A DNA stretch of 64,000 bases from Neolewinella persica DSM 23188 (lineage in GTDB: Bacteria; Bacteroidota; Bacteroidia; Chitinophagales; Saprospiraceae). Every line of letters starts with the position of its first letter. Within the stretch, counting starts at the first letter, position 1. A program made the position numbers and the translations under genes. The notes below the pieces were generated by a model, which made no database searches, was not told the origin of the DNA, and was given only the letters and a program-made list of their open reading frames with translations. Below, one piece after another: positions 1 through 64,000 of the stretch. The stretch lies in NCBI RefSeq assembly GCF_000373105.1, contig NZ_KB890413.1, positions 22,041-86,040 on the forward strand, read 5' to 3'.

Positions 1-66
1 GATTCTCGATTTTGGAGAGGCTGCCGCTGGTACGTGCTCGCTTCGCTCGAATGCAGATAGTAGATA

Positions 67-435
67 TCACTTTTTACGTTTGTCCAAGGACCTTGCAATG
101 GCTACGAAGATGCTGATTAACTGATTGTTTTCATCAAGCAACCCTGACAACTTAGCAGCAGCGATGTATCCCTTCCGCTTGATGATTCTTAGATTGATGT
201 GGGTTTCTCTCAACTCTTTTAGCGATACGCTGATTTTGTGTCGAAAATCACTGGGTGACTCTGCACCACGAGCCTCGCCATACAAAAGGGCCGGAGCACT
301 ACCGGAGCGTACAATCTGCTTACAAAGATGCTGTGCTGCGTAAATATGTGGAAGTTGCTCCGAAACATTTAATATCCGAACAGTAAAATCAATCAATCGA
401 TTCTCTAGTAAAGCGGCGCGTTCATTTGAGGTCAT
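67..435 (-). CDS. four helix bundle protein (23S rRNA IVS-type)
   Basis: About 122 residues, all helical in character, matching the small four-helix-bundle family first named from proteins encoded in 23S rRNA intervening sequences. The signature parts are an N-terminal 'LLENRLIDFTVRILNVSEQLP', the central 'QIVRSGSAPALLYGEARGAES' with the conserved R-S-G-S and Y-x-E-A, and a C-terminal 'LKELRETHINLRII'. The biochemical role of free-standing members is not established. I place the start at the ATG at 435 because the longer frame would begin with TTG. No rRNA is nearby, so this is a stand-alone copy. It is flanked by inverted copies of a GAGAATC-type repeat. Confidence 0.8.
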   Translation of the reverse strand: MTSNERAALLENRLIDFTVRILNVSEQLPHIYAAQHLCKQIVRSGSAPALLYGEARGAESPSDFRHKISVSLKELRETHINLRIIKRKGYIAAAKLSGLLDENNQLISIFVAIARSLDKRKK

Positions 436-567
436 TCTGCTGCTATTTTTAGGCAAATAAGTCTAAAAATAGGTAAAATTGAATTAATACACAAATAGTT
501 TTTTTACATTGAAAAATAAAACAAAATCGTAAAATCAAAAAATCGTAGGCAATTCTATCATTTCCCA

Positions 568-608
568 CAATCGAGAATCGAGAATCACCAATCGAGAATC
601 GAGAATCT
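568..608. repeat. short direct repeat AATCGAGAATC
   Basis: Four copies of the 7-mer CGAGAAT lie in tandem between the minus-strand gene and hisS. The window opens with the inverse, GATTCTCGATT, so the four-helix-bundle gene sits between inverted copies. Confidence 0.6.
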
Positions 609-610
609 TT

Positions 611-618
611 TACCTTTG
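611..618 (+). promoter_or_regulatory. Bacteroidota -7 promoter element for hisS
   Basis: TACCTTTG matches TAnnTTTG and is followed by CCCC and the ATG at 623. Transcription would start at or within a few bases of the start codon, implying a nearly leaderless mRNA. Confidence 0.6.
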
Positions 619-622
619 CCCC

Positions 623-1969
623 ATGAAACCTTCCATCCCTAAAGGAACCCGTGATTTCCTCCCCGCCGAAGTACGCCGTCGTGATTACATTTTTGAGGTA
701 ATTCGCAAGCATTTCCGTCGGTTCGGCTACCAGCCGATCGAGACACCGGTGATGGAGAATTTAGAAACCCTGACCGGTAAATACGGAGAAGAAGGTGATA
801 AGCTATTGTTCAAGGTGTTGAACAACGGTGATTTTTTGGGGAAAGCCAATGCGGAGGACCTGGCGAATAAGGACAGCAACAAGGTCCTCTCCAGCATCAG
901 TAAGCGCGGCCTGCGGTACGATCTCACGGTTCCGTTTGCGCGCTACGTAGTGATGCACCAAAACGACCTGGCCTTCCCCTTCAAGCGCTACGCCATCATG
1001 CCCGTTTGGCGGGCAGACCGGCCGCAGAAAGGACGTTACCAGGAGTTTTATCAGTGCGACGCCGACGTGGTGGGCTCAGAAAGCCTACTCTATGAAGCGG
1101 AGCTGACACAGCTGCTCGACGGCGTGTTCCACGACCTGGGCCTAAAGGCGGTTATCCGACTCAACAACCGTAAAATTCTGGCTGGGCTGGCGGAAATTGC
1201 GGGTATGGCCCACAACATGATGGACATGACCATCACGATCGATAAGTTGGATAAGATTGGCTGGGAGAAAGTCTCGGAAGAACTGGGTAACCGGGGCGCG
1301 GACGCAGGTGCCATAAACGTTATTAAGCAATTTCTGGACGCCACCAACCTGGCGGACGTAGCGCCGCTCCTTGCCAACAGCGAAGTCGGCCAGCAAGGCA
1401 TTGCCGAATTACAGGAAGTCTTTGACCTCATCGCTTCCCAACCCACCAACAACCGCATCGAATTCGACGTCACCCTGGCCCGCGGCCTCAACTACTACAC
1501 CGGGGCCATCTGGGAAGTAGCCGTCGATACCGACGCGCCCGGACAGGAAAGCATCAAAATGGGCTCCATCGCCGGTGGTGGTCGCTACGCCGACCTTACC
1601 TCTATCTTTGGAATGAAGGACATGCCCGGCGTTGGCATCAGCTTCGGCGCTGAGCGCATCTATGATGTACTCGAAGAGCTCGACGCCTTTCCGGCAGACG
1701 CTGCAGAAGACTTGCAGTACCTGCTGATTTGCCTCGACGATGAAGCGCTGGCCCACGGCTTCGGACTCGTCTCCCGCCTGCGCGCCAGAGGCGTGCACGC
1801 TGATCTTTACCCAAAGGCCGCCAAGTTGAATAAGATGATGAAGTATGCGGATCAGCGCAATGCGCCGAAGGTGGTGATTATTGGTAGCCGGGAAGCGGAG
1901 AGTGGGGAGTACTCCGTTAAGACTATGGCGACGGGAGAACAGAGGATGGTTAATGAAAAGGAATTTTAG
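623..1969 (+). CDS. hisS: histidine--tRNA ligase
   Basis: Cytoplasmic class II aminoacyl-tRNA synthetase charging tRNA-His. Length (448 aa) is normal for the family. N-terminal 'KGTRDFLP' is at 7-14, motif 2 with the FYQCD segment at about 120-151, the histidine-specific 'LARGLNYYTG' at 285-294, and motif 3 'GVGISFGAERI' at 336-346. The anticodon-binding domain follows to the C-terminus. Residues 225-230 (GADAGA) in the insertion domain are encoded by a reverse-orientation GC20 copy (1294-1311), a segment normally variable in this family. A TAnnTTTG promoter lies directly before the ATG. Confidence 0.97.
   Translation: MKPSIPKGTRDFLPAEVRRRDYIFEVIRKHFRRFGYQPIETPVMENLETLTGKYGEEGDKLLFKVLNNGDFLGKANAEDLANKDSNKVLSSISKRGLRYDLTVPFARYVVMHQNDLAFPFKRYAIMPVWRADRPQKGRYQEFYQCDADVVGSESLLYEAELTQLLDGVFHDLGLKAVIRLNNRKILAGLAEIAGMAHNMMDMTITIDKLDKIGWEKVSEELGNRGADAGAINVIKQFLDATNLADVAPLLANSEVGQQGIAELQEVFDLIASQPTNNRIEFDVTLARGLNYYTGAIWEVAVDTDAPGQESIKMGSIAGGGRYADLTSIFGMKDMPGVGISFGAERIYDVLEELDAFPADAAEDLQYLLICLDDEALAHGFGLVSRLRARGVHADLYPKAAKLNKMMKYADQRNAPKVVIIGSREAESGEYSVKTMATGEQRMVNEKEF
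1294..1311 (-). repeat. GC20 repeat copy inside hisS
   Basis: Reverse-orientation match to the 20-bp motif TTGCACCTGCGGCCGCGCCC (the GC20 family defined in this annotation). It reads GGGCGCGGACGCAGGTGC here and is translated as GADAGA. Confidence 0.7.
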
Positions 1970-1990
1970 TTCCTGATGTAACCTAACAAT

Positions 1991-2371
1991 ATGAGACTCT
2001 TATTCCTCTTGAATACGTTGTATTTTTACTACATAGCTATTTCAGTCGCTCTCGTCTATTCTTTTTTAGGGGATATTTTTAAATTTCAAGAATACACATT
2101 TATTAATTTTTATCTGCCAATATTGCTTATCGCTTTTGGCGTTGGTTTCTACACCGTTCGATTGTTTGTATTCGCGAATGATGAAAACCCTAAGTCTTCA
2201 ACTAAAATAGTATTCTTGCTTTTTTACCTTGGCTGCTTTCTGGTTGGCATTAATTATCCACTCTTCAGCGGATTATGTTCAGCGTCAACATTGATATCAT
2301 TGAGTATTGCCATCGCTGTAGTCGGCACCTTTATTGAAGGTGGGTTTATTCTTTTAGCCAATACAAAATAG
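1991..2371 (+). CDS. hypothetical four-helix membrane protein
   Basis: Not recognised. 126 residues with four hydrophobic stretches (about 3-26, 37-58, 70-90, 98-122), so it is probably an integral inner-membrane protein. It starts 22 bp after hisS on the same strand and could be co-transcribed. The DNA is visibly more AT-rich than the flanking genes, which may mean recent acquisition or weak constraint. No catalytic motif is visible. Confidence 0.6.
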   Translation: MRLLFLLNTLYFYYIAISVALVYSFLGDIFKFQEYTFINFYLPILLIAFGVGFYTVRLFVFANDENPKSSTKIVFLLFYLGCFLVGINYPLFSGLCSASTLISLSIAIAVVGTFIEGGFILLANTK

Positions 2372-2383
2372 GTAAGGGGAGTT

Positions 2384-2611
2384 TCAAACACCAGAAACAT
2401 GAATACGCTTTTCCCGCGCAGCGGCGTACCCCAATGCCTGCTTAATCCCTTCCTCCGTCAACTTAGGAAAATCCTCCATCAACTCAGCAAAAGACATGCC
2501 GATGGACAAATAACCAAGCACATCTCCAACGGTAATCCGGGTGCCTTTTATGCAAGCTTTACCCGAGCGAACGTTCGAGTCGATAACGATTTCACTGAAG
2601 CCTTGTAGCAT
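2384..2611 (-). CDS. DUF433 family protein
   Basis: 75 residues matching the DUF433 family: 'IVIDSNVRSGKACIKGTRITVGD' with the hallmark G-K-x-C-I-x-G-T-R-I-T-V, then 'GMSFAELMEDFPKLTEEGIKQAL'. These small winged-helix-like proteins are often antitoxins paired with a PIN-like DUF5615 toxin. No such partner adjoins here, so it is an orphan or its toxin has been lost. The start at 2611 (MLQGFSE) fits the family better than the longer frame to 2650, which has a low-complexity N-terminus. Confidence 0.8.
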   Translation of the reverse strand: MLQGFSEIVIDSNVRSGKACIKGTRITVGDVLGYLSIGMSFAELMEDFPKLTEEGIKQALGYAAAREKRIHVSGV

Positions 2612-2747
2612 GGTACATGGTGTTGTTAATGAAGTTGAAAAGGTTACCAACCGTAGTAAAGTTTCAAATTCCGTATGTCTATGAATATGGTACAGCTTAG
2701 AGGTAAGCTAACATCAATGATAAACATTCGACATAACGCATCTCAAT

Positions 2748-3125
2748 CTATTCCGCCCCAAACAAATACCCCCAGGGAATAACAAACGGCAATACAACTA
2801 CCCAAATCACGAAGAAGGTAGCCATTCCTTTTGGGTAAGCTTCGCCAGCCCGCAGGGCCGGAAGCGCAGCAAAGAGCAACCAGCCACCTTTGTAAATTAG
2901 TTGAAAGAGTAAGACCAGGCTCATCCGCTCCGGGAGGAAAAGTCCCACAATGGAGAGTAGAAAAATGGCTCCCCATAAAGCGCCCACCAAACGGATGGAT
3001 TCGGAATAGGCGAACGCGTTTTCGAAAACCGTCCGGACGGCCCGCTCGGGGAAGAAAAGGCTGGTAATGCTGATCCAGCCAGCGACGAGGACATTGGCGG
3101 CGAAGACGATGCGTAGTAAGATCAT
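2748..3125 (-). CDS. hypothetical membrane protein
   Basis: 125 residues from the ATG at 3125, with four hydrophobic segments and a conserved-looking 'ESIRLVGALWGAIFLLS' in the second. Not assigned to a family, though size and topology resemble DoxX-like small membrane proteins. The longer frame to 3194 would use TTG and adds a polar N-terminus, so I reject it. It stands alone, with no operon partner on either side. Confidence 0.55.
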   Translation of the reverse strand: MILLRIVFAANVLVAGWISITSLFFPERAVRTVFENAFAYSESIRLVGALWGAIFLLSIVGLFLPERMSLVLLFQLIYKGGWLLFAALPALRAGEAYPKGMATFFVIWVVVLPFVIPWGYLFGAE

Positions 3126-3536
3126 TCGGTATTTTTTTCCCGTCGGCGTAAGCACGATAAGATGACCGTCCACTCTGCCTCCGGCAGCTGACAATAGGTA
3201 TGGATGAATTGGCGATAAGGATGCATCTTAGGCTTCAATAACATCTACCTAAAAAGGTTCAAGAAAGTCGATCAGTACGTGACAAAACACTGCTCCTCTC
3301 CTTGCCTTAATCCCCCTTCCCTGCACCTGCGGCCCCGCCCAACTTGACAGCTTTAAAAAGGTACACAAGCTATCCGCAGTCCCCTTTCCCACAAGGAAAT
3401 TAAGCCGCTGATTACTCTCATAGAGGGAGCACAGAGTACCATAATGCCATACCGAGCAAAGCGAGCATGATCGTGCAGCAGTCTATACATCTATCTCCTA
3501 CCAATCTGCCAAAGCCGCGCAGCGACCGTCTAAAAT
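3126..3536. other. intergenic region
   Basis: No gene seen. It contains one GC20 copy (3321-3340) and a GAGCAAAGCGAGCATG palindrome of the GCTCGC-type short repeats near 3455. Confidence 0.6.
3321..3340 (+). repeat. GC20 repeat copy
   Basis: CTGCACCTGCGGCCCCGCCC, preceded by the pyrimidine-rich tract typical of the intergenic copies. Confidence 0.8.
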
Positions 3537-4280
3537 TTACTTCTGGTAAATTTTAGACTTTGCCAACCCCCACTTATTCAACCGGTGCATCATACTAACG
3601 CGCAGCACCCCAAGCCCATACTTAGAGCTGCGGGCAAAGTTGATGGAGCTGGCCTCCTCGAAGTACTTGGTCGGGCAGGTCACCTCGGCGATGTCAAAAC
3701 CGTGGTAGATGATCTGGGAGAGCATTTCGTTGTCGAAGACGAAGTCATCGTCATTGGCGTTGAAGTTGATCGTTTCCAGTACTTCGCGGCTGAAGGCGCG
3801 GTAGCCGGTGTGGTATTCGCTGAGTTTGTAGCTGACGAGGAAGTTCTGCGTAGCCGTCAGGAAACGATTGGCGACGTACTTGTAGAGGGGCATCCCACCT
3901 TTAAGTGCGCCTTTACCCAGTATCCGGCTGGCCAGTACTACGGGGTACAGCCCTTCTCCAATGATGTTACACATCGTTGGGATCAGTAACGGCGTGTACT
4001 GGTAATCGGGGTGGACCATAATAACGATATCGGCACCAATCTCCAGCGCTTTATTGTACAAAGATTTCTGGTTACCGCCGTAGCCACGGTTGCGCGGGTG
4101 GGTGATCACGTGGTCGACGCCCAGCTGTTTGGCCAGGGCGGAGGTCTCATCTTTACTCGCATCGTCGCAGAGGATGACTTCATCTACCAGGTCGCGGGGG
4201 ACTTCTGCGTAAGTCTTCTCAAGGGTCAGGGCGGCGTTGTAGGCCGGCATCACGACGACCACTTTTTTGTCTTTGTACAT
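3537..4280 (-). CDS. family 2 glycosyltransferase (DPM1/dolichol-phosphate-like)
   Basis: 247-residue GT-A-fold transferase. 'VVVVMPAYNAALTLEKTY' is at the N-terminus, then 'ILCDDASKDET', 'HPRNRGYGGNQKSLYNKAL' and the divalent-metal motif 'MVHPDYQY'. The C-terminal half has 'EYHTGYRAFSREVLE' and the downstream acceptor-binding helices of the dolichyl/polyprenyl-phosphate sugar transferase branch. No membrane helix, so it probably acts at the cytoplasmic face of the membrane. The start at 4280 is supported by a TAnnTTTG element 8 bp upstream. Translating further upstream only reads through a GC20 copy (giving GAAAGARGR), which is spurious. Confidence 0.88.
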   Translation of the reverse strand: MYKDKKVVVVMPAYNAALTLEKTYAEVPRDLVDEVILCDDASKDETSALAKQLGVDHVITHPRNRGYGGNQKSLYNKALEIGADIVIMVHPDYQYTPLLIPTMCNIIGEGLYPVVLASRILGKGALKGGMPLYKYVANRFLTATQNFLVSYKLSEYHTGYRAFSREVLETINFNANDDDFVFDNEMLSQIIYHGFDIAEVTCPTKYFEEASSINFARSSKYGLGVLRVSMMHRLNKWGLAKSKIYQK

Positions 4281-4287
4281 ATTGGGG

Positions 4288-4295
4288 CAAAGGTA
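4288..4295 (-). promoter_or_regulatory. -7 promoter element for the glycosyltransferase
   Basis: TACCTTTG on the minus strand, 7 bp before the ATG at 4280. Confidence 0.6.
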
Positions 4296-4366
4296 ATAGA
4301 TTGGTGGATAGTTGGGAAGAGTAATGGGCAATTTGGGGTACCAGTCATTGCTCCTTGTCCTTCCCC

Positions 4367-4386
4367 TTGCACCAGCGGCCGCGCCC
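4367..4386 (+). repeat. GC20 repeat copy
   Basis: TTGCACCAGCGGCCGCGCCC, preceded by CTCCTTGTCCTTCCCC. Confidence 0.85.
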
Positions 4387-4692
4387 TGAATGTTTTTTTC
4401 TGCAAAAGCAACCATCAGACAGTATTCCCCGTGCAGCGGACGACAGTCCGATTACTCGCCCACCAATCCACCAAACCGTGCGCTACTTTCTAATTTCCTT
4501 CCCTTCACTTCAGTCTGGGATGGAGGTTCCGTATAAATTGTATTGAGCGACGTTATCCCGCGGATACTTCATCCGAATATAGTCGCTGGGTTCCGTCTGG
4601 GCCACAAAGTTGTTAGGTTTTGACAGAAGAACAGGGCTATTCAAGACTATTTGGTTTTTAGGGGAGGTTTTCACTTCATTGCTACTCCACCG

Positions 4693-4716
4693 TATCTTTG
4701 CACCCGCGTCCGCGCC
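4693..4716 (+). repeat. GC20 copy overlapping a -7 promoter match
   Basis: TATCTTTG followed directly by the GC20 core variant CACCCGCGTCCGCGCC. This is the only copy where the pyrimidine tract also makes a perfect TAnnTTTG. It lies about 95 bp upstream of mtaB and could be its promoter. Confidence 0.65.
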
Positions 4717-4718
4717 TT

Positions 4719-4790
4719 ATTGGTCTTTTAGTCTATCGGACTATTGATCTTTTGGGCGGTGCGCCAACAGACCAATAGAACCAACAGACC
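4719..4790. repeat. degenerate octamer inverted repeat before mtaB
   Basis: TTGGTCT and its variants on the left (4719 onward) are mirrored by AGACCAA twice on the right, ending 3 bp before the ATG at 4794. Confidence 0.5.
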
Positions 4791-4793
4791 AAT

Positions 4794-6140
4794 ATGTCTA
4801 ACTTCGGAACCGTTTCCTTCTACACCCTAGGCTGCAAGCTCAACTACAGCGAGACTTCCGCCATCGGCCGCCAGTTTACCGAAGCGGGCTACCAGGCCGT
4901 AGAGTTTGGCGAGGGCTCGGATGTGGTGGTGATCAACACCTGCTCGGTGACGGATTTTGCCGACCGCAAATGCCGGAACATCGTGCGACGTGCATTAGGC
5001 GCGAACGCAGGTGCAAAAATTGTTGTCGTAGGCTGTTATGCGCAGTTGAAACCCGAAGAAATTGCCGACATCGAAGGCGTAGATCTCGTCCTTGGAGCAG
5101 CAGAGAAATTCCGGATTCTGGATTACATCGACGGCATCAGTACCGGAGCCGGCAAAGGGATGGTCCGGGCCGGCGAAGTGAAAGAAGCCGATACCTTTAT
5201 TAGCAGCTTTAGCTTCGGGGACCGGACGCGCTCCTTCCTCAAAGTGCAGGATGGCTGCGACTACAAATGTACCTTCTGCACCATCCCGCTGGCGCGGGGC
5301 AAAAGCCGCAGCTCCACTGTGGAGCAGGTGGTAGCCGATGCTAAAGCGATCGCCACCAAGGGTGTGAAAGAGGTTGTCCTCACCGGCGTCAACATCGGTG
5401 ATTTCGGCAACGGCACTTCCGTCATCGAGGGCGAACGCCCCCGCAAGGAAGCCCTGTTCTCCGACCTTGCTGCCGCGCTCGACGAAGTAGAAGGCATCAC
5501 CCGTTTCCGCATCTCCAGCATCGAGCCGAACCTCTGCACCAACGAACTGATCGACTTTGTGGCCAACAGCCAGCGGTTTGCGCCACATTTTCACATGCCG
5601 TTGCAGTCTGGCAACAACAAACAGCTGGCCCGGATGCGCCGCCGCTACAAGCGGGAGCTCTACGCTGAGCGCGTGGCTCACATCCGCAAAGTGATGCCTC
5701 ACGCCTGCATCGGCGTGGACCTAATCGTCGGGTTCCCCGGCGAAACGAAGGAGGATTTTCTGGAGACCTACAAATTCGTCCAGGAACTACCGGTGGATTA
5801 CTTCCACGTATTTACCTACTCCGAGCGTGCCAATACCCCGGCCGCGGAGATGGATGGGGTGGTCCCCATGGCGGAGCGGAAGCGCCGCAATAAAATGCTG
5901 GGTATTCTGAGCGAGAAGAAAAAGCGGGCGCATCAGGAACGGTACCTCGGCGAAGTACGGCCAGTATTGCTGGAGAAATCCAAAACTGACGGGGTGCTGC
6001 ACGGGTTCACCGACAACTACGTCAAGGTTTCCTTCCCGGCGGAGGACAGCTGGGTGAATCATTTGGTGGAGATGAAGTTGGGGGGTGTTAATGCGGAGGG
6101 ATTGGTGACGGCAACGGTAGCGGAGCACGTTAATCTTTAA
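4794..6140 (+). CDS. mtaB: tRNA t6A37 methylthiotransferase
   Basis: Radical SAM methylthiotransferase that adds 2-methylthio to N6-threonylcarbamoyladenosine-37 of tRNAs. The UPF0004 domain carries Cys14 (TLGCKLN), Cys50 (NTCSVT) and Cys81 (GCYAQ) for one 4Fe-4S cluster. The radical SAM cluster is C155-x3-C159-x2-C162. 'MPLQSGNN' and a C-terminal TRAM-like tail follow. Length (448) and the 'TLGCKLNYSET' start are MtaB-type rather than MiaB or RimO. Residues 69-74 (GANAGA) are encoded by a GC20 copy in the loop before 'KIVVVGCYAQ'. The stop codon overlaps the next gene's ATG by one base, suggesting translational coupling. Confidence 0.93.
   Translation: MSNFGTVSFYTLGCKLNYSETSAIGRQFTEAGYQAVEFGEGSDVVVINTCSVTDFADRKCRNIVRRALGANAGAKIVVVGCYAQLKPEEIADIEGVDLVLGAAEKFRILDYIDGISTGAGKGMVRAGEVKEADTFISSFSFGDRTRSFLKVQDGCDYKCTFCTIPLARGKSRSSTVEQVVADAKAIATKGVKEVVLTGVNIGDFGNGTSVIEGERPRKEALFSDLAAALDEVEGITRFRISSIEPNLCTNELIDFVANSQRFAPHFHMPLQSGNNKQLARMRRRYKRELYAERVAHIRKVMPHACIGVDLIVGFPGETKEDFLETYKFVQELPVDYFHVFTYSERANTPAAEMDGVVPMAERKRRNKMLGILSEKKKRAHQERYLGEVRPVLLEKSKTDGVLHGFTDNYVKVSFPAEDSWVNHLVEMKLGGVNAEGLVTATVAEHVNL
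4998..5016 (-). repeat. GC20 repeat copy inside mtaB
   Basis: GGCGCGAACGCAGGTGCAA, translated in the same frame as the hisS copy to give GANAGA. Confidence 0.7.
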
Positions 6141-6922
6141 TGACTGATTATCGATTTTATTTTATCGCTGTTTTTGTCTGCTGGGTTTTGATGAGCTGTG
6201 GGCAAGCCGTCCCCAATAATTCTGCGGGTAAAACCTGGTCTGCCGGTACACTTGTTTTTGGTGGCAGCAATATTGAGAGTGATCAGGACGAAGCCTATTA
6301 CCGGGCAGTAGACAACAAATTTCCGGCAGAAGAAAATGATACTGAGGTTTACGTCCAAGACCCGAAAAACGGGCGTTCTCATATTTTTATTCATCCCTTC
6401 ATGGGACGTCTTAAAACGGAACTTCTATCAACAGGATCTTACCAGTTGACCGGAAAGATTAGATTGCCGAACGACGGTAATTGGAAAGCAGACTTCATTG
6501 ATCATACCGCATTTGAGATCAAGTTGAATTTCACGGAAGAAGGTTGGCGACTCTATGATTTCATCAACGATAAAATATCTCTCTCCGTTAATTACCCCCG
6601 GCTGGATTCTATTCGGATTTTGCTAGAAAACAATAGTGTGGCTAGCTCCAAAAACTGGGGCTTGACACTTACCTACTTTGAACTTATCGAACAATATGAA
6701 TACGACCTTTTGACAGCAGTATTAGCCGGAAACTCTACCGTCCTAGAGGAGTACTTGCTCTTCCAAAGAAATTATAACATTGCCTATGCTGGTGAATTTT
6801 CGGAATACTATACTGGGAACATTTTTTATCTGCTCTGCCGTGGAATTATTGGTCCAGAGGACTTGAAAGCAGTTGGAACTTATAATGACTTCGCCTATTT
6901 GCAGCGGGTTTATGGTACTTAA
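6140..6922 (+). CDS. hypothetical lipoprotein
   Basis: 260 residues, unrecognised. A type II signal peptide ends at 'WVLMSC' (Cys about 20), so the mature protein is probably anchored in the outer or inner membrane facing the periplasm. It begins in the stop codon of mtaB and is likely in the same transcript. The central part is rich in beta-type alternation; the C-terminal about 80 residues look helical. No functional motif visible. Confidence 0.6.
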   Translation: MTDYRFYFIAVFVCWVLMSCGQAVPNNSAGKTWSAGTLVFGGSNIESDQDEAYYRAVDNKFPAEENDTEVYVQDPKNGRSHIFIHPFMGRLKTELLSTGSYQLTGKIRLPNDGNWKADFIDHTAFEIKLNFTEEGWRLYDFINDKISLSVNYPRLDSIRILLENNSVASSKNWGLTLTYFELIEQYEYDLLTAVLAGNSTVLEEYLLFQRNYNIAYAGEFSEYYTGNIFYLLCRGIIGPEDLKAVGTYNDFAYLQRVYGT

Positions 6923-6926
6923 CAAT

Positions 6927-6942
6927 CCGGCATAAATGCCGG
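6927..6942. terminator. convergent hairpin
   Basis: CCGGCATAAATGCCGG, a perfect 7-bp stem between a plus gene ending at 6922 and a minus gene ending at 6952. Confidence 0.55.
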
Positions 6943-6951
6943 GGAACAAGC

Positions 6952-8184
6952 CTACCAGTTCCCACTAATCGCCTCAAACAACCACAAATACCCCTCATCC
7001 CATTTCTTTCCCTGCCGCACGATCACCAGGTCCTTAGTCGGGTCGACATAGATGAACTGGTTGAGGATGCCCTGGGCGTAGAAGGCGCCGTTTGAACTTT
7101 CCAGGTACCATTTGCCCGGATGCTTCTGCGAGCGCCGGGCGTAGCTTTCCCCAAAGTCGAGGTCCCGTCCCGCGGTTATGGCCGCCAGGGAATCCGGAAA
7201 GTAGTTGGTTTCCCCGGCCTCGTCCTCGTAGGTATCCGTGACGCTGTACCACTGGAACTGGTAGCCGTCGTTCGCCATATTCGGCGTAGTCGATTGCCGC
7301 ACCCACTCAGCGGAGACGATTTGTTTGCCCCGCCATTTTCCGCCGTCGGCGTAGAGTTTACCGATTTTGGCCAGATCACGGGCAGTCGTATTGAGCCCGG
7401 AATATCCTTTGGCCGAGCGGTGACGCTTGTCGTCGAGGCTCCAGGTGGCGGGGAACTCCATTCCCATGGGTTTCCAGACTTTGGCTTCAAGATACTGGCC
7501 GAGGTCCATACCGGTAGCACGCTCCACCACGATACCGAGCAGGGCGGTGGTGCCTGACTGGTATTGGTGATAGGTCCCGGGCTCGTGGTTGAAGCCGAGC
7601 TTGCTCAATTGTTTGAGCTGGTTGGTACCGTAGTAGAGCTTCGCCATGTCGGCAAATGGGTTGCTGTAGGATTCTTTGTAGTCTAGCCCGGAGCGCATGT
7701 CGAGCAGGTGACGGATGGTGAGCCGCTGGAAGCGAGGATCACCGTCGAGCAACTCGGGGATGTACTTCGTAACGGGATCATTGACGTCGGCAATCAGGCC
7801 TTCATCTACGGCGATGCCGGTAAGCAGGGAGGTGACTGATTTGGAGACCGAGAAGATGGTGGAAATATCGTTGGCCTGGTAGCCGTCGAAATATTGCTCG
7901 TAAACGATGCTGTCGCTTTTGACGACGAGGAAAGCCGTGGTGGAGGTCCCCTCGTCGAGCCACTGCGTGAGGGGAACCTTCTCCCCTTTCACCGTGAGGG
8001 TCACACTACTCAGTGGGTCCCGGTCGCTGACCGGGAAGCTGAAGACATCATCTCCCGTACCGACTTCCGTATAGGGAAAAATCTTATGATCGGTGATGTT
8101 GGCAAAATTGTAGACAAAGAACCGGCCTATGTGGCAGGAGGTGCACAGAAGCAATGTGAGAAGGCTGAGTAGGTATTTGAACAT
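6952..8184 (-). CDS. beta-lactamase-fold serine hydrolase lipoprotein
   Basis: 410 residues. The type II signal peptide ends at 'LLLCTSC' (Cys17). The family (class C beta-lactamase/DD-peptidase/EstB fold) is shown by S112-V-S-K115 in 'FSVSKSVTSLLTG', 'DEGLIADVNDPVTKYIPEL', 'IRHLLDMRSGLDY' and a downstream 'YHQYQSGTTALLGIV' for the tyrosine motif. Such proteins are esterases or peptidases of the cell envelope, and true antibiotic resistance is uncommon among them. Substrate unknown. Confidence 0.85.
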   Translation of the reverse strand: MFKYLLSLLTLLLCTSCHIGRFFVYNFANITDHKIFPYTEVGTGDDVFSFPVSDRDPLSSVTLTVKGEKVPLTQWLDEGTSTTAFLVVKSDSIVYEQYFDGYQANDISTIFSVSKSVTSLLTGIAVDEGLIADVNDPVTKYIPELLDGDPRFQRLTIRHLLDMRSGLDYKESYSNPFADMAKLYYGTNQLKQLSKLGFNHEPGTYHQYQSGTTALLGIVVERATGMDLGQYLEAKVWKPMGMEFPATWSLDDKRHRSAKGYSGLNTTARDLAKIGKLYADGGKWRGKQIVSAEWVRQSTTPNMANDGYQFQWYSVTDTYEDEAGETNYFPDSLAAITAGRDLDFGESYARRSQKHPGKWYLESSNGAFYAQGILNQFIYVDPTKDLVIVRQGKKWDEGYLWLFEAISGNW

Positions 8185-8270
8185 GTCAATAGGTTGGGGT
8201 TAGCGGAACAGGCTGCCAAACTAGCAAAAAACGGGAACCCGCAGCAAATTCTATGGCTTAAAAACGTCCC

Positions 8271-8291
8271 TTGCATCCTGCGACCGCGCCC
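8271..8291 (+). repeat. GC20 repeat copy (21 bp variant)
   Basis: TTGCATCCTGCGACCGCGCC plus C. One extra T after GCA; the same GCATCCTGC variant recurs at 34533 and 46035. Confidence 0.75.
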
Positions 8292-8321
8292 ATATTTATT
8301 TTACGCCCTACACCGGAAAAG

Positions 8322-8909
8322 TTACCCCAACACCCCCCGAATCCCATCAATAAACATCTGCACAGAAAGTATCAGCAGTAACATGCCCATCAGCCGTTCC
8401 AGGGCGGTAAGGCCTTTAGTACGCAGCACGCGGTAGAGCAGCGGTGCGCTGAAGAGAATGAGGGAAGAAACGCCCCAGGCCAGGAGGAGCGCGGCGAGGA
8501 GGCCGTATTGATCATCGGGGTTGTTGTGGGAGAGCACCAGCAGGGTCGCCAGGGCTGAAGGCCCTGCAATCATCGGCAGGGCAATGGGGACAACGAGTGG
8601 CTCCTGATCCGCAGGAAAGAGCGGCGCATCCGCCGAAGGGAACACCATTTTGAGGCCGATGAGCAGGAAGATCAGCCCTCCCGCAATGCGTACTGCGTCC
8701 GTTTCAAGGTGGAATACATTGAGAAAGGTTTCACCGCCAAACAGGAAGAGCACCAAAATGACCAGGCCGATGAGGCACTCCCGAAGGACAATGCGTTGGC
8801 GTCGGGCTTTGTCCATATCCTTGAGCAGGGCCAGGACCAGCGGGATGTTGCCCAGCGGATCGAGGATAAAGAAGAGGAGAAGGGCGGTGGAGAGGATGGA
8901 GAAATCCAT
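8322..8909 (-). CDS. MarC family membrane protein
   Basis: 195 residues with six hydrophobic segments and the family signatures 'FFILDPLGNIPLVLALLKDM' near the N-terminus, 'LIFLLIGLKMVFP' and 'VPIALPMIAGPSALATLLVL' in the middle. This is the MarC/UPF0056 family of inner-membrane proteins, whose transport substrate is not settled. TACCTTCG, a near match to the -7 consensus, lies on the minus strand at 8943-8950. Confidence 0.88.
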   Translation of the reverse strand: MDFSILSTALLLFFILDPLGNIPLVLALLKDMDKARRQRIVLRECLIGLVILVLFLFGGETFLNVFHLETDAVRIAGGLIFLLIGLKMVFPSADAPLFPADQEPLVVPIALPMIAGPSALATLLVLSHNNPDDQYGLLAALLLAWGVSSLILFSAPLLYRVLRTKGLTALERLMGMLLLILSVQMFIDGIRGVLG

Positions 8910-8985
8910 GAGCGTAGTAAAGGGGGAAAGGAAAAGGGAGGGCGAAGGTACGCGTTGTTCCTCCCGGAATTGCGCAAAAAGAGAA

Positions 8986-9041
8986 GGCTGCTAAGCAGCT
9001 AAGGGGTTCTCGCAGAGGGAGGCACTGAGGTGGCACTGAGA
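8986..9041 (+). repeat. dispersed repeat (GGTTCTCGCAGAGGG family), copy 1
   Basis: GGCTGCTAAGCAGC mini-hairpin, then GGGGTTCTCGCAGAGGGAGG and CACTGAG units. Related copies are at 41917, 44834 and 47849. Confidence 0.65.
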
Positions 9042-9054
9042 GCTTTGGGCATTG

Positions 9055-9615
9055 CTAAAAAACCAACCACCCCATACTAACGGTTCCTAATACGACACCT
9101 ACCGCCAGGCAAATCCAAAACCATTTGAGGGGTACGCCGAATATTTGACGAACGGTTTTTTGGCTGATAAGGTACAACATGAACCAGCCGAGGGGGAGCA
9201 GGCTCATTTCTAACAAAATATCAGCACTTAACTCCCACAACGACATTATGCGGTGGTACATATTGAATAATAGCTTACCCAAAAAAACGGTAAACAGAGC
9301 TGCCATGAAGGACAACAGTACTGTGGCACCAACCCAGCCCAACCGGCTACGGCGACGGAGCAAAAAGGCAGACGCCAACGCTGTTGTGCCAACACCTACC
9401 CAAACCCAGGTCATCCAGATTTGGACGGTGTAACGGACAGCAGTACTTGTCAGTTGCCCATATGCATTAGACAGTAACCACACAGCCAATATGAAAAGCA
9501 GGATGATCAAAACCGTCAGCCGCCAATTCCAGGATTTAGCTTGTGGCCTGGAAATGGCTGCCCGGTCCAGGATATCTGGGTGCTGATCGTGCTCGTCATG
9601 AAGTTCCTGAAACAT
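9055..9615 (-). CDS. hypothetical membrane protein
   Basis: 186 residues with about five hydrophobic segments after a polar, His/Asp-rich N-terminus (about 30 residues). Not recognised. The last 40 residues ('TVRQIFGVPLKWFWICLAVG') suggest a terminal membrane hairpin. Nothing in the context points to a role. Confidence 0.6.
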   Translation of the reverse strand: MFQELHDEHDQHPDILDRAAISRPQAKSWNWRLTVLIILLFILAVWLLSNAYGQLTSTAVRYTVQIWMTWVWVGVGTTALASAFLLRRRSRLGWVGATVLLSFMAALFTVFLGKLLFNMYHRIMSLWELSADILLEMSLLPLGWFMLYLISQKTVRQIFGVPLKWFWICLAVGVVLGTVSMGWLVF

Positions 9616-9720
9616 ATGTTACTGGTTTAGTCCTTGCCCGAAAATAACACAAACCCAGAGCTTCCGTTGTGCATTAAGCGAGTACCGCCTCCTTTCCACC
9701 TTGCTCCTTTTATCCTTCCT

Positions 9721-9740
9721 CTGCACCTGCGACCCCGCCC
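9721..9740 (+). repeat. GC20 repeat copy
   Basis: CTGCACCTGCGACCCCGCCC, preceded by TTGCTCCTTTTATCCTTCCT, the best example of the pyrimidine arm. Confidence 0.85.
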
Positions 9741-9772
9741 TAAATGTCCAGAAAATAAAAATCACTCCCCGT

Positions 9773-9802
9773 CCGAAGGATTTGTAACTTACCGTAGTCC
9801 AA
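9773..9802 (+). promoter_or_regulatory. predicted ECF sigma promoter, site 1
   Basis: CCGAAGGA, 12 bp, then CGTAGTCCAA, ending 20 bp before the sigma gene's ATG. The same two blocks at the same 12-bp spacing recur before the first YHYH gene (11983-12012), suggesting autoregulation. Confidence 0.6.
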
Positions 9803-9822
9803 TCATCGACTAACTTCTACGA

Positions 9823-10398
9823 ATGCCCGAGCCGAACAATCGCGAGCTACTACAGGATATTGCTAACGGCAATGCCCTGGCGCTGCGTACGCTCTACGGC
9901 CGGATCAGTGGCCGGGTGTACAATACGGCACTCAGCTACGTGCAAAACGAGGCGGACGCAGAAGAAATCACCCAGGATGTCTTCACCAAAATATGGCGAA
10001 GCGCCGGGAGTTTTAAAGCCGAAAGCCAGGTAACGACCTGGGTGTACCGGATCACCGTGAACACCTCCCTGACGGCCCTTAAAAAGCGGGAACGCCGGGG
10101 CCTGTTCAGCGCACTTTCCGCCCAGGAAAAGGAGGTCCCTGATTTCCACCATCCGAATGCGGTAATGGAAGACAGGGAAACCAGTCGTGCACTTTTTTCG
10201 GCCATTTACCGATTACCCGACCGACAGAAAACAGCCTTTGTGCTCAGCTACGTGGAGGAACTGCCCCGACAGCAAGTGGCTGAGGTTATGAACCTTTCGT
10301 TAAAAGCAATCGAAAGCCTGCTGATGAGGGCAAAAAAAGGATTACGGAACGGATTAACCACCGATTACCCAAACCGGGGTAATGCAACCGCAAAATGA
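9823..10398 (+). CDS. ECF RNA polymerase sigma factor
   Basis: 191-residue sigma-70 family extracytoplasmic-function factor. Region 2 is 'LRTLYGRISGRVYNTALSYVQNEADAEEITQDVFTKIW' with 'FKAESQVTTWVYRITVN' after it. Region 4 is 'YRLPDRQKTAFVLSYVEELPRQQVAEVMNLSLKAIESLLMRAKKGL', a helix-turn-helix for -35 recognition. It heads a locus with an anti-sigma-like protein and a periplasmic sensor, the arrangement of cnrYXH-type metal regulators. A candidate self-recognised promoter lies just upstream. Confidence 0.93.
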   Translation: MPEPNNRELLQDIANGNALALRTLYGRISGRVYNTALSYVQNEADAEEITQDVFTKIWRSAGSFKAESQVTTWVYRITVNTSLTALKKRERRGLFSALSAQEKEVPDFHHPNAVMEDRETSRALFSAIYRLPDRQKTAFVLSYVEELPRQQVAEVMNLSLKAIESLLMRAKKGLRNGLTTDYPNRGNATAK

Positions 10399-10399
10399 T

Positions 10400-10690
10400 A
10401 TGAAAACAGACGGACAATTTGAATTAGAGGATGCGCTGGAGCAGCTGAAAAAGCTCCCCAGAGCCACCCCCCCACCCGACCTTCTTGGTCGTATCGAAAG
10501 CCGCCTCGGCAAGGTGGAAGCCAAAGTCATCCCCATGAAGCAATGGCGGATGATCGCTGCTGCCGCGTGTGTGCTGGTGGCCCTCAACGTTACTGCGCTG
10601 TCCAATTACCTTAACAGCGCTTCGCAACAAACAGCGCAGTACGACACCAGCAGTGACGCCCTCATTTCTGACTTTCAACTCTACGAATGA
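10400..10690 (+). CDS. putative anti-sigma factor (single-span)
   Basis: 96 residues from the ATG at 10400, one base after the sigma stop codon. The N-terminal about 50 residues are charged and amphipathic ('FELEDALEQLKKLPRATPPPDLLGRIESRLGKVE'), suited to bind a sigma factor. One transmembrane segment follows at about 52-68 ('MIAAAACVLVALNVTAL'), then a short periplasmic tail. Size and topology resemble CnrY-type anti-sigmas; sequence similarity is too low to claim the family. The earlier ATG at 10382 overlaps the sigma gene. Confidence 0.65.
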   Translation: MKTDGQFELEDALEQLKKLPRATPPPDLLGRIESRLGKVEAKVIPMKQWRMIAAAACVLVALNVTALSNYLNSASQQTAQYDTSSDALISDFQLYE

Positions 10691-11154
10691 TGGATAAGCT
10701 GACCTTTTACCGCTATACCACTATTGGCCTGCTGGTACTCAACCTGGCCATTCTGGTGTTCTTTTTCCTCTACCGTCCCCTGATGGGCGGTGCTCCTGAC
10801 GGGCCGCCCTCTCTGGCTATTCTGGAAATGGACAAAAACCAGAACGACGCTTTCCAGGGGCTGGTCGAAAAACATCGCGTAGTGATGCGCACAGCCAACG
10901 ACCGCCAAAAAGAATTACTTACCGAGTATTTCAGCCAACTTGCTAAACCCGAAGGACCGGTCACCGGGGCATTCCCCGAAAAATACTGCGAATATGAGCA
11001 GGAGAAGATTGTCGGCACTTACGAACATTTCCTCCAGGTGAGAGAATTACTCCGGCCGGAACAGCAGGCGAATTTCCCGATTTTCATCGACCAGTCATTG
11101 GATCAGATTCTCGGTAAACAAGATAAAAGACGACGGAGGCCGCAGGATAATTAA
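10687..11154 (+). CDS. membrane-anchored periplasmic metal sensor-like protein (CnrX/CpxP fold)
   Basis: 155 residues: N-terminal anchor (about 8-29), then an alpha-helical periplasmic domain with the hooked-hairpin character of the CpxP/ZraP/CnrX superfamily ('LEMDKNQNDAFQGLVEKHRVVMRTANDRQKELLTEYF ... LLRPEQQANFPIFIDQ'). The 'L-x-P-E-Q-x-x-x-F' segment is the LTxxQ-type motif. His62, Met67, a Cys near 104 and nearby Glu residues could bind a metal. It overlaps the anti-sigma gene by 4 bp. I infer that it presents a metal signal to the anti-sigma. Confidence 0.7.
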   Translation: MMDKLTFYRYTTIGLLVLNLAILVFFFLYRPLMGGAPDGPPSLAILEMDKNQNDAFQGLVEKHRVVMRTANDRQKELLTEYFSQLAKPEGPVTGAFPEKYCEYEQEKIVGTYEHFLQVRELLRPEQQANFPIFIDQSLDQILGKQDKRRRRPQDN

Positions 11155-11227
11155 TCCGTGAAGATTCAAAAGGAAACCACTCAAATACTCCGGGTAACGC
11201 CAACCTTTAGAGAATGCAGCCTGGCTC

Positions 11228-11890
11228 ATGAAGCACCTCCTCCCCATTTTATGCCTGTTTTTCTCCACGCTTTCCGCACAGGAGGTGTTCATCGATTTCC
11301 AACCGGTTATGGGAGGAAAGGCACTGGTAATTGACGATACGGGCGCGGCCGCAGGTGCAGAGAAAGTTGTGGAAGCAATGCGTTTTTATCTGTCAGATGT
11401 TGCTTTGCGGAGCGAAGGCCAAGTCGTCTCTACCTCCGATAAGCGCCATCATCTGCTCGATGCAGCGCAGCCGGAGACGATGCGCTTCCCACTGTCCGTT
11501 CCCGCAGGAGTAGCATACGATGAGCTTAGTTTCACCCTGGGCGTCGACAGCCTGACCGCCGCTTCCGGCGCTTTCGGCGGCGATCTCGACCCCACCAATG
11601 GCATGTACTGGACGTGGCGCAGCGGCTACATCAACTTCAAGCTGGAGGGCACCGCACCGGAGTGCCCGGCCCGGAAAAACCGGTTCCAGTTCCACGTTGG
11701 TGGTTTTCAGGGGCCGTTTAATTCGGAGCGAGCGGTTAGCCTGGGGGTCAGCCCCGGTAAGACCATCCCCGTAAAAATTGACCTGGACCGTTTTTTTGAC
11801 CAAATAAACCTGGCCGCAACCTATCAGATCATGAGTCCGGATGACCGGTCAGCGACAATAGCAGACCTCTTGGTAGAACTCTTCAGGTAA
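11228..11890 (+). CDS. mbnP: MbnP family copper-associated periplasmic protein
   Basis: 220 residues with a signal peptide ending at 'LSAQ' (about 18). Family hallmarks are 'MRFYLSDVAL', 'FTLGVDS', 'GGDLDPTNGMYWTWRSGYINFKLEG' and 'FQFHVGGFQGPF'. In characterised MbnP/MbnH pairs the MauG-like MbnH oxidises a Trp of MbnP to kynurenine and MbnP binds copper; the Trp-rich 'MYWTWRSG' is the obvious counterpart. Residues 39-44 (GAAAGA) come from a near-perfect GC20 copy inserted just before the conserved 'RFYLSD' strand. A matching mbnH lies 2.9 kb downstream. Confidence 0.88.
   Translation: MKHLLPILCLFFSTLSAQEVFIDFQPVMGGKALVIDDTGAAAGAEKVVEAMRFYLSDVALRSEGQVVSTSDKRHHLLDAAQPETMRFPLSVPAGVAYDELSFTLGVDSLTAASGAFGGDLDPTNGMYWTWRSGYINFKLEGTAPECPARKNRFQFHVGGFQGPFNSERAVSLGVSPGKTIPVKIDLDRFFDQINLAATYQIMSPDDRSATIADLLVELFR
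11341..11359 (-). repeat. GC20 repeat copy inside mbnP
   Basis: GGGCGCGGCCGCAGGTGCA, identical to the consensus over 19 bp and in frame (GAAAGA). Confidence 0.85.
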
Positions 11891-11982
11891 AATAGTTTCT
11901 TTCATCAAAACGCTCAAATTGGAAGGCGAGCGGGCTTTTCAGTAATAAGTAAGGTAGAGAAAGAATAAAAAAATCTATCAGG

Positions 11983-12012
11983 CCGAAGGACTTCCGGCAT
12001 CCCGTAGTCCAA
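11983..12012 (+). promoter_or_regulatory. predicted ECF sigma promoter, site 2
   Basis: CCGAAGGA, 12 bp, CGTAGTCCAA, 50 bp before the YHYH gene at 12062. Identical boxes and spacing to the site before the sigma gene; the 12-bp spacers differ. Confidence 0.6.
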
Positions 12013-12061
12013 CCACTAAATCCCAAACAAAACGTCGCCAACCGGCGCAAAAATTCTCCAA

Positions 12062-13030
12062 ATGAACTACCCGATTTCCCAAATGGTGCTCCTTAGCGCC
12101 CTGGCACTCCTATTCTTTTCTGCCTGCGAAGACGACGATGGAACGACGACACCCGACCCGGACGAAGTCACCATCGATGTCGATCCCGACCTATTCCTGA
12201 TCGCCAGCCTGTCCCAACCAGTAACGACGGTAGCCTGTACACTTTCCGACGGCACCTCCACCACCTGCTACCAGATCGTTGCCGGCTCCAGCCCTTCTGA
12301 CCACCAGATGGGGCCTTGGTGCCCGGATAACATTTCCGACGGAGCCGACAAAGGCGGCATCTGGCTGGAAGGCGGCGAAGTGTACGACGTCGACGGTGCC
12401 TTCATCGAAAACATGGCGACCTTCTACAACGACGATACCTGGCAGATGTACGATGCCAACGGAGACATCTTCACCACCGACACCCAGGAAGACTGCGCCA
12501 ACGCCGCCAACCCCAATGTTGGCGTGGAATACAGGAATTTCTGTGTGGAGTGCCTGCCATCCTACATAACGGAGATTACCCAAACGTATCTCATCCCCAC
12601 CACGCCGGTGAAGCTGAGCAGCTCCACCCAGTTTGGCGGCGGCCCGATGGGCGGCGTTTCCGTTCGAGGGCTTGCCTTCAATGGCATCCGTTTCGACGCA
12701 CCGGCCCCCGTTAACGCTATTCTGGGCGCCTACACCCTGGCTCCTTTCGATGACGCCGGTGGGCACATTAACCTGAATGCAGGCTACCACTACCACGCTG
12801 CTACCGGCAACACGACCGAGATTACTCAGGCCGACGGCCACGCACCCATGATCGGCTACGCCCTCGACGGACACGGCCTTTACGGTCAGCTTGACAGCTC
12901 CGGAGCGGAGCCGACCGACCTCGATGCCTGCCGGGGCCACTACGATGATACCCGCGGCTATCACTACCACGTCGACGCTGCCGGTACCAATAACTTCATA
13001 AATTGCCTTAGCGGAGCTTACGTCAATTAA
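12062..13030 (+). CDS. YHYH domain lipoprotein
   Basis: 322 residues. The lipoprotein signal peptide ends at 'LLFFSAC' (Cys21), followed by a short acidic linker. The YHYH domain has 'SDHQMGPWCPDNISDG', 'CANAANPNVGVEYRNFCVECLPSYI', 'GIRFDAPAPVNAILGAYTLAPFDDAGGHINLNAGYHYHAATG' and a second 'GYHYHVDAAG' near the end. Paired Tyr-His motifs and conserved Cys suggest metal or redox chemistry outside the inner membrane, but no activity is established for the family. First gene after the second ECF promoter motif; close paralogue of the gene at 13803. Confidence 0.85.
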   Translation: MNYPISQMVLLSALALLFFSACEDDDGTTTPDPDEVTIDVDPDLFLIASLSQPVTTVACTLSDGTSTTCYQIVAGSSPSDHQMGPWCPDNISDGADKGGIWLEGGEVYDVDGAFIENMATFYNDDTWQMYDANGDIFTTDTQEDCANAANPNVGVEYRNFCVECLPSYITEITQTYLIPTTPVKLSSSTQFGGGPMGGVSVRGLAFNGIRFDAPAPVNAILGAYTLAPFDDAGGHINLNAGYHYHAATGNTTEITQADGHAPMIGYALDGHGLYGQLDSSGAEPTDLDACRGHYDDTRGYHYHVDAAGTNNFINCLSGAYVN

Positions 13031-13042
13031 CTACGTCCGGGA

Positions 13043-13077
13043 AATTATACGCCGGGAACGCCACCCGGCGTACAATT
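13043..13077 (+). terminator. strong hairpin
   Basis: TACGCCGGG / CCCGGCGTA stem with 7-nt loop, extended by AATT/AATT with one mismatch. No long U-tract, so it could be a terminator, attenuator or mRNA-stabilising stem between two same-strand genes. Confidence 0.55.
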
Positions 13078-13099
13078 CCTCAACTAAAAATCATCTGAC

Positions 13100-13717
13100 A
13101 TGAAAAAGCTGATAATATTACTTGCCATCCTATCTTCATGTGGCCTGTATGCGCACCAGGCTGACATCTCCAGCACGATGCTCGTCGAGCAAGAGGAAGG
13201 AAACTGGCAGCTCATTGTAGCCACCTCACTGACCGCTTTCGAGTACGAAGTAGAAACACACTTCGGCAAAGACGCTTACACTACGCCCCAGGGTTTCGAA
13301 GAGCTGGTATTACGCCATATGCTCAATACTATTTCTATCCGCTTCAACGATGGAGAGGAAGCAACTTTAACTTCGGGTCGGGTAGCCCTTGGGCATGAAA
13401 CCACCGTGGCGTTTACGGTCAGGGGAATTCCGGAAAACATACATCAGGTAGAAGTAACTAATACAGCCTTTGCCGATATTCACCGGAACCAGAGTGCGTT
13501 GGTCGTATTGAAAAAAGACGTAACGAAAAAGCAGTTTATGCTGGGTGCAGACAACAACCATAAGGTTCGTCTGGCCCTCGACAACAATACACTACGGGAA
13601 GTACAGCAAGCCGGACTGCCGGTTTCCTCCATCGGCCTCGTTGTGCTTACTGCGGTGATCCTGGTACTTTTGGGAATAGTTACCTACCGAAATCGTGAAG
13701 ACCTGTTGCCAGTATAA
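13100..13717 (+). CDS. exported, C-terminally anchored protein of unknown function
   Basis: 205 residues: signal peptide (about 1-18, 'GLYAHQ'), an all-beta periplasmic domain, and one C-terminal transmembrane helix ('SIGLVVLTAVILVLLGIVTY', about 174-195) with a short cytoplasmic tail. His residues occur after the signal cleavage site (H19) and at 'LRHML' and 'LGHETTVAF'. The family is not named to my knowledge. Its place between two YHYH genes suggests a role in the same periplasmic process. Confidence 0.65.
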   Translation: MKKLIILLAILSSCGLYAHQADISSTMLVEQEEGNWQLIVATSLTAFEYEVETHFGKDAYTTPQGFEELVLRHMLNTISIRFNDGEEATLTSGRVALGHETTVAFTVRGIPENIHQVEVTNTAFADIHRNQSALVVLKKDVTKKQFMLGADNNHKVRLALDNNTLREVQQAGLPVSSIGLVVLTAVILVLLGIVTYRNREDLLPV

Positions 13718-13802
13718 TTTAATTTATTGCAACGCCATGAATCTCCTCCCATACTCTTCCCACTGAGAGGTCCTTCATTAATTGCCCGAAATATATCTGT
13801 AC

Positions 13803-14768
13803 ATGAGACATCATCATTATTTACCGCTCCTTTTGCTTTTAGCATGCCTATTTAATTGTTCCGGACCTAAGACTGGAGAAAAAGGAGTGGTAATTCCCAA
13901 TGAGGTGGAAGTAGCCGTAAACGCAGCTCATTTTCTGGAAGCGAGCCTCGTTACTCCCGTCGAAACTGTAGCGTGCACCTTATCAGACGGCACAAAATCC
14001 ACCTGTTACAAAATAATTTCCCGCTCCTCGCCCACCGACCACCAGATGGGGCCCTGGTGCCCCGACAATATATCTGACGGCCCAGAATCCGGAGGCATCT
14101 GGATTGAAGGAGGAGAAACGTATGACGTAGACGGAGCCTTCATTAAAAACATGGCCGCCTTTTACGGTGATGATACCTGGAAAATGTATGACGCCGAAGG
14201 CAACATCTTCACCACGGATACCAAAGAAGACTGCGCCAACGCCGCCAATCCCAACGTAGGTCCCGAATACCGAAATTTCTGCGTGGAATGCCTTCCTTCC
14301 TACGTTACGGACATCACTCAGACCTACCTGATTCCGACAACACCCGTCGCCGGTGAAAACACTAATTTGTTTGCCAGGGGCCCAGGTGGTGGAATCGGCC
14401 TGCGCGGTATTGCTTTCAACGGCATACGGTTTGACGGACCTGCACCGACCAATGCCATCCTTGGGGCATATACCCTGGCTCCCTTCGATGATGCCGGCGG
14501 GCACATTAACCTGCATGCAGGCTACCACTACCACGCCGCAACCGGAGTAAGCAAGCGTTTACCGCAACCCGACGGGCACGCCCCGATGATCGGCTACGCA
14601 ATGGACGGCTACGGCCTTTACGCCAACGCAGACGAAAGTGGAAATACCGCAGTTGACCTCGACGACTGCCGGGGTCATTACGACGAGCAGCGTGGCTATC
14701 ACTATCACGTTGATAAAGCCGGTGCAAATAATTTCATTAACTGCTTACGGGGGGCTTATGCCAAATAA
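13803..14768 (+). CDS. YHYH domain lipoprotein (paralogue)
   Basis: 321 residues from the ATG at 13803; the longer frame starts with TTG at 13782. Lipobox 'LACLFNC' (Cys about 20). The mature part aligns end to end with the gene at 12062, sharing 'DHQMGPWCPDNISDG', 'DDTWKMYDAEGNIFTTDTKEDCANAANPNVG', 'GAYTLAPFDDAGGHINLHAGYHYHAATG' and a terminal 'GYHYHVDKAG', so it arose by local duplication. Its end overlaps the start of mbnH by 11 bp, tying YHYH and MbnH expression together. Confidence 0.85.
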   Translation: MRHHHYLPLLLLLACLFNCSGPKTGEKGVVIPNEVEVAVNAAHFLEASLVTPVETVACTLSDGTKSTCYKIISRSSPTDHQMGPWCPDNISDGPESGGIWIEGGETYDVDGAFIKNMAAFYGDDTWKMYDAEGNIFTTDTKEDCANAANPNVGPEYRNFCVECLPSYVTDITQTYLIPTTPVAGENTNLFARGPGGGIGLRGIAFNGIRFDGPAPTNAILGAYTLAPFDDAGGHINLHAGYHYHAATGVSKRLPQPDGHAPMIGYAMDGYGLYANADESGNTAVDLDDCRGHYDEQRGYHYHVDKAGANNFINCLRGAYAK

Positions 14769-15846
14769 ACAAGGCGTGCGGAGAGGTTCAGTCCGTAAAT
14801 GGGCGGAGCGCCTCCGGGCGCAGTTTTGTTCTCCTCCTTTGGGGCCAGAGGCTCTGCGCCCCTTCCTCCTGCTGGCGGTTTTGGGCAGTCTGGCCATGAC
14901 TGCGGAGAGGTTAAGCGACTTCGCTTACCCTGACTATTTCCCCGCACCAACCTACAATTTTGATGCGAACCCGTTGTCCGGGGAAAAGATCCAGCTTGGC
15001 CGTCGCCTATTCTACGACGAGATCCTCTCCGCCGACGGAACCGTATCCTGTGCCAGTTGCCACTCTCCCTACAATGCTTTTGCGCACACCGACCATGACC
15101 TGAGTCACGGTATCGGCGACCAGATCGGTACGCGGAACGCACCAGCCCTTTTCAACCTGGCCTGGTCGACCAGCTTTCACCGCGACGGCGCGCACCACCA
15201 CCTCGACCTTCAGGCGTTAGCTCCCATCAGCCATCCGGCGGAAATGGGAAGCAACATCAAGGATGTGGTGGCTCGGCTACGGGGGGATAGTTTGTACGCC
15301 GCGGGCTTCGCCCGCGCGTGGGGCGACCCGGTGATCACGGGAGAGCGCGTACTTAAATCTTTGGCTCAGTTTCAGCTTACCCTCGTATCGGCAGGTGCAA
15401 AGTATGACCGGGTCAGGGAGCAAAAAGACACCTTTTCTGACCAGGAGCAAAAAGGCTATGCGCTGTTCAAAACGTATTGCAATAGTTGCCACACGGAGCC
15501 TCTGTTCACTAATCAGGGGTTCGCAAAAAATGGCCTGGAAGTAGATACGACCTTAAACGACTTTGGTCGTATTGTCATCACGACATTGCCGGCCGATAAT
15601 TTACTGTTCAAAATCCCGTCTTTACGGAACCTGAGTTTTACACACCCCTATATGCACGATGGTCGGTTCCGGAAGCTTCGCCAGGTTTTAGAACATTACG
15701 CCGACCGACTAAACGATCCGCTGCCGTTGGCGTCCAACGACCAGGCGGACCTGATCGCTTTCTTACTTACGCTTGATGACCGAGCGTTTGTGTTTGACAG
15801 ACGGTATGCTTTTCCGGTCGAAATGCGCTCCGTGCCCGAGCGGTAG
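14758..15846 (+). CDS. mbnH: MbnH/MauG-like di-haem enzyme
   Basis: 362 residues. Two c-type haem motifs, CASCH (98-102) and CNSCH (241-245), in a cytochrome c peroxidase/MauG scaffold with 'GRRLFYDEILSADGTVSC', 'GTRNAPALFNLAW', 'FHRDGAHHHLDLQALAPISHPAEMG' and 'PYMHDGRF' (297-304). Periplasmic. In the MbnP-partnered branch it performs a two-electron oxidation of a partner Trp. The start overlaps the upstream YHYH gene. Oddity: the about 45 residues before the mature domain form a long basic n-region plus a short hydrophobic stretch, encoded by DNA with an inverted repeat (GGGCGCAG at 14816 / CTGCGCCC at 14854). Confidence 0.9.
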   Translation: MPNKQGVRRGSVRKWAERLRAQFCSPPLGPEALRPFLLLAVLGSLAMTAERLSDFAYPDYFPAPTYNFDANPLSGEKIQLGRRLFYDEILSADGTVSCASCHSPYNAFAHTDHDLSHGIGDQIGTRNAPALFNLAWSTSFHRDGAHHHLDLQALAPISHPAEMGSNIKDVVARLRGDSLYAAGFARAWGDPVITGERVLKSLAQFQLTLVSAGAKYDRVREQKDTFSDQEQKGYALFKTYCNSCHTEPLFTNQGFAKNGLEVDTTLNDFGRIVITTLPADNLLFKIPSLRNLSFTHPYMHDGRFRKLRQVLEHYADRLNDPLPLASNDQADLIAFLLTLDDRAFVFDRRYAFPVEMRSVPER

Positions 15847-15936
15847 CGCTTGCTTCCGGAGAAAGCTTCGACCCGTTTCATAATGCCTCCGCAGGATTTC
15901 TGCAATACAAAGGTCAAAGTCAAAAAATTACTCATT

Positions 15937-17391
15937 ATGCGTCGTTTGTTTACCCTGCTTTTACTAACCTTTCGTTGCACCAGCGTCCGCGCCCTAAGTA
16001 AAGGAATATGGGGAGAAAAGGGAAAAGGAAGAAAAGCCATCCTGGTGCCCTTACTCCTTTTGGCCTTTTCCCCTTTACTCCGTGCCCAATTAAGCCCTGC
16101 CATTACCAGTTGGTTACAAAACAACACAGAAACCGGCACCTTTTACATGGCCGGAAACTCGACATTGCTTGAGAATAATGTGTTGGTCAATTGTCAGAAA
16201 GTGGAGTACACCGACGACTTCGTTTACGTGACCGCTACCGGAGTACCCGCCTACCCTACCGGCCCGTTTCAGGATCGTAATCCTTCCCAGGCGGAAAATC
16301 AGGATGGCATCTATAAAATTCCGCTAAACCCGGTCATGAATACCGGTACACCGGACAACACCGTGGGTGGTAATATCGGTATCTTCATCAACGGTGTGGC
16401 CCTGTTTGACTACCGCGACGGTGTCGCCTGGAACCCCCAAACCAACGCCCTGTGCGGTGGGCCCGGCAACGACCGCTGCCCCGGCGGGCCGCAAACCACG
16501 CAGGCCTGGAACCGCGATGCCGTACCGGCAGAAAAGGAGGGTTTTGACTGCGCCAAAGGCCACCCCGCCATGGGCAACTATCACCACCACCAGAACCCTT
16601 CTGCCTTCAAACTGGACCTACAGGTAACTTCCGATGTTTGTAACCTCTACGACGCCGAAGGCCTCTACGCTATTGACAGTACGACCCACGCGCCGCTGAT
16701 TGGTTTTGCCTACGATGGCTTCCCCATCTACGGTGCTTACGCCTACAAAAATGCAGACGGCACCGGTGGCATCACCCGCATGAAATCCGGCTACAACCTA
16801 CGTGACATTACCGAGCGAACTACCCATGCTGACGGCACCGATGTTGCTGACGGACCAGCCATCAGCGCTCAATATTTCCTTGGCTATTTCAGGGAAGACT
16901 ATGGTTACGTGGCCTCTCCCAACGAGGACGTGCTCGACGTACACAACGGCCGTTTCTGCGTCACGCCGGAGTATCCGGGGGGCACCTACGCCTATTTTGC
17001 CACGGTTAATGAAGACTGGACCTCCGCTTATCCCTATGCCGTTGGGCCGACTTTCTACGGCGAATTCGAACGGCGGAACGTAACCGGAGTAACCGAGCCT
17101 ACAACGATATATGACGGCACCACAGCCGTAGAAGGCTTTGCCGACGATGCGGCCATCACTGTTTTCCCTAACCCGACAGCGGACCTGATCGCCGTGCAAT
17201 TACCCGGCCTGGTCGGACAGGATTTCAACGTGGAGCTTCGTGACGCCAGCGGACGACTGGTGAAGCAAAAGATCATCCGTACCGGACAGACAATCGCCTA
17301 CTTCGACACCCAGACACTTTACCGAGGCATGTATTTTGTGCGGATCAGTGGCGGCGGAAAAGAAGTTACGCGAAAGGTCGTAGTGCAGTGA
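15937..17391 (+). CDS. T9SS-secreted YHYH domain protein
   Basis: 484 residues from the ATG at 15937. The YHYH core has 'CAKGHPAMGNYHHHQNPSAF', 'HAPLIGFAYDGFPIYGAY' and 'DVHNGRFCVTPEYPGGTYAYF'. It ends in a type A T9SS sorting domain ('VFPNPTADLIAVQLPG ... LYRGMYFVRISGGGKEVTRKVVVQ'), so unlike its two lipoprotein relatives it is predicted to be exported to the cell surface or medium. The signal peptide is unusual: two hydrophobic blocks ('LFTLLLL' and 'LVPLLLLAFSPLLRAQ') are separated by about 30 polar/basic residues encoded by a GC20 copy and a purine-rich tract. Last gene of the MbnP/MbnH/YHYH locus. Confidence 0.85.
   Translation: MRRLFTLLLLTFRCTSVRALSKGIWGEKGKGRKAILVPLLLLAFSPLLRAQLSPAITSWLQNNTETGTFYMAGNSTLLENNVLVNCQKVEYTDDFVYVTATGVPAYPTGPFQDRNPSQAENQDGIYKIPLNPVMNTGTPDNTVGGNIGIFINGVALFDYRDGVAWNPQTNALCGGPGNDRCPGGPQTTQAWNRDAVPAEKEGFDCAKGHPAMGNYHHHQNPSAFKLDLQVTSDVCNLYDAEGLYAIDSTTHAPLIGFAYDGFPIYGAYAYKNADGTGGITRMKSGYNLRDITERTTHADGTDVADGPAISAQYFLGYFREDYGYVASPNEDVLDVHNGRFCVTPEYPGGTYAYFATVNEDWTSAYPYAVGPTFYGEFERRNVTGVTEPTTIYDGTTAVEGFADDAAITVFPNPTADLIAVQLPGLVGQDFNVELRDASGRLVKQKIIRTGQTIAYFDTQTLYRGMYFVRISGGGKEVTRKVVVQ
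15975..15994 (+). repeat. GC20 copy in a signal-peptide coding region
   Basis: TTGCACCAGCGTCCGCGCCC, translated as CTSVRA. The purine-rich tract that follows pairs with the pyrimidine-rich DNA coding the second hydrophobic block. Confidence 0.7.
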
Positions 17392-17397
17392 ATCAGG

Positions 17398-17445
17398 GAA
17401 TTATAGAATGGGAGAATGAGGGGATCTCCACCCATTCTATAATTC
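17398..17445. terminator. convergent terminator hairpin
   Basis: 15-bp perfect stem (17398-17412 with 17431-17445) and 18-nt loop, between convergent genes ending at 17391 and 17455. Confidence 0.75.
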
Positions 17446-17454
17446 TCCCATTCA

Positions 17455-18012
17455 CTACATCAAACCATCAATAAAATTGCGGACACCTTTTTCCTCCGAA
17501 AATTTACCGGCATTGTATTTGGAAGAACCTCCTTTGGGAATAGACAGCGATTGCCATTCCACTCCCCGATGCTGCTTCCCCAGCAGGATGATCTGCCCGA
17601 CGTGATAGGCGTAGTGCGCCAGCTGGCGGTTTAATGCTTCAGCGACCATATGGCCTTCGTTGCGGATGTAGACGATGGTGGATAATTGTTCCGGCTGCAA
17701 ACCATTTACGGTAGCCTCTAATACTGCCCAGCCTTCGTTCCAGGTGGTTTCCAGTTCTGCACGGTTATTGAAGTCAGCAACAAACTCCTGGTCGCGGTTG
17801 CGCCAGGGTTTCTCGCCGTCGGAGGTCAGAAAATTCGTCCATCGGCTTTTCATGTTACCGGACAAGTGTTTTACGATGACGGCTACGGAGTTGGAGCCTG
17901 CGGCATCGTCGAGGAAAAGTTGTTCGTCGGTCAGCTGCGCCATGGCTTTTTCGCCGAGGTGACGGTAGTAGGCGAATTGTTTTTGGTAGGAGGTTAGGAG
18001 GGTGGTTTTCAT
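17455..18012 (-). CDS. DUF1572/DinB-like protein
   Basis: 185 residues from the ATG at 18012. Four-helix DinB/YfiT-like fold with the expected metal-binding histidines: 'VIVKHLSGNM' near residue 49, and 'HYAYHVGQIILLGK' near 135-140. Family members are metal-dependent, thiol-linked or unknown enzymes of the cytoplasm; DUF1572 itself has no assigned reaction. Nothing in the neighbourhood narrows it. Confidence 0.8.
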   Translation of the reverse strand: MKTTLLTSYQKQFAYYRHLGEKAMAQLTDEQLFLDDAAGSNSVAVIVKHLSGNMKSRWTNFLTSDGEKPWRNRDQEFVADFNNRAELETTWNEGWAVLEATVNGLQPEQLSTIVYIRNEGHMVAEALNRQLAHYAYHVGQIILLGKQHRGVEWQSLSIPKGGSSKYNAGKFSEEKGVRNFIDGLM

Positions 18013-18027
18013 CAATAGACCAAAATA

Positions 18028-18729
18028 CTAAATAAGGCTAACATAATGCGGCAGCATCTCCAGCCACAGCGGCCAGTCGTGCTCCACATCTCCCCGTACG
18101 TCGAGCCAATGGGGGATGTTTTTCTTACGCAGGACTTCACTGAACTTCAGGTTACCGTCGAGGCAGATGTCCCAGTTACTGGTGCCGAGTACGATCTTCA
18201 TCTTCCACAGTTCCGGGTTATCGGCATTTGGCATGAAGTCGATGGGGTTATTGAAGTAGACGTTGTCGTCGTAGTACCCGTGCATGAACGACTTGATGTC
18301 GAACGCCCCACTGAGGTTAAACAGGTGGCTTACCATATCGGGATGGCGGAAAGCGAAGTTACTGGCGCTGAACCCACCGAAGCTGATGCCACAGCAGGCA
18401 ATCTTGTTTGTTCCGGCATTATTCCGGATTTGGGGAATAAATTCTTCGGCAAGGAACCGATCGTACTGGATGTGGCGTTCTACCCGGTGCTTGGGATGGA
18501 TGTCACCATACCAGCTGTCGTTATTGATGCTATCGGGACAAAATACTTGAATGAAGCCCCGATCTACGAACCAGCGAATGGATTCGACCATGCCCCGGTC
18601 TTTAGCTTCGCCATAACTCCCGAGCGTAGTTGGGAATATGACCAGCGGATAGCCTTTGGTTCCGAAAGTCAGAATTTTCACATTGTGGCCAAGGTGGTGG
18701 CTGTAGAATTCGGTTAATGCTTCCTGCAT
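18028..18729 (-). CDS. esterase (PF00756-type alpha/beta hydrolase)
   Basis: 233 residues without a signal peptide. The nucleophile elbow is 'CCGISFGGFSASNFAFRHPD' (G-x-S-x-G-G). An acidic and a terminal His ('VEHDWPLW') complete a plausible Ser-Asp-His triad. Members include feruloyl and S-formylglutathione-type esterases; the substrate cannot be read here. The stop lies 16 bp from the next minus-strand gene, so the two may be co-transcribed. Confidence 0.82.
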   Translation of the reverse strand: MQEALTEFYSHHLGHNVKILTFGTKGYPLVIFPTTLGSYGEAKDRGMVESIRWFVDRGFIQVFCPDSINNDSWYGDIHPKHRVERHIQYDRFLAEEFIPQIRNNAGTNKIACCGISFGGFSASNFAFRHPDMVSHLFNLSGAFDIKSFMHGYYDDNVYFNNPIDFMPNADNPELWKMKIVLGTSNWDICLDGNLKFSEVLRKKNIPHWLDVRGDVEHDWPLWLEMLPHYVSLI

Positions 18730-18889
18730 AGTTGGATATCGCTTGGGTGAGCCGGAAGGTAGGCCTTTGGTGGAATAAGTAAGGGATTGGTGGTTATTTT
18801 TTTAGCCGTATCATCGTTTTTATCTCCAGCTGCAATTTTCTATGCGTCTCTGTAGTTCAGGTTTCTCCTCACTATCCTTTGATCCTGTC

Positions 18890-18897
18890 TATCTTTA
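18890..18897 (+). promoter_or_regulatory. -7 promoter element
   Basis: TATCTTTA, 5 bp before the ATG at 18903; supports that start over the earlier TTG at 18879. Confidence 0.5.
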
Positions 18898-18902
18898 CAA
18901 CT

Positions 18903-19742
18903 ATGTATCTCGTCCGTTATTTTCGTCAATTACTCGGCAGTGTGGTCTCGAATCGGAAACGGTTACTGGTCCGCTCCTACCTGATGCCCAGTCAGCACCT
19001 GGAAAGGGAGGTGATGGTAGACGTGTACCGGCCGGCCCTGCCCCCCTGGCGGCTTTTGTCGTTGGTCGTCTTTAACGACGGGCAGGACCTGCTCAGGATG
19101 GACATGAAGGAGCAGCTGAAAACTGCCTATGCCGGACGCAAACTCTCGCCCACCGTCGTGGTTGGTGTCCATGCAGGAGATCGGATGCGGGAATACGGCA
19201 CTTCCAACCAACTTGACTATGAAGGCCGTGGCGATAAAGCAGGTGCTTATGAGCTATTTCTCCTGGAGGAGCTCGTTCCATGGATTGAGAAGTATTACAA
19301 TATTTATCAGTTGCCTGCTAAGCGGGCCATTGCCGGGTTTAGCCTCGGGGGGCTCAACGCCTTTGACGTCACCTGGCGCAACCCCGGTGAATTCGGCGTT
19401 GCGGGTGTTTTTAGTGGTTCGTTGTGGTGGCGGAGTAAGCCTTTCCGGAAAAGTAAGCCCGACGCCGATCTGATCGTCCACAACTATGTATCCAAAGCAA
19501 AAAAACTTCCTGCGGCCCGCTTTTGGTTCATGGCGGGTACAGAAGATGAAACCTCCGACCGCAACAACAATGGCATAATTGATGCCATCGATGACACCAT
19601 GCAACTTATGGCCATCCTGAAAAGCAAAGGGAAGGAGGAAGAAAAAGACTTCACCTACGTTGAAGTGAAAGGCGGGCGGCACGAACCGGAAACCTGGGGA
19701 AAAGTAGTGGTAGACTTTTTGGTTTGGATGCAGGCTGGTTAA
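18903..19742 (+). CDS. esterase (PF00756-type alpha/beta hydrolase)
   Basis: 279 residues. 'AIAGFSLGGLNAFDVTWRNPGEFG' holds the nucleophile Ser in G-x-S-x-G-G, with 'YLMPSQHLEREVMVDVYRP' at the N-terminal strand and 'EVKGGRHEPETWGK' supplying the catalytic His. This Bacteroidota clade also has 'YEGRGDKAGAYELFLLEELVPWIEKYY'. Cytoplasmic by absence of a signal. It is divergent from and only distantly similar to the esterase at 18028, so it is not a recent duplicate. Confidence 0.82.
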   Translation: MYLVRYFRQLLGSVVSNRKRLLVRSYLMPSQHLEREVMVDVYRPALPPWRLLSLVVFNDGQDLLRMDMKEQLKTAYAGRKLSPTVVVGVHAGDRMREYGTSNQLDYEGRGDKAGAYELFLLEELVPWIEKYYNIYQLPAKRAIAGFSLGGLNAFDVTWRNPGEFGVAGVFSGSLWWRSKPFRKSKPDADLIVHNYVSKAKKLPAARFWFMAGTEDETSDRNNNGIIDAIDDTMQLMAILKSKGKEEEKDFTYVEVKGGRHEPETWGKVVVDFLVWMQAG

Positions 19743-20078
19743 CCTGGAACCATATCCTGAAGTCACCTAAGACCAGGAAAACAAACGCAAACAATGCTGC
19801 TATTAATCCTGTCGGCGACTTCCTTTGACAAGAGCAGGGAGTAAAATACTTTGGGTCAACGGTGCGGCTTCATGCCTTTAGGCTGACCTGGAATTATACG
19901 TCGATAGCGTTCCATTGACCGGGGACCGATTAAAAGTTTATTGAGTACTCCCTTCAACATCAGGCAACCACCCCATCATTTTAATTGTACTTCTCCCGTA
20001 AGGAAGCCCGGCAGGCACCATCGCAAGCGCTTTAGGCTACCCTACAACCAATCTACTAACCAATCAAATCTCCCCCCC
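19743..20078. other. intergenic region, nothing recognised
   Basis: 336 bp with no convincing frame, repeat copy or hairpin. Confidence 0.5.
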
Positions 20079-20660
20079 ATGCCCCGCATGTCACTATTCC
20101 TACTCTCCATGATCTTCGGCTTGTCGCTATCTGCGCAAGATTTTGTTGACGTTGACAAAAGCCCGCTCGACGCAGCGTACTTCCCCGCCCGTGCCGCCTT
20201 CCGCTCTTTCGCAAAGACCGACAGCGCCGCTATGGCACTTCAACCAAAAATTCGGATTCTCTACAGTCGCCCCTTCAAAAAGGGCCGCGACGTTTGGGGA
20301 GGCGATCTCGCTCCGTATGGCGAACCTTACCGCCTTGGAGCTAACGAAGCTACCGAGGTTCAATTCTACGCTCCCGTCAAAATCGGCAACCAGGTTGTAC
20401 CCGCTGGCCGGTACACTATTGGTGCCATCCCGACTGCCGACAACTGGGAGGTATTCTTCAGTCTCGACGTTGACGGCTGGGGCGTTTACGCTTACAAGCC
20501 CGAGCGAAACGTAGCCACCATCACCGTACCGACAAGTAGCGTGGAAGAAGTCATTGAGAACTTCTCCATCAGTCTTTATGAAGCCAGCCCCGGCACCATC
20601 CACCTGAAAATGGGTTGGGACAAGACGGTGGTGGAAGTGCCCATTGTTTTAGTTAAATAG
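20079..20660 (+). CDS. DUF2911 domain protein, exported
   Basis: 193 residues from the ATG at 20079. Signal peptide ends at 'LSLSAQ' (about 19). The DUF2911 body is 'KIRILYSRPFKKGRDVWGGDLAPYGEPYRLGANEATEVQFY' followed by 'AGRYTIGAIPTADNWEVFFS'. This family is frequent in Bacteroidota secretomes and has no known reaction. The longer frame to 19941 precedes a poor signal sequence. Confidence 0.85.
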   Translation: MPRMSLFLLSMIFGLSLSAQDFVDVDKSPLDAAYFPARAAFRSFAKTDSAAMALQPKIRILYSRPFKKGRDVWGGDLAPYGEPYRLGANEATEVQFYAPVKIGNQVVPAGRYTIGAIPTADNWEVFFSLDVDGWGVYAYKPERNVATITVPTSSVEEVIENFSISLYEASPGTIHLKMGWDKTVVEVPIVLVK

Positions 20661-20686
20661 TCATATAGTCAAGGACTATCAAATAG

Positions 20687-20724
20687 TAAAGCCCCCCACC
20701 AATATTCCGGTGAGGGGCTTTATT
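20687..20724. terminator. bidirectional terminator
   Basis: TAAAGCCCC...GGGGCTTTA stem with T-rich flank, between convergent genes ending at 20660 and 20763. Degenerate GACTAT-type octamers lie on both sides. Confidence 0.85.
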
Positions 20725-20762
20725 ATTTAAGCGACAGACTGTTTGACTATCTGACTCAGTGA

Positions 20763-23042
20763 CTATTTCAAAATCACCTTCTCCACTTCGCGGTAGCCAT
20801 CAGCCCCCTCAATCACCAGGAGGTACATACCAGCAGGCAGTTTATCCGTAGCGATGCGGTTGAGACCTACCGTTAGCTTCTGCTCGGTAATTACCCGTCC
20901 GGTCATGCCGGTGAGGCGGGCAGTGTAGCCTTCTTCGTCGATGCGTACGTTGAAGTGGCCGGTAGCAGGGTTCGGGAACACCTGGTAGTCTACCTCCATT
21001 GCTTCGTCCTCCAACTCATCAGCTTCGAAGGCCGTTGTTTCGCGGTCGTTGTTGCCGATTATCACTCGTGCACCGCTAGTCTGACAACCGCCCAGGACGA
21101 TGTTGTCGAGGTGAACGTAGTCAGAGTTAGTACTGGCATCACAACGGAAGCGAATCCGTACGTTAGTACCGAAGCCACCGGTCGCGGTGATGGTTACACT
21201 CTCGTTGTATAACGTATTGTTGTTAAAGTCGGTACCGCTGACCCAGGTTCTGACCGTCTGGAAACCACTGCCATTGTCTACTTGCAGCCAGAAATCTTCG
21301 CCGTTCTCCATACTGAAGGGGTAGTAGCTGAAGTCGACCGTAAGTTCTTCGAGGCTGCTCAGGTTATAAGCATCGGAAGTGAGGACGGAACTATTAGTGT
21401 TGTCGCGCAGGTAAACGGAACGGGAACCTTCAATAGGACGGGTGGTGCTGCGTACACAGTCGGAACCACCATCGTTCCAGTTACCGTAGCCTGACTCGAA
21501 GTTTTCAGTATCGAAAGTAATGTCGGTACAGCCACCGCCGCCACATGGGGCACAGCTGCTGCCGCCACAGTCGACGCCGGTTTCGTCACCGTTCTGGATA
21601 CCGTCGTTGCAAGTAGGGGGAGTAACACAAGGGGAGCAGCTACCGCCACAATCAACACCGGTTTCAGTGCCGTTCTGGATACCGTCCGTACAAGTAGGAG
21701 CAGGGCCACTGCCAACGCAGAAGTTTTTCGTTTCCGTACTCGCGAAGCTACCGCCTGATTCGTTTACACCGCCGCCGGTCAGGCTGTAAGAGCCATTGCC
21801 GTACGCACAGCAGATACCGTCGCCGTAGCTATCATTGATCGTGAAGTCGTAGCAACCATCGGCAAGACAGAAGCTTTCCGTATTCGTGGTATTGTTGCCG
21901 TAAGGACCGCCGCTGGCAATGGTAGCACCGCTGGCATTCTTCAGGGTCCAGGTAGTTTCACTACCGTAGTTATCCGCAATAATCGTCAAAGTAACCTCCG
22001 TATCGTTACAACCGGAAGAACAAGGTGCGCAGCTGCCACCACAGTCCACGCCGGTCTCATCACCGTTCTGAAGGCCATCCGTACAAGTTGGCGTAGCGGC
22101 GATTCCACAACCGTTGCTGTTGCCCAGACCAGACCGGGAACTGGCGAGTGCTGCCTTCATGCGGGTTTTCTGGTCATTGGTAAAGATGTTCATACAGGCA
22201 TCATCGGAGTAATCCATGTAGTTCTGGACCATATCGGTAGAACCACAGCTGACGGTGCCGATCTGGCATCCGCCGTTGCTGGCGTCGCTATCGGGCGTGT
22301 CGTTAACAAAGTCGCTGGCACCACAGCCACCGTCGCCCCAAATGTGGCGGAGGTTAAGGTAGTGGCCTACTTCGTGGGTAGCCGTACGGCCAAGATTAAA
22401 AGGCGCAGTTGCTGTTCCTATCGTACCGACATAAGCATAGTCACAAACGACACCGTCGGTCGAGGCAGGTCCGCCGGGAAACTGGGCGTAACCAAGTAAG
22501 GTGCCGGCTAGGTCACAGACCCAAAAATTCATGTAATCGGCTGCGGGCCAGGCATTGGAACCGCCACTGGAGGCGAATTTCACCGGGTTACCGCTATTAC
22601 TGAAGCTGGTTTGGGAAGTAGACTGGCGGATGACACCATTGGTAGGGTTGCCGTTAGGGTCTACTGTAGCGAGACAGAATTCGATTTCGGTATCGGCACC
22701 GAGTCCGGGCCATGCATTGTCGGCATCACTGTTCTGGCGGCGGAAATCGGCATTGAGTACATCGAGCTGGCTTTGAATTTGCGCCATCGAAATGTTTTCG
22801 GTACTGTTGTTATACACAATGTGAAAAACAACGGGGATGGTGGTAACGGCCTTTTGTCCGTCTTCCGCACGGAAGTTACGGGTGAAGGCTTCGAGTTGAT
22901 CCATCCGATCAAGTATACCAGGGTCATCCTGGATTTGTTGTTGAAGGACTTCCATCGAGCCACAGTCTCTTTGAGCAGAGAGGCTGAAGGAAGTTAAAAG
23001 GAGTAGCATCACGAGAGAGGAAAAATAGGTAATAAAACGCAT
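20763..23042 (-). CDS. T9SS-secreted M43-like zinc metalloprotease
   Basis: 759 residues. Signal peptide to about 23 ('SLSAQ'). The catalytic domain has HEVGHxxxxxH (His223, His227, His233) and a Met-turn in 'NYMDY' (about 274-278), placing it with pappalysin/cytophagalysin (M43) metzincins. It continues with three Cys-rich 'DGxQNGxETGVDCGGS' modules flanking a beta domain, a MAM/lectin-like beta-sandwich ('TFDTENFESGYGNW...'), and a T9SS type A C-terminal domain ('VFPNPATGHFNVRI ... GMYLLVIEG'). Predicted to be released or surface-attached, digesting extracellular protein. Confidence 0.88.
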   Translation of the reverse strand: MRFITYFSSLVMLLLLTSFSLSAQRDCGSMEVLQQQIQDDPGILDRMDQLEAFTRNFRAEDGQKAVTTIPVVFHIVYNNSTENISMAQIQSQLDVLNADFRRQNSDADNAWPGLGADTEIEFCLATVDPNGNPTNGVIRQSTSQTSFSNSGNPVKFASSGGSNAWPAADYMNFWVCDLAGTLLGYAQFPGGPASTDGVVCDYAYVGTIGTATAPFNLGRTATHEVGHYLNLRHIWGDGGCGASDFVNDTPDSDASNGGCQIGTVSCGSTDMVQNYMDYSDDACMNIFTNDQKTRMKAALASSRSGLGNSNGCGIAATPTCTDGLQNGDETGVDCGGSCAPCSSGCNDTEVTLTIIADNYGSETTWTLKNASGATIASGGPYGNNTTNTESFCLADGCYDFTINDSYGDGICCAYGNGSYSLTGGGVNESGGSFASTETKNFCVGSGPAPTCTDGIQNGTETGVDCGGSCSPCVTPPTCNDGIQNGDETGVDCGGSSCAPCGGGGCTDITFDTENFESGYGNWNDGGSDCVRSTTRPIEGSRSVYLRDNTNSSVLTSDAYNLSSLEELTVDFSYYPFSMENGEDFWLQVDNGSGFQTVRTWVSGTDFNNNTLYNESVTITATGGFGTNVRIRFRCDASTNSDYVHLDNIVLGGCQTSGARVIIGNNDRETTAFEADELEDEAMEVDYQVFPNPATGHFNVRIDEEGYTARLTGMTGRVITEQKLTVGLNRIATDKLPAGMYLLVIEGADGYREVEKVILK

Positions 23043-23377
23043 ATATAGGATGTGATTAAGGGGTATCTCCAGGAACGTCGAAGGGCGAAAACAAGCAAAA
23101 AAATTCTATCTCCCTTCCGTGCAGGGAAGAGCAGTGGACTAGCAAAAAATGGATAGAAAAGAATTGGTTTGGTTAGCGACCCCGGTTGGTTAGGCCCGGA
23201 AAATACGTGTTAAAGATTTAATAGCCTGCCAAAGCTAGCGAAATTTCGCAGTTTCGCAAACTATTACAATAATAATATTGCTAATTATTGTTTAAGCAAT
23301 ACATATATTGCATTTATTGCATAACTCAGTATTATTTTCTGACGGCTGTTTTTTTGCCATTTGTTCAGGCTCAATTT

Positions 23378-23397
23378 GGGCGCGGTCGCAGGTGCAA
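23378..23397 (-). repeat. GC20 repeat copy (left half of an inverted pair)
   Basis: GGGCGCGGTCGCAGGTGCAA; pairs with the copy at 23516 to bound a 157-bp segment. Confidence 0.85.
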
Positions 23398-23515
23398 ATG
23401 ATGGTTTATGGGCAAGCTGCACCAGTGATATTTTGTTGATTGGTGGGTGCCGTGGTTTTACGAAACCCGTCGGACGGCTATCGTTATTGAGAGAAATTAC
23501 TCCTCCAGTCTCCCT

Positions 23516-23534
23516 TTGCACCTGCGGCCGCGCC
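23516..23534 (+). repeat. GC20 repeat copy (right half of an inverted pair)
   Basis: TTGCACCTGCGGCCGCGCC, preceded by CTCCTCCAGTCTCCCT. Confidence 0.85.
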
Positions 23535-23596
23535 ACCTCCGAAAAACTCGGCGTAGCTATAAAATCAAACTCCTGCCCAACCCAAACCCGCCTAAA

Positions 23597-23604
23597 TACC
23601 TTTA
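23597..23604 (+). promoter_or_regulatory. -7 promoter element
   Basis: TACCTTTA, 6 bp before the ATG at 23611. Confidence 0.45.
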
Positions 23605-23610
23605 AGGGAC

Positions 23611-24135
23611 ATGTTTAGATACCTCCCCTTGCTTATCCTATTAATTTGTTGTGCCTGCGAAGGCAGAACGGCGGCCCGTAAAGCTGCCCGAGGACCAAAC
23701 TTTGTCCCGGAGCCAAACCACCTGTTTTTCAAAAACACCCGGGCCAGGCATTACAACGCCGAAGAAGTTACCAACCGAGCTACGATTTACCGCCACGGCG
23801 GCCTATTTCAATCAGCGGCTAATCTCCGGCCCGCCCTGATCGACAATTGGTTACAAGACAGGGCTGTGATCCGTTTTGAAATCGCGCCTGATCTGCCTGA
23901 CCTGACTGATTGGACCCTAAAAATTCAGCGAAGAAGCGGAGCGGAAGAAGCGCTCCTCCTCTCTACTCCACCAACCAACCGAGAGCTGGTTAAATTAATG
24001 GCCGTGCTCAACGGCAAAGAAGCGTTATTCCTATTTTCACCGATCGATACAATCCTACCCGCCTTCCCTGATGAAGCCGGTCGTCAGCACGCCCGGACGG
24101 TTATTAAGGATTACCTTACCCTGGTAGACCATTAA
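23611..24135 (+). CDS. hypothetical lipoprotein
   Basis: 174 residues, unrecognised. Lipobox 'LLICCAC' (Cys about 16). The mature part is basic at first, then mixed alpha/beta without motif. Single-gene unit with its own -7 element. Confidence 0.6.
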   Translation: MFRYLPLLILLICCACEGRTAARKAARGPNFVPEPNHLFFKNTRARHYNAEEVTNRATIYRHGGLFQSAANLRPALIDNWLQDRAVIRFEIAPDLPDLTDWTLKIQRRSGAEEALLLSTPPTNRELVKLMAVLNGKEALFLFSPIDTILPAFPDEAGRQHARTVIKDYLTLVDH

Positions 24136-24260
24136 GGAACGTCGATTCAATAACTGTCTGAATTGTAGCATACTTATTAAACGGGCGCTCCTACATTCCC
24201 GGTATTCTCCCTACATTTAGCCAGGAAAAGAAGTGACCTCCCCGGTTGTTTCATTCACTT

Positions 24261-24268
24261 TATCTTTA
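24261..24268 (+). promoter_or_regulatory. -7 promoter element
   Basis: TATCTTTA, 14 bp before the ATG at 24283. Confidence 0.5.
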
Positions 24269-24282
24269 CGATAACTCCAGCC

Positions 24283-25404
24283 ATGCCTATCACAGACACT
24301 TCCACAACCTTACCGCCTGCCGGAAATGAAAGCTGGCTGGCCGGTCTGGAAACCGATCAACCCGACGCAGACATTGCGGCAGCTTTGGCCGCACTAGGCG
24401 AGCCAACCGGTATTGCCCTGCGCCAAGCCACCAGCTGGGAAGCTGGCGCTTACGTCGAATCGGGCGAATACAAGGACATCAACCTGTACGCCCGCGAGGA
24501 ACTTGCGGCGGGTGCGGAAGCCTTGCTCTTCCGCCTCTACCAACAACCCGACGTAGAAGACATTGCCACCATACTGCAGGGTATTCCCCTCGCTGAGGTC
24601 TCCCTGCACTGTTCCCTTCGCTACCCCGGACAAGACCCCGCAGAGTTGTTTCGCGACCTCGTCCGTTACCTCCGAAAAGCAGGCCACGACCTGACGACGA
24701 TCTCAGGATCCGTTGATTTTGATCCCCTACTCGACTGGTCGGAGCCCCCTTTCCCTCCCTTGGTCCGTCTGCTGTTTTTCGTCTCCCGCTGGATGCCCCA
24801 ATTCCGGGTATTGCAAGTAAATGCGGCAGGCTTCAACAATGGGATCGGCGAAGCCGATTCAGAACTGGCCCTTGCCATCGCTAAAGGAGCCGAGTACCTT
24901 CATCAGGTAGAAGACAAAGGTTATTCCATCGCACTGGCCAATCGCCATCTCAAATTTGCTTTTACGGTAGGTACCTCGTTCCATGGAGACATCGCCAAGC
25001 TTAGGGCCTTCCGCATTCTTTGGGCGAAGGTCCTGGAGTCATTAGGCGTGGAAGATCCTCCTGCGGCGCACATTTCGGCCCACACCGACATCACCACGAT
25101 GCAGCAAGATGAGGCAGAAAACAAGATCGCCCTACAGCTACAAACGCGGGCAGCCAGCCTGGGCGGTGCCGACCTCCTTTTTCTCGCTCCGGCGGAAGGA
25201 ATGCACCAGGCGGCCACCGATTCCGGTCGTCTGCTGTCTCGTCAGGTAATGATGGAAGCACGGAACGCCAATGCGCCCAGTACTTTGGTAAAAGTGGATG
25301 AAGCCTACCTGGAAGACCTCACCGTCGGCCTGGTCAAAGCTGCCTGGTTACGTTATAAGCACATCGAAGACCAGGGGGGATTTGCTAATGCCGTTGAGTT
25401 ATAA
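24283..25404 (+). CDS. methylmalonyl-CoA mutase small-subunit-like protein
   Basis: 373 residues of the mutase TIM-barrel type: 'NAAGFNNGIGEADSELALAIAKGAEYL', 'FTVGTSFHGDIAKLRAFRILWAKVLESLG', 'ISAHTDITTMQQDEAENKIALQLQ'. These match the beta (MutA) subunit, which lacks B12-dependent catalysis and pairs with MutB for methylmalonyl-CoA/succinyl-CoA interconversion. It is shorter than usual (typical small subunits exceed 450) and ends right after the barrel, with no cobalamin-binding domain. No mutB is in the window. Followed 4 bp later by a lipoprotein epimerase. Confidence 0.75.
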   Translation: MPITDTSTTLPPAGNESWLAGLETDQPDADIAAALAALGEPTGIALRQATSWEAGAYVESGEYKDINLYAREELAAGAEALLFRLYQQPDVEDIATILQGIPLAEVSLHCSLRYPGQDPAELFRDLVRYLRKAGHDLTTISGSVDFDPLLDWSEPPFPPLVRLLFFVSRWMPQFRVLQVNAAGFNNGIGEADSELALAIAKGAEYLHQVEDKGYSIALANRHLKFAFTVGTSFHGDIAKLRAFRILWAKVLESLGVEDPPAAHISAHTDITTMQQDEAENKIALQLQTRAASLGGADLLFLAPAEGMHQAATDSGRLLSRQVMMEARNANAPSTLVKVDEAYLEDLTVGLVKAAWLRYKHIEDQGGFANAVEL

Positions 25405-25408
25405 TTTT

Positions 25409-26539
25409 ATGCACAAGTTCTACCCGTTCATTTCATTATTTTTCCTGTCATTATTTTTGACAGCCTGCGGGCCGGAGCCGGTTAACGATACTACATCTAC
25501 TTCTTCCATGCAAAGAATATCCAGCAAAGCCTGGGGGCAGAGCCCCGACGGACCAGCCACCCTTTATACCCTGACGAACAGCAAGGGCAACAGTTTGTCC
25601 TTATCAGATTACGGCGGCATCATCACGTCAATAAAAATAGACGGTGTCGAGATGGTGATTGGTTATGACCAGTTGGAGGATTACCTGGCACCAAACCCCT
25701 ACTATGGAGCCCTCATCGGCCGCTATGGTAATCGCATTGCCGGAGGCAAATTCAGTATTGGCGAAGAGGACTATACTTTGGCGGCCAACAATGGCCCTAA
25801 CTCACTTCACGGTGGGGTTAAAGGGTTCGACAAATACGTCTGGAAAGCAGCGCCCAGCTCTGGCGATAACCGGGCGAGTGTAACCCTCAGTCACGTAAGC
25901 CCCGACGGCGACGAGGGGTTTCCTGGTCGCCTGGACGTAAGCTGTAAATACGAATGGACCGACGATGACGAGCTCCGCCTTACCTACACCGCCACCACGG
26001 ATAAAACCACCATCGTTAACCTGACGAACCACACTTACTTCAATATTTCCGGAGGTGGTAACGTCAGAAGTCAATTGCTCCAACTCGACGCGGACCAATA
26101 CACGCCGGTGGACGAGACGCTGATCCCGCTGGGCACTTTGGCGCCAGTGGCCGGGACGCCGTTTGACTTCACCAAAGCCAAGCCTATCGGACAGGACATT
26201 GCGGCGGACCACCCCCAAATAGCCCTTGCCAGCGGCTATGACCACAACTGGGCGATTAATGGGTACAACGGCAAATTACGGGAGTTTGCTACCCTCCGGG
26301 ATCCGGCCTCCGGCCGTCAATTATCCTGCTACACTACGGAGCCAGGTGTACAGGTTTTCACCGCAAATTTTAAGCCAGGATTATTTTCTGGACGAGACCA
26401 CACACCATTACCGGTACAAGGTGCCATCTGTCTGGAGACACAACACTTCCCGGACTCACCCAACCAGGAAGCTTTTACAACTCCCTTGCTTAAACCTGGC
26501 GGTACTTATCGTACGACTACTGTGTATCGGTTTGAGTAA
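25409..26539 (+). CDS. galM: aldose 1-epimerase, lipoprotein
   Basis: 376 residues from the ATG at 25409 (lipobox 'LFLTAC', Cys about 17). The galactose mutarotase fold is shown by 'YGALIGRYGNRIAGGKFSI', 'NGPNSLHGGVKGFDKYVW' (catalytic His), 'TNHTYFNISGGG' (second His), 'GYDHNWAING' and 'ICLETQHFPDSPNQEAF' (catalytic Glu). Equilibrates alpha and beta anomers of hexoses. The lipoprotein signal places it in the periplasm, implying use on imported oligosaccharide products. A copy of the ATTGGTCTATTGGG-type octamers follows the stop. Confidence 0.9.
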   Translation: MHKFYPFISLFFLSLFLTACGPEPVNDTTSTSSMQRISSKAWGQSPDGPATLYTLTNSKGNSLSLSDYGGIITSIKIDGVEMVIGYDQLEDYLAPNPYYGALIGRYGNRIAGGKFSIGEEDYTLAANNGPNSLHGGVKGFDKYVWKAAPSSGDNRASVTLSHVSPDGDEGFPGRLDVSCKYEWTDDDELRLTYTATTDKTTIVNLTNHTYFNISGGGNVRSQLLQLDADQYTPVDETLIPLGTLAPVAGTPFDFTKAKPIGQDIAADHPQIALASGYDHNWAINGYNGKLREFATLRDPASGRQLSCYTTEPGVQVFTANFKPGLFSGRDHTPLPVQGAICLETQHFPDSPNQEAFTTPLLKPGGTYRTTTVYRFE

Positions 26540-26625
26540 GTAGTTGGACTATTGGGTTATTGGTCTATTGGGCTGCCGCAGGAAAATGCTCGCTGCCGCT
26601 CGTAGAGACCATTAAAACATCCAGC

Positions 26626-26943
26626 ATGCTTGCATCGACTAAACAAATTATCATTTACGGCGCCTTTGGCTTATTGCTTGGCGCGAAGATTGTTGAGGTG
26701 CTTTTGGCCGGCGGAGCCGGCCTGCTTGACTGGTGGCTACTGATCATCGGACTTACCGCAGCCATCGTTCATTACCTGCCGGAACACAAAGATGCCGCTA
26801 ACAAATCTCTCCGGGAACAACGCCACTCGGAACAAGAACCCCAGCACGACGCCCTGGTGCTCCGTGATCCTGCCGACGCTGAACGAAGCGACCTCACTGC
26901 CCACTACCCTGAAGAGGTTGAGCGACGAATGGCCCGGAGGTAA
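26626..26943 (+). CDS. small membrane protein overlapping a glycosyltransferase
   Basis: 105 residues from the ATG at 26626, with two hydrophobic segments (about 8-25 and 33-50) followed by a polar tail. Its last 152 bp overlap the glycosyltransferase gene in another frame, and the tail there looks like non-conserved read-through. Either a real overlap, or a frame that should have ended near 26800, or a disrupted fusion. Not recognised. Confidence 0.4.
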   Translation: MLASTKQIIIYGAFGLLLGAKIVEVLLAGGAGLLDWWLLIIGLTAAIVHYLPEHKDAANKSLREQRHSEQEPQHDALVLRDPADAERSDLTAHYPEEVERRMARR

Positions 26944-27547
26944 CCCCCAGGTTATCGTGGTTGATGGAGGGAGTACTGATGGCACGCCTGACCTGGCGCG
27001 AAAAATGGGCGCAACCGTCATTGCTTCTGCGCCAGGCAGAGCCCGGCAAATGAACGCCGGCGCAGCCATCGCCAACGGCAGCTGGTTGTATTTTCTTCAT
27101 GCTGATACCTTACCGCCATCCAACCTCCCAATGCACCTGCGCGCCGCCGCCCAAAAAGGCCTTCCGGCATGCTTTTCCGTGCACTTTGACCGACAATCAG
27201 AAAGCTGGTGGCTGCGCCTTTTTAGTCGCCTAAGCAAATTCAACGTTGATGCTTTCCGTTTTGGCGACCAATCTTTATTCGTTCATCAGCAAGATTTCAA
27301 AGACATAGGCGGCTATCGGGAAGAGTTCCTGCTTTTGGAGGGGCACGATATGGTGGTCAGGTTAAGGAAGCGAACGGGGAATTTCAACCTAATGGATCAA
27401 GCAGTGACGACCTCTTCCCGTCGTTATTTCACCTACGGCATTGTATTCACCCAGTTGATTTTCCTGTTAATCTTCACCTGCTATAAGTTGAGTATCCCAC
27501 ACACCACGCTACTAAGCATCTACCGGTGGGCGTTTCCCCACAAGTAA
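26792..27547 (+). CDS. family 2 glycosyltransferase (TIGR04283-like)
   Basis: 251 residues. GT-A motifs are 'CSVILPTLNEATSLPTTLKRL', 'IVVDGGSTDGTPDLARKMGATVIASAPGRARQMNAGA' and 'WLYFLHADTLPP' (metal-binding DxD-like HAD). A C-terminal hydrophobic helix ('FTQLIFLLIFTCYKL') would anchor it. The 'APGRARQMNAG' and 'LHADT' signatures fit the rSAM/selenodomain-associated transferase 2 group; the acceptor is unknown. A segment at about 27131 (CACCTGCGCGCCGCCGCCC) resembles GC20 but codes conserved-looking residues. Confidence 0.82.
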   Translation: MPLTNLSGNNATRNKNPSTTPWCSVILPTLNEATSLPTTLKRLSDEWPGGNPQVIVVDGGSTDGTPDLARKMGATVIASAPGRARQMNAGAAIANGSWLYFLHADTLPPSNLPMHLRAAAQKGLPACFSVHFDRQSESWWLRLFSRLSKFNVDAFRFGDQSLFVHQQDFKDIGGYREEFLLLEGHDMVVRLRKRTGNFNLMDQAVTTSSRRYFTYGIVFTQLIFLLIFTCYKLSIPHTTLLSIYRWAFPHK

Positions 27548-27608
27548 GCATTTAAGCATGCGAAATAAATAAACCACAATTCCCGACCGCCTTAGTTTGT
27601 TGGCATTC

Positions 27609-28343
27609 CTAAGGGACGTAAGTCGGCACTGCCCGAAAATCTCCGCCTTCTGTCCATTCTAACATTAAATAAGCTGGTGGCAGGATTACCTGCTCAAAAT
27701 CATCGGCGGTCGGCTTGATGAAAAAGCTGGTCGGAGGACAAAGGTGCACCTGCAGGTTTTCGTGTTCTACCGTCCGGGAAGTATGAAAATGGCCGCAGAA
27801 AATGCGACGTCGCCGGCCATCGGAGGTAAGAATATGTAACAGGTCTTCCGTTTCCCGCAGCGGATACTTATTGTCCATAAACCGTACCCCCATCGGAACC
27901 GGAGGGTGGTGCATGACAATAGCGGCCCGCGGATAAAGAGTAATCGCTTTGCGCAACCAGACAAGTTGTTCCTTGTCGACCACTCCGTGGGCCGAGTCGA
28001 TGAAAAGAAAATCGAGGTTATTGACCCGCACCAATCCTTTGATGGGCTCATCGTTGTGGCCATCGAGGTAAAAGGCATTGCGTAACATTCCCCGATCATC
28101 GTGATTTCCCGGAGTGATGTAATAAGGTTTCCCCAAGGCGTCGAGCAGGGGTCGGAGTTGGTGGTAAATTTCCTGAACGGGATCCTGCGCGCAGAAGTCA
28201 CCCGTAAGAAAATAGGCGTCCGGATTATTTTCTGACGCATGATCCAGCACGCTTTGCAGGCGGGCGTTCACGTCTATGTCCATCAGCATGTTGCCGGGGG
28301 AAAGAAGGTGAAGGTCCGTAATTTGGGCTATTCTGGTGTGCAC
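27609..28343 (-). CDS. metallophosphoesterase (CpdA-like)
   Basis: 244 residues if started at the GTG at 28343, giving 'VHTRIAQITDLHL', the usual N-terminus. A longer frame from TTG at 28400 also exists. The calcineurin-like metal motifs are all present: D-x-H ('TDLHL'), G-D ('LTGDFCAQD'), G-N-H-D ('TPGNHDDRG'), 'VMHHPPV' and G-H-x-H ('CGHFHTSR'). This is the class III cyclic-nucleotide phosphodiesterase layout; the substrate could also be another phosphodiester. Cytoplasmic. Confidence 0.85.
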   Translation of the reverse strand: MHTRIAQITDLHLLSPGNMLMDIDVNARLQSVLDHASENNPDAYFLTGDFCAQDPVQEIYHQLRPLLDALGKPYYITPGNHDDRGMLRNAFYLDGHNDEPIKGLVRVNNLDFLFIDSAHGVVDKEQLVWLRKAITLYPRAAIVMHHPPVPMGVRFMDNKYPLRETEDLLHILTSDGRRRRIFCGHFHTSRTVEHENLQVHLCPPTSFFIKPTADDFEQVILPPAYLMLEWTEGGDFRAVPTYVP

Positions 28344-28433
28344 GATTTGAGGGATAACGCGGGTAAAATACGATATGCTATCGGGAAAGTACGGATTCAA
28401 TGCACAGGGATATTTTGAAACCGGAGATTTTTC

Positions 28434-28453
28434 GGGCGCGGCCGCAGGTGCAA
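28434..28453 (-). repeat. GC20 repeat copy, perfect consensus
   Basis: GGGCGCGGCCGCAGGTGCAA, followed by GGGAAGGAA; lies just upstream of the phosphoesterase. Confidence 0.9.
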
Positions 28454-28606
28454 GGGAAGGAATTCAGCAGCAAATGGTCGAAGAACGAAGTTTGTAGCAC
28501 CTTGAATAATCATCGTGGATTTTGTTCTTTAACCAGTATGATGATGGATGGTCGCTGAACTAGCCCCCCGTTTCAGTCGTTCACAAACCTGAACGTAAGT
28601 CCGCCC

Positions 28607-29746
28607 ATGCCAATTTCACCGACGTCTCTTCCTGATCACCCTTCAGCGTTGGAGGCAGATCACCCGCACCTTGCAGGGAAAATCCCCCATCCCGAGCCTG
28701 ACGATCTCCGTGGCAACATCGAGAACTTCATCGGTATGGCACAAGTCCCCGTTGGCCTGGCCGGGCCGCTATTGATGCAGGGCAGCCACGCCCGGGGTGA
28801 ATTTAAGGTTCCACTAGCCACTACTGAGGGAGCATTAGTCGCCTCCTACTCGCGGGGCATGAAGGCAATCACCCTAAGTGGAGGCGCTAAGGCGGAAATA
28901 CTCGATGAAGGGGTTCAACGAGCGCCCTATTTTAAGTTTATCGACCTGGCCACAACCAGCCGGTTTGTAGCCTGGGCATTATCGGAGGCAGAAGCTTTTC
29001 GGCATATTACCGGACAGACCAGCCAGTACGCTGAATTCAAACAGGTTAAGCCCATCATTGAAGGCAATAGCGTTACGCTCGTCTTTGAGTTTACTACGGG
29101 TGACGCCGCCGGGCAAAATATGGTTACCATTTGTACCAATCATATTTGTCAGCATATTCTCCGAACCTGCAAAGAGGAGGTAATTGCCTTTTACATAGAA
29201 TCCAATGCTTCGGGTGATAAAAAAGCTAATTTTCAAAGTTTCCAGCACGTGCGGGGAAGAAAGGTTGGCATCGAAGTGGTGTTGCCCCGGGAGGTTGTAG
29301 TCTCCGTCCTAAAATCTACGCCCGAGGCCATGGAGCGTTTTGGCCGCGCAGCGGCCTATGGCTCACTAAAATCCGGCACCCTGGGTGTACAGGCCCACTG
29401 TGCCAACGGCCTTGCCGCGCTGTTCATCGCCTGCGGGCAGGATGCTGCCTGCGTGGCCGAAGCTGCCGTCGGTATCATTCGGTTGGAAACGACTCCCGAA
29501 GGAAATCTTTATGCTTCGGGCACCTTTCCAAACCTCATTGTCGGAAGCGTTGGCGGAGGGACCCGACTGGGCACCCAACGAGAGTGCCTGGAGATAATGG
29601 ATTGCTACGGTGCGGGCAAAGCCCGCAAGCTGGCGGAGATCACTGCCGGGGTTTGCCTGGCGGGGGAATTGTCTATTTTGGCAGCTTTGGCGGAAGGGCA
29701 TTTTGTGCAGGCACACCAATCGTTAGGCCGGAGGCCTAACGCTTAG
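28607..29746 (+). CDS. hydroxymethylglutaryl-CoA reductase, class I
   Basis: 379 residues. Makes mevalonate from HMG-CoA with NADPH, the committed step to isoprenoids. Visible signatures: 'ENFIGMAQVPVGLAGPLL' (39-56), catalytic Glu74 in 'TTEGALVAS', 'GDAAGQNMVT' (NADPH-binding loop), the Lys-rich 'ASGDKKANF' with the catalytic Lys, 'GQDAACVAEA' with the catalytic Asp, 'GSVGGGT', and a terminal His in 'FVQAHQSLG'. The class I pattern is usual for mevalonate-pathway Bacteroidota. No other mevalonate genes adjoin. Confidence 0.9.
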   Translation: MPISPTSLPDHPSALEADHPHLAGKIPHPEPDDLRGNIENFIGMAQVPVGLAGPLLMQGSHARGEFKVPLATTEGALVASYSRGMKAITLSGGAKAEILDEGVQRAPYFKFIDLATTSRFVAWALSEAEAFRHITGQTSQYAEFKQVKPIIEGNSVTLVFEFTTGDAAGQNMVTICTNHICQHILRTCKEEVIAFYIESNASGDKKANFQSFQHVRGRKVGIEVVLPREVVVSVLKSTPEAMERFGRAAAYGSLKSGTLGVQAHCANGLAALFIACGQDAACVAEAAVGIIRLETTPEGNLYASGTFPNLIVGSVGGGTRLGTQRECLEIMDCYGAGKARKLAEITAGVCLAGELSILAALAEGHFVQAHQSLGRRPNA

Positions 29747-29913
29747 ACGGCATTCGGCCTGGTAGTAGGTAGGGGGTAGTGCTGCCACAGATGAATGCTC
29801 GCTCCGCTCAGAAGCTTTTGGAGCAGGTCAGTCGTGTGAACCATACGACCATACCCCGGACAAAATCGCTGCGCTCCCTTGCCCGGCTCGGGCTGAAAGC
29901 CCTCGACCAGTCA

Positions 29914-31065
29914 TCAAGGTCGTAAGACACACTCCACCACCCGATCATCCAACCCCACACAAAATTCCAGGTACATCTGTCTGCCATCGTAGAAGTAGAC
30001 CTGCGCTAATCCGTTACTAAAGGGGCGGATGGCATAGATGTCCTTGTGCGTCCGTTCGGTGAAGTTGATCTGATGATGAATATCCCTTGCCTCGTTAACG
30101 ATGTACCAGCGTCGGTTGCGCTTACATGGCTTGTTCCCTTGCGCGTCTCGTCCCTGACAGGATTCGTAGCGGCCGTAGGTCTCTGTACGGTAAACGCCAA
30201 CGGGGTTGACGGTGGACTGATAAGCGGGACTGGGGTAATAATTTGAGCCACCATTAACTGCCCCTCCGTTTCCATTGACGGAAAGCGCACGGGCCATCGG
30301 CTCATCGGCCAAGCCTCTGACGGGGTCAAGATAAGACCTTCCTCCCCTGCGAGCTGATTCCTCATTGAAGGTAATCGGGCCGGAGGCCCTCACAAGAGTG
30401 GTCGCATCCGGTCCGGTAAAATACAAGCCTAGCCCCCAGGCCACTGACATCACCATGATTAACAAACCTACCCAGGTGAAGGTGGAGATTGTTTCCTCCG
30501 GTTGGACTCCCCCTCCGGAAGCAACCGCTGCCGGCACCAGCGGTCGGAAGGCTGCCAACGCCGCTGTTTTTTTCCGTTCAGCGATCCGAAATGCGGCATC
30601 TTCGATCTCCTCTGAAACGATGGGCCACAGCTCCTTCTTCCGGGCGTGGCCGTAGAAGAATTTTCCAGGCTCTTCCGGTACTTCGGTGGCCAATAATCTG
30701 GTCACCCAGCTTGTCGAGATCAACGGAGGTTCCAGGTGAAGGACCAGGACTTCCTTCTTGTAATCATTACTGGCCAGTTCCACCCACGAGCGTTCGTGTT
30801 CTTCTATGTACTCACTGCCAACGTAGGCTTGTGTATCCAGCACGATGACCAGGTCTGCCTTTTCCAGGTTGACGGTAACGCCTTTATCGTAGCGATCAAA
30901 AGCCAGCGTCCGGTCATAAAAGTATCGCAATTCAAAAGCCTTCCGCCGGGAATGTTCCACGTTAAGCGCGGCCAGGATATCAATCACCTGGTTGATACCA
31001 CCGGCATCACCTACCTCCCGGAAAGAGATAAAAACGTTGACTATGGGTAGGGCTTCATCAGGCAT
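29914..31065 (-). CDS. TIR-like domain membrane protein
   Basis: 383 residues in three parts. Residues about 8-150 look like a TIR/SEFIR-type fold: 'VNVFISFREVGDAGG' at the first strand, 'FELRYFYDRTLAF', and 'LEKADLVIVLDTQAYVGSEYIEEHERSWVEL' with an E that could be the NADase glutamate. One transmembrane helix follows at about 205-225. The C-terminal about 150 residues form a Cys-containing extracytoplasmic domain ('CQGRDAQGNKPCKRNRRWYIV'). Family assignment is by pattern only. A signalling or defence role is possible; the gene is solitary. Confidence 0.55.
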   Translation of the reverse strand: MPDEALPIVNVFISFREVGDAGGINQVIDILAALNVEHSRRKAFELRYFYDRTLAFDRYDKGVTVNLEKADLVIVLDTQAYVGSEYIEEHERSWVELASNDYKKEVLVLHLEPPLISTSWVTRLLATEVPEEPGKFFYGHARKKELWPIVSEEIEDAAFRIAERKKTAALAAFRPLVPAAVASGGGVQPEETISTFTWVGLLIMVMSVAWGLGLYFTGPDATTLVRASGPITFNEESARRGGRSYLDPVRGLADEPMARALSVNGNGGAVNGGSNYYPSPAYQSTVNPVGVYRTETYGRYESCQGRDAQGNKPCKRNRRWYIVNEARDIHHQINFTERTHKDIYAIRPFSNGLAQVYFYDGRQMYLEFCVGLDDRVVECVLRP

Positions 31066-31113
31066 GGCAGGTGGGTCTGCACCGTTACTTAACGGCTATT
31101 GACCACGATGAAA

Positions 31114-31716
31114 TTAAGGCTTTTTACGGTATTTGTCTCCGGGAGCCTCGCCTGCCCTGATCATCTGTACCGCACTGATCAACCTTCGCTCCTTGGTATC
31201 TGCCCGCTTGGCGGTAGTTATTAACTCACAAAATTCTCGCTGTTTATAGGGCGCGAAGTCCGCAAAGGCAGCAGCTAACGCCGGGTCAGCTTCCATTTCG
31301 GCTTGCAGTTCCGGTGGAATCTCCGTTTCCAGCGCGGGGCCAGCCACAAATTCTATACCGTCTTTTTGCAGTTGTATCGCCTCTTCGACAAAACCCCGTA
31401 ACAGCTCTAAATCTACTACATCACTGTTTTCGAAGCGTAGCTGCCGCTGCCCCACCGTTTTCTCCGGACTGGCGTTGACCAACAACTGGTTGGGGTCCGC
31501 CAAAAGCGCGCCGTTAACGAACCAGACACCCAGATAGCTTTTCGCATAAAACAAGCTGACCACATTCTTCTTCCCGTAGCCGTAGACCGGTATGTTCCAC
31601 TTGATATTTTCTTCCATGTCCGTGGTCAAAAGGACCTCCCGCATGGCTTGCAGGCCGATACGGTAGTGGTCGGGGGCGTGGGCGATGAAGTCTTGGGGGG
31701 AGGAGGGCTTGTACAT
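31114..31716 (-). CDS. YdeI family protein (DUF1801 plus OmdA domain)
   Basis: 200 residues. The N-terminal DUF1801-like alpha/beta part is 'MREVLLTTDMEENIKWNIPVYGYGKKNVVSLFYAKSYLGVWF'. The C-terminal bacteriocin-protection/OmdA domain is 'IPPELQAEMEADPALAAAFADFAPYKQREFCELITTAKRADTKERRL'. Cytoplasmic; the molecular role is not established. Unusually, the start codon is directly preceded by a perfect 8-bp tandem repeat (31717-31760), leaving no normal ribosome-binding site. Confidence 0.85.
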   Translation of the reverse strand: MYKPSSPQDFIAHAPDHYRIGLQAMREVLLTTDMEENIKWNIPVYGYGKKNVVSLFYAKSYLGVWFVNGALLADPNQLLVNASPEKTVGQRQLRFENSDVVDLELLRGFVEEAIQLQKDGIEFVAGPALETEIPPELQAEMEADPALAAAFADFAPYKQREFCELITTAKRADTKERRLISAVQMIRAGEAPGDKYRKKP

Positions 31717-31760
31717 AGTCTGGTAGTCTGGTAGTCTGGTAGTCTGGTAGTCTGGTAGTC
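31717..31760. repeat. 8-bp tandem repeat (AGTCTGGT) x5.5
   Basis: Five perfect units plus a half unit, touching the start codon at 31716. Inverted partial copies (ACCACCAGACTAC) lie at about 31878-31895. Confidence 0.95.
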
Positions 31761-31897
31761 AAGAAATATTGCAAAGGCTAAGCCGGCAAGTTTTCGAACG
31801 CTTACTTTCAAAATTAGGCAAATTTCCATACTTACGAGCGGAGCGAGCAGAGCCATGCGGCAGCTCTACTAGACAACAAGACCACCAGACTACAAGA

Positions 31898-32935
31898 CTA
31901 AACCTCCGCGCCCAGCCAAACCTCGCATCCCTCGGTACAGTTCTGGCAGATGTCAATCTCAGAACGCCCTTTGAGGAGTTTGGTCCGAAAGTCATCGTAG
32001 GCCGCGCTTTCCCAAACCTGGTTCAGGTTTTCTTCCTTAACGTCGCCCAGCCGGTGGGTCACGTCTTTGTCGAAGCAGCACGGGGCCACCAGGCCGTCCC
32101 AGGTAATGACGCAGCTGTGCCAGAGCTTCCAGCAGTGGTTCTGCATTTTGTTTTTCTGTCCGTAGGTACCGTCTGCTTTCTTGTAGTAGCGGGCGTACTT
32201 TTCGTCGGTCGGCATCAGGGGGTTGCCATTTTCGTAGTCGTAGAGTTGGGCGGTCTTGAATTTTACTTCGTTGATGCCGATTTCGTCGGCGAGGCGGACG
32301 ACGTCCTCCATTTGGTGTTCGTTGGGCTTGACGACCAGGAATTGAAAAATAAGGTGGGGCGTAGGGCTGTTGAGTTCCTCTTTCCATTTCACCAGGTTTC
32401 GGGCGCCCTGGAGCACCGATTCCAGTTTGCCGGCCTTGCGGTATTGCTCGTAGACCTCCTGCGTAGTTCCGTCTACGGAAATGATGAGGCGATCAAGGCC
32501 GCTTTCGATGGTCCGTTTGGCGTTGGCGTCGTTGAGGAAGTGGCCGTTGGTGGAGGTGATGGTATACACGCCGCGGTCAGAGGCATCCTTAACCATGTCC
32601 AGAAAGTCAGGATTGATGTAAGGTTCTCCCTGAAAGTAAAAGATCAGGTAAAGCAGCTGATCGGCGATGTCGTCCATCGTCCGGCTGAAAAAATTGGCTT
32701 TCAGGTTACCGGTCGGACGGGTAAACTGGCGCAGACCGCTGGGGCATTCGGGGCACCTGAGGTTACAGGCCGTGGTTGGTTCAAAGGAAACGGTGAAGGG
32801 TTTACCCCACACCACCGGGCGTTGCAGCCAACGCGTAGCGTAGTAGCTGGCCGTTACCTTGACTGCATTGGTAACGCGGCGGGGCGTTAGTTTGCGGAGG
32901 AAGTTTATCGTGTCTTTGGGGTATAGCTTGGCCAT
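31898..32935 (-). CDS. radical SAM/SPASM domain protein
   Basis: 345 residues. The radical SAM cluster is Cys-x3-Cys-x2-Cys in 'EPTTACNLRCPECPSG'. The SPASM domain at the C-terminus has 'CVITWDGLVAPCCFDKD' and 'CQNCTEGC', for auxiliary Fe-S clusters. A preceding hydrophobic-basic stretch ('RRVTNAVKVTASYYATRWLQRPVVWGKPF') may associate with the membrane. SPASM proteins modify peptides, lipids or sugars; no peptide substrate gene is visible next to it. The start is supported by a TATCTTTG element 6 bp upstream. Confidence 0.88.
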   Translation of the reverse strand: MAKLYPKDTINFLRKLTPRRVTNAVKVTASYYATRWLQRPVVWGKPFTVSFEPTTACNLRCPECPSGLRQFTRPTGNLKANFFSRTMDDIADQLLYLIFYFQGEPYINPDFLDMVKDASDRGVYTITSTNGHFLNDANAKRTIESGLDRLIISVDGTTQEVYEQYRKAGKLESVLQGARNLVKWKEELNSPTPHLIFQFLVVKPNEHQMEDVVRLADEIGINEVKFKTAQLYDYENGNPLMPTDEKYARYYKKADGTYGQKNKMQNHCWKLWHSCVITWDGLVAPCCFDKDVTHRLGDVKEENLNQVWESAAYDDFRTKLLKGRSEIDICQNCTEGCEVWLGAEV

Positions 32936-32940
32936 GGGAG

Positions 32941-32948
32941 CAAAGATA
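32941..32948 (-). promoter_or_regulatory. -7 promoter element for the radical SAM gene
   Basis: TATCTTTG on the minus strand, 5 bp before the ATG at 32935. Degenerate octamers (TTGTCGG, TTATCAGG) continue upstream through the would-be -33 region. Confidence 0.65.
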
Positions 32949-33039
32949 GTCGGGATATCAGGTTCTCTTGTTGTCGGGGGGTCAAGTTATCAGGTTGCCG
33001 GATCATCAAGTTGTCGGAGTTATCGGGTGTCGTTCACCA

Positions 33040-33099
33040 AACTCGTCAGCCGAATTCTTTTGGCCTGGCGCAGCCGGACAAAAGTTCGTCTGCCGAGTT
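33040..33099. repeat. 60-bp dispersed palindrome, copy 1
   Basis: Ends AACTCGTCAGCCGAA and its near inverse TTCGTCTGCCGAGTT; centre GGCCTGGCGCAGCCGG. Related copies are at 34659 and 46114. Confidence 0.75.
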
Positions 33100-33127
33100 G
33101 CTGAGAAAACCAGACCGAATTATCGGA

Positions 33128-33159
33128 GTTGTCGGGTTGTCGGGTTGTCGGGTTGTCGG
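33128..33159. repeat. 8-bp tandem repeat (GTTGTCGG) x4
   Basis: Four perfect units, mirrored by GACAACTGGACAACCC at about 33191-33206, so it can also fold as a hairpin downstream of the amidohydrolase gene. Confidence 0.9.
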
Positions 33160-33219
33160 AAACTAGCGTATTGGATAAGCTAATACCCGGACAACTGGAC
33201 AACCCGAAAACCCGAACGA

Positions 33220-34599
33220 TTACCTGACCAAAACGCCTCCCTTAAACACCGCCCTCACTTTCCGCAAAGCAGAAATCTCCGCTTGTGGGTTTCCCTGCAC
33301 CACCACCAGGTCCGCCAGCAGGCCGGGTTTGATCTGGCCGCGGTCCGCCAGTTCGAAGACGGCAGCGTTACCCGCGGTGACGGACCGGAGGACGGCCAGG
33401 GGCGTCATGCCGTAGTCGACCATCATCTCCAGTTCGCGGGCATTATCTCCGTGGGGGAAGACGCCGACGTCGCCTCCGGCGGCGATGGTAACGCCGACTT
33501 CCAGCGCCAGGGCGAAGGACTTTTGTTTGTTGACGATCCGGTCGGTATCCGGATCTACGCCCTTTTTCCAGCCCTTGTACTGCTCGATGGCATCACCGGC
33601 GGCGAGGGTCGGGCAGAGCGCGACGCCGTGTTTCTTCATCAGTTCGAAGACTTCACGGGTACCGCCGTCGCCATGCTCGATGGTGGCGACTCCGGCCATC
33701 ACCGCGCGGCGCATCCCCTCCGCCGTAGCGGCGTGGGCCACCACCTGCCGGCCGCTGCTGTTGGCGATCTCCACCACCAGTTCGAGTTCGCGCTGCGTGT
33801 AGGTCGGCATGGCCATTTTGTTGGCGCCCCAGCGGTAATCGGCGTAGACTTTGATGACGTCGGCGCCCCGTCCAATTTGGTCACGGACAACGCGGGTGAG
33901 CTCATCGAGCCCGTCGGCAGTTTCCGCGCCGAGGGGTACCGTTACATGGTCGGCAAAGCCTTTGGGACCATAACTGCCGGTGGTCACCATGGCTTTTCCG
34001 GCCACGATCATGCGTGGCCCCTGGATGACGCCTTTTTCGATGGTTTCCTTTAACCCGACGTCGACATAGCCGGCACCTTCAGAGCCGAGGTCGCGGACGG
34101 TAGTGAAACCAGCACGCACCGTCTTTTCTGCGTGAATTCCTCCCCTGATCGCCCTTTCGGCGTAAGACTCTTTGAGTACCTGGTCGTTCCAGTCCGTTTC
34201 ATTGTAGGGGTGCAACAGCAGGTGGCTGTGGCCTTCGATCATGCCGGGAAGGAGCGTGCCGTCGGGGTAATCGACCGTAGTACAGCCAGCGGGAACGTCC
34301 ATGTTTTTCTCGGTGTCAAAAGCAGCGATTTGATCGTTCAGGACGAGGACGACCTTCCCCTGTTGGAAGTTTTCGCCATCGAACACCCGGGCTGGGCGGA
34401 TCAGGGTACAGTCCTGGCCCAGTAAAGGGGTAAGGGAGGAAAGGAATAAAGGGAGGAGCCAAATGAGTAAGCCCAGTGATGGAAGGACGGGGCCTTTCCT
34501 TTCTCCTTTTATTCCTTTTGCCTCTTTTTCGGGGGCGGGGCCGCAGGATGCAGGCGAGGTAGGAAGGAGCAAGGAGGGGCGATATTGAAAAGGGAGCAT
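33220..34599 (-). CDS. exported metal-dependent amidohydrolase (prolidase-like)
   Basis: 459 residues. Amidohydrolase superfamily: 'DGTLLPGMIEGHSHLLLHPYNE' (HxH metal site), 'DVIKVYADYRWG' (Lys ligand region), 'VVAHAATAEGMRRAVMAGVATIEHGDGG' (two metal His) and 'IAAGGDVGVFPHGDNARELEMMVDYGMTP' (Asp). Close to Xaa-Pro dipeptidase/imidazolonepropionase-like enzymes; the substrate is uncertain. The N-terminus is odd. The only possible start gives a 43-residue polar lead, containing a GC20 copy, before the hydrophobic 'LLIWLLPLFLSSLTPLLGQ' signal core. It parallels the signal peptide of the YHYH protein at 15937. Confidence 0.85.
   Translation of the reverse strand: MLPFQYRPSLLLPTSPASCGPAPEKEAKGIKGERKGPVLPSLGLLIWLLPLFLSSLTPLLGQDCTLIRPARVFDGENFQQGKVVLVLNDQIAAFDTEKNMDVPAGCTTVDYPDGTLLPGMIEGHSHLLLHPYNETDWNDQVLKESYAERAIRGGIHAEKTVRAGFTTVRDLGSEGAGYVDVGLKETIEKGVIQGPRMIVAGKAMVTTGSYGPKGFADHVTVPLGAETADGLDELTRVVRDQIGRGADVIKVYADYRWGANKMAMPTYTQRELELVVEIANSSGRQVVAHAATAEGMRRAVMAGVATIEHGDGGTREVFELMKKHGVALCPTLAAGDAIEQYKGWKKGVDPDTDRIVNKQKSFALALEVGVTIAAGGDVGVFPHGDNARELEMMVDYGMTPLAVLRSVTAGNAAVFELADRGQIKPGLLADLVVVQGNPQAEISALRKVRAVFKGGVLVR
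34533..34552 (-). repeat. GC20 copy in a signal-peptide coding region
   Basis: GGGCGGGGCCGCAGGATGCA. On the coding strand it is preceded by CTCCTTGCTCCTTCC and followed by AAAAGGAATAAAAGGAG. Confidence 0.75.
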
Positions 34600-34658
34600 G
34601 GGGTTATTTCTGGTTAAGATGACAATTTTTCTCCTAAACCGTCGGACGGGGGACGCTG

Positions 34659-34713
34659 CCGTCCGACAAATCCTATTGGCCTGGCGTAGCCGGACAAAAG
34701 TTTGTCAGACGGC
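34659..34713. repeat. 60-bp dispersed palindrome, copy 2
   Basis: CCGTCCGACAAA...TTTGTCAGACGG around TTGGCCTGGCGTAGCCGG; same centre as the copies at 33040 and 46114. Confidence 0.65.
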
Positions 34714-34800
34714 TTTGGAAAGTAAATCTAATTATAGCCATTTACTCATCGGATGAAGGGTGATAAAAAAGCTCCCCCACCCTGCTCCCAAAGCCTTCCC

Positions 34801-34818
34801 TTGCACCTGCGGCCGCGG
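34801..34818 (+). repeat. GC20 repeat copy
   Basis: TTGCACCTGCGGCCGCGG, with the last bases changed; preceded by CTCCCAAAGCCTTCCC. Confidence 0.8.
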
Positions 34819-35165
34819 CAAAAATGAATGATGGGATATTAAGAAGGTGTGAATTAGAGAACATCCGGCAAAAAAATCATCGTTTGGAAGTAGGGTAAAT
34901 CCAAGATTAAGGATTATTACCACGGAGAGAAGGCCCTTTCAGCCAGCAGCCGGTTTGCATAAGCAGTGGTCAGTCTTTAAATTTACCAGGCTTTTAAGTA
35001 GAAATACTCCCCTTGCCAACGTAAACTAATCCACACGATCGTTATTGGTCGGACTTCTCCCCCAGTTGTTTTCACTTTGTTCACCTAAGGATCTGCAAAA
35101 GAATAACCTCCCAATCTCAACCTGGGGCGTTATTCTTTTACGGACCCTGACGCAATCAATGCCTT

Positions 35166-36788
35166 ATGGGAAAATCTTTATTGGCACCAGCCCTTATGGG
35201 CCTCGCCCCTTACGCCGGCGAATGGACGGCCACGCAGGCCGCACATCTGCTCCGACGCACCGGCTTTGGGCTTGTACCCGATGAACTGGAACAACTCACT
35301 GGAATGGAGATGGCCGAAGCTGTTGACCTGTTACTGGCGGACCAACCACTACCCGATTCCCCAATCAACTACAATTACTTACTGGACCCTAACGTACCGC
35401 TGGGTGCACCCTGGAGCGGACAGCCGTTGGTTGCCGGCATTAACGTTAACGGGTATCGCGCACAATCATTGCGGTCCTGGATCTTCGACAACATCCGTAC
35501 AGAACGCCTTTCGGTGCGGGAGCGGATGGCCGAGTTCTGGGCCAACCACTTCGCCATCGCGGGCGGTGGTCAACCCCAGGTTCGCCTGGACTACCACATG
35601 CTATTGGAAGAATTCGCCATGGGTAATTTCCGCGAATTGATCAAACGTATTACCATCGATAAAGCGATGCTGGTATTTCTGAACGGCAATCAGAATTCAG
35701 CCAACTCTCCGAATGAGAACTATGCCCGGGAAGTACTCGAACTGTTTACCCTCGGCAAAGGACCACAGATCGCCGAAGGCGATTACACCAATTATACGGA
35801 AGAAGACGTCCGCGCCCTGGCCCGGGCCCTGACCGGATGGAGAACGCGCAACCTGTACAACACGGCTCCGGGCACCTTCCCAGAAGCTTACTTCGATGCC
35901 CGACGACACGACACCACCGACAAGCAACTCAGCTATCACTTCAACAATGACGTGATTACCAACGGTGACGAGGAAGAGTATAAGAACGTAATTGACCGGA
36001 TCTTCCAGCAACCAGCGGTGGCCCGGTACATTTGTCGAAAGCTGTACCGCCACTTCGTTTACTACAAAATATCGGAGCAGGAGGAGAGCGAAGTCGTGGA
36101 AGCGATGGCCCAAATTCTTGAAGACAACGACTTTGAGATCAAGCCGGTGCTACGCGCTCTGTTCATGAGTCAGCACTTTTACGATGTCGACAACCAGGGA
36201 CCGATGATTAAAAACCCGTTCCAATTAGTGGCGGGGCTGATGCGGACCTTTAACCACGATTACCAAATCGACGATTTTGACCTGGAGCAGGAACGGCGGA
36301 TGCTCGTTTACTACTATTCCCGTGCGGCGTTGATGGACATGGATTATTTTGACCCGCCTTCCGTAGCCGGGTGGGAAGCCTACTACCAGGCACCGGGCTA
36401 TTCCCGCATCTGGATCAACAGCAGCACGCTGCAGGAGCGGACTCGCTTCACCCAAACCATGACCAGTGCAAACGGCATCGGCGTTGGCAACGGGGTCCGT
36501 GCCAAGTTCGATTACCTCGGATGGATAAAACAAATACCCAGTGCGACCGACCCTAATAAACTGATCACGGGTATTATGGAACGGTTGTTGCCCAGGGCCC
36601 TGTCTGACGGCCAACTCGCCAACCTGAAAGAGGCCTTGATTCCCGGTTTGCCAGACTTCGAATGGACGGTGGAATACGGAGACCACATTGCCAACCCCAA
36701 CGACGATGACCTCGCCGCCAGCGTGGAGGCTAAGCTCCGCGACCTGTTCCGCGCCTTCTTCAGCCTCGCCGAATTCCAACTCGTTTGA
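35166..36788 (+). CDS. DUF1800 family protein
   Basis: 540 residues. N-terminal 'ATQAAHLLRRTGFGLVPDELEQL' and the central 'ERMAEFWANHFAIAGG', 'ANSPNENYAREVLELFTLGKG', 'EEDVRALARALTGWR' and 'DPPSVAGWEAYY' define DUF1800. These proteins occur across Bacteroidota and Planctomycetota almost always beside a DUF1501 gene, as here 214 bp downstream. The function is unknown; a role in extracytoplasmic polymer handling has been suggested for the pair. No clear signal peptide is seen from this start, though 'MGKSLLAPALMGLAPYAG' is weakly hydrophobic. Confidence 0.88.
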   Translation: MGKSLLAPALMGLAPYAGEWTATQAAHLLRRTGFGLVPDELEQLTGMEMAEAVDLLLADQPLPDSPINYNYLLDPNVPLGAPWSGQPLVAGINVNGYRAQSLRSWIFDNIRTERLSVRERMAEFWANHFAIAGGGQPQVRLDYHMLLEEFAMGNFRELIKRITIDKAMLVFLNGNQNSANSPNENYAREVLELFTLGKGPQIAEGDYTNYTEEDVRALARALTGWRTRNLYNTAPGTFPEAYFDARRHDTTDKQLSYHFNNDVITNGDEEEYKNVIDRIFQQPAVARYICRKLYRHFVYYKISEQEESEVVEAMAQILEDNDFEIKPVLRALFMSQHFYDVDNQGPMIKNPFQLVAGLMRTFNHDYQIDDFDLEQERRMLVYYYSRAALMDMDYFDPPSVAGWEAYYQAPGYSRIWINSSTLQERTRFTQTMTSANGIGVGNGVRAKFDYLGWIKQIPSATDPNKLITGIMERLLPRALSDGQLANLKEALIPGLPDFEWTVEYGDHIANPNDDDLAASVEAKLRDLFRAFFSLAEFQLV

Positions 36789-36949
36789 GAGGTTGTTTGC
36801 GGTTTTACTTCCGACCTGCGAACGGCCAATTTGAGCATGCTCTTCCTTCAGGAAATGAACAAATAACCCGTTATATATCCATTTCCTAAACTCGATCATG
36901 CTCAAATTATCTCGTTCTCGGTCAGGAACTAAAACCGCAAACAACCTCT
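36788..36949. repeat. 162-bp nested palindrome between DUF1800 and DUF1501
   Basis: Outer arms of 20 bp are perfect (36788-36807 with 36930-36949). Middle arms of 12 bp (AATTTGAGCATG / CATGCTCAAATT) and inner arms GGAAATG / CATTTCC are nested inside. It begins at the last base of the upstream stop codon. MITE-like, or a large mRNA hairpin. Confidence 0.85.
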
Positions 36950-37002
36950 ACTCATCTACCCTCGCGGGAGCTTGCCTCCCGGGAAGGTGCAATTCATAAA
37001 AA

Positions 37003-38547
37003 ATGAATCGCCGTAATTTCCTTCGCACGGGTGGTGCTTTAAGCCTCCCTTTAATTGCCAGTAACCCCCTGAGTGCCCACTTGGCACGAACGTTGCGTAC
37101 GATGGTTAACCCGGACTCCGACCGCGTGCTCGTCCTCGTTCAACTCAATGGTGGCAACGACGGCCTGAGTACGCTCGTCCCCATCGATCAGTTCGACAAT
37201 CTGATGCGGGTGCGCCAGAACCTCATGATCCCACAAAGAAGCCTGCTTGGGATCGACAACAACCTTGCTTTTCACCCCTCGGCGGCAGGAATGCACCAGT
37301 TGTATCAGGACGGAAAGATGACCGCCATTCAAGGTGTTGCTTACCCGGACCAGAACCGGTCTCACTTTCGATCCACCGACATCTGGACGTCAGGCTCCGA
37401 AGCTACGGAGGTGGTGACCAGCGGTTGGTTAGGCCGCAACTATGAAGCAAATTTCCCTGACTTCCCCAACGGCTTCCCCAACGAAGAGCGTCCTCATCCC
37501 TTTGCGATCGCCATCGGCAATCAAGTCAGCCAAACCTGCCAGGGGATCGGTGCCAACTACAGTATGGCCATCACCGACCCTTTCAATTTGCTGACCCTGG
37601 CCGGGGGTGATGACACCCCTTTGCCCCAGGATCCTTACGGTGACGAACTCGGCTTTTTACGTACCAGCATCGTCCAGGCCAACGCCTATGGCGAAGTGGT
37701 CCAGGAACTGGCTGAGTCAGGACAGAGCCTGGTCGACTACCCGGCCAATCGCTTTGCTGCACAACTAAAAAACGTTGCCTATATGATTAGCGGCGGGTTA
37801 CAGACCAGTGTCTACATCGTCAACCTTGGTGGCTTTGATACCCACGCCAACCAGGTAGTTGTCGGAGATCCGACCACTGGCACCTATGCTAACCTGATGC
37901 AAACGCTGGGAGAATCCCTGGCAGCCTTCCAAAGCGACCTGGAGGCGCAGGGGCTGGAAAAACGCGTCCTGTCCATGACCTTCTCCGAGTTTGGCCGGCG
38001 GATTCGTTCCAACGACGGATTCGGATCTGACCACGGCACAGCTGCGCCACTGTTCCTGATGGGCAGTTGCGTGAAGGCCGGCGTGTTGGGTGAAAACGCG
38101 GAGATCGGCGAAGAAGTAGACAACAACGAAGGTGTTGGACTACAATACGACTTCCGCGACATCTACGGTACGGTCTTCGAAGAATGGTTCGAACTGGAGC
38201 CTGATCAGGTAAGAACGGTGCTTGGCCACGACTACATTCACCTGCCGATCATTGAGGGCTGTAACAGTACGAGCACCAACGATGAGGCCATCAAAGATTT
38301 ACAGGTTAAGCTTTGGCCCAACCCTACGGCGAATGTGGCCCGCATCAGCTTCAGCATCGATGCCGGGCGCGCAGAACTCAGCCTTAGTGACGTCTCCGGA
38401 CGCTTACTGCAGACGGTATTCAGCAGGACGCTGTCTGGCGGGGAACACCAGTTCGAACTCGACCTGAGCAGGTACCCGAGTGGTATTTATCTGGTACGGC
38501 TGCAGGCGGGTGCTTCGGTGGCCAGCCGGCGGTTGGTGAAGGTCTAG
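37003..38547 (+). CDS. DUF1501 family protein with T9SS sorting domain
   Basis: 514 residues. N-terminal 'MNRRNFLRTGGALSLPLIAS' resembles a Tat-type signal with only a weak twin-arginine. The DUF1501 (sulfatase/alkaline-phosphatase fold) body has 'VLVLVQLNGGNDGLSTLVP', 'NRSHFRSTDIWTSGS', 'VYIVNLGGFDTHANQ' and 'MTFSEFGRRIRSNDGFGSDHGTAAP', with the metal-binding-type Asp/His pattern. A T9SS type A C-terminal domain follows ('LWPNPTANVARISF ... SGIYLVRLQAG'). Predicted to be delivered to the cell surface together with or through its DUF1800 partner. Confidence 0.9.
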   Translation: MNRRNFLRTGGALSLPLIASNPLSAHLARTLRTMVNPDSDRVLVLVQLNGGNDGLSTLVPIDQFDNLMRVRQNLMIPQRSLLGIDNNLAFHPSAAGMHQLYQDGKMTAIQGVAYPDQNRSHFRSTDIWTSGSEATEVVTSGWLGRNYEANFPDFPNGFPNEERPHPFAIAIGNQVSQTCQGIGANYSMAITDPFNLLTLAGGDDTPLPQDPYGDELGFLRTSIVQANAYGEVVQELAESGQSLVDYPANRFAAQLKNVAYMISGGLQTSVYIVNLGGFDTHANQVVVGDPTTGTYANLMQTLGESLAAFQSDLEAQGLEKRVLSMTFSEFGRRIRSNDGFGSDHGTAAPLFLMGSCVKAGVLGENAEIGEEVDNNEGVGLQYDFRDIYGTVFEEWFELEPDQVRTVLGHDYIHLPIIEGCNSTSTNDEAIKDLQVKLWPNPTANVARISFSIDAGRAELSLSDVSGRLLQTVFSRTLSGGEHQFELDLSRYPSGIYLVRLQAGASVASRRLVKV

Positions 38548-38637
38548 TTGTCGGGTTATCCGGTTGTCGGTTGTCCTGAGGGGCTCCTGACAGGAGCGAG
38601 CACCTTCTTTTAGCCCTTTCATTTGATTTAAGAATAA

Positions 38638-38656
38638 GGGCGCGGTCGCGGGTGCA
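38638..38656 (-). repeat. GC20 repeat copy (left of inverted pair)
   Basis: GGGCGCGGTCGCGGGTGCA, followed by CTGGAAGGTAGAAAGGAGCA; with the copy at 38730 it bounds 109 bp. Confidence 0.8.
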
Positions 38657-38729
38657 CTGGAAGGTAGAAAGGAGCAGGGCCTCGACTTCTAGTGGCCCCC
38701 TAAACCCTGCTTCCACAATCCTTTGCAAA

Positions 38730-38746
38730 GCACCTGCGGCCGCGCC
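38730..38746 (+). repeat. GC20 repeat copy (right of inverted pair)
   Basis: GCACCTGCGGCCGCGCC, preceded by CTGCTTCCACAATCCTTTGCAA-type sequence. The rest of 38548-38885 has only GTTGTCGG-type octamers and no gene. Confidence 0.8.
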
Positions 38747-38885
38747 TAAAAGACGCTTAAAACAGCCCTAAATGCTCAACCGGAGGATCGCTGCGGTTGA
38801 TTGACAAGTCTTTACAATGATTTACGTTTGAGATACCCGTATCACTAGTAGCAGGTGATAGATTCGTGGACAAACAGACCATTCC

Positions 38886-39971
38886 ATGAATAGCCCAGCC
38901 AAAACTTTGTCTCTAGCGTTGTTTGTCGTCGGTTTGTCCTGCGGGCAAACGACAACTCCTCCACCAACAGAAACTGCTACCTCTCCTGCTGCGACCTCAA
39001 CTTCTCCTGACCGGGTCGGCAATTACGTCGTCGAAATATACGAGGATAAAGCTGGCATACTTTGGATTGGCACCTTGGGTAAAGGTGTTGCACGCTACGA
39101 CGGTCAATCGTTGACGTATCTAACCACCGAGGACGGACTTGTCGGGAACGGCGTCGTTGAAATTGTGGAGGACAAAGCCGGGAATTTATGGTTCGGCACC
39201 CAGGATGGTTTATCGAAATACGACGGCGAGCAATTCACCAATTTCACGGAAGCAGATGGCCTGATACATTTCAGGGTGTCAAATTTATTACTGGATTCAA
39301 AGGGAACCCTTTGGATTGGTACCTGGGGTGGCATCAGCCGCTTTGATGGAGAGACCTTTACGGACTTCCCTTTACCCAAGCCCGAGGTTAACTTATTGAG
39401 TTACCAGACTACGATGGATTGGGTAACCGCCATTGAGGAGGATACAGATGGTAATATCTGGATCAGTAGAGATGGCTACGGCCTCACTAAATACGACGGG
39501 GAAGGTTTCACCCATTTCACTAAGCAGGATGGCCTGCACTCCAATAACGTAACCGATCTAAAGCAAGACCGAAACGGTGACATCTGGATCAGTAGTCGCG
39601 TAGCCGAAATGGACCACCCCGATGCGGAGTCCAGAAAAGGGCCAGGTGGTTTAAACCGCCTGTCTAATGGTAAGGTCACCGGTTTCCCGAAGGTGCCGGG
39701 ACTGAGCAGGAACAACGTTTACTTCGTCGGCAAAGACTCATCTGAGAATTTGTGGTTTCCAGCCATGGGTAATGGTGTTTACCGTTATGACGGGAAGGCA
39801 TTCAAGCTTTTTGACAAGGTGGACCGGGAGGTACCAAAGGCCACCCTGGCCGTACAATCGATGCTACTGGATAGTAAGGGCAGGCACTGGTTTGGTGTTT
39901 CGGGCGGGCTGTACCAGCTGGAGGGGGATGTTTTTGTTTATGTGGAGCGGGAGGGGCCTTGGGGGTATTGA
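38886..39971 (+). CDS. two-component-regulator propeller lipoprotein
   Basis: 361 residues. Lipobox near 'VVGLSCG' (Cys about 20). It then has at least six Reg_prop-type repeats of about 40-45 residues with 'EDKAGxLWIGTxGxGVARYDGxSxTxxTxxDGL' as the unit, forming a beta-propeller. In hybrid two-component systems such propellers are periplasmic ligand sensors. Here no transmembrane or kinase part follows, so this is a free-standing, lipid-anchored propeller, perhaps a binding protein. Confidence 0.85.
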   Translation: MNSPAKTLSLALFVVGLSCGQTTTPPPTETATSPAATSTSPDRVGNYVVEIYEDKAGILWIGTLGKGVARYDGQSLTYLTTEDGLVGNGVVEIVEDKAGNLWFGTQDGLSKYDGEQFTNFTEADGLIHFRVSNLLLDSKGTLWIGTWGGISRFDGETFTDFPLPKPEVNLLSYQTTMDWVTAIEEDTDGNIWISRDGYGLTKYDGEGFTHFTKQDGLHSNNVTDLKQDRNGDIWISSRVAEMDHPDAESRKGPGGLNRLSNGKVTGFPKVPGLSRNNVYFVGKDSSENLWFPAMGNGVYRYDGKAFKLFDKVDREVPKATLAVQSMLLDSKGRHWFGVSGGLYQLEGDVFVYVEREGPWGY

Positions 39972-39990
39972 ACTTGCCAATTTGACAACC

Positions 39991-40176
39991 TTATTCCTCC
40001 AAATCTTCCAATACCGTTCTGAAACCAGCGAGTGCAGCCTCCAGCCCATCAATAATCTCTCCGGCCAGTACGTCTGGCTCCGGCAGGTTTTCCAAGTCGG
40101 TAAAGCTTTCGTCGCGAAGCAAGAAGGTATCCCGGTTGGTTTTATCATTATGCACACGGCCTTTTGTATAACGCAT
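39991..40176 (-). CDS. small protein resembling a restriction-methylase C-terminal tail
   Basis: 61 residues: 'DESFTDLENLPEPDVLAGEIIDGLEAALAGFRTVLEDLEE'. The 'LPEPDVLAxEIxxxLEAALxxF' pattern reminds me of the C-termini of type I restriction HsdM-like proteins. It may be a gene remnant or a small free protein. Weakly supported. Confidence 0.35.
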   Translation of the reverse strand: MRYTKGRVHNDKTNRDTFLLRDESFTDLENLPEPDVLAGEIIDGLEAALAGFRTVLEDLEE

Positions 40177-40261
40177 AGGATGAAAAATCCAGCCTTTACA
40201 TTGCTGGAATTTGATAGCCGGAAAATTTCAAGGTCCGTCCGCTTATCAATATCTTACACAA

Positions 40262-41812
40262 ATGAGAACATCAAGAATAGCAAATACCGCCCTATACCTC
40301 CTCCTAAGCCTATCCGCCTGCACCCCAGAACCAACCCTTGACATCCTCATCATCGGCGGAATGGTCTATGACGGCACGGATCAACCCGCCCGACAAGTGG
40401 ACATTGGCATACGAGCAGACACCATTGCGTTTATTGGGGATGCCAGCGAAACCGAGCACGTAGCTGCGCGGACCGTCGAGGCAGCAGGTTATTCCGTAAC
40501 GCCTGGTTTTATTGATCCGCATACCCACGCGATGAAGGACTTGTCGGACAGCGTCAGGCATCAGAACCTCAATTACCTTTTGCAGGGGGTGACTACCGTA
40601 GTAACGGGTAGTGATGGCGGCAGTGACAACTTTATTGGAGATCGCCTGACGCATTGGCAAAATAATGGAATAGGGACCAATGCGGCGATTATGGTAGGCC
40701 ACCGGAACATCCGCCAGCTAGTTATGGGTATGCGTGAAGAAGCTCCAACGGCAGAAGAAATGACGAACATGAAAGCGATGGTCCGGCGCGGAATGGAAGA
40801 AGGTGCCCTGGGGCTTTCCAGTGGGTTGTACTATTCGCCGGCCAGCTTTTCCAGCACGGAAGAAGTAATTGAGCTGGCCAAAGTAAGCGCTGAGTTTGGG
40901 GGCTTATATGACGCCCATATTCGGGATGAGAGCACCTATAATATTGGCTTATTAGCGGCAATAAAGGAATCCATTGAAATTGCTGAAAAAGCGAATATTA
41001 CCGCCAATATTTCACATATAAAATGCTTAGGGATTGACGTGTGGGGCATGAGTAGTGCGATCATCGACACCATTGAGGCGGCACGATCCCGGGGGTTACG
41101 CATTACGGCAGATCAATATCCTTTCCGGGCATCGGGCACACACCTCGGCGCTGCGCTATTGCCCAAATGGGTCTTTGCAGACATCGATGATTATACGCCT
41201 CGTTTGGTAGATTCCGTTTTGCTGCCTCAGATACAGGCGGCTGTAGCCGAGAACATCAGACGCCGCGGTGGTGCAGAATCTTTACTTCTTGTTTTGTCAG
41301 AATTGCCCAACCTGGAAGGCAGAACGCTGGCGGAAGTAGCCGAAGAATGGCAACTGTCTGATGTAGAAGCTGCCATAAAAATTATCGCTAATGGCGATGC
41401 GGCGATTGCTTCCTTTAACATGAACGAGGAGGATGTATTTCGTTTCATGCGACAAGACTGGGTAATGACCAGCTCTGATGGCACGACTGCCCATCCGCGT
41501 AAGTTTGCCTCTTTCCCAAAGAAGATCAGAGAATATGTGCTGGATAAAGAAGTCCTTCCGCTGGCAGACATGGTCAGGAAAAGTACGGGCCTGACCGCCG
41601 AGGTTTTCGGGATACCTAAACGTGGCAAGTTGCAGGTGGGCAACTATGCCGATGTATTGGTTTTTAAGCCGGAAGAATTGCGGGATAATGCTTCTTATGC
41701 TGAACCTGCGCTATTGAGTTCGGGGATGTGGTACATCGTTTTGAACGGGGAAGTGGCGGTGGCTAAGGGGGAAGTTCAGGAGGGGTTGTTTGGACGGGTA
41801 GTACGGCGGTAG
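40262..41812 (+). CDS. N-acyl-D-amino-acid deacylase (D-aminoacylase) lipoprotein
   Basis: 516 residues from the ATG at 40262 (lipobox 'LLLSLSAC'). Amidohydrolase superfamily, D-aminoacylase branch: 'DILIIGGMVYDGTDQPARQVDIGI', 'VTPGFIDPHTHAMKD' (HxH), 'EGALGLSSGLYYSPASFSSTEEVIELAK', 'AHIRDES', 'NISHIKCLG', 'ITADQYPF', and 'MTSSDGTTAHPRKFASFPKKIREY' with the conserved Asp. Predicted to hydrolyse N-acylated D-amino acids, possibly from peptidoglycan or lipopeptides, at the periplasmic side. Confidence 0.85.
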   Translation: MRTSRIANTALYLLLSLSACTPEPTLDILIIGGMVYDGTDQPARQVDIGIRADTIAFIGDASETEHVAARTVEAAGYSVTPGFIDPHTHAMKDLSDSVRHQNLNYLLQGVTTVVTGSDGGSDNFIGDRLTHWQNNGIGTNAAIMVGHRNIRQLVMGMREEAPTAEEMTNMKAMVRRGMEEGALGLSSGLYYSPASFSSTEEVIELAKVSAEFGGLYDAHIRDESTYNIGLLAAIKESIEIAEKANITANISHIKCLGIDVWGMSSAIIDTIEAARSRGLRITADQYPFRASGTHLGAALLPKWVFADIDDYTPRLVDSVLLPQIQAAVAENIRRRGGAESLLLVLSELPNLEGRTLAEVAEEWQLSDVEAAIKIIANGDAAIASFNMNEEDVFRFMRQDWVMTSSDGTTAHPRKFASFPKKIREYVLDKEVLPLADMVRKSTGLTAEVFGIPKRGKLQVGNYADVLVFKPEELRDNASYAEPALLSSGMWYIVLNGEVAVAKGEVQEGLFGRVVRR

Positions 41813-41916
41813 CCAGAATAGGAAAGTCGTATTACCAGGTTACGGGTGATGATCGACTGCCTTATCTGGGTTAATTGATTTTAATGGAATGAAACAGCCC
41901 GATGATAGGCGTGGCA

Positions 41917-41986
41917 GAGGCTGCTAAAGCAGCTAATTGTTCTCACAGAAGGCAGCTCAGCGGGAGGCACGGAGTACGCACAGAGT
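41917..41986 (+). repeat. dispersed repeat (GGTTCTCGCAGAGGG family), copy 2
   Basis: GAGGCTGCTAAAGCAGCT mini-hairpin then TTGTTCTCACAGAAGGCAGC and GGGAGGCACGGAGTACGCACAGAG. Confidence 0.65.
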
Positions 41987-42114
41987 TGCCGTTATTGGCG
42001 TGCAAAATGACTTTCTGTAGCTGCAATTATCGCGACTTATAGTCTGGTTAATGATACTGGCGCTACAAGTTGATCAACTACGACAAGCCTAGAATACCTA
42101 TCAATAACCTTTCA

Positions 42115-42133
42115 TTGCACCTGCGTTCGCGCC
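42115..42133 (+). repeat. GC20 repeat copy
   Basis: TTGCACCTGCGTTCGCGCC; faces the copy at 42151 tail to tail, giving a 56-bp hairpin. Confidence 0.8.
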
Positions 42134-42150
42134 TAATTAGTAGCACTTTA

Positions 42151-42170
42151 GGGCGCGGCCGCAGGTGCAA
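42151..42170 (-). repeat. GC20 repeat copy, perfect consensus
   Basis: GGGCGCGGCCGCAGGTGCAA, 21 bp beyond the stop of the aldehyde dehydrogenase gene. The hairpin with 42115 could terminate the catabolic operon. Confidence 0.9.
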
Positions 42171-42190
42171 CAACCGTTTTTGAAGCAAGG

Positions 42191-43627
42191 TTAAAACTGG
42201 ATACAAACATTCTTAGCCTCCGTAAAGAAACGAAGTGCCTCAAAGCCACCCTCCCGCCCAACGCCTGAGCTTTTCACGCCGCCAAAAGGCGTCCTCAAAT
42301 CTCGCAACATCCAGGTGTTTACCCAAACGATGCCTGATTCGATCGTCTTGGCAATTCTGTTTGCCCTGGTGATGTTCTCCGTCCAGACCGTGCACGCCAG
42401 GCCATAGTTGGTGCCGTTGGCGTAGGCCAGGACTTCCTCGTCGGTGTCAAAGGGCATGATGGTAACTACGGGGCCGAAAATTTCCTCCTGATTGGTCCGG
42501 CAGTTCGGGGGCAGCCCTTCAATAATCGTAGGGCTGACGTACCAACCCTTTTCGTGTCCTTCAGGGAATACCGCCTCGCCACCAGCGAGGATGGTGCCTC
42601 CTTCCGATTTAGCCAGCTCGATATAGGACAGCACCTTCTCGTAGTGCGGTTTAGAGACGAGCGCACCAATGTTGGTCGCAGGGTCAGCGGGCGGACCAAC
42701 CTTCAGCGCTTTGACGCGCTCAACAAAGTCCTTTTTGAATTTTTCATAGATGGACGATTCGATGTAGAGCCGGGAGCCGCAGAGACAAATCTGGCCCTGG
42801 TTGGCGAAGGAGGACCGGATGGTGGTCTCCAGCATTTTGTCATAGTTGCAATCGGCAAAAATGAGGTTGGGGTTTTTTCCACCCATTTCCAACGACATCT
42901 TTTTGAACATTGGCGCAGCCACTTTAGCAATCTCCTGCCCTACCCTGGTACTTCCGGTAAAGGAGATGGCTTTGATCTTCGGATGCTTCGTTATTTCTGC
43001 ACCAACCTTTATCCCGTCGCCATGGATAATGTTGAGCACGCCTTTGGGCAATCCGGCTTTTATACATATTTCGGACAGCAGGTAAGCGGTCATCGGCGTC
43101 ACCTCGGAGGGCTTGGCAATGACGGCATTGCCCGCAGCCAGTGCGGGGGCAATTTTCCAGGTAAAGAGATATAAGGGGAGGTTCCAGGGGGAAATGGTTC
43201 CAACCACACCCAAGGGTTGCCTTAAGGTATAATTGATCGCATCGGTCATCTCATGGGCCTGCGTCGCGAACTGTGTGATGGCCTGTGCGAAGAACCTGAA
43301 ATTGGCGGCGGATCTTGGGATGTCTACTGCCCTGGCAAGGGTAACGGGTTTTCCATTATCTACGGATTCTGCCTTGGCCAGTTCTTCAAGGCTTTCCTCG
43401 ATCAGGTCGGCAATTCGGTTGAGGATGCGGCTTCTTTCATTTATGGAGGTCGCTGCCCAGGCGGGGAACGCCTTGAGGCCCGCGGCAACGGCCAGTTCGA
43501 CATCTGCTGCGTCGGCATCAGGCACCTTTGCGTAAGGCTGTCCAACTGAGGGATCAAACAAGTCGATGTATTGACCGTTAGCCGGAGGGGTTAATTCGCC
43601 GTTTATGTAGTTGCTGATTTTTATCAT
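42191..43627 (-). CDS. nbaE: 2-aminomuconic semialdehyde dehydrogenase
   Basis: 478 residues from the ATG at 43627. NAD-dependent aldehyde dehydrogenase superfamily: 'GTISPWNLPLYLFTWKIAPALAAGNAVIAKPSE', 'SFTGSTRVGQEI', 'LEMGGKNPNLIF' (general-base Glu), catalytic Cys in 'FANQGQICLCGSRLY', 'EEIFGPVV'. In this operon the substrate is most likely 2-aminomuconate 6-semialdehyde, giving 2-aminomuconate; the close 2-hydroxymuconic semialdehyde enzymes cannot be told apart by sequence alone. Last gene of the operon. Confidence 0.88.
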   Translation of the reverse strand: MIKISNYINGELTPPANGQYIDLFDPSVGQPYAKVPDADAADVELAVAAGLKAFPAWAATSINERSRILNRIADLIEESLEELAKAESVDNGKPVTLARAVDIPRSAANFRFFAQAITQFATQAHEMTDAINYTLRQPLGVVGTISPWNLPLYLFTWKIAPALAAGNAVIAKPSEVTPMTAYLLSEICIKAGLPKGVLNIIHGDGIKVGAEITKHPKIKAISFTGSTRVGQEIAKVAAPMFKKMSLEMGGKNPNLIFADCNYDKMLETTIRSSFANQGQICLCGSRLYIESSIYEKFKKDFVERVKALKVGPPADPATNIGALVSKPHYEKVLSYIELAKSEGGTILAGGEAVFPEGHEKGWYVSPTIIEGLPPNCRTNQEEIFGPVVTIMPFDTDEEVLAYANGTNYGLACTVWTENITRANRIAKTIESGIVWVNTWMLRDLRTPFGGVKSSGVGREGGFEALRFFTEAKNVCIQF

Positions 43628-43765
43628 GTTGTGGGGTTCGCTGCGCTCACATTGCAATAGTTGCAGGATTCGCTACGCTCATGTTTCAAAAGTTGCAGGA
43701 TTCGCTGCGCTCATGTTGCAATAGTTGCAGGTTCGCTACGCTCAAGTTGCAGTTGTTGCAGGGTT
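43626..43765. repeat. four imperfect tandem copies of a TTCGCTGCGCTCA unit
   Basis: Units of about 30-35 bp alternating GTTGCAGGATTCGCTACGCTCA and CATGTTGCAATA, just upstream of the dehydrogenase gene and inside the operon. Confidence 0.8.
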
Positions 43766-43772
43766 ATGGTTG

Positions 43773-44789
43773 TCATTTTTGGCCTTTTCTGGCCATATCC
43801 AGGGCTACATCGATAATCATGTCTTCCTGTCCGCCGACCATTTTTCGTTTTCCCAGTTCGTTGAGGATGGCACGGGTGTCTAGTCCGTACTTTTCGGCGG
43901 CTCTTTCGGCGTGCAGTAAGAAACTGGAATATACCCCGGCGTAGCCAAGGGAGAGGGTCTCCCGATCGACCTGTACGGGGCGTTGTTGCATTGGTCTGAT
44001 GACATCGTCCGCCAGATCCATCAGAGGGAACAGGTCTGCGTTGTGTTTCTTCCCCATTTTATTCAGCACCGCAACCAAGACTTCGAGCGGGCAATTTCCG
44101 GCACCTGCGCCCATCCCCGCCAAAGAAGCATCAAGGCGATTAGCGCCTTCTTCCATTGCCACGATGGTATTGGCCACGCCAAAGGATAAGTTGTGGTGGC
44201 AATGAATGCCTATTTCGGTTTCGGATTTCAGCACGTCTTTGAAGGCGCGGATTCGATCTCTGACGCCGTCCATTAACAAGGCACCCGCCGAGTCGGTAAC
44301 GTAGACACACAGCGCGCCGTAGTCTTCCATAAGTTTGGCCTGTTGGGCCAAGCCCCTGGCATCATTCATGTGGGCCATCATCAGGAAGCCCGAGACGTCC
44401 ATGCCCAAATTCCTGGCAGCTTCAATATGCTGCGCGGAGATATCTGCTTCCGTTGAGTGGGTGGCAATCCTTACTGACACTACGCCCAAGTCTCTTGCCC
44501 TTTTCAAATCCTCGATGGTGCCGATCCCCGGAATCAGGAGGGTGGTCAATTTAGCGTGTTGCAGATTTTCGGCAATTCCTTCCAACCAGTCCCAGTCCGT
44601 GTGGGCACCAAAACCATAATTAAAACTGCCTCCGGTGAGTCCGTCTCCGTGGGAAACTTCAATTGCATCTACGCCGGCTTTGTCCAGCGCCATGGCGATG
44701 TCCCTGATCTGTTGTTTCGAGTATTGATGCTGGATGGGGTGCATCCCGTCTCGGAGGGTTACGTCCTGGAGGTATAGTTTATGTGGCAT
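43773..44789 (-). CDS. mhpE: 4-hydroxy-2-oxovalerate aldolase
   Basis: 338 residues from the ATG at 44789. Pyruvate-specific class II aldolase of the DmpG/MhpE family: '[18 protein letters not shown]' (Arg-Asp active site), '[18 protein letters not shown]', '[43 protein letters not shown]' (metal-binding H-x-H). Splits 4-hydroxy-2-oxovalerate into pyruvate and acetaldehyde and normally channels the latter to the next gene's dehydrogenase, encoded 121 bp upstream on the same strand. Confidence 0.94.
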
Positions 44790-44833
44790 TGAAGTGAATT
44801 TTGATGGTCGGAATAGTAAAGCTGCGGGTTCCG

Positions 44834-44890
44834 GGCTGCTAAAGCAGCCAGAGGTTCTCGCAGAGGGCTGCGCAGAGGTAGCACAGAGAA
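44834..44890 (+). repeat. dispersed repeat (GGTTCTCGCAGAGGG family), copy 3
   Basis: GGCTGCTAAAGCAGCCAGAG then GTTCTCGCAGAGGGCTGCGC, between the aldolase and dehydrogenase genes. Confidence 0.65.
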
Positions 44891-44909
44891 GTAGCAACAA
44901 TGTTGCTGC

Positions 44910-45833
44910 TTACATCGTCGCTGCAATTTTATCTCCCGTTGACATGGCTGCGGAGGTCATGATGTCCAGGTTTCCAGCATACTCGGGCAGGTAGTGGCCG
45001 GCACCGGTTATTTGTAGTAAGACGGTTGTCTTCAGGCCGTGCCTTAAGCCGAGTCCTTCGATAAATACCGGTTTGTCTTCGGGTATGTCATCAAATTGAA
45101 CTTCCTGGTGCAAACTATAGCCGGGGACATATTTCTGCACCTCTTCCACCATTTCTTGTACGCTGGCTCTGATGGCCTCCCGGTCGGCGTTTTCGCTTAG
45201 GGTGAAAACGGTGTCTCGCATAACTACGGGTGGTTCTGCGGGATTGAGAATGATCAGGGCTTTGCCCTTATCTGCGCCCCCTACTTCTTCGATGGCTCTG
45301 GTCGTCGTTTCGGTAAATTCGTCGATGTTGGCACGTGTTCCCGGGCCGGCAGATTTGCTTGCGATGGAAGCAACAATCTCTCCGTAATGGACCTTTGCGA
45401 TCCGGTTGACGGCGGCAACTATCGGAATGGTCGCCTGGCCTCCGCAAGTCACCATATTCACGTTGCGTACCTGGTGGCTGGTATCAAAATTAACCGGCGG
45501 AATCAGGAAAGGCCCAATAGCGGCTGGCGTCAGGTCAATGATCCGCTTATCCGGATATTTCTCTACGATTGCCCAATTGTAGTGATGTGCTTTTGCGGAG
45601 GTAGCATCGAAAATGATCTTAATGTCTTTCCATTCTGGCATCTCTTCCAGGCCAGCCAATCCTTTTGCGGTGGTAATGAAACCCATCCTTTTTGCCCTGG
45701 CTAAGCCGTCGGACTTTGGGTCAATACCGACCATCGCGGTCATTTCCAGATTGGCGGAGTTCCTGATGATTTTTATCATCAGGTCTGTACCGATGTTTCC
45801 GGGGCCTATTATTGCTACTTTTATTTTGCTCAT
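44910..45833 (-). CDS. mhpF: acetaldehyde dehydrogenase (acylating)
   Basis: 307 residues. CoA-acylating enzyme converting acetaldehyde to acetyl-CoA: N-terminal Rossmann '[22 protein letters not shown]', '[20 protein letters not shown]', '[52 protein letters not shown]' with the catalytic Cys in TCGGQ. Partners the aldolase MhpE as a channelling complex. The upstream 440 bp is full of inverted repeats, separating this gene from the preceding deaminase gene. Confidence 0.95.
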
Positions 45834-45857
45834 TATTTTTATTTCTCAGCGGTGTAC

Positions 45858-45977
45858 CAAATGTAATGGTCGGTAATAAAGTTCGGTTGAGGGTGTCCCC
45901 ACCCGAATTAATCAGGGGTCAACCTTTTCGGGTGGGGACACCCTCAACCAAGTATTTACCAGTCACCATTACATTTG
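45858..45977. repeat. 120-bp long palindrome
   Basis: Perfect inner arms of 21 bp (45885-45905 / 45929-45949, with GTGTCCCCACCCG) and perfect outer arms of 13 bp (45858-45870 / 45965-45977). The short stretches between are also nearly complementary; the loop is about 23 nt. Lies 24 bp upstream of the acetaldehyde dehydrogenase start. Confidence 0.9.
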
Positions 45978-46034
45978 ATTCATCGCCTGTTTTTCAGCTT
46001 AAGTATAGCCATTTTACGAAAGTTTTAATGCCAA

Positions 46035-46054
46035 GGGCGCGGACGCAGGATGCA
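46035..46054 (-). repeat. GC20 repeat copy (left of inverted pair)
   Basis: GGGCGCGGACGCAGGATGCA, followed by GTGTAGAGGATAAAGGCAAA. Confidence 0.8.
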
Positions 46055-46113
46055 GTGTAGAGGATAAAGGCAAAGCTGCCGGAGTTATTAATCCGGCGTC
46101 CCTAAGTTTTCCT

Positions 46114-46181
46114 AACTCGGCAGACAAACTTTTCAACGCCCCGGCTACGCCAGGCGCTGAAAAGAATTCGGCTGACGAGTT
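46114..46181. repeat. 60-bp dispersed palindrome, copy 3
   Basis: AACTCGGCAGACAAACTTTT...AAAAGAATTCGGCTGACGAG; opposite orientation to the copy at 33040. It sits between two inverted GC20 copies. Confidence 0.75.
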
Positions 46182-46226
46182 AGCCGTTAGTCAAGTTCGT
46201 AATGCTGCTCCCTTCCAACCCTTTCC

Positions 46227-46246
46227 TTGCACCTGCGACCGCGCCC
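46227..46246 (+). repeat. GC20 repeat copy (right of inverted pair)
   Basis: TTGCACCTGCGACCGCGCCC, preceded by CTGCTCCCTTCCAACCCTTT. Confidence 0.85.
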
Positions 46247-46277
46247 AAAAATGCAATAGAAATACCGGAAAAATAGC

Positions 46278-46694
46278 TTACGAAACGGGTAAATAAGCTA
46301 TTGCTTTTATTTCGATCAACAAGTTCGGGTGCGGCAATTGGTGGACAGCTACGGTTGTTCTCGTGGGGCCGGTCTTACTATTAAAGAAGGTGCCGTAAAC
46401 CTTGTTGTACCCTTTGAAGTCCTTCATGTCCACCAGGAAGGTTACGATGTCCACCACATTGGACAAATCTGCCCCAACGCTCTGTAGGAGTTCGCCAATA
46501 TTTTCAATCACGGCATGGGTTTGGGCCTCGATGTCAAGCTGCCAAATCCCATCCTCGCCCTCTACTGCACCTACGTGGGTATTGTCTTTTCTCCGACTGC
46601 TGGTTCCAGACACATAAATGAAATCTCCTACTCGTCTCACGTGAGGGTAGTTGCCCAATGGCTGTGCTTTGTGTGTTATGGTTTTTCCTTCCAT
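46278..46694 (-). CDS. nbaF: 2-aminomuconate deaminase (RidA family)
   Basis: 138 residues from the ATG at 46694. RidA/YjgF-fold protein: '[21 protein letters not shown]', '[40 protein letters not shown]', '[26 protein letters not shown]'. The '[14 protein letters not shown]' loop is characteristic of AmnD/NbaF-type 2-aminomuconate deaminases, which release ammonia to give 4-oxalocrotonate. Octamer repeats (GTTGTCGG-type, 46713-46760) lie immediately before the start. Confidence 0.85.
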
Positions 46695-46801
46695 GGAGTT
46701 TCTGGTTTTCAAGTTGTCAAGTTATCGGGGTTGCTAAGTTGTCGGGTTGTCGGGTTGTCGCCGCATGATGTGCTGGTGGTCCTTGCTCCTTTATCCTTTC
46801 T

Positions 46802-46821
46802 TTGCACCTGCGGCCGCGCCC
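46802..46821 (+). repeat. GC20 repeat copy, perfect consensus
   Basis: TTGCACCTGCGGCCGCGCCC, preceded by TTGCTCCTTTATCCTTTC. Confidence 0.9.
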
Positions 46822-46882
46822 TTATTAGTCAAAGAGTAAGCTGTTAACTGACGCTTTGACTATCTGACTGCCTGATTCCTTG

Positions 46883-47671
46883 TCACGCTACGAACGATGC
46901 ATTAACGGACCCCAGCCCTTCAATGACCACTTTAAAATCAGCACCAGCGACAACGTTTACCACCGGGCCAATCGCTCCGCTCAGAATCAGGTCACCTGCC
47001 TTCAATGGTTCTCCAATTTGTACCATTTTACGCGCCAACCAGAGCAGGGCATTTATGGGCGACCCCATACAAGCGTTGCCGACCCCTTCAGAGACCACCT
47101 TGCCGTTATTCTCCATGCGCATTTTGCAATTGACCAGGTCCAGGTGCGAGAGTTTAACCGGTTGATGACCGACGACCCAGTGGCTGGCAGAGGCATTGTC
47201 TGCGATGGTGTCCGTAATTTTTATGTCCCAATTACTGATTCTACTTCCTACCACTTCAATTGAGGCCAGTGCATATTCTACAGCATTCAGCACATCGATG
47301 GTGGTCATAAAATCTGCGGTCAGGTCTTTCCCCAACACAAAGGCGATTTCTGCTTCAGCTTTGGGTTGCATCATTTCCGATACAGAAAATTCACCACCAT
47401 TCATTATTTCCCTGTCCTGCCATAACAATCCGAAATCGGGTTGATCCACCCCCAGCTGCTTTTGTATTACTGGCGCGGTCAGCCCAATTTTATGGCCAAT
47501 TACGCGTCCTCCCGAAGCAATTCGATGGCTCGTGTTTATTTTTTGGACAGCGTATGCGGCGGCAAGGTCTTCGATTCCAATAAGGTCACGAACAGGCGCA
47601 CAGGTTTTCTTACTTGCTTCGGCAGTTCTTAATCTTTCGGCTGCTGCCTCGATTATTTCTTTTGAAATCAT
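46883..47671 (-). CDS. mhpD: 2-oxopent-4-enoate hydratase
   Basis: 262 residues of the fumarylacetoacetase-fold hydratase/decarboxylase family. 'GGRVIGHKIGLTAPVIQKQLGVDQPDFGLLW' and 'MQPKAEAEIAFVLGKDL' (metal-binding Glu) are the MhpD/DmpE hydratase pattern, distinct from the decarboxylase paralogue at 52808. Adds water to 2-oxopent-4-enoate to form 4-hydroxy-2-oxovalerate, feeding the aldolase. First gene of the distal half of the operon. Confidence 0.88.
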   Translation of the reverse strand: MISKEIIEAAAERLRTAEASKKTCAPVRDLIGIEDLAAAYAVQKINTSHRIASGGRVIGHKIGLTAPVIQKQLGVDQPDFGLLWQDREIMNGGEFSVSEMMQPKAEAEIAFVLGKDLTADFMTTIDVLNAVEYALASIEVVGSRISNWDIKITDTIADNASASHWVVGHQPVKLSHLDLVNCKMRMENNGKVVSEGVGNACMGSPINALLWLARKMVQIGEPLKAGDLILSGAIGPVVNVVAGADFKVVIEGLGSVNASFVA

Positions 47672-47758
47672 GGTATTGTTTTTTGGCTTTAGCTCATAAC
47701 GAGAATAATTATACTGCTGGCCATTTTACGTTGCCATCTCCCCTGCCCCTTCCCTCAG

Positions 47759-48066
47759 GGTGAAGTTTACCCACAAGTCTCAAAATCGTTGTTTTAACCA
47801 AGAGCAAGATTACAGTTACGGTCGTTGGGAAGCTACTACACGGCAATTGGGTTCTCACAGAGGGTAGCGCAGAGGGAGGCACGGAGGGGGCACAGAGTGG
47901 ATTTATGGAGTAGCAAGCACTAAAATTCCCTATGCCAAAGATATCCACACACGAGCGCAAGCGAGCAGAGATGTCTCCCCTCTCCGGGGGAGAGGGGTCG
48001 GGGGAGAGGCGCACGAGCGGAGCGAGCACCACATTCGTCTCCGTAAAGTTGTGGGTAAACTTCACC
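47759..48066. repeat. 18-bp inverted repeat, arms 47759-47776 and 48049-48066
   Basis: GGTGAAGTTTACCCACAA and its exact inverse enclose 272 bp of repeats. Confidence 0.85.
47849..47900 (+). repeat. dispersed repeat (GGTTCTCGCAGAGGG family), copy 4
   Basis: GGGTTCTCACAGAGGGTAGC then GCAGAGGGAGGCACGGAG and GGGCACAGAG. Confidence 0.7.
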
Positions 48067-48114
48067 TCCGGGGGAGAGGGGAGACGGCGCAGACGGTACA
48101 GGAAAAGGGCGACA

Positions 48115-48191
48115 GGGCGACCGCAAGGGATCGTGCCTACCAGGCGGTTCCAAAAAATGCCCGTGGGCCGACCGCAAGGGATCGCCCCTAC
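48115..48191. repeat. two GGGCGACCGCAAGGGATCG-type units
   Basis: 48115-48140 and 48165-48191: GGGCGACCGCAAGGGATCG then CCCCTAC, a short palindromic unit that I recognise as common in many unrelated bacterial genomes. A related TTCGCGAACGCAAAATCGCC block follows and recurs near 52180. Confidence 0.75.
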
Positions 48192-48268
48192 CGGGCAGTT
48201 TCGGAAAAGGCCCCATTCGCTTCGCGAACGCAAAATCGCCCCAATTGGCCAACGTTGAATTGCCTCCA

Positions 48269-49630
48269 TCATTCCGCTGTTGGTTGCGAAGCATTTTCCA
48301 CCTGTTCGTAGAAATATTCCAGGGGCATGTCTTCGAAGTTCTCTTCCTTACATAGTTTCAGCAAAATCTCGTCCTGCCTTCTGCCCCTCGATTTAGCTTC
48401 CTTATAGGAGATGTCGCCGCGGAAAGTTACCAGGGCATATTTCGAATAATAGTCCGGATAGTTTTGCTCCAACTGCATTTCTATTTTCCGCTTTCTTTTG
48501 AAGGCGACATCATCAACCTGATCGCGCATTTCGTAGAAATTGTCAATGGCCAGTGTAGCGATGGCATCGGCGTTTTCTTTTCGTTCTTGCTCAAATGCTT
48601 CAAAAAGGACTTCCCAGTTGTCGCCATGTTCCTCCAGCAGTTCATCAAAGATTCGGACATCTTCAAGAGATGCGTTCATCCCCTGGCCGTAAAAAGGAAC
48701 GATGGCGTGGGAGGCGTCTCCCATCACCAGGACCTTCCCGAAGGCTTGCCACGGGAAACATTTAATTGTTCCCAGATTGCCAACGGGGTTCGCAAAGAAT
48801 TCTTCCAGGTAATGTGGAATGTAGGGGAGAAGAGTGGGAAAATATTCCTTAAAGAAAGCCGTCACTTTTGCTTCCGTATCCAGGTGGTTAAACCCGACCG
48901 CTGTTTCATAGGGATGGAACATGGTGAGGGTAAAACTACCATCGGGGTTAGGCAGGGCAATAATCATGAATTCGCCCCTTGGCCAAATATGAAGTGCTTC
49001 CTTTTCCAGCTGCCAACTGCCTCCGGGACCAGGATGGATGCTCAGTTCTTTATAGCCATGTCGCAGGAAGTCCTGGGAATAATTAAAAAGTAGCTCAGTA
49101 GTATGTTTCATCATACTTCTTCTGACTGCTGACCCCGCTCCGTCAGTTCCGATAACGACAGCTCCCCTGTCCTTCCTCTTCTCTCCGTTCCAAACGTATT
49201 CTATTTCAGCGGCCCTAATGTCAACACTGAGAATTACCGATTCAAACGTGATGTCAATATTATCGTACGCCTCAATTTGATTGAGTAATAATATGTTTAA
49301 GCCTGGCCGAGACACCGAGTTAATGTAATCTGATGACCTTGCGCTATAAGGAGATAGAAAATTCTCCCCACCTAAAGGGTGGATCATGCGTCCTCTCATA
49401 GGAATGGTATTTTCCAGTACCTTTTCTTTTAGCCCCGCCATGTCCAGCGCGCGCAAGCCTCTGTCAGACAGCGCAAGGTTGATGGACCGACCGGCGTCTC
49501 CGGATCCGATCCGCATATCAGGTCGTTTTTCGTAGAGCTTAATCTGATAACCTCTTTGTGCTAACCTGATGGCTAACAAACAGCCACACAACCCAGCTCC
49601 GACGATTATTATCTTTTCTTTTTTATTCAT
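48269..49630 (-). CDS. kmo: kynurenine 3-monooxygenase
   Basis: 453 residues. Flavoprotein hydroxylase: FAD-binding 'IIIVGAGLCGCLLAIRLAQRGYQIKLYEKRPD', 'RSINLALSDRGLRALDMAG', 'VVIGTDGAGSAVRRSM' and 'GDASHAIVPFYGQGMNASLEDVRIFDELLEEH'. Converts L-kynurenine to 3-hydroxykynurenine with NADPH and O2. The C-terminal segment with 'MRDQVDDVAFKRKRKIEMQLEQNYPDYYSKYALVTF' is family-typical. Six bases downstream of kynureninase, clearly co-transcribed. Confidence 0.95.
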   Translation of the reverse strand: MNKKEKIIIVGAGLCGCLLAIRLAQRGYQIKLYEKRPDMRIGSGDAGRSINLALSDRGLRALDMAGLKEKVLENTIPMRGRMIHPLGGENFLSPYSARSSDYINSVSRPGLNILLLNQIEAYDNIDITFESVILSVDIRAAEIEYVWNGEKRKDRGAVVIGTDGAGSAVRRSMMKHTTELLFNYSQDFLRHGYKELSIHPGPGGSWQLEKEALHIWPRGEFMIIALPNPDGSFTLTMFHPYETAVGFNHLDTEAKVTAFFKEYFPTLLPYIPHYLEEFFANPVGNLGTIKCFPWQAFGKVLVMGDASHAIVPFYGQGMNASLEDVRIFDELLEEHGDNWEVLFEAFEQERKENADAIATLAIDNFYEMRDQVDDVAFKRKRKIEMQLEQNYPDYYSKYALVTFRGDISYKEAKSRGRRQDEILLKLCKEENFEDMPLEYFYEQVENASQPTAE

Positions 49631-49636
49631 GGTTGA

Positions 49637-50914
49637 TCAGTTCCCTGCAATAGCAGATTTTAAAATGGTGTAGAAATTGTACACGTCTTCGTAGGAATTA
49701 TACATTGGTACCGGAGCGACCCTGATCACGTCGGGTTCCCTCCAATCCGCAATTACGCCTGCTTCCGTAATTTTATTGAACAACTTCTTGTCCGCTGTTT
49801 TCACTTGAATCGATAATTGCGAACCTCTTTGCGCCGGATCGGCGGGCGTAACGATGTTGACCACATCATCTCCCAGTGTATTAACCAGATACTCCAGGTA
49901 GCCCGTTAAAGAAATGGCCTTTTTACGTAGTCGTGTCATCCCTACCTCGTCAAAAAGCTTGAGGGCAGACCAGACGGCTACCATTGCAAGAATTGGAGGA
50001 TTACTCAGCTGCCATGCTTCCGTTCCCGGCGTCGGATCAAAGGCGTCCCGCATTTTAAAGCGGGTTTCTTTATTGTGTCCCCACCAGCCTTCGAACCGGG
50101 GGATGTCCTTACTGTCCGCATGTCGCTCATGGATAAAAGCACCACCCATGCCTCCTGGTCCGGAATTCAGGTATTTGTAGTTACACCAAACGGCGAAATC
50201 ACATCCTGAGTCATGTAAGTTCAACGGCACATTCCCTGCGCCATGGGCGCAATCAAAGCCAACCATGCATCCCTTTGCATGCCCATGCTCAGAGATGGTT
50301 TTCATATCGAAAAACTGACCGGTGTAGTAGTTGGTATTTCCTAAAAGGATGAGGGCGATGTCTTCGCTGTGCGCGTCAATTACGCCCAGAATATCTTCTT
50401 GTCGCAAGCAGACTTCTCCGTCCCTGGCCTTTAATTCAATCAGGCAATCTTCCGGAGACAGCCCGTGAAACCTAATTTGAGACTCTACGGCGTACTTATC
50501 GGACGGAAAAGCGTCCGCCTCGATAATTATTTTTTTTCGCCTGCCCACCGGGCGGTAAAACGAGACCATCATCAGGTGTAGGTTAACCGTGAGCGTATTC
50601 ATTACGACTACTTCGCTTGGCTTTGCGCCCACGACTCTGGCCATGGCCTCCGTCAAAAACTCATGATAAGGCATCCAGGGGTTCTTGGCATGAAAATGGC
50701 CTTCAACACCCAGATTCTTCCAATCTTCCAACTCTTGCAGCAAATAGCCTTCCGTGGCCTTTGGCTGTAAGCCAAGGGAGTTTCCACAGAGATAAACATA
50801 GGGCTGGCCATTGGCCTGCACGGGCATGTGATATTGCGACCTGTATGCCCGCAATTCATCCCGTTCATCCATTTTTCTTGCAAACGCAAGGTCGTTCTGA
50901 AATTCTTCCACCAT
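49637..50914 (-). CDS. kynU: kynureninase
   Basis: 425 residues from the ATG at 50914. PLP-dependent fold type I enzyme cleaving 3-hydroxykynurenine (or kynurenine) to 3-hydroxyanthranilate and alanine. Signatures: 'VYLCGNSLGLQPKAT', 'VVVMNTLTVNLHLMMVSFYRP', 'VGFDCAHGAGNVPLNLHDSGCDFAVWCNYKYLNSGPGGMGGAFIHE' with the PLP Lys in 'CNYKYLN' and Asp in 'GFDCAHG', and 'RFEGWWGHNKETRFKM'. Eight bases from the upstream decarboxylase gene. Confidence 0.96.
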   Translation of the reverse strand: MVEEFQNDLAFARKMDERDELRAYRSQYHMPVQANGQPYVYLCGNSLGLQPKATEGYLLQELEDWKNLGVEGHFHAKNPWMPYHEFLTEAMARVVGAKPSEVVVMNTLTVNLHLMMVSFYRPVGRRKKIIIEADAFPSDKYAVESQIRFHGLSPEDCLIELKARDGEVCLRQEDILGVIDAHSEDIALILLGNTNYYTGQFFDMKTISEHGHAKGCMVGFDCAHGAGNVPLNLHDSGCDFAVWCNYKYLNSGPGGMGGAFIHERHADSKDIPRFEGWWGHNKETRFKMRDAFDPTPGTEAWQLSNPPILAMVAVWSALKLFDEVGMTRLRKKAISLTGYLEYLVNTLGDDVVNIVTPADPAQRGSQLSIQVKTADKKLFNKITEAGVIADWREPDVIRVAPVPMYNSYEDVYNFYTILKSAIAGN

Positions 50915-50922
50915 TTTGATTT

Positions 50923-52002
50923 TTATTCCCCTTTGGTTATTCGTTTCATAAATTTTTCCTGCGCGTCGCCACAGAGCCACCTGATGACATTGTCACACCA
51001 GATTTCTTCCCGTTGCTGTGTAGAGATAACTCCTTCCTCTACTGCCAGGTCTAATAACTTGCCGGGGTACGAGGATTGTCGTTCACTCTCCATTTCTCCC
51101 AGCGGATAAGGATCGTCCAAACCGAGGAGAATCTGGTCGGTTCCCTTTTGCCTGCGGACCATCAGTTCCAGCGAGATTGTATCGTGCACCAGGGTGTCGA
51201 AGTAGATATTAGGATGGCCAACCGCTTTTCTTGGTCGGACTTTTCCTTCGAAGAGGTCCGGGCGGCCATCAAAACCCTGCGTTCTTCGGCCAATGTTGAG
51301 GTGATTCAGTTGCCCTCCGTGGGCAAAGCATACGCGAATATCCGGATACTTGTCATACAAGCCGTTCAGGGTATAAAAGTGGTAAGCATCCGCGCACTGG
51401 GCAATCATCCATACCAGGTGAAAACGCCAGGCGGTGTTCTCCAGCTTTATAAACTTCTCTCCGTCATACGGGTGAATTTCAATTGCCAGTTTATACTTAT
51501 TAGCCAATTCGAAAATAGGTGCAGTTTCTTCATCAAAGATCCCCCGCCAGGTTCCACTCGTATCCATATAGTGTGTCGGCAGGCAGAGCAATTGCATTTC
51601 CAGTTCTTCGACACAACGTTCAATCTCCCAACAGGCACCGTCGATAAATCCGGCATGTACAACAAACCCACACGTAAATTTTTTGGGATGATCCCGCTGT
51701 ACGCCAGCATTAAAGTCATTTTGAAACCGCAGGGCCTGTTTCATGTCTTGTATGCGCAGGCCATTCCCGTACAGCTGCGATAGGTTGAGCACCACGCTGT
51801 GGTCAATCCGGTTACGCTCCATCCATTCAAGCTTTTCGTCCAGGAAGAAGCTTGAATCTGTAACGGGCCGCTTCCAGTTCTTCTGAAGCATGTACTTCCT
51901 GTCTTCATCAATCCAGAAGATCTCCTGGTCTTTTAGATAAGCCGGAATTTGCGCTGGATATGGTAGTAGATGGGAATGTCCGTTGATTCTTAGACCCTGC
52001 AT
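50923..52002 (-). CDS. nbaD: 2-amino-3-carboxymuconate-6-semialdehyde decarboxylase
   Basis: 359 residues from the ATG at 52002. Zinc amidohydrolase-fold decarboxylase: 'INGHSHLLPYP' (HxH), 'LCLPTHYMDTSGTWRG', 'LAIEIHPYDGEKF' (metal His), 'VCFAHGGQLNHLNIGRRTQGFDGRPDL' (HGG) and 'ILLGLDDPYPLGE' (Asp). Converts ACMS to 2-aminomuconate semialdehyde, keeping the ring-cleavage product from cyclising to quinolinate. Longer than the about 335 aa of animal and Pseudomonas homologues because of an N-terminal 'IFWIDEDRKYMLQKNWKRPV' segment. Confidence 0.92.
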   Translation of the reverse strand: MQGLRINGHSHLLPYPAQIPAYLKDQEIFWIDEDRKYMLQKNWKRPVTDSSFFLDEKLEWMERNRIDHSVVLNLSQLYGNGLRIQDMKQALRFQNDFNAGVQRDHPKKFTCGFVVHAGFIDGACWEIERCVEELEMQLLCLPTHYMDTSGTWRGIFDEETAPIFELANKYKLAIEIHPYDGEKFIKLENTAWRFHLVWMIAQCADAYHFYTLNGLYDKYPDIRVCFAHGGQLNHLNIGRRTQGFDGRPDLFEGKVRPRKAVGHPNIYFDTLVHDTISLELMVRRQKGTDQILLGLDDPYPLGEMESERQSSYPGKLLDLAVEEGVISTQQREEIWCDNVIRWLCGDAQEKFMKRITKGE

Positions 52003-52122
52003 ATTAATGATTATAAACTCGTCCGTCGGGGTAACCTGTGGGGCCTGACTGATCGGAGGAGGGATTGGATTGAGAAGGCGACATGAGGTGATCACGTAAT
52101 AGCAATGCAGCCAAATGGTTTT

Positions 52123-52159
52123 CCAGCAGGGGCGATCCTTTGCGGTTGCCCCCTGCTGG
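52123..52159. terminator. GC-rich hairpin within the operon
   Basis: CCAGCAGGGGC / GCCCCCTGCTGG stem (one bulge) in the 236-bp gap between the dioxygenase and decarboxylase genes. No U-tract; attenuator or REP-like unit. Confidence 0.5.
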
Positions 52160-52238
52160 ACTTCTCAAAAGGGACCGCGTCGCTTTGCGAACGCAGAATC
52201 GCCTGCCGACAGCAACGTCTACAGTCGTTTTGGTAAAA

Positions 52239-52754
52239 TTAAGCAGGTTTCTCCATCACCGCACCGCAGGAATCACAGGTACGCAAGGCTTCGTTAGCGT
52301 AGAACCTGTCAAAAATTACGGGCATATCTTTTTCGATATTCTGCAGGGCAAAGGGTTCTTCGTATAATTTGGTGTGGCACTGTTCACAAAACCAGGCCAG
52401 GCCGTCGTCCACCCCTTCGGGCCTTCTTTGCTCAATTACCAGGCCCACCGTATTGGCTCCTCTTTGGGGAGAATGGGGAATGTTTGGTGGCAGGTAGAAC
52501 ACTTCTCCTTCTCTGATGTGTACGTCCCGGGGTTCACCGTTTTCGATGACCTTCAGTACGATATCTCCTTCTACCTGATAGAAAAATTCAGGTGTCTGGT
52601 TAAGGTGGTAATCTTTTCGGGAGTTTGGGCCGCCAACAATCATTACAATGTAGTCCTCATTGTAAATGGCCTTATTTCCTACGGGTGGTTTCAGCAGGTG
52701 GCGGTTGTCCTCTATCCATTGCTTGAAGTTTATGGCGGGTGGTAATGTCGACAT
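52239..52754 (-). CDS. nbaC: 3-hydroxyanthranilate 3,4-dioxygenase
   Basis: 171 residues. Cupin Fe(II) dioxygenase opening 3-hydroxyanthranilate to ACMS. Metal ligands are in 'GPNSRKDYHLNQTPEFFYQ' (His, Glu) and 'FYLPPNIPHSPQR' (His). The bacterial-type C-terminal rubredoxin-like zinc/iron site 'CEQCHTKLYEE ... CDSCGAVM' supplies two CxxC pairs. Length is standard for bacterial HAAO. Confidence 0.96.
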   Translation of the reverse strand: MSTLPPAINFKQWIEDNRHLLKPPVGNKAIYNEDYIVMIVGGPNSRKDYHLNQTPEFFYQVEGDIVLKVIENGEPRDVHIREGEVFYLPPNIPHSPQRGANTVGLVIEQRRPEGVDDGLAWFCEQCHTKLYEEPFALQNIEKDMPVIFDRFYANEALRTCDSCGAVMEKPA

Positions 52755-52807
52755 GAATTTATTTTTTTGGTTAGGAAATAATCGGGTATTGTCGGGTATG
52801 AAAGGCT

Positions 52808-53599
52808 TTAGTCATTGGCTTCGGCCACCGTCAACCGGACGGTTCCCAGCCCTTCAAAAAGGCCTTCTACCCTATCGCCAGCCTGAAGGTACACCGCTGA
52901 CGTAGCAGCACCCGCTAAGATAACCGCCCCTGATTCAATTACTTCTCCGTTTTCGTGCAAAATTCGGGCGATCTCCACCAATGAGGCCAGCGGGTTGCCC
53001 AGTATGGCGTTCGAATTGCCTTGCTGCGCCACTTCTCCATTTATTTTCAAGGTTATTCCCTGGGCCCCGAATGGGGTATTCGGGGGCATCCAATCTCCAA
53101 TTACGTAGGCGGCCGAGGAGCAGTTATCGGCAATAACATCCTCCAGGGAAAACTTGAAGTTTTCGTACCTGGAATCTATCACTTCCAATGCGCCGGCCAC
53201 TCCGGCAAGAAAATCGGGTGCTTCTTCCAGAGAGATCGGCCGGTCAATTCGGTCACTGATCAAAAAAGCAATCTCAGGTTCTACTCTGGGATGGATGAAT
53301 TCGTCCTTGCGCAAAACGTCACCAGGCTTCACTTCCATGTGATCCGTCAGGCGTCCCCAAATTATTTCATGGACCCCCATTTGTTCCATCTTTGCCTTAC
53401 TGGTAAAACCGAGTTTAAAGCCAGTTGCCTTTTCGCCTCTGGCGTACCGTTTGTCCAGGGAGGCGGCTTGTATTGCGTAGGCTTCCACCAAGCTTATTTC
53501 CTGACTCAGGCTAACCTGTGGAATTGCTTTGGCAGAGAAAGCTGCTTGGTCCAGCAGCGTGGCTAGGTGACCTATTGATTGTGCCATATGATGATGCAT
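52808..53599 (-). CDS. nbaG: 4-oxalocrotonate decarboxylase
   Basis: 263 residues from the ATG at 53599 (a second ATG is at 53587). Same fold as MhpD but with the decarboxylase pattern: 'KATGFKLGFTSKAKMEQMGVHEIIWGRLTDHMEVKPGD', 'HPRVEPEIAFLI', 'VIADNCSSAAYVIGDW', 'GNPLASLVEIARIL'. Removes CO2 from the oxalocrotonate made by NbaF, giving 2-oxopent-4-enoate for MhpD. First gene of the catabolic operon; the upstream region carries octamer repeats and a GC20 copy rather than a clear promoter. Confidence 0.9.
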   Translation of the reverse strand: MHHHMAQSIGHLATLLDQAAFSAKAIPQVSLSQEISLVEAYAIQAASLDKRYARGEKATGFKLGFTSKAKMEQMGVHEIIWGRLTDHMEVKPGDVLRKDEFIHPRVEPEIAFLISDRIDRPISLEEAPDFLAGVAGALEVIDSRYENFKFSLEDVIADNCSSAAYVIGDWMPPNTPFGAQGITLKINGEVAQQGNSNAILGNPLASLVEIARILHENGEVIESGAVILAGAATSAVYLQAGDRVEGLFEGLGTVRLTVAEAND

Positions 53600-53644
53600 T
53601 TTTTGTGTACTGGTCAATATAGGTTTTTTATAAACGGGGAAAAA

Positions 53645-53781
53645 TGTCGGGTTTTCAAGTTGTCGAGTTCTCTCGTTATCAGGCTATCAGGTTCGCTCGT
53701 TATCGGGTGGTCAGGTTGTCGGGTTTTCTTGACAATTGGATAACCTTGACAACCTGACAACTCGACCACCTGACCATCTGA
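53645..53781. repeat. octamer-repeat cluster forming a large inverted repeat
   Basis: GTTGTCGAG, GTTATCAGG, GGTGGTCAGGTTGTCGGG on the left are mirrored by GACAACCTGACAACTCGACC on the right, upstream of the operon. Confidence 0.65.
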
Positions 53782-53787
53782 TTAATT

Positions 53788-53806
53788 GGGCGGGGCCGCA
53801 GGTGCA
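53788..53806 (-). repeat. GC20 repeat copy
   Basis: GGGCGGGGCCGCAGGTGCA followed by GGGGAAGTTGGACAGGAGCA. Confidence 0.85.
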
Positions 53807-53906
53807 GGGGAAGTTGGACAGGAGCAAAGTTGTATCGGCAACGATGCGGACTACTTCTCTTTAAGGGGAGCAATGGGCAAGAAGTAATACAACACCCAAA
53901 ACTATT

Positions 53907-54227
53907 CTACCGCTCCTGCGGATAACAGAGCGTGCAAGTATTGTATTTTTCTATCAGCTCAGGAGTTGTCGACGCTTTCGCGTCATCGTTCAGTTGGTCA
54001 ACCATCAAAACTACTTCCCCAGTTTCCCGGTGTCTAAATTTCAGTATGCGGTTAATACCATTGTTCTGCTGAACCAACTGCTTAGTAATCCGATAAATTT
54101 CCAGCACAGCTGCCCGGCCAATGTCGGTATCGACCGTAGCAGTTGCAACGAATCTGCCGTCAAATCGATAGGTATCGACGGCTTCTTGCAGTTGAGGCTC
54201 CCAAGGGAACTTAGTTGGTGCTGTCAT
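53907..54227 (-). CDS. hypothetical small protein
   Basis: 106 residues from the ATG at 54227, not recognised. 'DTDIGRAAVLEIYRITKQLVQQNNGINRILKFRHRETGEVVLMVDQLND' suggests a mixed alpha/beta cytoplasmic protein; it ends in a Cys-x2-Cys ('NTCTLCYPQER'). Confidence 0.55.
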   Translation of the reverse strand: MTAPTKFPWEPQLQEAVDTYRFDGRFVATATVDTDIGRAAVLEIYRITKQLVQQNNGINRILKFRHRETGEVVLMVDQLNDDAKASTTPELIEKYNTCTLCYPQER

Positions 54228-54322
54228 GGTAAGGTTTTTTGATTGCCTCGTTAATATCGCAATCCCAATACATTTTATCAAAATAAAACAAGAAGACTCG
54301 CAAGGTACCGCTACCTAAAATC

Positions 54323-54360
54323 AAAAAAGCCTCGCAATCCAAAGGATCACAAGGCTTTTA
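54323..54360 (-). terminator. terminator after tRNA-Met
   Basis: AAAAGCCT/AGGCTTTT stem; on the minus strand it ends in a T-run, 7 nt beyond the tRNA 3' end. Confidence 0.8.
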
Positions 54361-54366
54361 AGAACG

Positions 54367-54440
54367 TAGCGCGAGGGTGACTCGAACACCCGACCTCAGG
54401 ATTATGAATCCTGCGCTCTAACCGGCTGAGCTACCGCGCC
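54367..54440 (-). tRNA. tRNA-Met (anticodon CAT)
   Basis: 74-nt cloverleaf on the minus strand: acceptor GGCGCGG with TCGCGCT, D-arm GCTCAGCCGGTTAGAGC, anticodon stem CAGGA/TCCTG with loop TTCATAA, T-arm GGGTG TTCGAGT CACCC, discriminator A, no encoded CCA. The lack of an initiator-type mismatched first pair and of the GGG/CCC anticodon stem favours elongator Met; a CAT tRNA-Ile is less likely. Confidence 0.9.
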
Positions 54441-54458
54441 ATTTTGGTTAAGCGGCTG

Positions 54459-54466
54459 CAAAGATA
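54459..54466 (-). promoter_or_regulatory. promoter of tRNA-Met
   Basis: TATCTTTG -7 element with a TTG about 20 bp further upstream, as expected for the Bacteroidota housekeeping sigma. Confidence 0.7.
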
Positions 54467-54542
54467 ATGCCTTCTGGCAAATTTGACAACTGGCAGGTGA
54501 AAATTATCTTCATCAGGGAAAATCTGCTCCTTTGTCCTTCCT

Positions 54543-54561
54543 TTGCACCTGCGGCCCCGCC
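54543..54561 (+). repeat. GC20 repeat copy
   Basis: TTGCACCTGCGGCCCCGCC, preceded by CTGCTCCTTTGTCCTTCCT. Confidence 0.85.
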
Positions 54562-54697
54562 TCCTACTCCTGCTTCCCCAGAGCAAGACCGGGGCCATAA
54601 AATATTACCCAAATAAAGCGCCCCAGGCTCAGTGATTCTGTAATTGAACTGAATCGGGGTAATATTCCACCTCCCGAAACGATGTTATCTTAGAAGC

Positions 54698-56338
54698 TTG
54701 AACCACACCTTTAGTAACAAAACATCCGTTTTGCTCTACCAACTCGTCTTAATTCCCGTCTACCTCCTCTCCTTGTTTCCGTTGCAAACCTCGGGCTTCG
54801 CCTCATTGCCGAGTCAGCTACAGGCGGCCCCTACCGATACGGCCAAAGTCCTTGCCCTTACTGATCTCGCCTGGGAGTACCTCTATAATTCAACGGACAC
54901 GAGCCGGAAATACTGCCAGGAAGCCTACGCATTAGGCAAGCAGCTCAATTATCAATATGGCATGGGTTTAGCCCTGGAAACAGAGGGCATTATCCTACAC
55001 AACTCCCTTCAGTGGGAAGCAGCTACGGCTTCTTTTCTGGCCGCAGCCAAACATTATGAGACCGCTGGTGCCAAAACAGCCTTCGCCGGTCTTTACAACA
55101 ACCTGGGGCTTCTGCTACTTGACACGCAGGATACCCTCCGGGCCCTCGATTATCTGGAACGTGGACTGGCCTATGAGATGGAAGCCGGGGATACCTCAGA
55201 CATGCTGATTTCTCAAATCAACATCTACGTCCTTTACTCTGCCACCGGGCAACTGGACCGTGCTGAGGAAGGCTTCCGGAGTATCCTGCCTATTGCTAAG
55301 GACATCCGGGACCTTCACCTCGAACAGGCCATTCGCGGAAACTTGGCCGTCATTGACCTGCGGCGAGGAAAATATCCCGCTGCCGCCGAGCAATTCCGGC
55401 AGCTGCTCACTCCGGGACCAGACTCCCTCAGGCGTAATCAACTATACATCTCCACCACGACTTCGCTGGCGGAAGCATTGTTCCGCCTGCAGCAACCAGG
55501 GGAGGCAGCTGAGTACATCATAAAAGCCCGGAACCGGATGGAACAATCCGGAGACCAACGCTACTTGCTCAACATTCTGCAACTCGAAGTAGAGCAGGCC
55601 AAATCACAGGGGAACCTGCAGGTGCAAGTCGAAAAATTGAATCTATACCACGCCGTTAAAGACAGTGTGGCTGAAGCAAAAAACCTGCACCAGATTGCGG
55701 TACTAAATGCTAATTATGAGTACCTGCGGCAGCGGGAGGAAATCGCGAGTCTCAACCTGGAAAATGCCATCGAGGCACAACGGCTACAGCGGGAACGCAT
55801 CCTGTACGCCGGCGTCTTTCTCGCCATCTTCCTTATCGGCTGGTTCAGCTATCAGCGTTATCGCCAGAAGTTAATAACCGAAAGAGCGTTTCGGGCCAAG
55901 CAGGCGATGGAGCTGCAATATAAAAGCAGTCAGTTGCACACCTTTACCAGCCACCTTGCTGACCGTAACCAACGTATCCAGGAACTGGAAGCCGTCTTTT
56001 CGGAGCAGGATAGCAATAGGCACCAGCTGACCGCACGACTGAGTTCTTTGGCGATCCTGACGGAGGAAGATTGGTGTAAATTCCAACAGCTTTTTCATGA
56101 GGTCCACCCTGATTTTCTGCCTAGGATGCGGCGTGACGCCATCGGCTATACCGAAGGCGAACTACGCTTGGCCGCCCTTATCAGTCTCGGTCTTGATCGT
56201 CAAACAATTGCCAATATTTTGGGTATCTCCTCCGAGAGTGTCCGCAAGAATGTCTATCGATTAGAAAAGAAAGTGGCGTTGGATAAACAAGCATCACTGG
56301 TTGGGTATCTGAATAAGTATCAGGTGGCGGCAAGCTGA
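54698..56338 (+). CDS. TPR-containing membrane regulator with C-terminal HTH
   Basis: 546 residues. Signal-like hydrophobic segment (about 12-35), several TPR units ('AGLYNNLGLLLLDTQDTLRALDYLERGL', 'GNLAVIDLRRGKYPAAAEQFRQLL'), one transmembrane helix at about 366-384 ('ILYAGVFLAIFLIGWFSYQR'), a coiled coil, and a C-terminal LuxR/GerE-like helix-turn-helix ('YTEGELRLAALISLGLDRQTIANILGISSESVRKNVYRLEKKV'). Periplasmic TPR sensor coupled to a cytoplasmic DNA-binding tail is a common Bacteroidota design. The start is TTG; no in-frame ATG lies nearby. TATCTTAG just upstream may be the -7 element. Confidence 0.8.
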   Translation: MNHTFSNKTSVLLYQLVLIPVYLLSLFPLQTSGFASLPSQLQAAPTDTAKVLALTDLAWEYLYNSTDTSRKYCQEAYALGKQLNYQYGMGLALETEGIILHNSLQWEAATASFLAAAKHYETAGAKTAFAGLYNNLGLLLLDTQDTLRALDYLERGLAYEMEAGDTSDMLISQINIYVLYSATGQLDRAEEGFRSILPIAKDIRDLHLEQAIRGNLAVIDLRRGKYPAAAEQFRQLLTPGPDSLRRNQLYISTTTSLAEALFRLQQPGEAAEYIIKARNRMEQSGDQRYLLNILQLEVEQAKSQGNLQVQVEKLNLYHAVKDSVAEAKNLHQIAVLNANYEYLRQREEIASLNLENAIEAQRLQRERILYAGVFLAIFLIGWFSYQRYRQKLITERAFRAKQAMELQYKSSQLHTFTSHLADRNQRIQELEAVFSEQDSNRHQLTARLSSLAILTEEDWCKFQQLFHEVHPDFLPRMRRDAIGYTEGELRLAALISLGLDRQTIANILGISSESVRKNVYRLEKKVALDKQASLVGYLNKYQVAAS

Positions 56339-56504
56339 GTTTAACCGGCCACCGCTACCAGCAGTGTTCTTCTTTCCAGGGGCTTAAATCCGGCACTGCT
56401 CGTCAGAGTAGGCACCTTACACCTTTTGGTAACCGCAGGGTCATTCCGCCCTCGCTGAGCAAACGCGGCCAATATGACTTGACGTTGGTAGAGGTGGGGC
56501 TTAC

Positions 56505-57932
56505 TCAGTGCTTCACCCACCGGGTTACAGACGAAGCATCCACTCCATCAAGCATTCGCAGAAAGTACATGCCTGCGGGTAGCCCGGCGATGTCAATCGG
56601 CGCATTTTGCTCACCGGACAGGGTCCCGCCAAGCCACCGTTTGCCACAGACATCAATAATCTCGAAACCTCCTGACTGCGTAAGACCATCTACCCAAAGC
56701 TGATCTTGTGCCGGGTTAGGGAAAAGTAAAACAGCTTTCTGAATATCCGGAATCTTGACGCTTTGCGGGCCATAGATTGTAGCGGTTCCATCCTGATCGA
56801 CCTGCCGCAGCCGGTAGAAGACCAATCCGGTGGGAGGCGAGGTATCCTCCGCCTCATAATGTTGGTTTCCTCCGCCTTCTGCCGTACTTGCCAGGGGCTC
56901 TCTGACCACCTGCACGACTTCCCACACCCGTCCGTTCCGGGATCTTTCGACGTCAAAATAAGCGTGATCGTCCTCCAGGGAGGTAGACCAATTCAACAGC
57001 ACCTTTCCTTTACGTTGGGCAGCGGAAAAGGTCGTCAATTCAACCGGCAACACGACCCCGGGCATGTGGTTACTGAAGCAGGGGCTGTAGTTTACCGGAT
57101 TGGTTACAATTGAGGTATGCGGGACAAAGCCGCCGGTGGTATTTCCGTCCGGGTTGAGGGCGAGTGAGACATTGGGCGGAACGGCCGTCCCCGGAAAGGA
57201 CATGGTATGGACAAGTCCTCCGGTAGGCGGACCTAATGACACAATATCCCCATTTGAACTGATGGATTAAAAGCCGCCGGGTGCGTAATGGCATGGATCG
57301 AATAAGGTTCCTCCACCGAATACGGTCAATGCTTGTCGCGGGCCTAAAATCGTTGCCGGCGGAAAGGTGTAGCGTACGGTGCCACCAATGATCAGGATCC
57401 AGCCGTTCAGGTCAATCTCCACCTGAGCGTCTGGGTTGAAGACTTCCACGAATTGTTCTTCCAGAAAGTTAACTACGCCGTCATCATTGGTGTCGGAACC
57501 GGGTTCGGGGAGCACTTCGTTGATCAGGACCGTCAAGTCGTCTGCGCAGATATAATTCGGAGTGGTAAAATTATAGAAAATGGCATCTGGCCCCGCGCAG
57601 CCCGGCCCGATGATCCCCAATACATAGGCGGAGGAAGGTACCAGGCCGATCAGTTCTATTACTCCATCCGAAGTTGCTGCGGGGTCATCCCCGCCTACAG
57701 TTGCACTACCGGGCCCTGTGACAAAAACAGATGCTCCTGGGGCCACTCCGAGATAGGGCATCCGTAAGGTCAGTTGATTGCCGTTGATGCAGCGGTATTT
57801 GGCGGTAGCGGGGTCGATGGTTACCGGACAAGCGACTTCCACTTGTGGGTCGGCCTCCGGTAAGGCTTGCAAAGGATTAATGACAGCTACAGCTACAGCT
57901 ACTAAAACGAGGATAAAAAGTAAACGGGGCAT
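56505..57932 (-). pseudogene. lamin-tail domain T9SS protein interrupted by an in-frame stop
   Basis: One continuous frame broken by TAA at 57267-57269. The upstream part (57270-57932) has a signal peptide ('LVAVAVAVINPLQA') and most of a lamin-tail domain ('VLINEVLPEPGSDTNDDGVVNFLEEQFVEVFNP ... PPATILGPRQALTVFGGG'). The downstream part (56505-57266) resumes in the same frame with the rest of the domain ('SLALNPDGNTTGGFVPHTSI'), a linker ('VLPVELTTFSAAQRKGKVLLNWSTS') and a T9SS sorting domain. A single CAA-to-TAA change would explain it. Could be real inactivation, a sequencing error or read-through. Confidence 0.8.
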
Positions 57933-58185
57933 AAGGCTTTCGTTTTTCAGGATTACTTCCAGCCCGGCTTTGGACAACCAAACACCAAAAACTGGAGATT
58001 TAATACTGACGAAAGTAGTGGCGGGTGGTAGCTGTAAGCAATAGCTTACGGGGCTTGTCCCGGTTTTGTCACAGCCCATGAAACTTAGTCAAACCAGCAA
58101 ATCATTGGATGAAAACCATCCTTGCTGCTCGACAACCAGACAACCCGATAACCCGACACACCTGCAACACCTGCAACCTGCAACC

Positions 58186-59148
58186 TCAATAAACCTCCTT
58201 AGCAATAGCCTGAATCGTGCTGGAGTCCCCCATCGTATAGTAGTGCAGGCAGGGAGCGCCGCGTTCTTTTAATTCCTGACTTTGGGCCACGCACCATTCG
58301 ATGCCTACCTGACGGCGGGCTTCCGCGTCTTTAGCCTTCGTGATGGCACTGACCAGATCATCGGGCAGGTCAATGTAGAAGAGGCGGGGAATGGAGTTAA
58401 GTTGGTACAGCTTTGTGAGCGGCTTCAGGCCCGGGACTATGGGCACGTCGATACCGGCAGCACGAACCGCGTCCACAAAATCGAAGTACTTCTGGTTATC
58501 GAAGAACATCTGGGTGACGATGTAATTAGCGCCAGCGTCGATCTTCTGCTTGAGGTAACGCAGGTCGATCTCCCGGTTCGGCGCCTCAAAGTGCTTCTCG
58601 GGGTAACCGGCCACGCCGATGCAGAAGTTGGTCTTCGAGGCTTCGTCGGTTACCGTCAAGTCATCCAGGTAGATGCCGTTATTCATGTTACGGATCTGCT
58701 TCACCAAATCGGAGGCAAAGTTGTGGCCTTCCTTTTCGGGAATAAACTTGCCTTCGAATTTACGCGCATCGCCGCGCAGCGCCAGGACGTTCTGTACGTC
58801 GAGAAAACCAAGGTCAATCAGGGCGTTCTCGGTATCCTGGCGGGTGAAGCCACCACACAAGAGGTGCGGTACGGCATCTACACCGTAGCGATGCATAATC
58901 GCCGCACAGATTCCTACGGTACCTGGCCGTTTCCGGATCGAGGCCTTCTCGTAGTATCCACTTGGCCGACGCTTATAGACGTACTCTTCGCGGTGGTACG
59001 TCACGTCGATAAATGGTGGTTTGAATTCCATCAGGGGGTCCAGGGTATCGAAGATAGCCTGCATGCTACCGCCCTTCAGAGGAGGCAACACTTCAAAGCT
59101 GATGAGGGTCTTACCCTTGGCTTTTTCAAAATATTCGGTAACGCGCAT
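58186..59148 (-). CDS. metF: methylenetetrahydrofolate reductase
   Basis: 320 residues. FAD enzyme reducing 5,10-methylene-THF to 5-methyl-THF for methionine synthesis. 'TLISFEVLPPLKGGSM' (catalytic Glu), 'IDVTYHREEY', 'VPHLLCGGFTRQDTENALIDLGFLDVQNVLALRGD', 'GVAGYPEKHFEAPN', 'QKIDAGANYIVTQMFFDNQKYFDFV' are all family motifs. Length fits the bacterial single-domain form. Confidence 0.96.
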   Translation of the reverse strand: MRVTEYFEKAKGKTLISFEVLPPLKGGSMQAIFDTLDPLMEFKPPFIDVTYHREEYVYKRRPSGYYEKASIRKRPGTVGICAAIMHRYGVDAVPHLLCGGFTRQDTENALIDLGFLDVQNVLALRGDARKFEGKFIPEKEGHNFASDLVKQIRNMNNGIYLDDLTVTDEASKTNFCIGVAGYPEKHFEAPNREIDLRYLKQKIDAGANYIVTQMFFDNQKYFDFVDAVRAAGIDVPIVPGLKPLTKLYQLNSIPRLFYIDLPDDLVSAITKAKDAEARRQVGIEWCVAQSQELKERGAPCLHYYTMGDSSTIQAIAKEVY

Positions 59149-59173
59149 AGGCGGGGTTAGCTTATTGGGGACG

Positions 59174-59181
59174 CAAAGATA
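59174..59181 (-). promoter_or_regulatory. -7 promoter element for metF
   Basis: TATCTTTG on the minus strand, 25 bp before the ATG at 59148. Confidence 0.65.
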
Positions 59182-59293
59182 ACCTGCAGGGACTTTTCCG
59201 CTTCTTTTAGTCGGAACAGACTACGACGGCAAAGCACCATTTCGGTGCATTCTGAAGCATTTTCCTACCTTCAAGCCTTCGATATTCCCTCTG

Positions 59294-62200
59294 ATGCGTT
59301 TTCTCTCCAGCTTTTGCGCCACTATCTTTCTGCTACTTCCCTGGGCTCTCACGGCCCAGTGTGGCCTTAGTGTCAATGCTGGCCCCGACGCTTTATTCTG
59401 CCCCGGTGGCGGCAGCACCCAACTAAATGGCAATATTTCCGGGCCGGGGTTGTCCGGCTTCTCGTGGAGTCCGACGGCCGGGCTCAGCGACCCCAACATC
59501 CTTAACCCGGTAGCTACCGTCGGTGGCCCAATGACCTATACCCTCACCGCTGAAGTTTTTGACCCTTCCACCAATAGCATCGTCAATGGTGACTTTTCGG
59601 CGGGTGTTTCGGATTTCACCACCGATTATAACCCTGGCTCCGGCGGAACCTTCGGCTTACTTTCCGACGAGGGGGAGTACGTCGTCACTACCAACAGTAA
59701 CCTGACGCATACCAACTTTGGGAACTGCCCCGACCACACCGGCGGAGGAAACATGATGGTCGTCAATGGCTCAGCCATCCCAAACGAAAACGTTTGGTGC
59801 CAAACCGTGGCAGTAACTCCTAATACCACCTACGCCTTTAACGCCTGGTTACAGTCCGTTAACCCCGACAACCCCGCCAGCCTGCAATTTTCAGTCAACG
59901 GCACACTGCTCGGCAATACCTTCCAGGCCAGTTCCTCCAACTGCCAATGGCGGGAGTTCACCGAAAGCTGGAGTTCCGGCAGCGCCGTTTCTGCCGAAAT
60001 CTGCATCGTCAATCAAAACACCCAGCCAAGTGGCAATGACTTTGCCATCGACGACATCTTCTTCGGGGAAGTATGTACCCAAACCGATGAGGTCAATCTT
60101 GAGGAGGTCTTCCTCGACGCCGACGCCATCCCTACCGCCGATCTGCTCTGCGACGGCTTCGGCGGGGTCTCCACCATGCTCGATGGCAGCAATTCCTCCG
60201 GTGGCCCCAACACCTTCTACCAGTGGACCACCACCGATGGCAACATCGTCTCCGGTGCCACCACAACCACTCCCACCGTGAACGAACCAGGCACCTACGT
60301 ACTCACCGCCAGGTACGACGACGGCGTGGCCTTTTGTACCGACCAGGTCACCGTAGTAGTCAACCCCAACAGCGGTAATATCCCTACGGCGGATGCCGTC
60401 ATCCTGGGGCCCATCAGTTGTTTCGACGATATGGGCATTTTGGGCATCGGCGGTTCTTCGGTGGGCAATGACTTCATCTACGACTGGTCGACCACCGATG
60501 GCAACATCGTTTCCGGTGCCACCGAAACAGAAGTTTTCGTGGATCAGACCGGCACTTACCAACTCCTGGTTACCAATACCATCAGCGGGTGTTCGGAAAC
60601 CGCCACGGTTATGATTACCGACAACCGGCAAGATCCAAACATTGACATTGTCGGCCCGGCACCGCTCACCTGCAACGACCCGACGCTGGAACTCGACGGC
60701 TCCGGCTCCGACGGCGGCACAGATTTTTCGGCCAGCTGGGCTACGACCGACGGCAACATCGTTGCTGGTGGCAACACCCTCTCCCCTACCATTGACTCGG
60801 CCGGCACCTATCAACTGACGGTCACTAACGACGTCACCGGCTGTTCAGCGACCCGCTCCGTAATGGTCACCGTTAACCAACCCCAACTCACCGCCGCTAT
60901 TGCAACGCCGGATACGCTGGACTGTAACCTGACGCAGCTTCGCCTGGACGGTTCCGGTAGCCCTGGCAGCACCTTTGCCTGGACGACGACCAATGGCAAT
61001 ATCGTTAGCGATGCGGCCACCGCAACCCCCTTGATCGACGCGCCGGGGGAATACGAATTATTGATCCGCGACGCTGCCTCGGGGTGCGAAAGCAGGGCGC
61101 CCATCACCGTGCGCAGCGCGGCCATACGGCCGTCCGTTGCTCTTCAAAGTCCCCCACCCTTCACCTGCGGCCGCGCCCAAATCATGCTGGACGCCACGGC
61201 CAGTACCATTGGTACCGACATTTCCTACACCTGGACAGCAGCCAATGGCGGCGGCATCGTGAGCGACACCAATACCCTGCAACCAACCGTGACGGGGCCG
61301 GGAGATTACACGCTGCGCATCGTCAATAACGACAATGGTTGCTCCCGGGACACGACCATCACCATCGGTGAAAACATCACACCACCCGACGCCGATGCCG
61401 GGGCCGGATTTACGCTAAGCTGCAGTAGTCCAGCCGATACACTCGACGGCACAGCCTCCAGCCAGGGGGGCGCTTTTGGCTATGTATGGACGACGGCCGA
61501 CGGCCTGCTCCTGAGCGACACCAATTCCTTACGGCCCGTTATTGGCAGGGCCGGCACGTACCAAATCAGGGTACTTGATTCCGTCAACAGCTGCTTTTCG
61601 GTCGCTGAAGTAACGGTGCTGGAAGATAATAATGCCCCCGCCGTTACCATCGCCCTGCCAGACACGCTCACTTGTCGGAATCCCACCCTCACGCTCAATG
61701 CAGCAGGTTCCGACTCCGGAGCGGACCTGACCATACGCTGGAACACCAGCGACGGGAACTTCGTCATGGGTACCGACGGCCTTAGCCCCACCATCGACGC
61801 CCCCGGCACCTACCAACTTACCGTCACTGACGAAACCAACGGCTGCCCTTCTACTCGCAACGTAACCGTTGCAGAAAACGTCGTAGCTCCCGCCACCGAA
61901 GCGGGCGATCCGTTGATTTTAACCTGCCGCGATCAGGAAGGAAGACTCCTGGCTACAAACCCCGGGGCCGGGTATTCTTACGCCTGGACCGGAAGTGATA
62001 CCCCCCCCTTAACTGATGCCAACACACTGTCCCCACTGGTCAATAGCGCCGGCCGCTACTTTCTCGAAATTACCAACGACAATAACGGTTGTACCGCCAT
62101 CGACAGTGTTGACGTAAGTGCGGACCAGGATAGCCCGGTATTGACAATTGCGCCCGGTCTCAGCGTGCTGACCTGCACCGACACCTCCCTACAACTTAAC

Positions 62201-64000
62201 CCGGGAAGCACTTCTATCCCAGGCTTTAGCCATGTTTGGACCACTCCGAATGGTAGCATCACCAGCCCCGACACCCTCCCGGAAATTTCCATCAACGAGC
62301 CCGGAGCATACACCTTATTGCTTACGAATGAGCGCAACGGTTGTGAAAGTGATAATACCATTTTGATCACGCAAGACACTACTTTGCCCACCGTTGAGGT
62401 GCTGCCAGCGGCCACGCTAAACTGTGACGTAGAGGAGGTAACATTGAATCCTGGAAATTCCGACCAGGGCGATCCGTTCTCGGTCAGGTGGACAACTAAT
62501 GATGGTATGATCCGACCGGGTACGGACCGAAACGACGCAGTGGCGGAACTGGGTGGGACGTACCGGCTGACCATTACCAACTCGGTTACGGGGTGCGTTG
62601 ATTCGGCGGAAGTTGTCGTATTACAAGATACTGTTCGCCCGGTGGCGGTCATCGCCGCCCCCATTGAGTTAACCTGTTTTAACCGGGCACAAAACCTGAA
62701 TGGATCGGCCTCCAGTCAGGGGCCTGCAATTGCTTACGAATGGTCAACCAACAACGGCAATATCTCCGGTGGAAATAACCAACAAACGGTGGTGGTCAAT
62801 GCGGCGGGCCGCTATCTGCTCACCGTCCGAAATACTATAAATGCCTGCGTAAGCAAGGATAGTGTGGCAGTAATTGCCAACCAACCAGCTCCTCCGGCAG
62901 ATGCGGGAACGGGCGGCCTGCTTACCTGCCTGGATTCTACCATTGTTTTGGGCGGGGCCGCAGGTGCAGCGGACGGTTTGAGCTATGCCTGGACGACCAT
63001 CAGCGGCGGCACCCCGGCAGCGGCGAACGTACCGCAGACAACCGCTACCGAGCAGGGAATGTATGAACTTCGGGTCACCAACGACAGCACCGGATGCTTT
63101 GCGCTCGACACCGCCATTGTCCGGCTCGACCGGGCTACGCCCAATGCCGTGATCCCTCCCGTCGGGCAACTTGATTGCGAAGTGCTGCAGCAAACGTTGG
63201 TCATCGGCATTCAACAACCTAACCTTACGTTTCTACCTTCCTGGAGTACGGCTGACGGAAACATTCTCGATCCTGCCGAAGGTCAGGAAATCAGGGTAAA
63301 CCAGGGCGGCACTTATCGGTTGTTGATGGTCAATCCAGAAAATGGTTGTCGCGATTCTACGGAATTGGTAGTAAGCCAGGATACCCTGCGGCCGCTGGCC
63401 GCCATTGCCCGGCCATTGGAGTTAACGTGTCGCACGCCCACCCAACAGCTTGACGGTACAGCTTCCAGCCAGGGTGCGGGGTTCAGCTATGCGTGGTCGA
63501 CAACGGACGGGAATTTCACGGGCATTACTAACCAACTGAACGCCACCGTCGACGCGGCAGGACGCTACCGGCTGACCGTAAGGAATATCGGTAACGCCTG
63601 TGAGCGAACCGACATCGTTGACGTCGTCGTTAACCAGACGCCGCCTCCCGCAGACGCAGGAACTGAAAGCCTGCTTACCTGCTTGGATACCGTCGCCATT
63701 TTGGGCGGACCCGCAGGTGCAATGGATGGTTTGAGCTACACCTGGACCTCCCTCAGCGGCGGTACACCGGCAGCGACGGACGTACCACGAACCACCGCCA
63801 ACGAGCAAGGAACGTACCAACTTCGGGTCACCAACGACAGCACCGGTTGCTTTGCGCTCGACACCGTAGTGGTAGGGGCTAACCTCGTTGCCCCGAATGC
63901 TTCAGTGCCTTCCGTCAGTCCACTTAATTGTACAGTGCGACAACGCACCCTAACGGCGGCGCCTCCGGCGCCCGGGCTAACCTACCTGCCCACCTGGAGG
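59294..64000 (+). CDS. giant PKD/Ig-like repeat surface adhesin, 3' truncated by window end
   Basis: 1569 codons open to the window edge. Signal peptide 'FLSSFCATIFLLLPWALTAQC' (about 1-22). The first about 260 residues hold a beta-sandwich, carbohydrate-binding-like region ('NGDFSAGVSDF ... FAIDDIFFGEVC'). Then about 16 repeats of 80-90 residues follow with unit L-x-C, L-D-G-S, W-T-T-x-x-G-x-I, G-x-Y-x-L-x-V-x-N, x-G-C; the two Cys probably form one disulphide per repeat. From 62666 a three-repeat block repeats at 753 bp (251 aa). Three GC20 copies are embedded. A gliding-motility/T9SS C-terminal domain is expected beyond the window. Confidence 0.88.
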   Translation, partial: MRFLSSFCATIFLLLPWALTAQCGLSVNAGPDALFCPGGGSTQLNGNISGPGLSGFSWSPTAGLSDPNILNPVATVGGPMTYTLTAEVFDPSTNSIVNGDFSAGVSDFTTDYNPGSGGTFGLLSDEGEYVVTTNSNLTHTNFGNCPDHTGGGNMMVVNGSAIPNENVWCQTVAVTPNTTYAFNAWLQSVNPDNPASLQFSVNGTLLGNTFQASSSNCQWREFTESWSSGSAVSAEICIVNQNTQPSGNDFAIDDIFFGEVCTQTDEVNLEEVFLDADAIPTADLLCDGFGGVSTMLDGSNSSGGPNTFYQWTTTDGNIVSGATTTTPTVNEPGTYVLTARYDDGVAFCTDQVTVVVNPNSGNIPTADAVILGPISCFDDMGILGIGGSSVGNDFIYDWSTTDGNIVSGATETEVFVDQTGTYQLLVTNTISGCSETATVMITDNRQDPNIDIVGPAPLTCNDPTLELDGSGSDGGTDFSASWATTDGNIVAGGNTLSPTIDSAGTYQLTVTNDVTGCSATRSVMVTVNQPQLTAAIATPDTLDCNLTQLRLDGSGSPGSTFAWTTTNGNIVSDAATATPLIDAPGEYELLIRDAASGCESRAPITVRSAAIRPSVALQSPPPFTCGRAQIMLDATASTIGTDISYTWTAANGGGIVSDTNTLQPTVTGPGDYTLRIVNNDNGCSRDTTITIGENITPPDADAGAGFTLSCSSPADTLDGTASSQGGAFGYVWTTADGLLLSDTNSLRPVIGRAGTYQIRVLDSVNSCFSVAEVTVLEDNNAPAVTIALPDTLTCRNPTLTLNAAGSDSGADLTIRWNTSDGNFVMGTDGLSPTIDAPGTYQLTVTDETNGCPSTRNVTVAENVVAPATEAGDPLILTCRDQEGRLLATNPGAGYSYAWTGSDTPPLTDANTLSPLVNSAGRYFLEITNDNNGCTAIDSVDVSADQDSPVLTIAPGLSVLTCTDTSLQLNPGSTSIPGFSHVWTTPNGSITSPDTLPEISINEPGAYTLLLTNERNGCESDNTILITQDTTLPTVEVLPAATLNCDVEEVTLNPGNSDQGDPFSVRWTTNDGMIRPGTDRNDAVAELGGTYRLTITNSVTGCVDSAEVVVLQDTVRPVAVIAAPIELTCFNRAQNLNGSASSQGPAIAYEWSTNNGNISGGNNQQTVVVNAAGRYLLTVRNTINACVSKDSVAVIANQPAPPADAGTGGLLTCLDSTIVLGGAAGAADGLSYAWTTISGGTPAAANVPQTTATEQGMYELRVTNDSTGCFALDTAIVRLDRATPNAVIPPVGQLDCEVLQQTLVIGIQQPNLTFLPSWSTADGNILDPAEGQEIRVNQGGTYRLLMVNPENGCRDSTELVVSQDTLRPLAAIARPLELTCRTPTQQLDGTASSQGAGFSYAWSTTDGNFTGITNQLNATVDAAGRYRLTVRNIGNACERTDIVDVVVNQTPPPADAGTESLLTCLDTVAILGGPAGAMDGLSYTWTSLSGGTPAATDVPRTTANEQGTYQLRVTNDSTGCFALDTVVVGANLVAPNASVPSVSPLNCTVRQRTLTAAPPAPGLTYLPTWR
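61161..61178 (+). repeat. GC20 copy inside the adhesin
   Basis: TCACCTGCGGCCGCGCCC, translated FTCGRAQ, where the Cys replaces the conserved Cys of the L-T-C start of a repeat. Confidence 0.75.
62950..62968 (-). repeat. GC20 copy inside the adhesin
   Basis: GGGCGGGGCCGCAGGTGCA, translated GGAAGA in the LDG-S loop position. Confidence 0.75.
63703..63722 (-). repeat. GC20 copy inside the adhesin (duplicated block)
   Basis: GGGCGGACCCGCAGGTGCAA, translated GGPAGA; exactly 753 bp after the copy at 62950, so it was copied with the block. Confidence 0.7.

Follow-up and report, generated by a model that had tools for sequence, protein, structure and literature searches.

The repeated motif described here is best compared with three kinds of known element. 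The DNA-uptake sequences of the Pasteurellaceae (USS) and Neisseriaceae (DUS) are present as hundreds to thousands of asymmetric copies in both orientations, occupy permissive coding positions, form species dialects and some inverted pairs, and evolve in place. REP/BIME elements with RAYT are short, numerous, mostly intergenic and likewise found as inverted pairs. Chi hot spots are polar, non-palindromic sites that are read directionally; in E. coli there is roughly one site per 4–5 kb, both Chi and KOPS are strand-biased in that species, and known Chi sites are much shorter than 40 bp. For the uptake sequences an even spacing has been reported (Karlin et al., cited in PMC1939737). They are ca. 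9–12 nt long with a mean spacing of ~1–1.5 kb, and in H. influenzae their orientation does not significantly affect uptake (PMC1939737).

Neolewinella belongs to a different phylum from the bearers of USS and DUS. In N. persica DSM 23188 we analysed a stretch of 64,000 nucleotides (the window), for which the original prediction had listed about 26 copies of a GC-rich 20-bp motif, 14 forward and 12 reverse. With TTGCACCTGCGGCCGCGCCC as the search pattern exactly this number is recovered at ≤5 mismatches (14 plus, 12 minus), while at ≤3 mismatches there are 23 matches, where 100 dinucleotide shuffles yield 0.01 on average and never more than 1, a control that covers the ≤3-mismatch count. Three copies, at 8272, 34533 and 46035, have one extra base (GCATCC). 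The copies in the window are:

1294..1313, minus: core motif, antisense within the HisRS-like gene (623-1969, plus), encodes GADAGA
3321..3340, plus: core motif between genes; G116 shows no counterpart
4367..4386, plus: core motif on the 5' margin of ORF 3537-4415 (minus), probably between genes; G116 shows no counterpart
4698..4717, plus: core motif lying upstream of the MtaB-like gene; same place in G116, G151, G152 and G163
4997..5016, minus: core motif within the MtaB-like gene (4794-6140, plus), encodes GANAGA
8272..8291, plus: one-base-insertion variant, between ORFs
9721..9740, plus: core motif preceded by a full pyrimidine tract, between genes
11341..11360, minus: core motif, antisense within gene 11228-11890 (plus), encodes GAAAGA; the G116 orthologue keeps it (lenient scoring)
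15975..15994, plus: core motif, in-frame signal peptide (...LLLTFRCTSVRA)
23378..23397, minus: core motif, left-hand copy of a -+ pair with 23516
23516..23535, plus: core motif, right half of the -+ pair with 23378
28434..28453, minus: exact core motif, intergenic
34533..34552, minus: one-base-insertion variant near the 5' end of ORF 33220-34599 (minus)
34801..34820, plus: core motif, intergenic
38638..38657, minus: core motif, left-hand copy of a -+ pair with 38728
38728..38747, plus: core motif, right half of the -+ pair with 38638 (90 bp)
42115..42134, plus: core motif, left-hand copy of a +- pair with 42151 (36 bp)
42151..42170, minus: exact core motif, right half of the +- pair with 42115
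46035..46054, minus: one-base-insertion variant, left of 46227 in a -+ arrangement
46227..46246, plus: core motif, intergenic
46802..46821, plus: exact core motif preceded by a full pyrimidine tract, between genes
53788..53807, minus: core motif, intergenic
54543..54562, plus: core motif between genes, close to a tRNA gene (54367-54440, minus)
61159..61178, plus: core motif, sense, within long ORF G000:C1 81334-87708
62950..62969, minus: core motif, antisense, within the same long ORF
63703..63722, minus: weak copy (3 mismatches) in the same long ORF, flanking bases like those at 62950

The abundance is neither peculiar to the window nor a matter of composition, the two outcomes that had been named as counting against the motif. 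Genome-wide there are 328 exact copies of the 18-mer (0 of the reversed pattern) and 1,153 strict degenerate copies of TGCACCnGCGnCCnCGCC (593 plus, 560 minus; 0 for the reversed control), so that one asymmetric motif is strongly over-represented in both orientations, as with DUS and USS. The unit extends beyond its core, as had been proposed: among 108 sites from 400 kb a pyrimidine-rich stretch extends ~25 nt upstream and an A-rich stretch lies downstream of the core, and TGCT is found 17–23 nt upstream in 168 of the 294 sites of a 1.2-Mb sample, placing a TGCTCC-like box about two helical turns before the TGCACCnGCGnCCnCGCC core. We are dealing with a maintained genomic signal of this genus, composed of an asymmetric core of ~18 bp (longer than DUS or USS), a pyrimidine tract, an upstream box and an A-tract.

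The motif is enriched in most of the 21 Neolewinella genomes compared, with near-zero counts in G157 and G159; an alternative dialect in these two was looked for, and no strong 12-mer was found in 53 and 80 kb. In other genera, 4 of 147 sampled genomes hold the motif, with one copy each. Species dialects, a trait of DUS and USS, are present here as well: G156 carries a concerted one-base dialect, with A at position 12 in 90% of its sites compared to C in 94% of those in G000 (the genome of the window), and position 6 is C in 59% of G150 sites but T in 78% of G000 sites. A suspected strand bias in G150 was refuted by 13 plus and 15 minus sites in 160 kb.

Sites are concentrated between genes (177 of the 294 observed against 55.8 expected in the 1.2-Mb sample), the other 117 lying inside genes predicted by a purpose-written hexamer caller, for which reason gene starts are rough. 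Coding copies use four main reading frames and both strands. It is scarcely credible that the motif reflects conservation at the protein level, as the stereotyped end of signal peptides (LCTSVRAQ): an in-frame screen is passed by 10 of 110 sites from 400 kb and by 3 of 7 in the G153 and G154 stretches, but the other 100 fail, and in the frame concerned the core varies at certain first and second codon positions and hardly at the third ones. Intergenic and antisense copies contradict this reading outright.

Under lenient scoring (lower weights at motif positions 0, 6 and 10–13), coding copies are kept at orthologous codons in 28 of 31 comparisons, or 28 of 30 within motif-bearing genomes, a set in which two uncultured-bin pairs (L2_Bin, Cobin246) and possibly some G116 and G151 pairs are ascertained because loci L029–L123 were fetched by the motif. 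An alignment gap falls within the 11 codons around the site in 8 of the 31 pairs, and in 7 of these the motif is still kept. Among genomes selected for showing the motif, its window is the most conserved of 427 six-codon windows in the MtaB-like gene (12 genomes) and ranks only 45th of 441 in the HisRS-like gene (7 genomes). From the HisRS-like alignment we set aside G164, a different gene with 34% identity and gaps, and G162, where the site is not covered. MtaB-like genes without the motif differ by substitutions with zero length change, G150 and G165 having distant relatives only. The coding copies thus combine in-place substitution with tolerance in permissive positions, as do DUS and USS. 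Intergenic sites turn over more than coding ones: the site upstream of the MtaB-like gene was found in 5 of 18 upstream stretches (the G164 contig stops there) and is also absent from motif-rich G156 and G166.

These data bear on the four options of the original prediction. The REP-like mobile unit is not supported; an uptake signal, a recombination or segregation motif and a protein-binding site are the candidates left. A dispersed mobile repeat (REP/RAYT-like or a MITE) would agree with the numerous copies, the intergenic preference, the inverted pairs, the wide occurrence of Y1 transposases and the faster intergenic turnover, and the base-by-base evidence of non-insertion comes from coding copies only, as an empty-site comparison of intergenic DNA with G157 met divergence too great for alignment. 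For the coding copies examined, however, this reading is already contradicted: they lie at orthologous codons, and unit insertion was not observed in the MtaB-like orthologues. By eye, the halves of the pairs share no sequence and the interiors of -+ pairs are unrelated, so that they do not form the terminal inverted repeats of a MITE. The suggested Y1/RAYT link proved inconsistent. Y1 transposases (PF01797) occur in 20 of the 21 genomes and do not follow the motif, with four matches in motif-poor G159. Of 10 Y1 loci examined, 3 have a copy nearby and 7 lack one within their ~3.3 kb, unlike the repeat-flanked genes of REP/RAYT systems. A mobile origin is therefore very improbable, the more so as the exclusion described below depends on orientation and applies to coding copies too.

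A further property is the arrangement of the copies, which are over-evenly spaced along 1.2 Mb of G000 at a mean of ~4 kb, wider than for USS and DUS. Same-orientation pairs closer than 3 kb number 16, compared to a mean of 65.3 (minimum 44) in 5000 orientation shuffles, and 8 compared to 27.7 (minimum 15) in four relatives; opposite orientations show no such avoidance. The exclusion holds among coding pairs (0 observed, 17 expected) and between coding and intergenic sites (6 observed, 53 expected), the expectation being half of the 6–12 kb pair count; in the exact-core subset (69 sites) there are 2 same and 4 opposite pairs below 3 kb, numbers too small for a test. Beyond 3 kb, same-orientation spacings are consistent with an exponential distribution whose mean was fitted (KS p 0.49). 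Neighbouring sites alternate in orientation (198 of 288), and of the pairs within 1.5 kb, 52 are divergent (-+) and 9 convergent (+-). Most close pairs are divergent and lie 59–398 bp apart, whereas the USS pairs of H. influenzae are abutting terminators. The site behaves as directional and is tiled separately for each orientation, and this orientation-specific exclusion suggests that the site itself is polar. As copies are often held in place across species and spaced per strand, the motif looks like a genome-wide address or uptake signal rather than a jumping element.

What has to be explained, then, is the DNA-level upkeep of fixed coding sites, together with dialects, even spacing and the ~3-kb same-orientation exclusion. 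Of the possible uses, we favour self-recognition in DNA uptake and transformation, of the DUS/USS kind, at a probability of roughly 0.45. What we infer beyond this is a sequence-specific reading protein, a role in uptake, and an orientation rule caused by directional or single-strand processing. The putative protein would read the site as duplex or as one given strand, DNA bearing it would be preferentially taken up or processed, and recombination would then spread and repair sites; an extra site of the same orientation within ~3 kb would be redundant and decay. Several points do not fit easily. A rule confined to the same orientation, observed here on spacing rather than on uptake itself, is not expected of classical USS because uptake in H. 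influenzae ignores orientation (PMC1939737), and no mention of such an exclusion was found in the available portions of the USS and DUS literature. For PF00437 (pilus/T2S ATPase), the one pilus part searched, the 21 genomes gave partial matches only, covering at most 84 of 370 positions at ≤25.5 bits and barely reaching the cut-off in 11 genomes, so a convincing pilus ATPase of the kind seen with USS and DUS was not found. ComEC is non-discriminating, since it occurs in motif-poor genomes as well. Single coding sites, kept in 28 of 30 cases, may be retained more often than expected from pure drive. In Neisseria, recent insertions lack DUS; here, sites are not rarer in windows of atypical composition, as judged from coding-hexamer typicality, with which they show no trend and which is a weak indicator of foreign DNA.

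The orientation rule and the lack of convincing pilus ATPases leave a near-equal rival, which we hold tentatively and rank behind uptake: a directional chromosome-maintenance site, that is, a polar, one-strand intracellular signal, either Chi-like (double-strand-break repair) or architectural and loop-anchoring. Each strand would need its own site per ~8 kb, a second one within 3 kb being redundant, and this would account for the same-orientation deficit in G000 and its relatives, its validity for coding copies, the exponential longer spacings, the alternation, the excess of divergent pairs and the longevity of individual coding sites. The density is similar to that of Chi, but the ~40-bp unit is far longer, has a dead zone and shows no replication-strand bias as judged by GC skew (Spearman 0.06; 32 blocks of 40 kb); the motif is almost missing from at least two members of the genus, odd for a maintenance element, and no candidate protein was identified. 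With a similar probability, the pattern may represent a new class of element, a per-strand directional address code with a ~3-kb same-facing dead zone, alternating orientation, clustering of divergent sites and dialects, read by a putative polar protein and, in its logic, a possible bacterial analogue of CTCF- or Chi-type sites. A transcription-linked role, as terminator, regulator-binding site or 5'UTR signal, is unlikely. Although 60% of the sites are intergenic and the regions separating divergent genes are the densest (68 sites in 59 kb, compared to 91 in 130 kb for co-directional and 19 in 35 kb for convergent genes), 117 of 294 lie within predicted genes, orientation is loosely tied to genes (42 same and 49 opposite in co-directional intergenic regions, 71 and 45 in coding sequences), the 32 -+ pairs are spread over all gene arrangements, and regulation predicts neither the over-even spacing nor the exclusion.

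If the uptake reading is true, this would be the third such case, from the Bacteroidota and seemingly with no pilus ATPases, which would imply independent evolution and offer a handle on a poorly known pilus-less uptake machinery. If the site works inside the cell, per-strand 3-kb spacing would amount to a new principle in how chromosomes are organised, one that could be tested in marine species available in culture.

There is a weak increase in site number with GC content (Spearman 0.24). As a raw count, the exact 18-mer is also present in 16 viral-contig stretches.

The motif, a 20-bp GC-rich directional word with an upstream pyrimidine tract, is present in the window exactly as often as the original prediction had counted it (26 at ≤5 mismatches, of which 14 are forward and 12 reverse), and at ≤3 mismatches there are 23 copies vs 0.01 in shuffles. 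In 400 kb, 108 sites give the core consensus TGCACC(T)GCG(G/T/A)CC(G/C)CGCC(C), with pyrimidine-rich upstream and A-rich downstream flanks. Sites were defined by a weighted mismatch of ≤2.0 to TGCACCTGCGGCCGCGCC, with positions 6, 10 and 13 weighted lower. In 1.2 Mb of the N. persica genome (G000; 7.08 Mb in 84 contigs, the window being C1:22041-86040) there are 294 sites, 151 on the plus and 143 on the minus strand, vs 1 for the reversed control. A TGCT box lies 17–23 nt upstream of the core, about two helical turns away, at 168 of these (68/117 coding and 100/177 intergenic sites).

Sites facing the same way avoid each other. Only 16 same-orientation pairs lie within 3 kb, vs 106 expected from uniform placement, and numbers are normal beyond that distance; opposite-orientation pairs show no depletion (115 vs 106 expected). 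When orientations were shuffled on the real positions 5,000 times, the mean number of such same-orientation pairs was 65.3 and the minimum 44. Four relatives taken together (G116, G150, G156 and G151; 130 sites) have 8 same-orientation pairs vs a shuffle mean of 27.7 and minimum of 15. The depletion affects coding (0 vs 17), mixed (6 vs 53) and intergenic pairs (10 vs 35), the expectation being half of the 6–12 kb count. Same-orientation spacings have a mean of 7,936 (sd 4,851), and those above 3 kb follow an exponential with a fitted mean. Adjacent sites face opposite ways in 198 of 288 cases vs a maximum of 174 in 5,000 shuffles, and neighbouring pairs closer than 400 bp comprise 32 divergent (-+), 5 convergent (+-) and 1 ++. 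No relation between site orientation and GC skew was found. An exception to the 3-kb rule within the window is the same-facing pair at 62950 and 63703 (the latter degenerate, with 3 mismatches), 753 bp apart in alike contexts of one long ORF, which is likely an internal duplication.

Spacing is also unusually even: merging at 700 bp leaves 249 loci with a CV of 0.595, vs means of 0.84 and 0.905 under uniform and intergenic-only placement with equal minimum distance, and none of the 400 draws of each was as low. The largest gap is 16.6 kb vs null means of 24–29 kb, and counts in 10-kb bins are under-dispersed (variance/mean 0.56).

Copies were counted per genome with the strict pattern TGCACCNGCGNCCNCGCC on both strands, using the reversed pattern as control (0 in 20 genomes, 1 in G158).

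Strict-pattern copies in N. persica (G000) and related genomes of the genus
High end: G000 1153, G151 714, G163 588, G164 550, G116 475
Next: G162 425, G166 416, G152 388, G150 355, G165 258
Middle: G006 168, G155 168, G158 113, G153 86
Low: G160 66, G161 58, G154 52, G156 28
Lowest: G167 12, G157 4, G159 2

Outside the genus, 4 of 147 genomes in a 150-genome family sample contain the motif, with a single match each. The few strict matches in G156 reflect a dialect, because a relaxed pattern (positions 6 and 10–13 free, one mismatch permitted) restores its density (29 sites in 120 kb, ~24 per 100 kb) to that of G000, G116 and G150 (26.5, 20.9 and 24.4 per 100 kb). The G156 core is nGCACC(T/C)GCGGCAGCGCC, and its MtaB and HisRS genes both have GCT at the codon matching the dialect base.

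Judged from aligned sequences, coding copies are not insertions. Those in two window genes occupy orthologous codons in many genomes:

623-1969 (+), HisRS-like gene, motif at 1294
4794-6140 (+), MtaB-like gene, motif at 4997

In MtaB, 13 of 19 listed genomes have GGC GC(G/A/T) or GGC GGG, then AAC GCA GGT GC(A/G/C); these codons are partly altered in G161 and G006, and carry substitutions at the same length in G153, G154, G157 and G159. Usable orthologues were available in the retrieved DNA for 12 of the 116 coding sites in 1.2 Mb, and the motif was retained in 28 of 31 comparisons under lenient scoring, the losses being in G150, G152 and motif-poor G157. The coding motif is maintained at the DNA level, not the protein level. 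The 42 coding copies with good support in 400 kb use the reading frames sense-0 (13), sense-2 (10), sense-1 (1), antisense-0 (10), antisense-2 (8) and antisense-1 (0). The peptides commonly encoded are of tolerant kinds, namely signal-peptide ends (LCTSVRAQ), Ala-Pro linkers (APAAAP), GAxAGA and AxPQVQ.

An in-frame signal-peptide screen of 400 kb was passed by 10 of 110 copies. About a tenth of copies in G000, including window 15975, thus pass as in-frame signal-peptide ends (LCTSVRAQ, LCTCGRAQ), and the DNA signal may therefore have shaped part of the secretome.

Turnover is greater at intergenic sites, because the site upstream of MtaB is patchy and the window sites 3321 and 4367 had no counterpart found in G116. 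The former recurs in G116, G151, G152 and G163, where the adjoining DNA is dissimilar by eye, and is absent from the 13 other upstream stretches, one of which (G164) is incomplete. No empty intergenic site could be aligned.

By title, the motif was not found described in the open-licence literature (subscription papers and preprints being outside this scope), including that on Neolewinella genomes and the listed matches on Lewinella repeats or uptake. Nor did that literature yield, by title, anything on uptake sequences in Bacteroidetes/Bacteroidota, or any work on natural transformation or competence in Saprospiraceae or on Chi/AddAB in Bacteroidetes.

Other repeats were seen in the window:

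43628-43765, a stretch of ~130 bp that recurs many times in G000, in places arranged head to tail in ~124-bp arrays, and has GTTGCAGGATTCGCT-like units; missing from the orthologous, shorter G157 stretch
45849-45986, a repeat containing a long, nearly perfect hairpin (GGTTGAGGGTGTCCCCACCC...GGGTGGGGACACCCTCAACC) and related copies on both strands elsewhere in G000
47948-48029, of which up to ~80 bp have numerous matches, mostly at 82–89%, in several genomes of the genus

Further frequent words in G150:C1:1-160000 are a CCCGATAGCTATCGG-like palindrome and TAGGCGGTAGGC.
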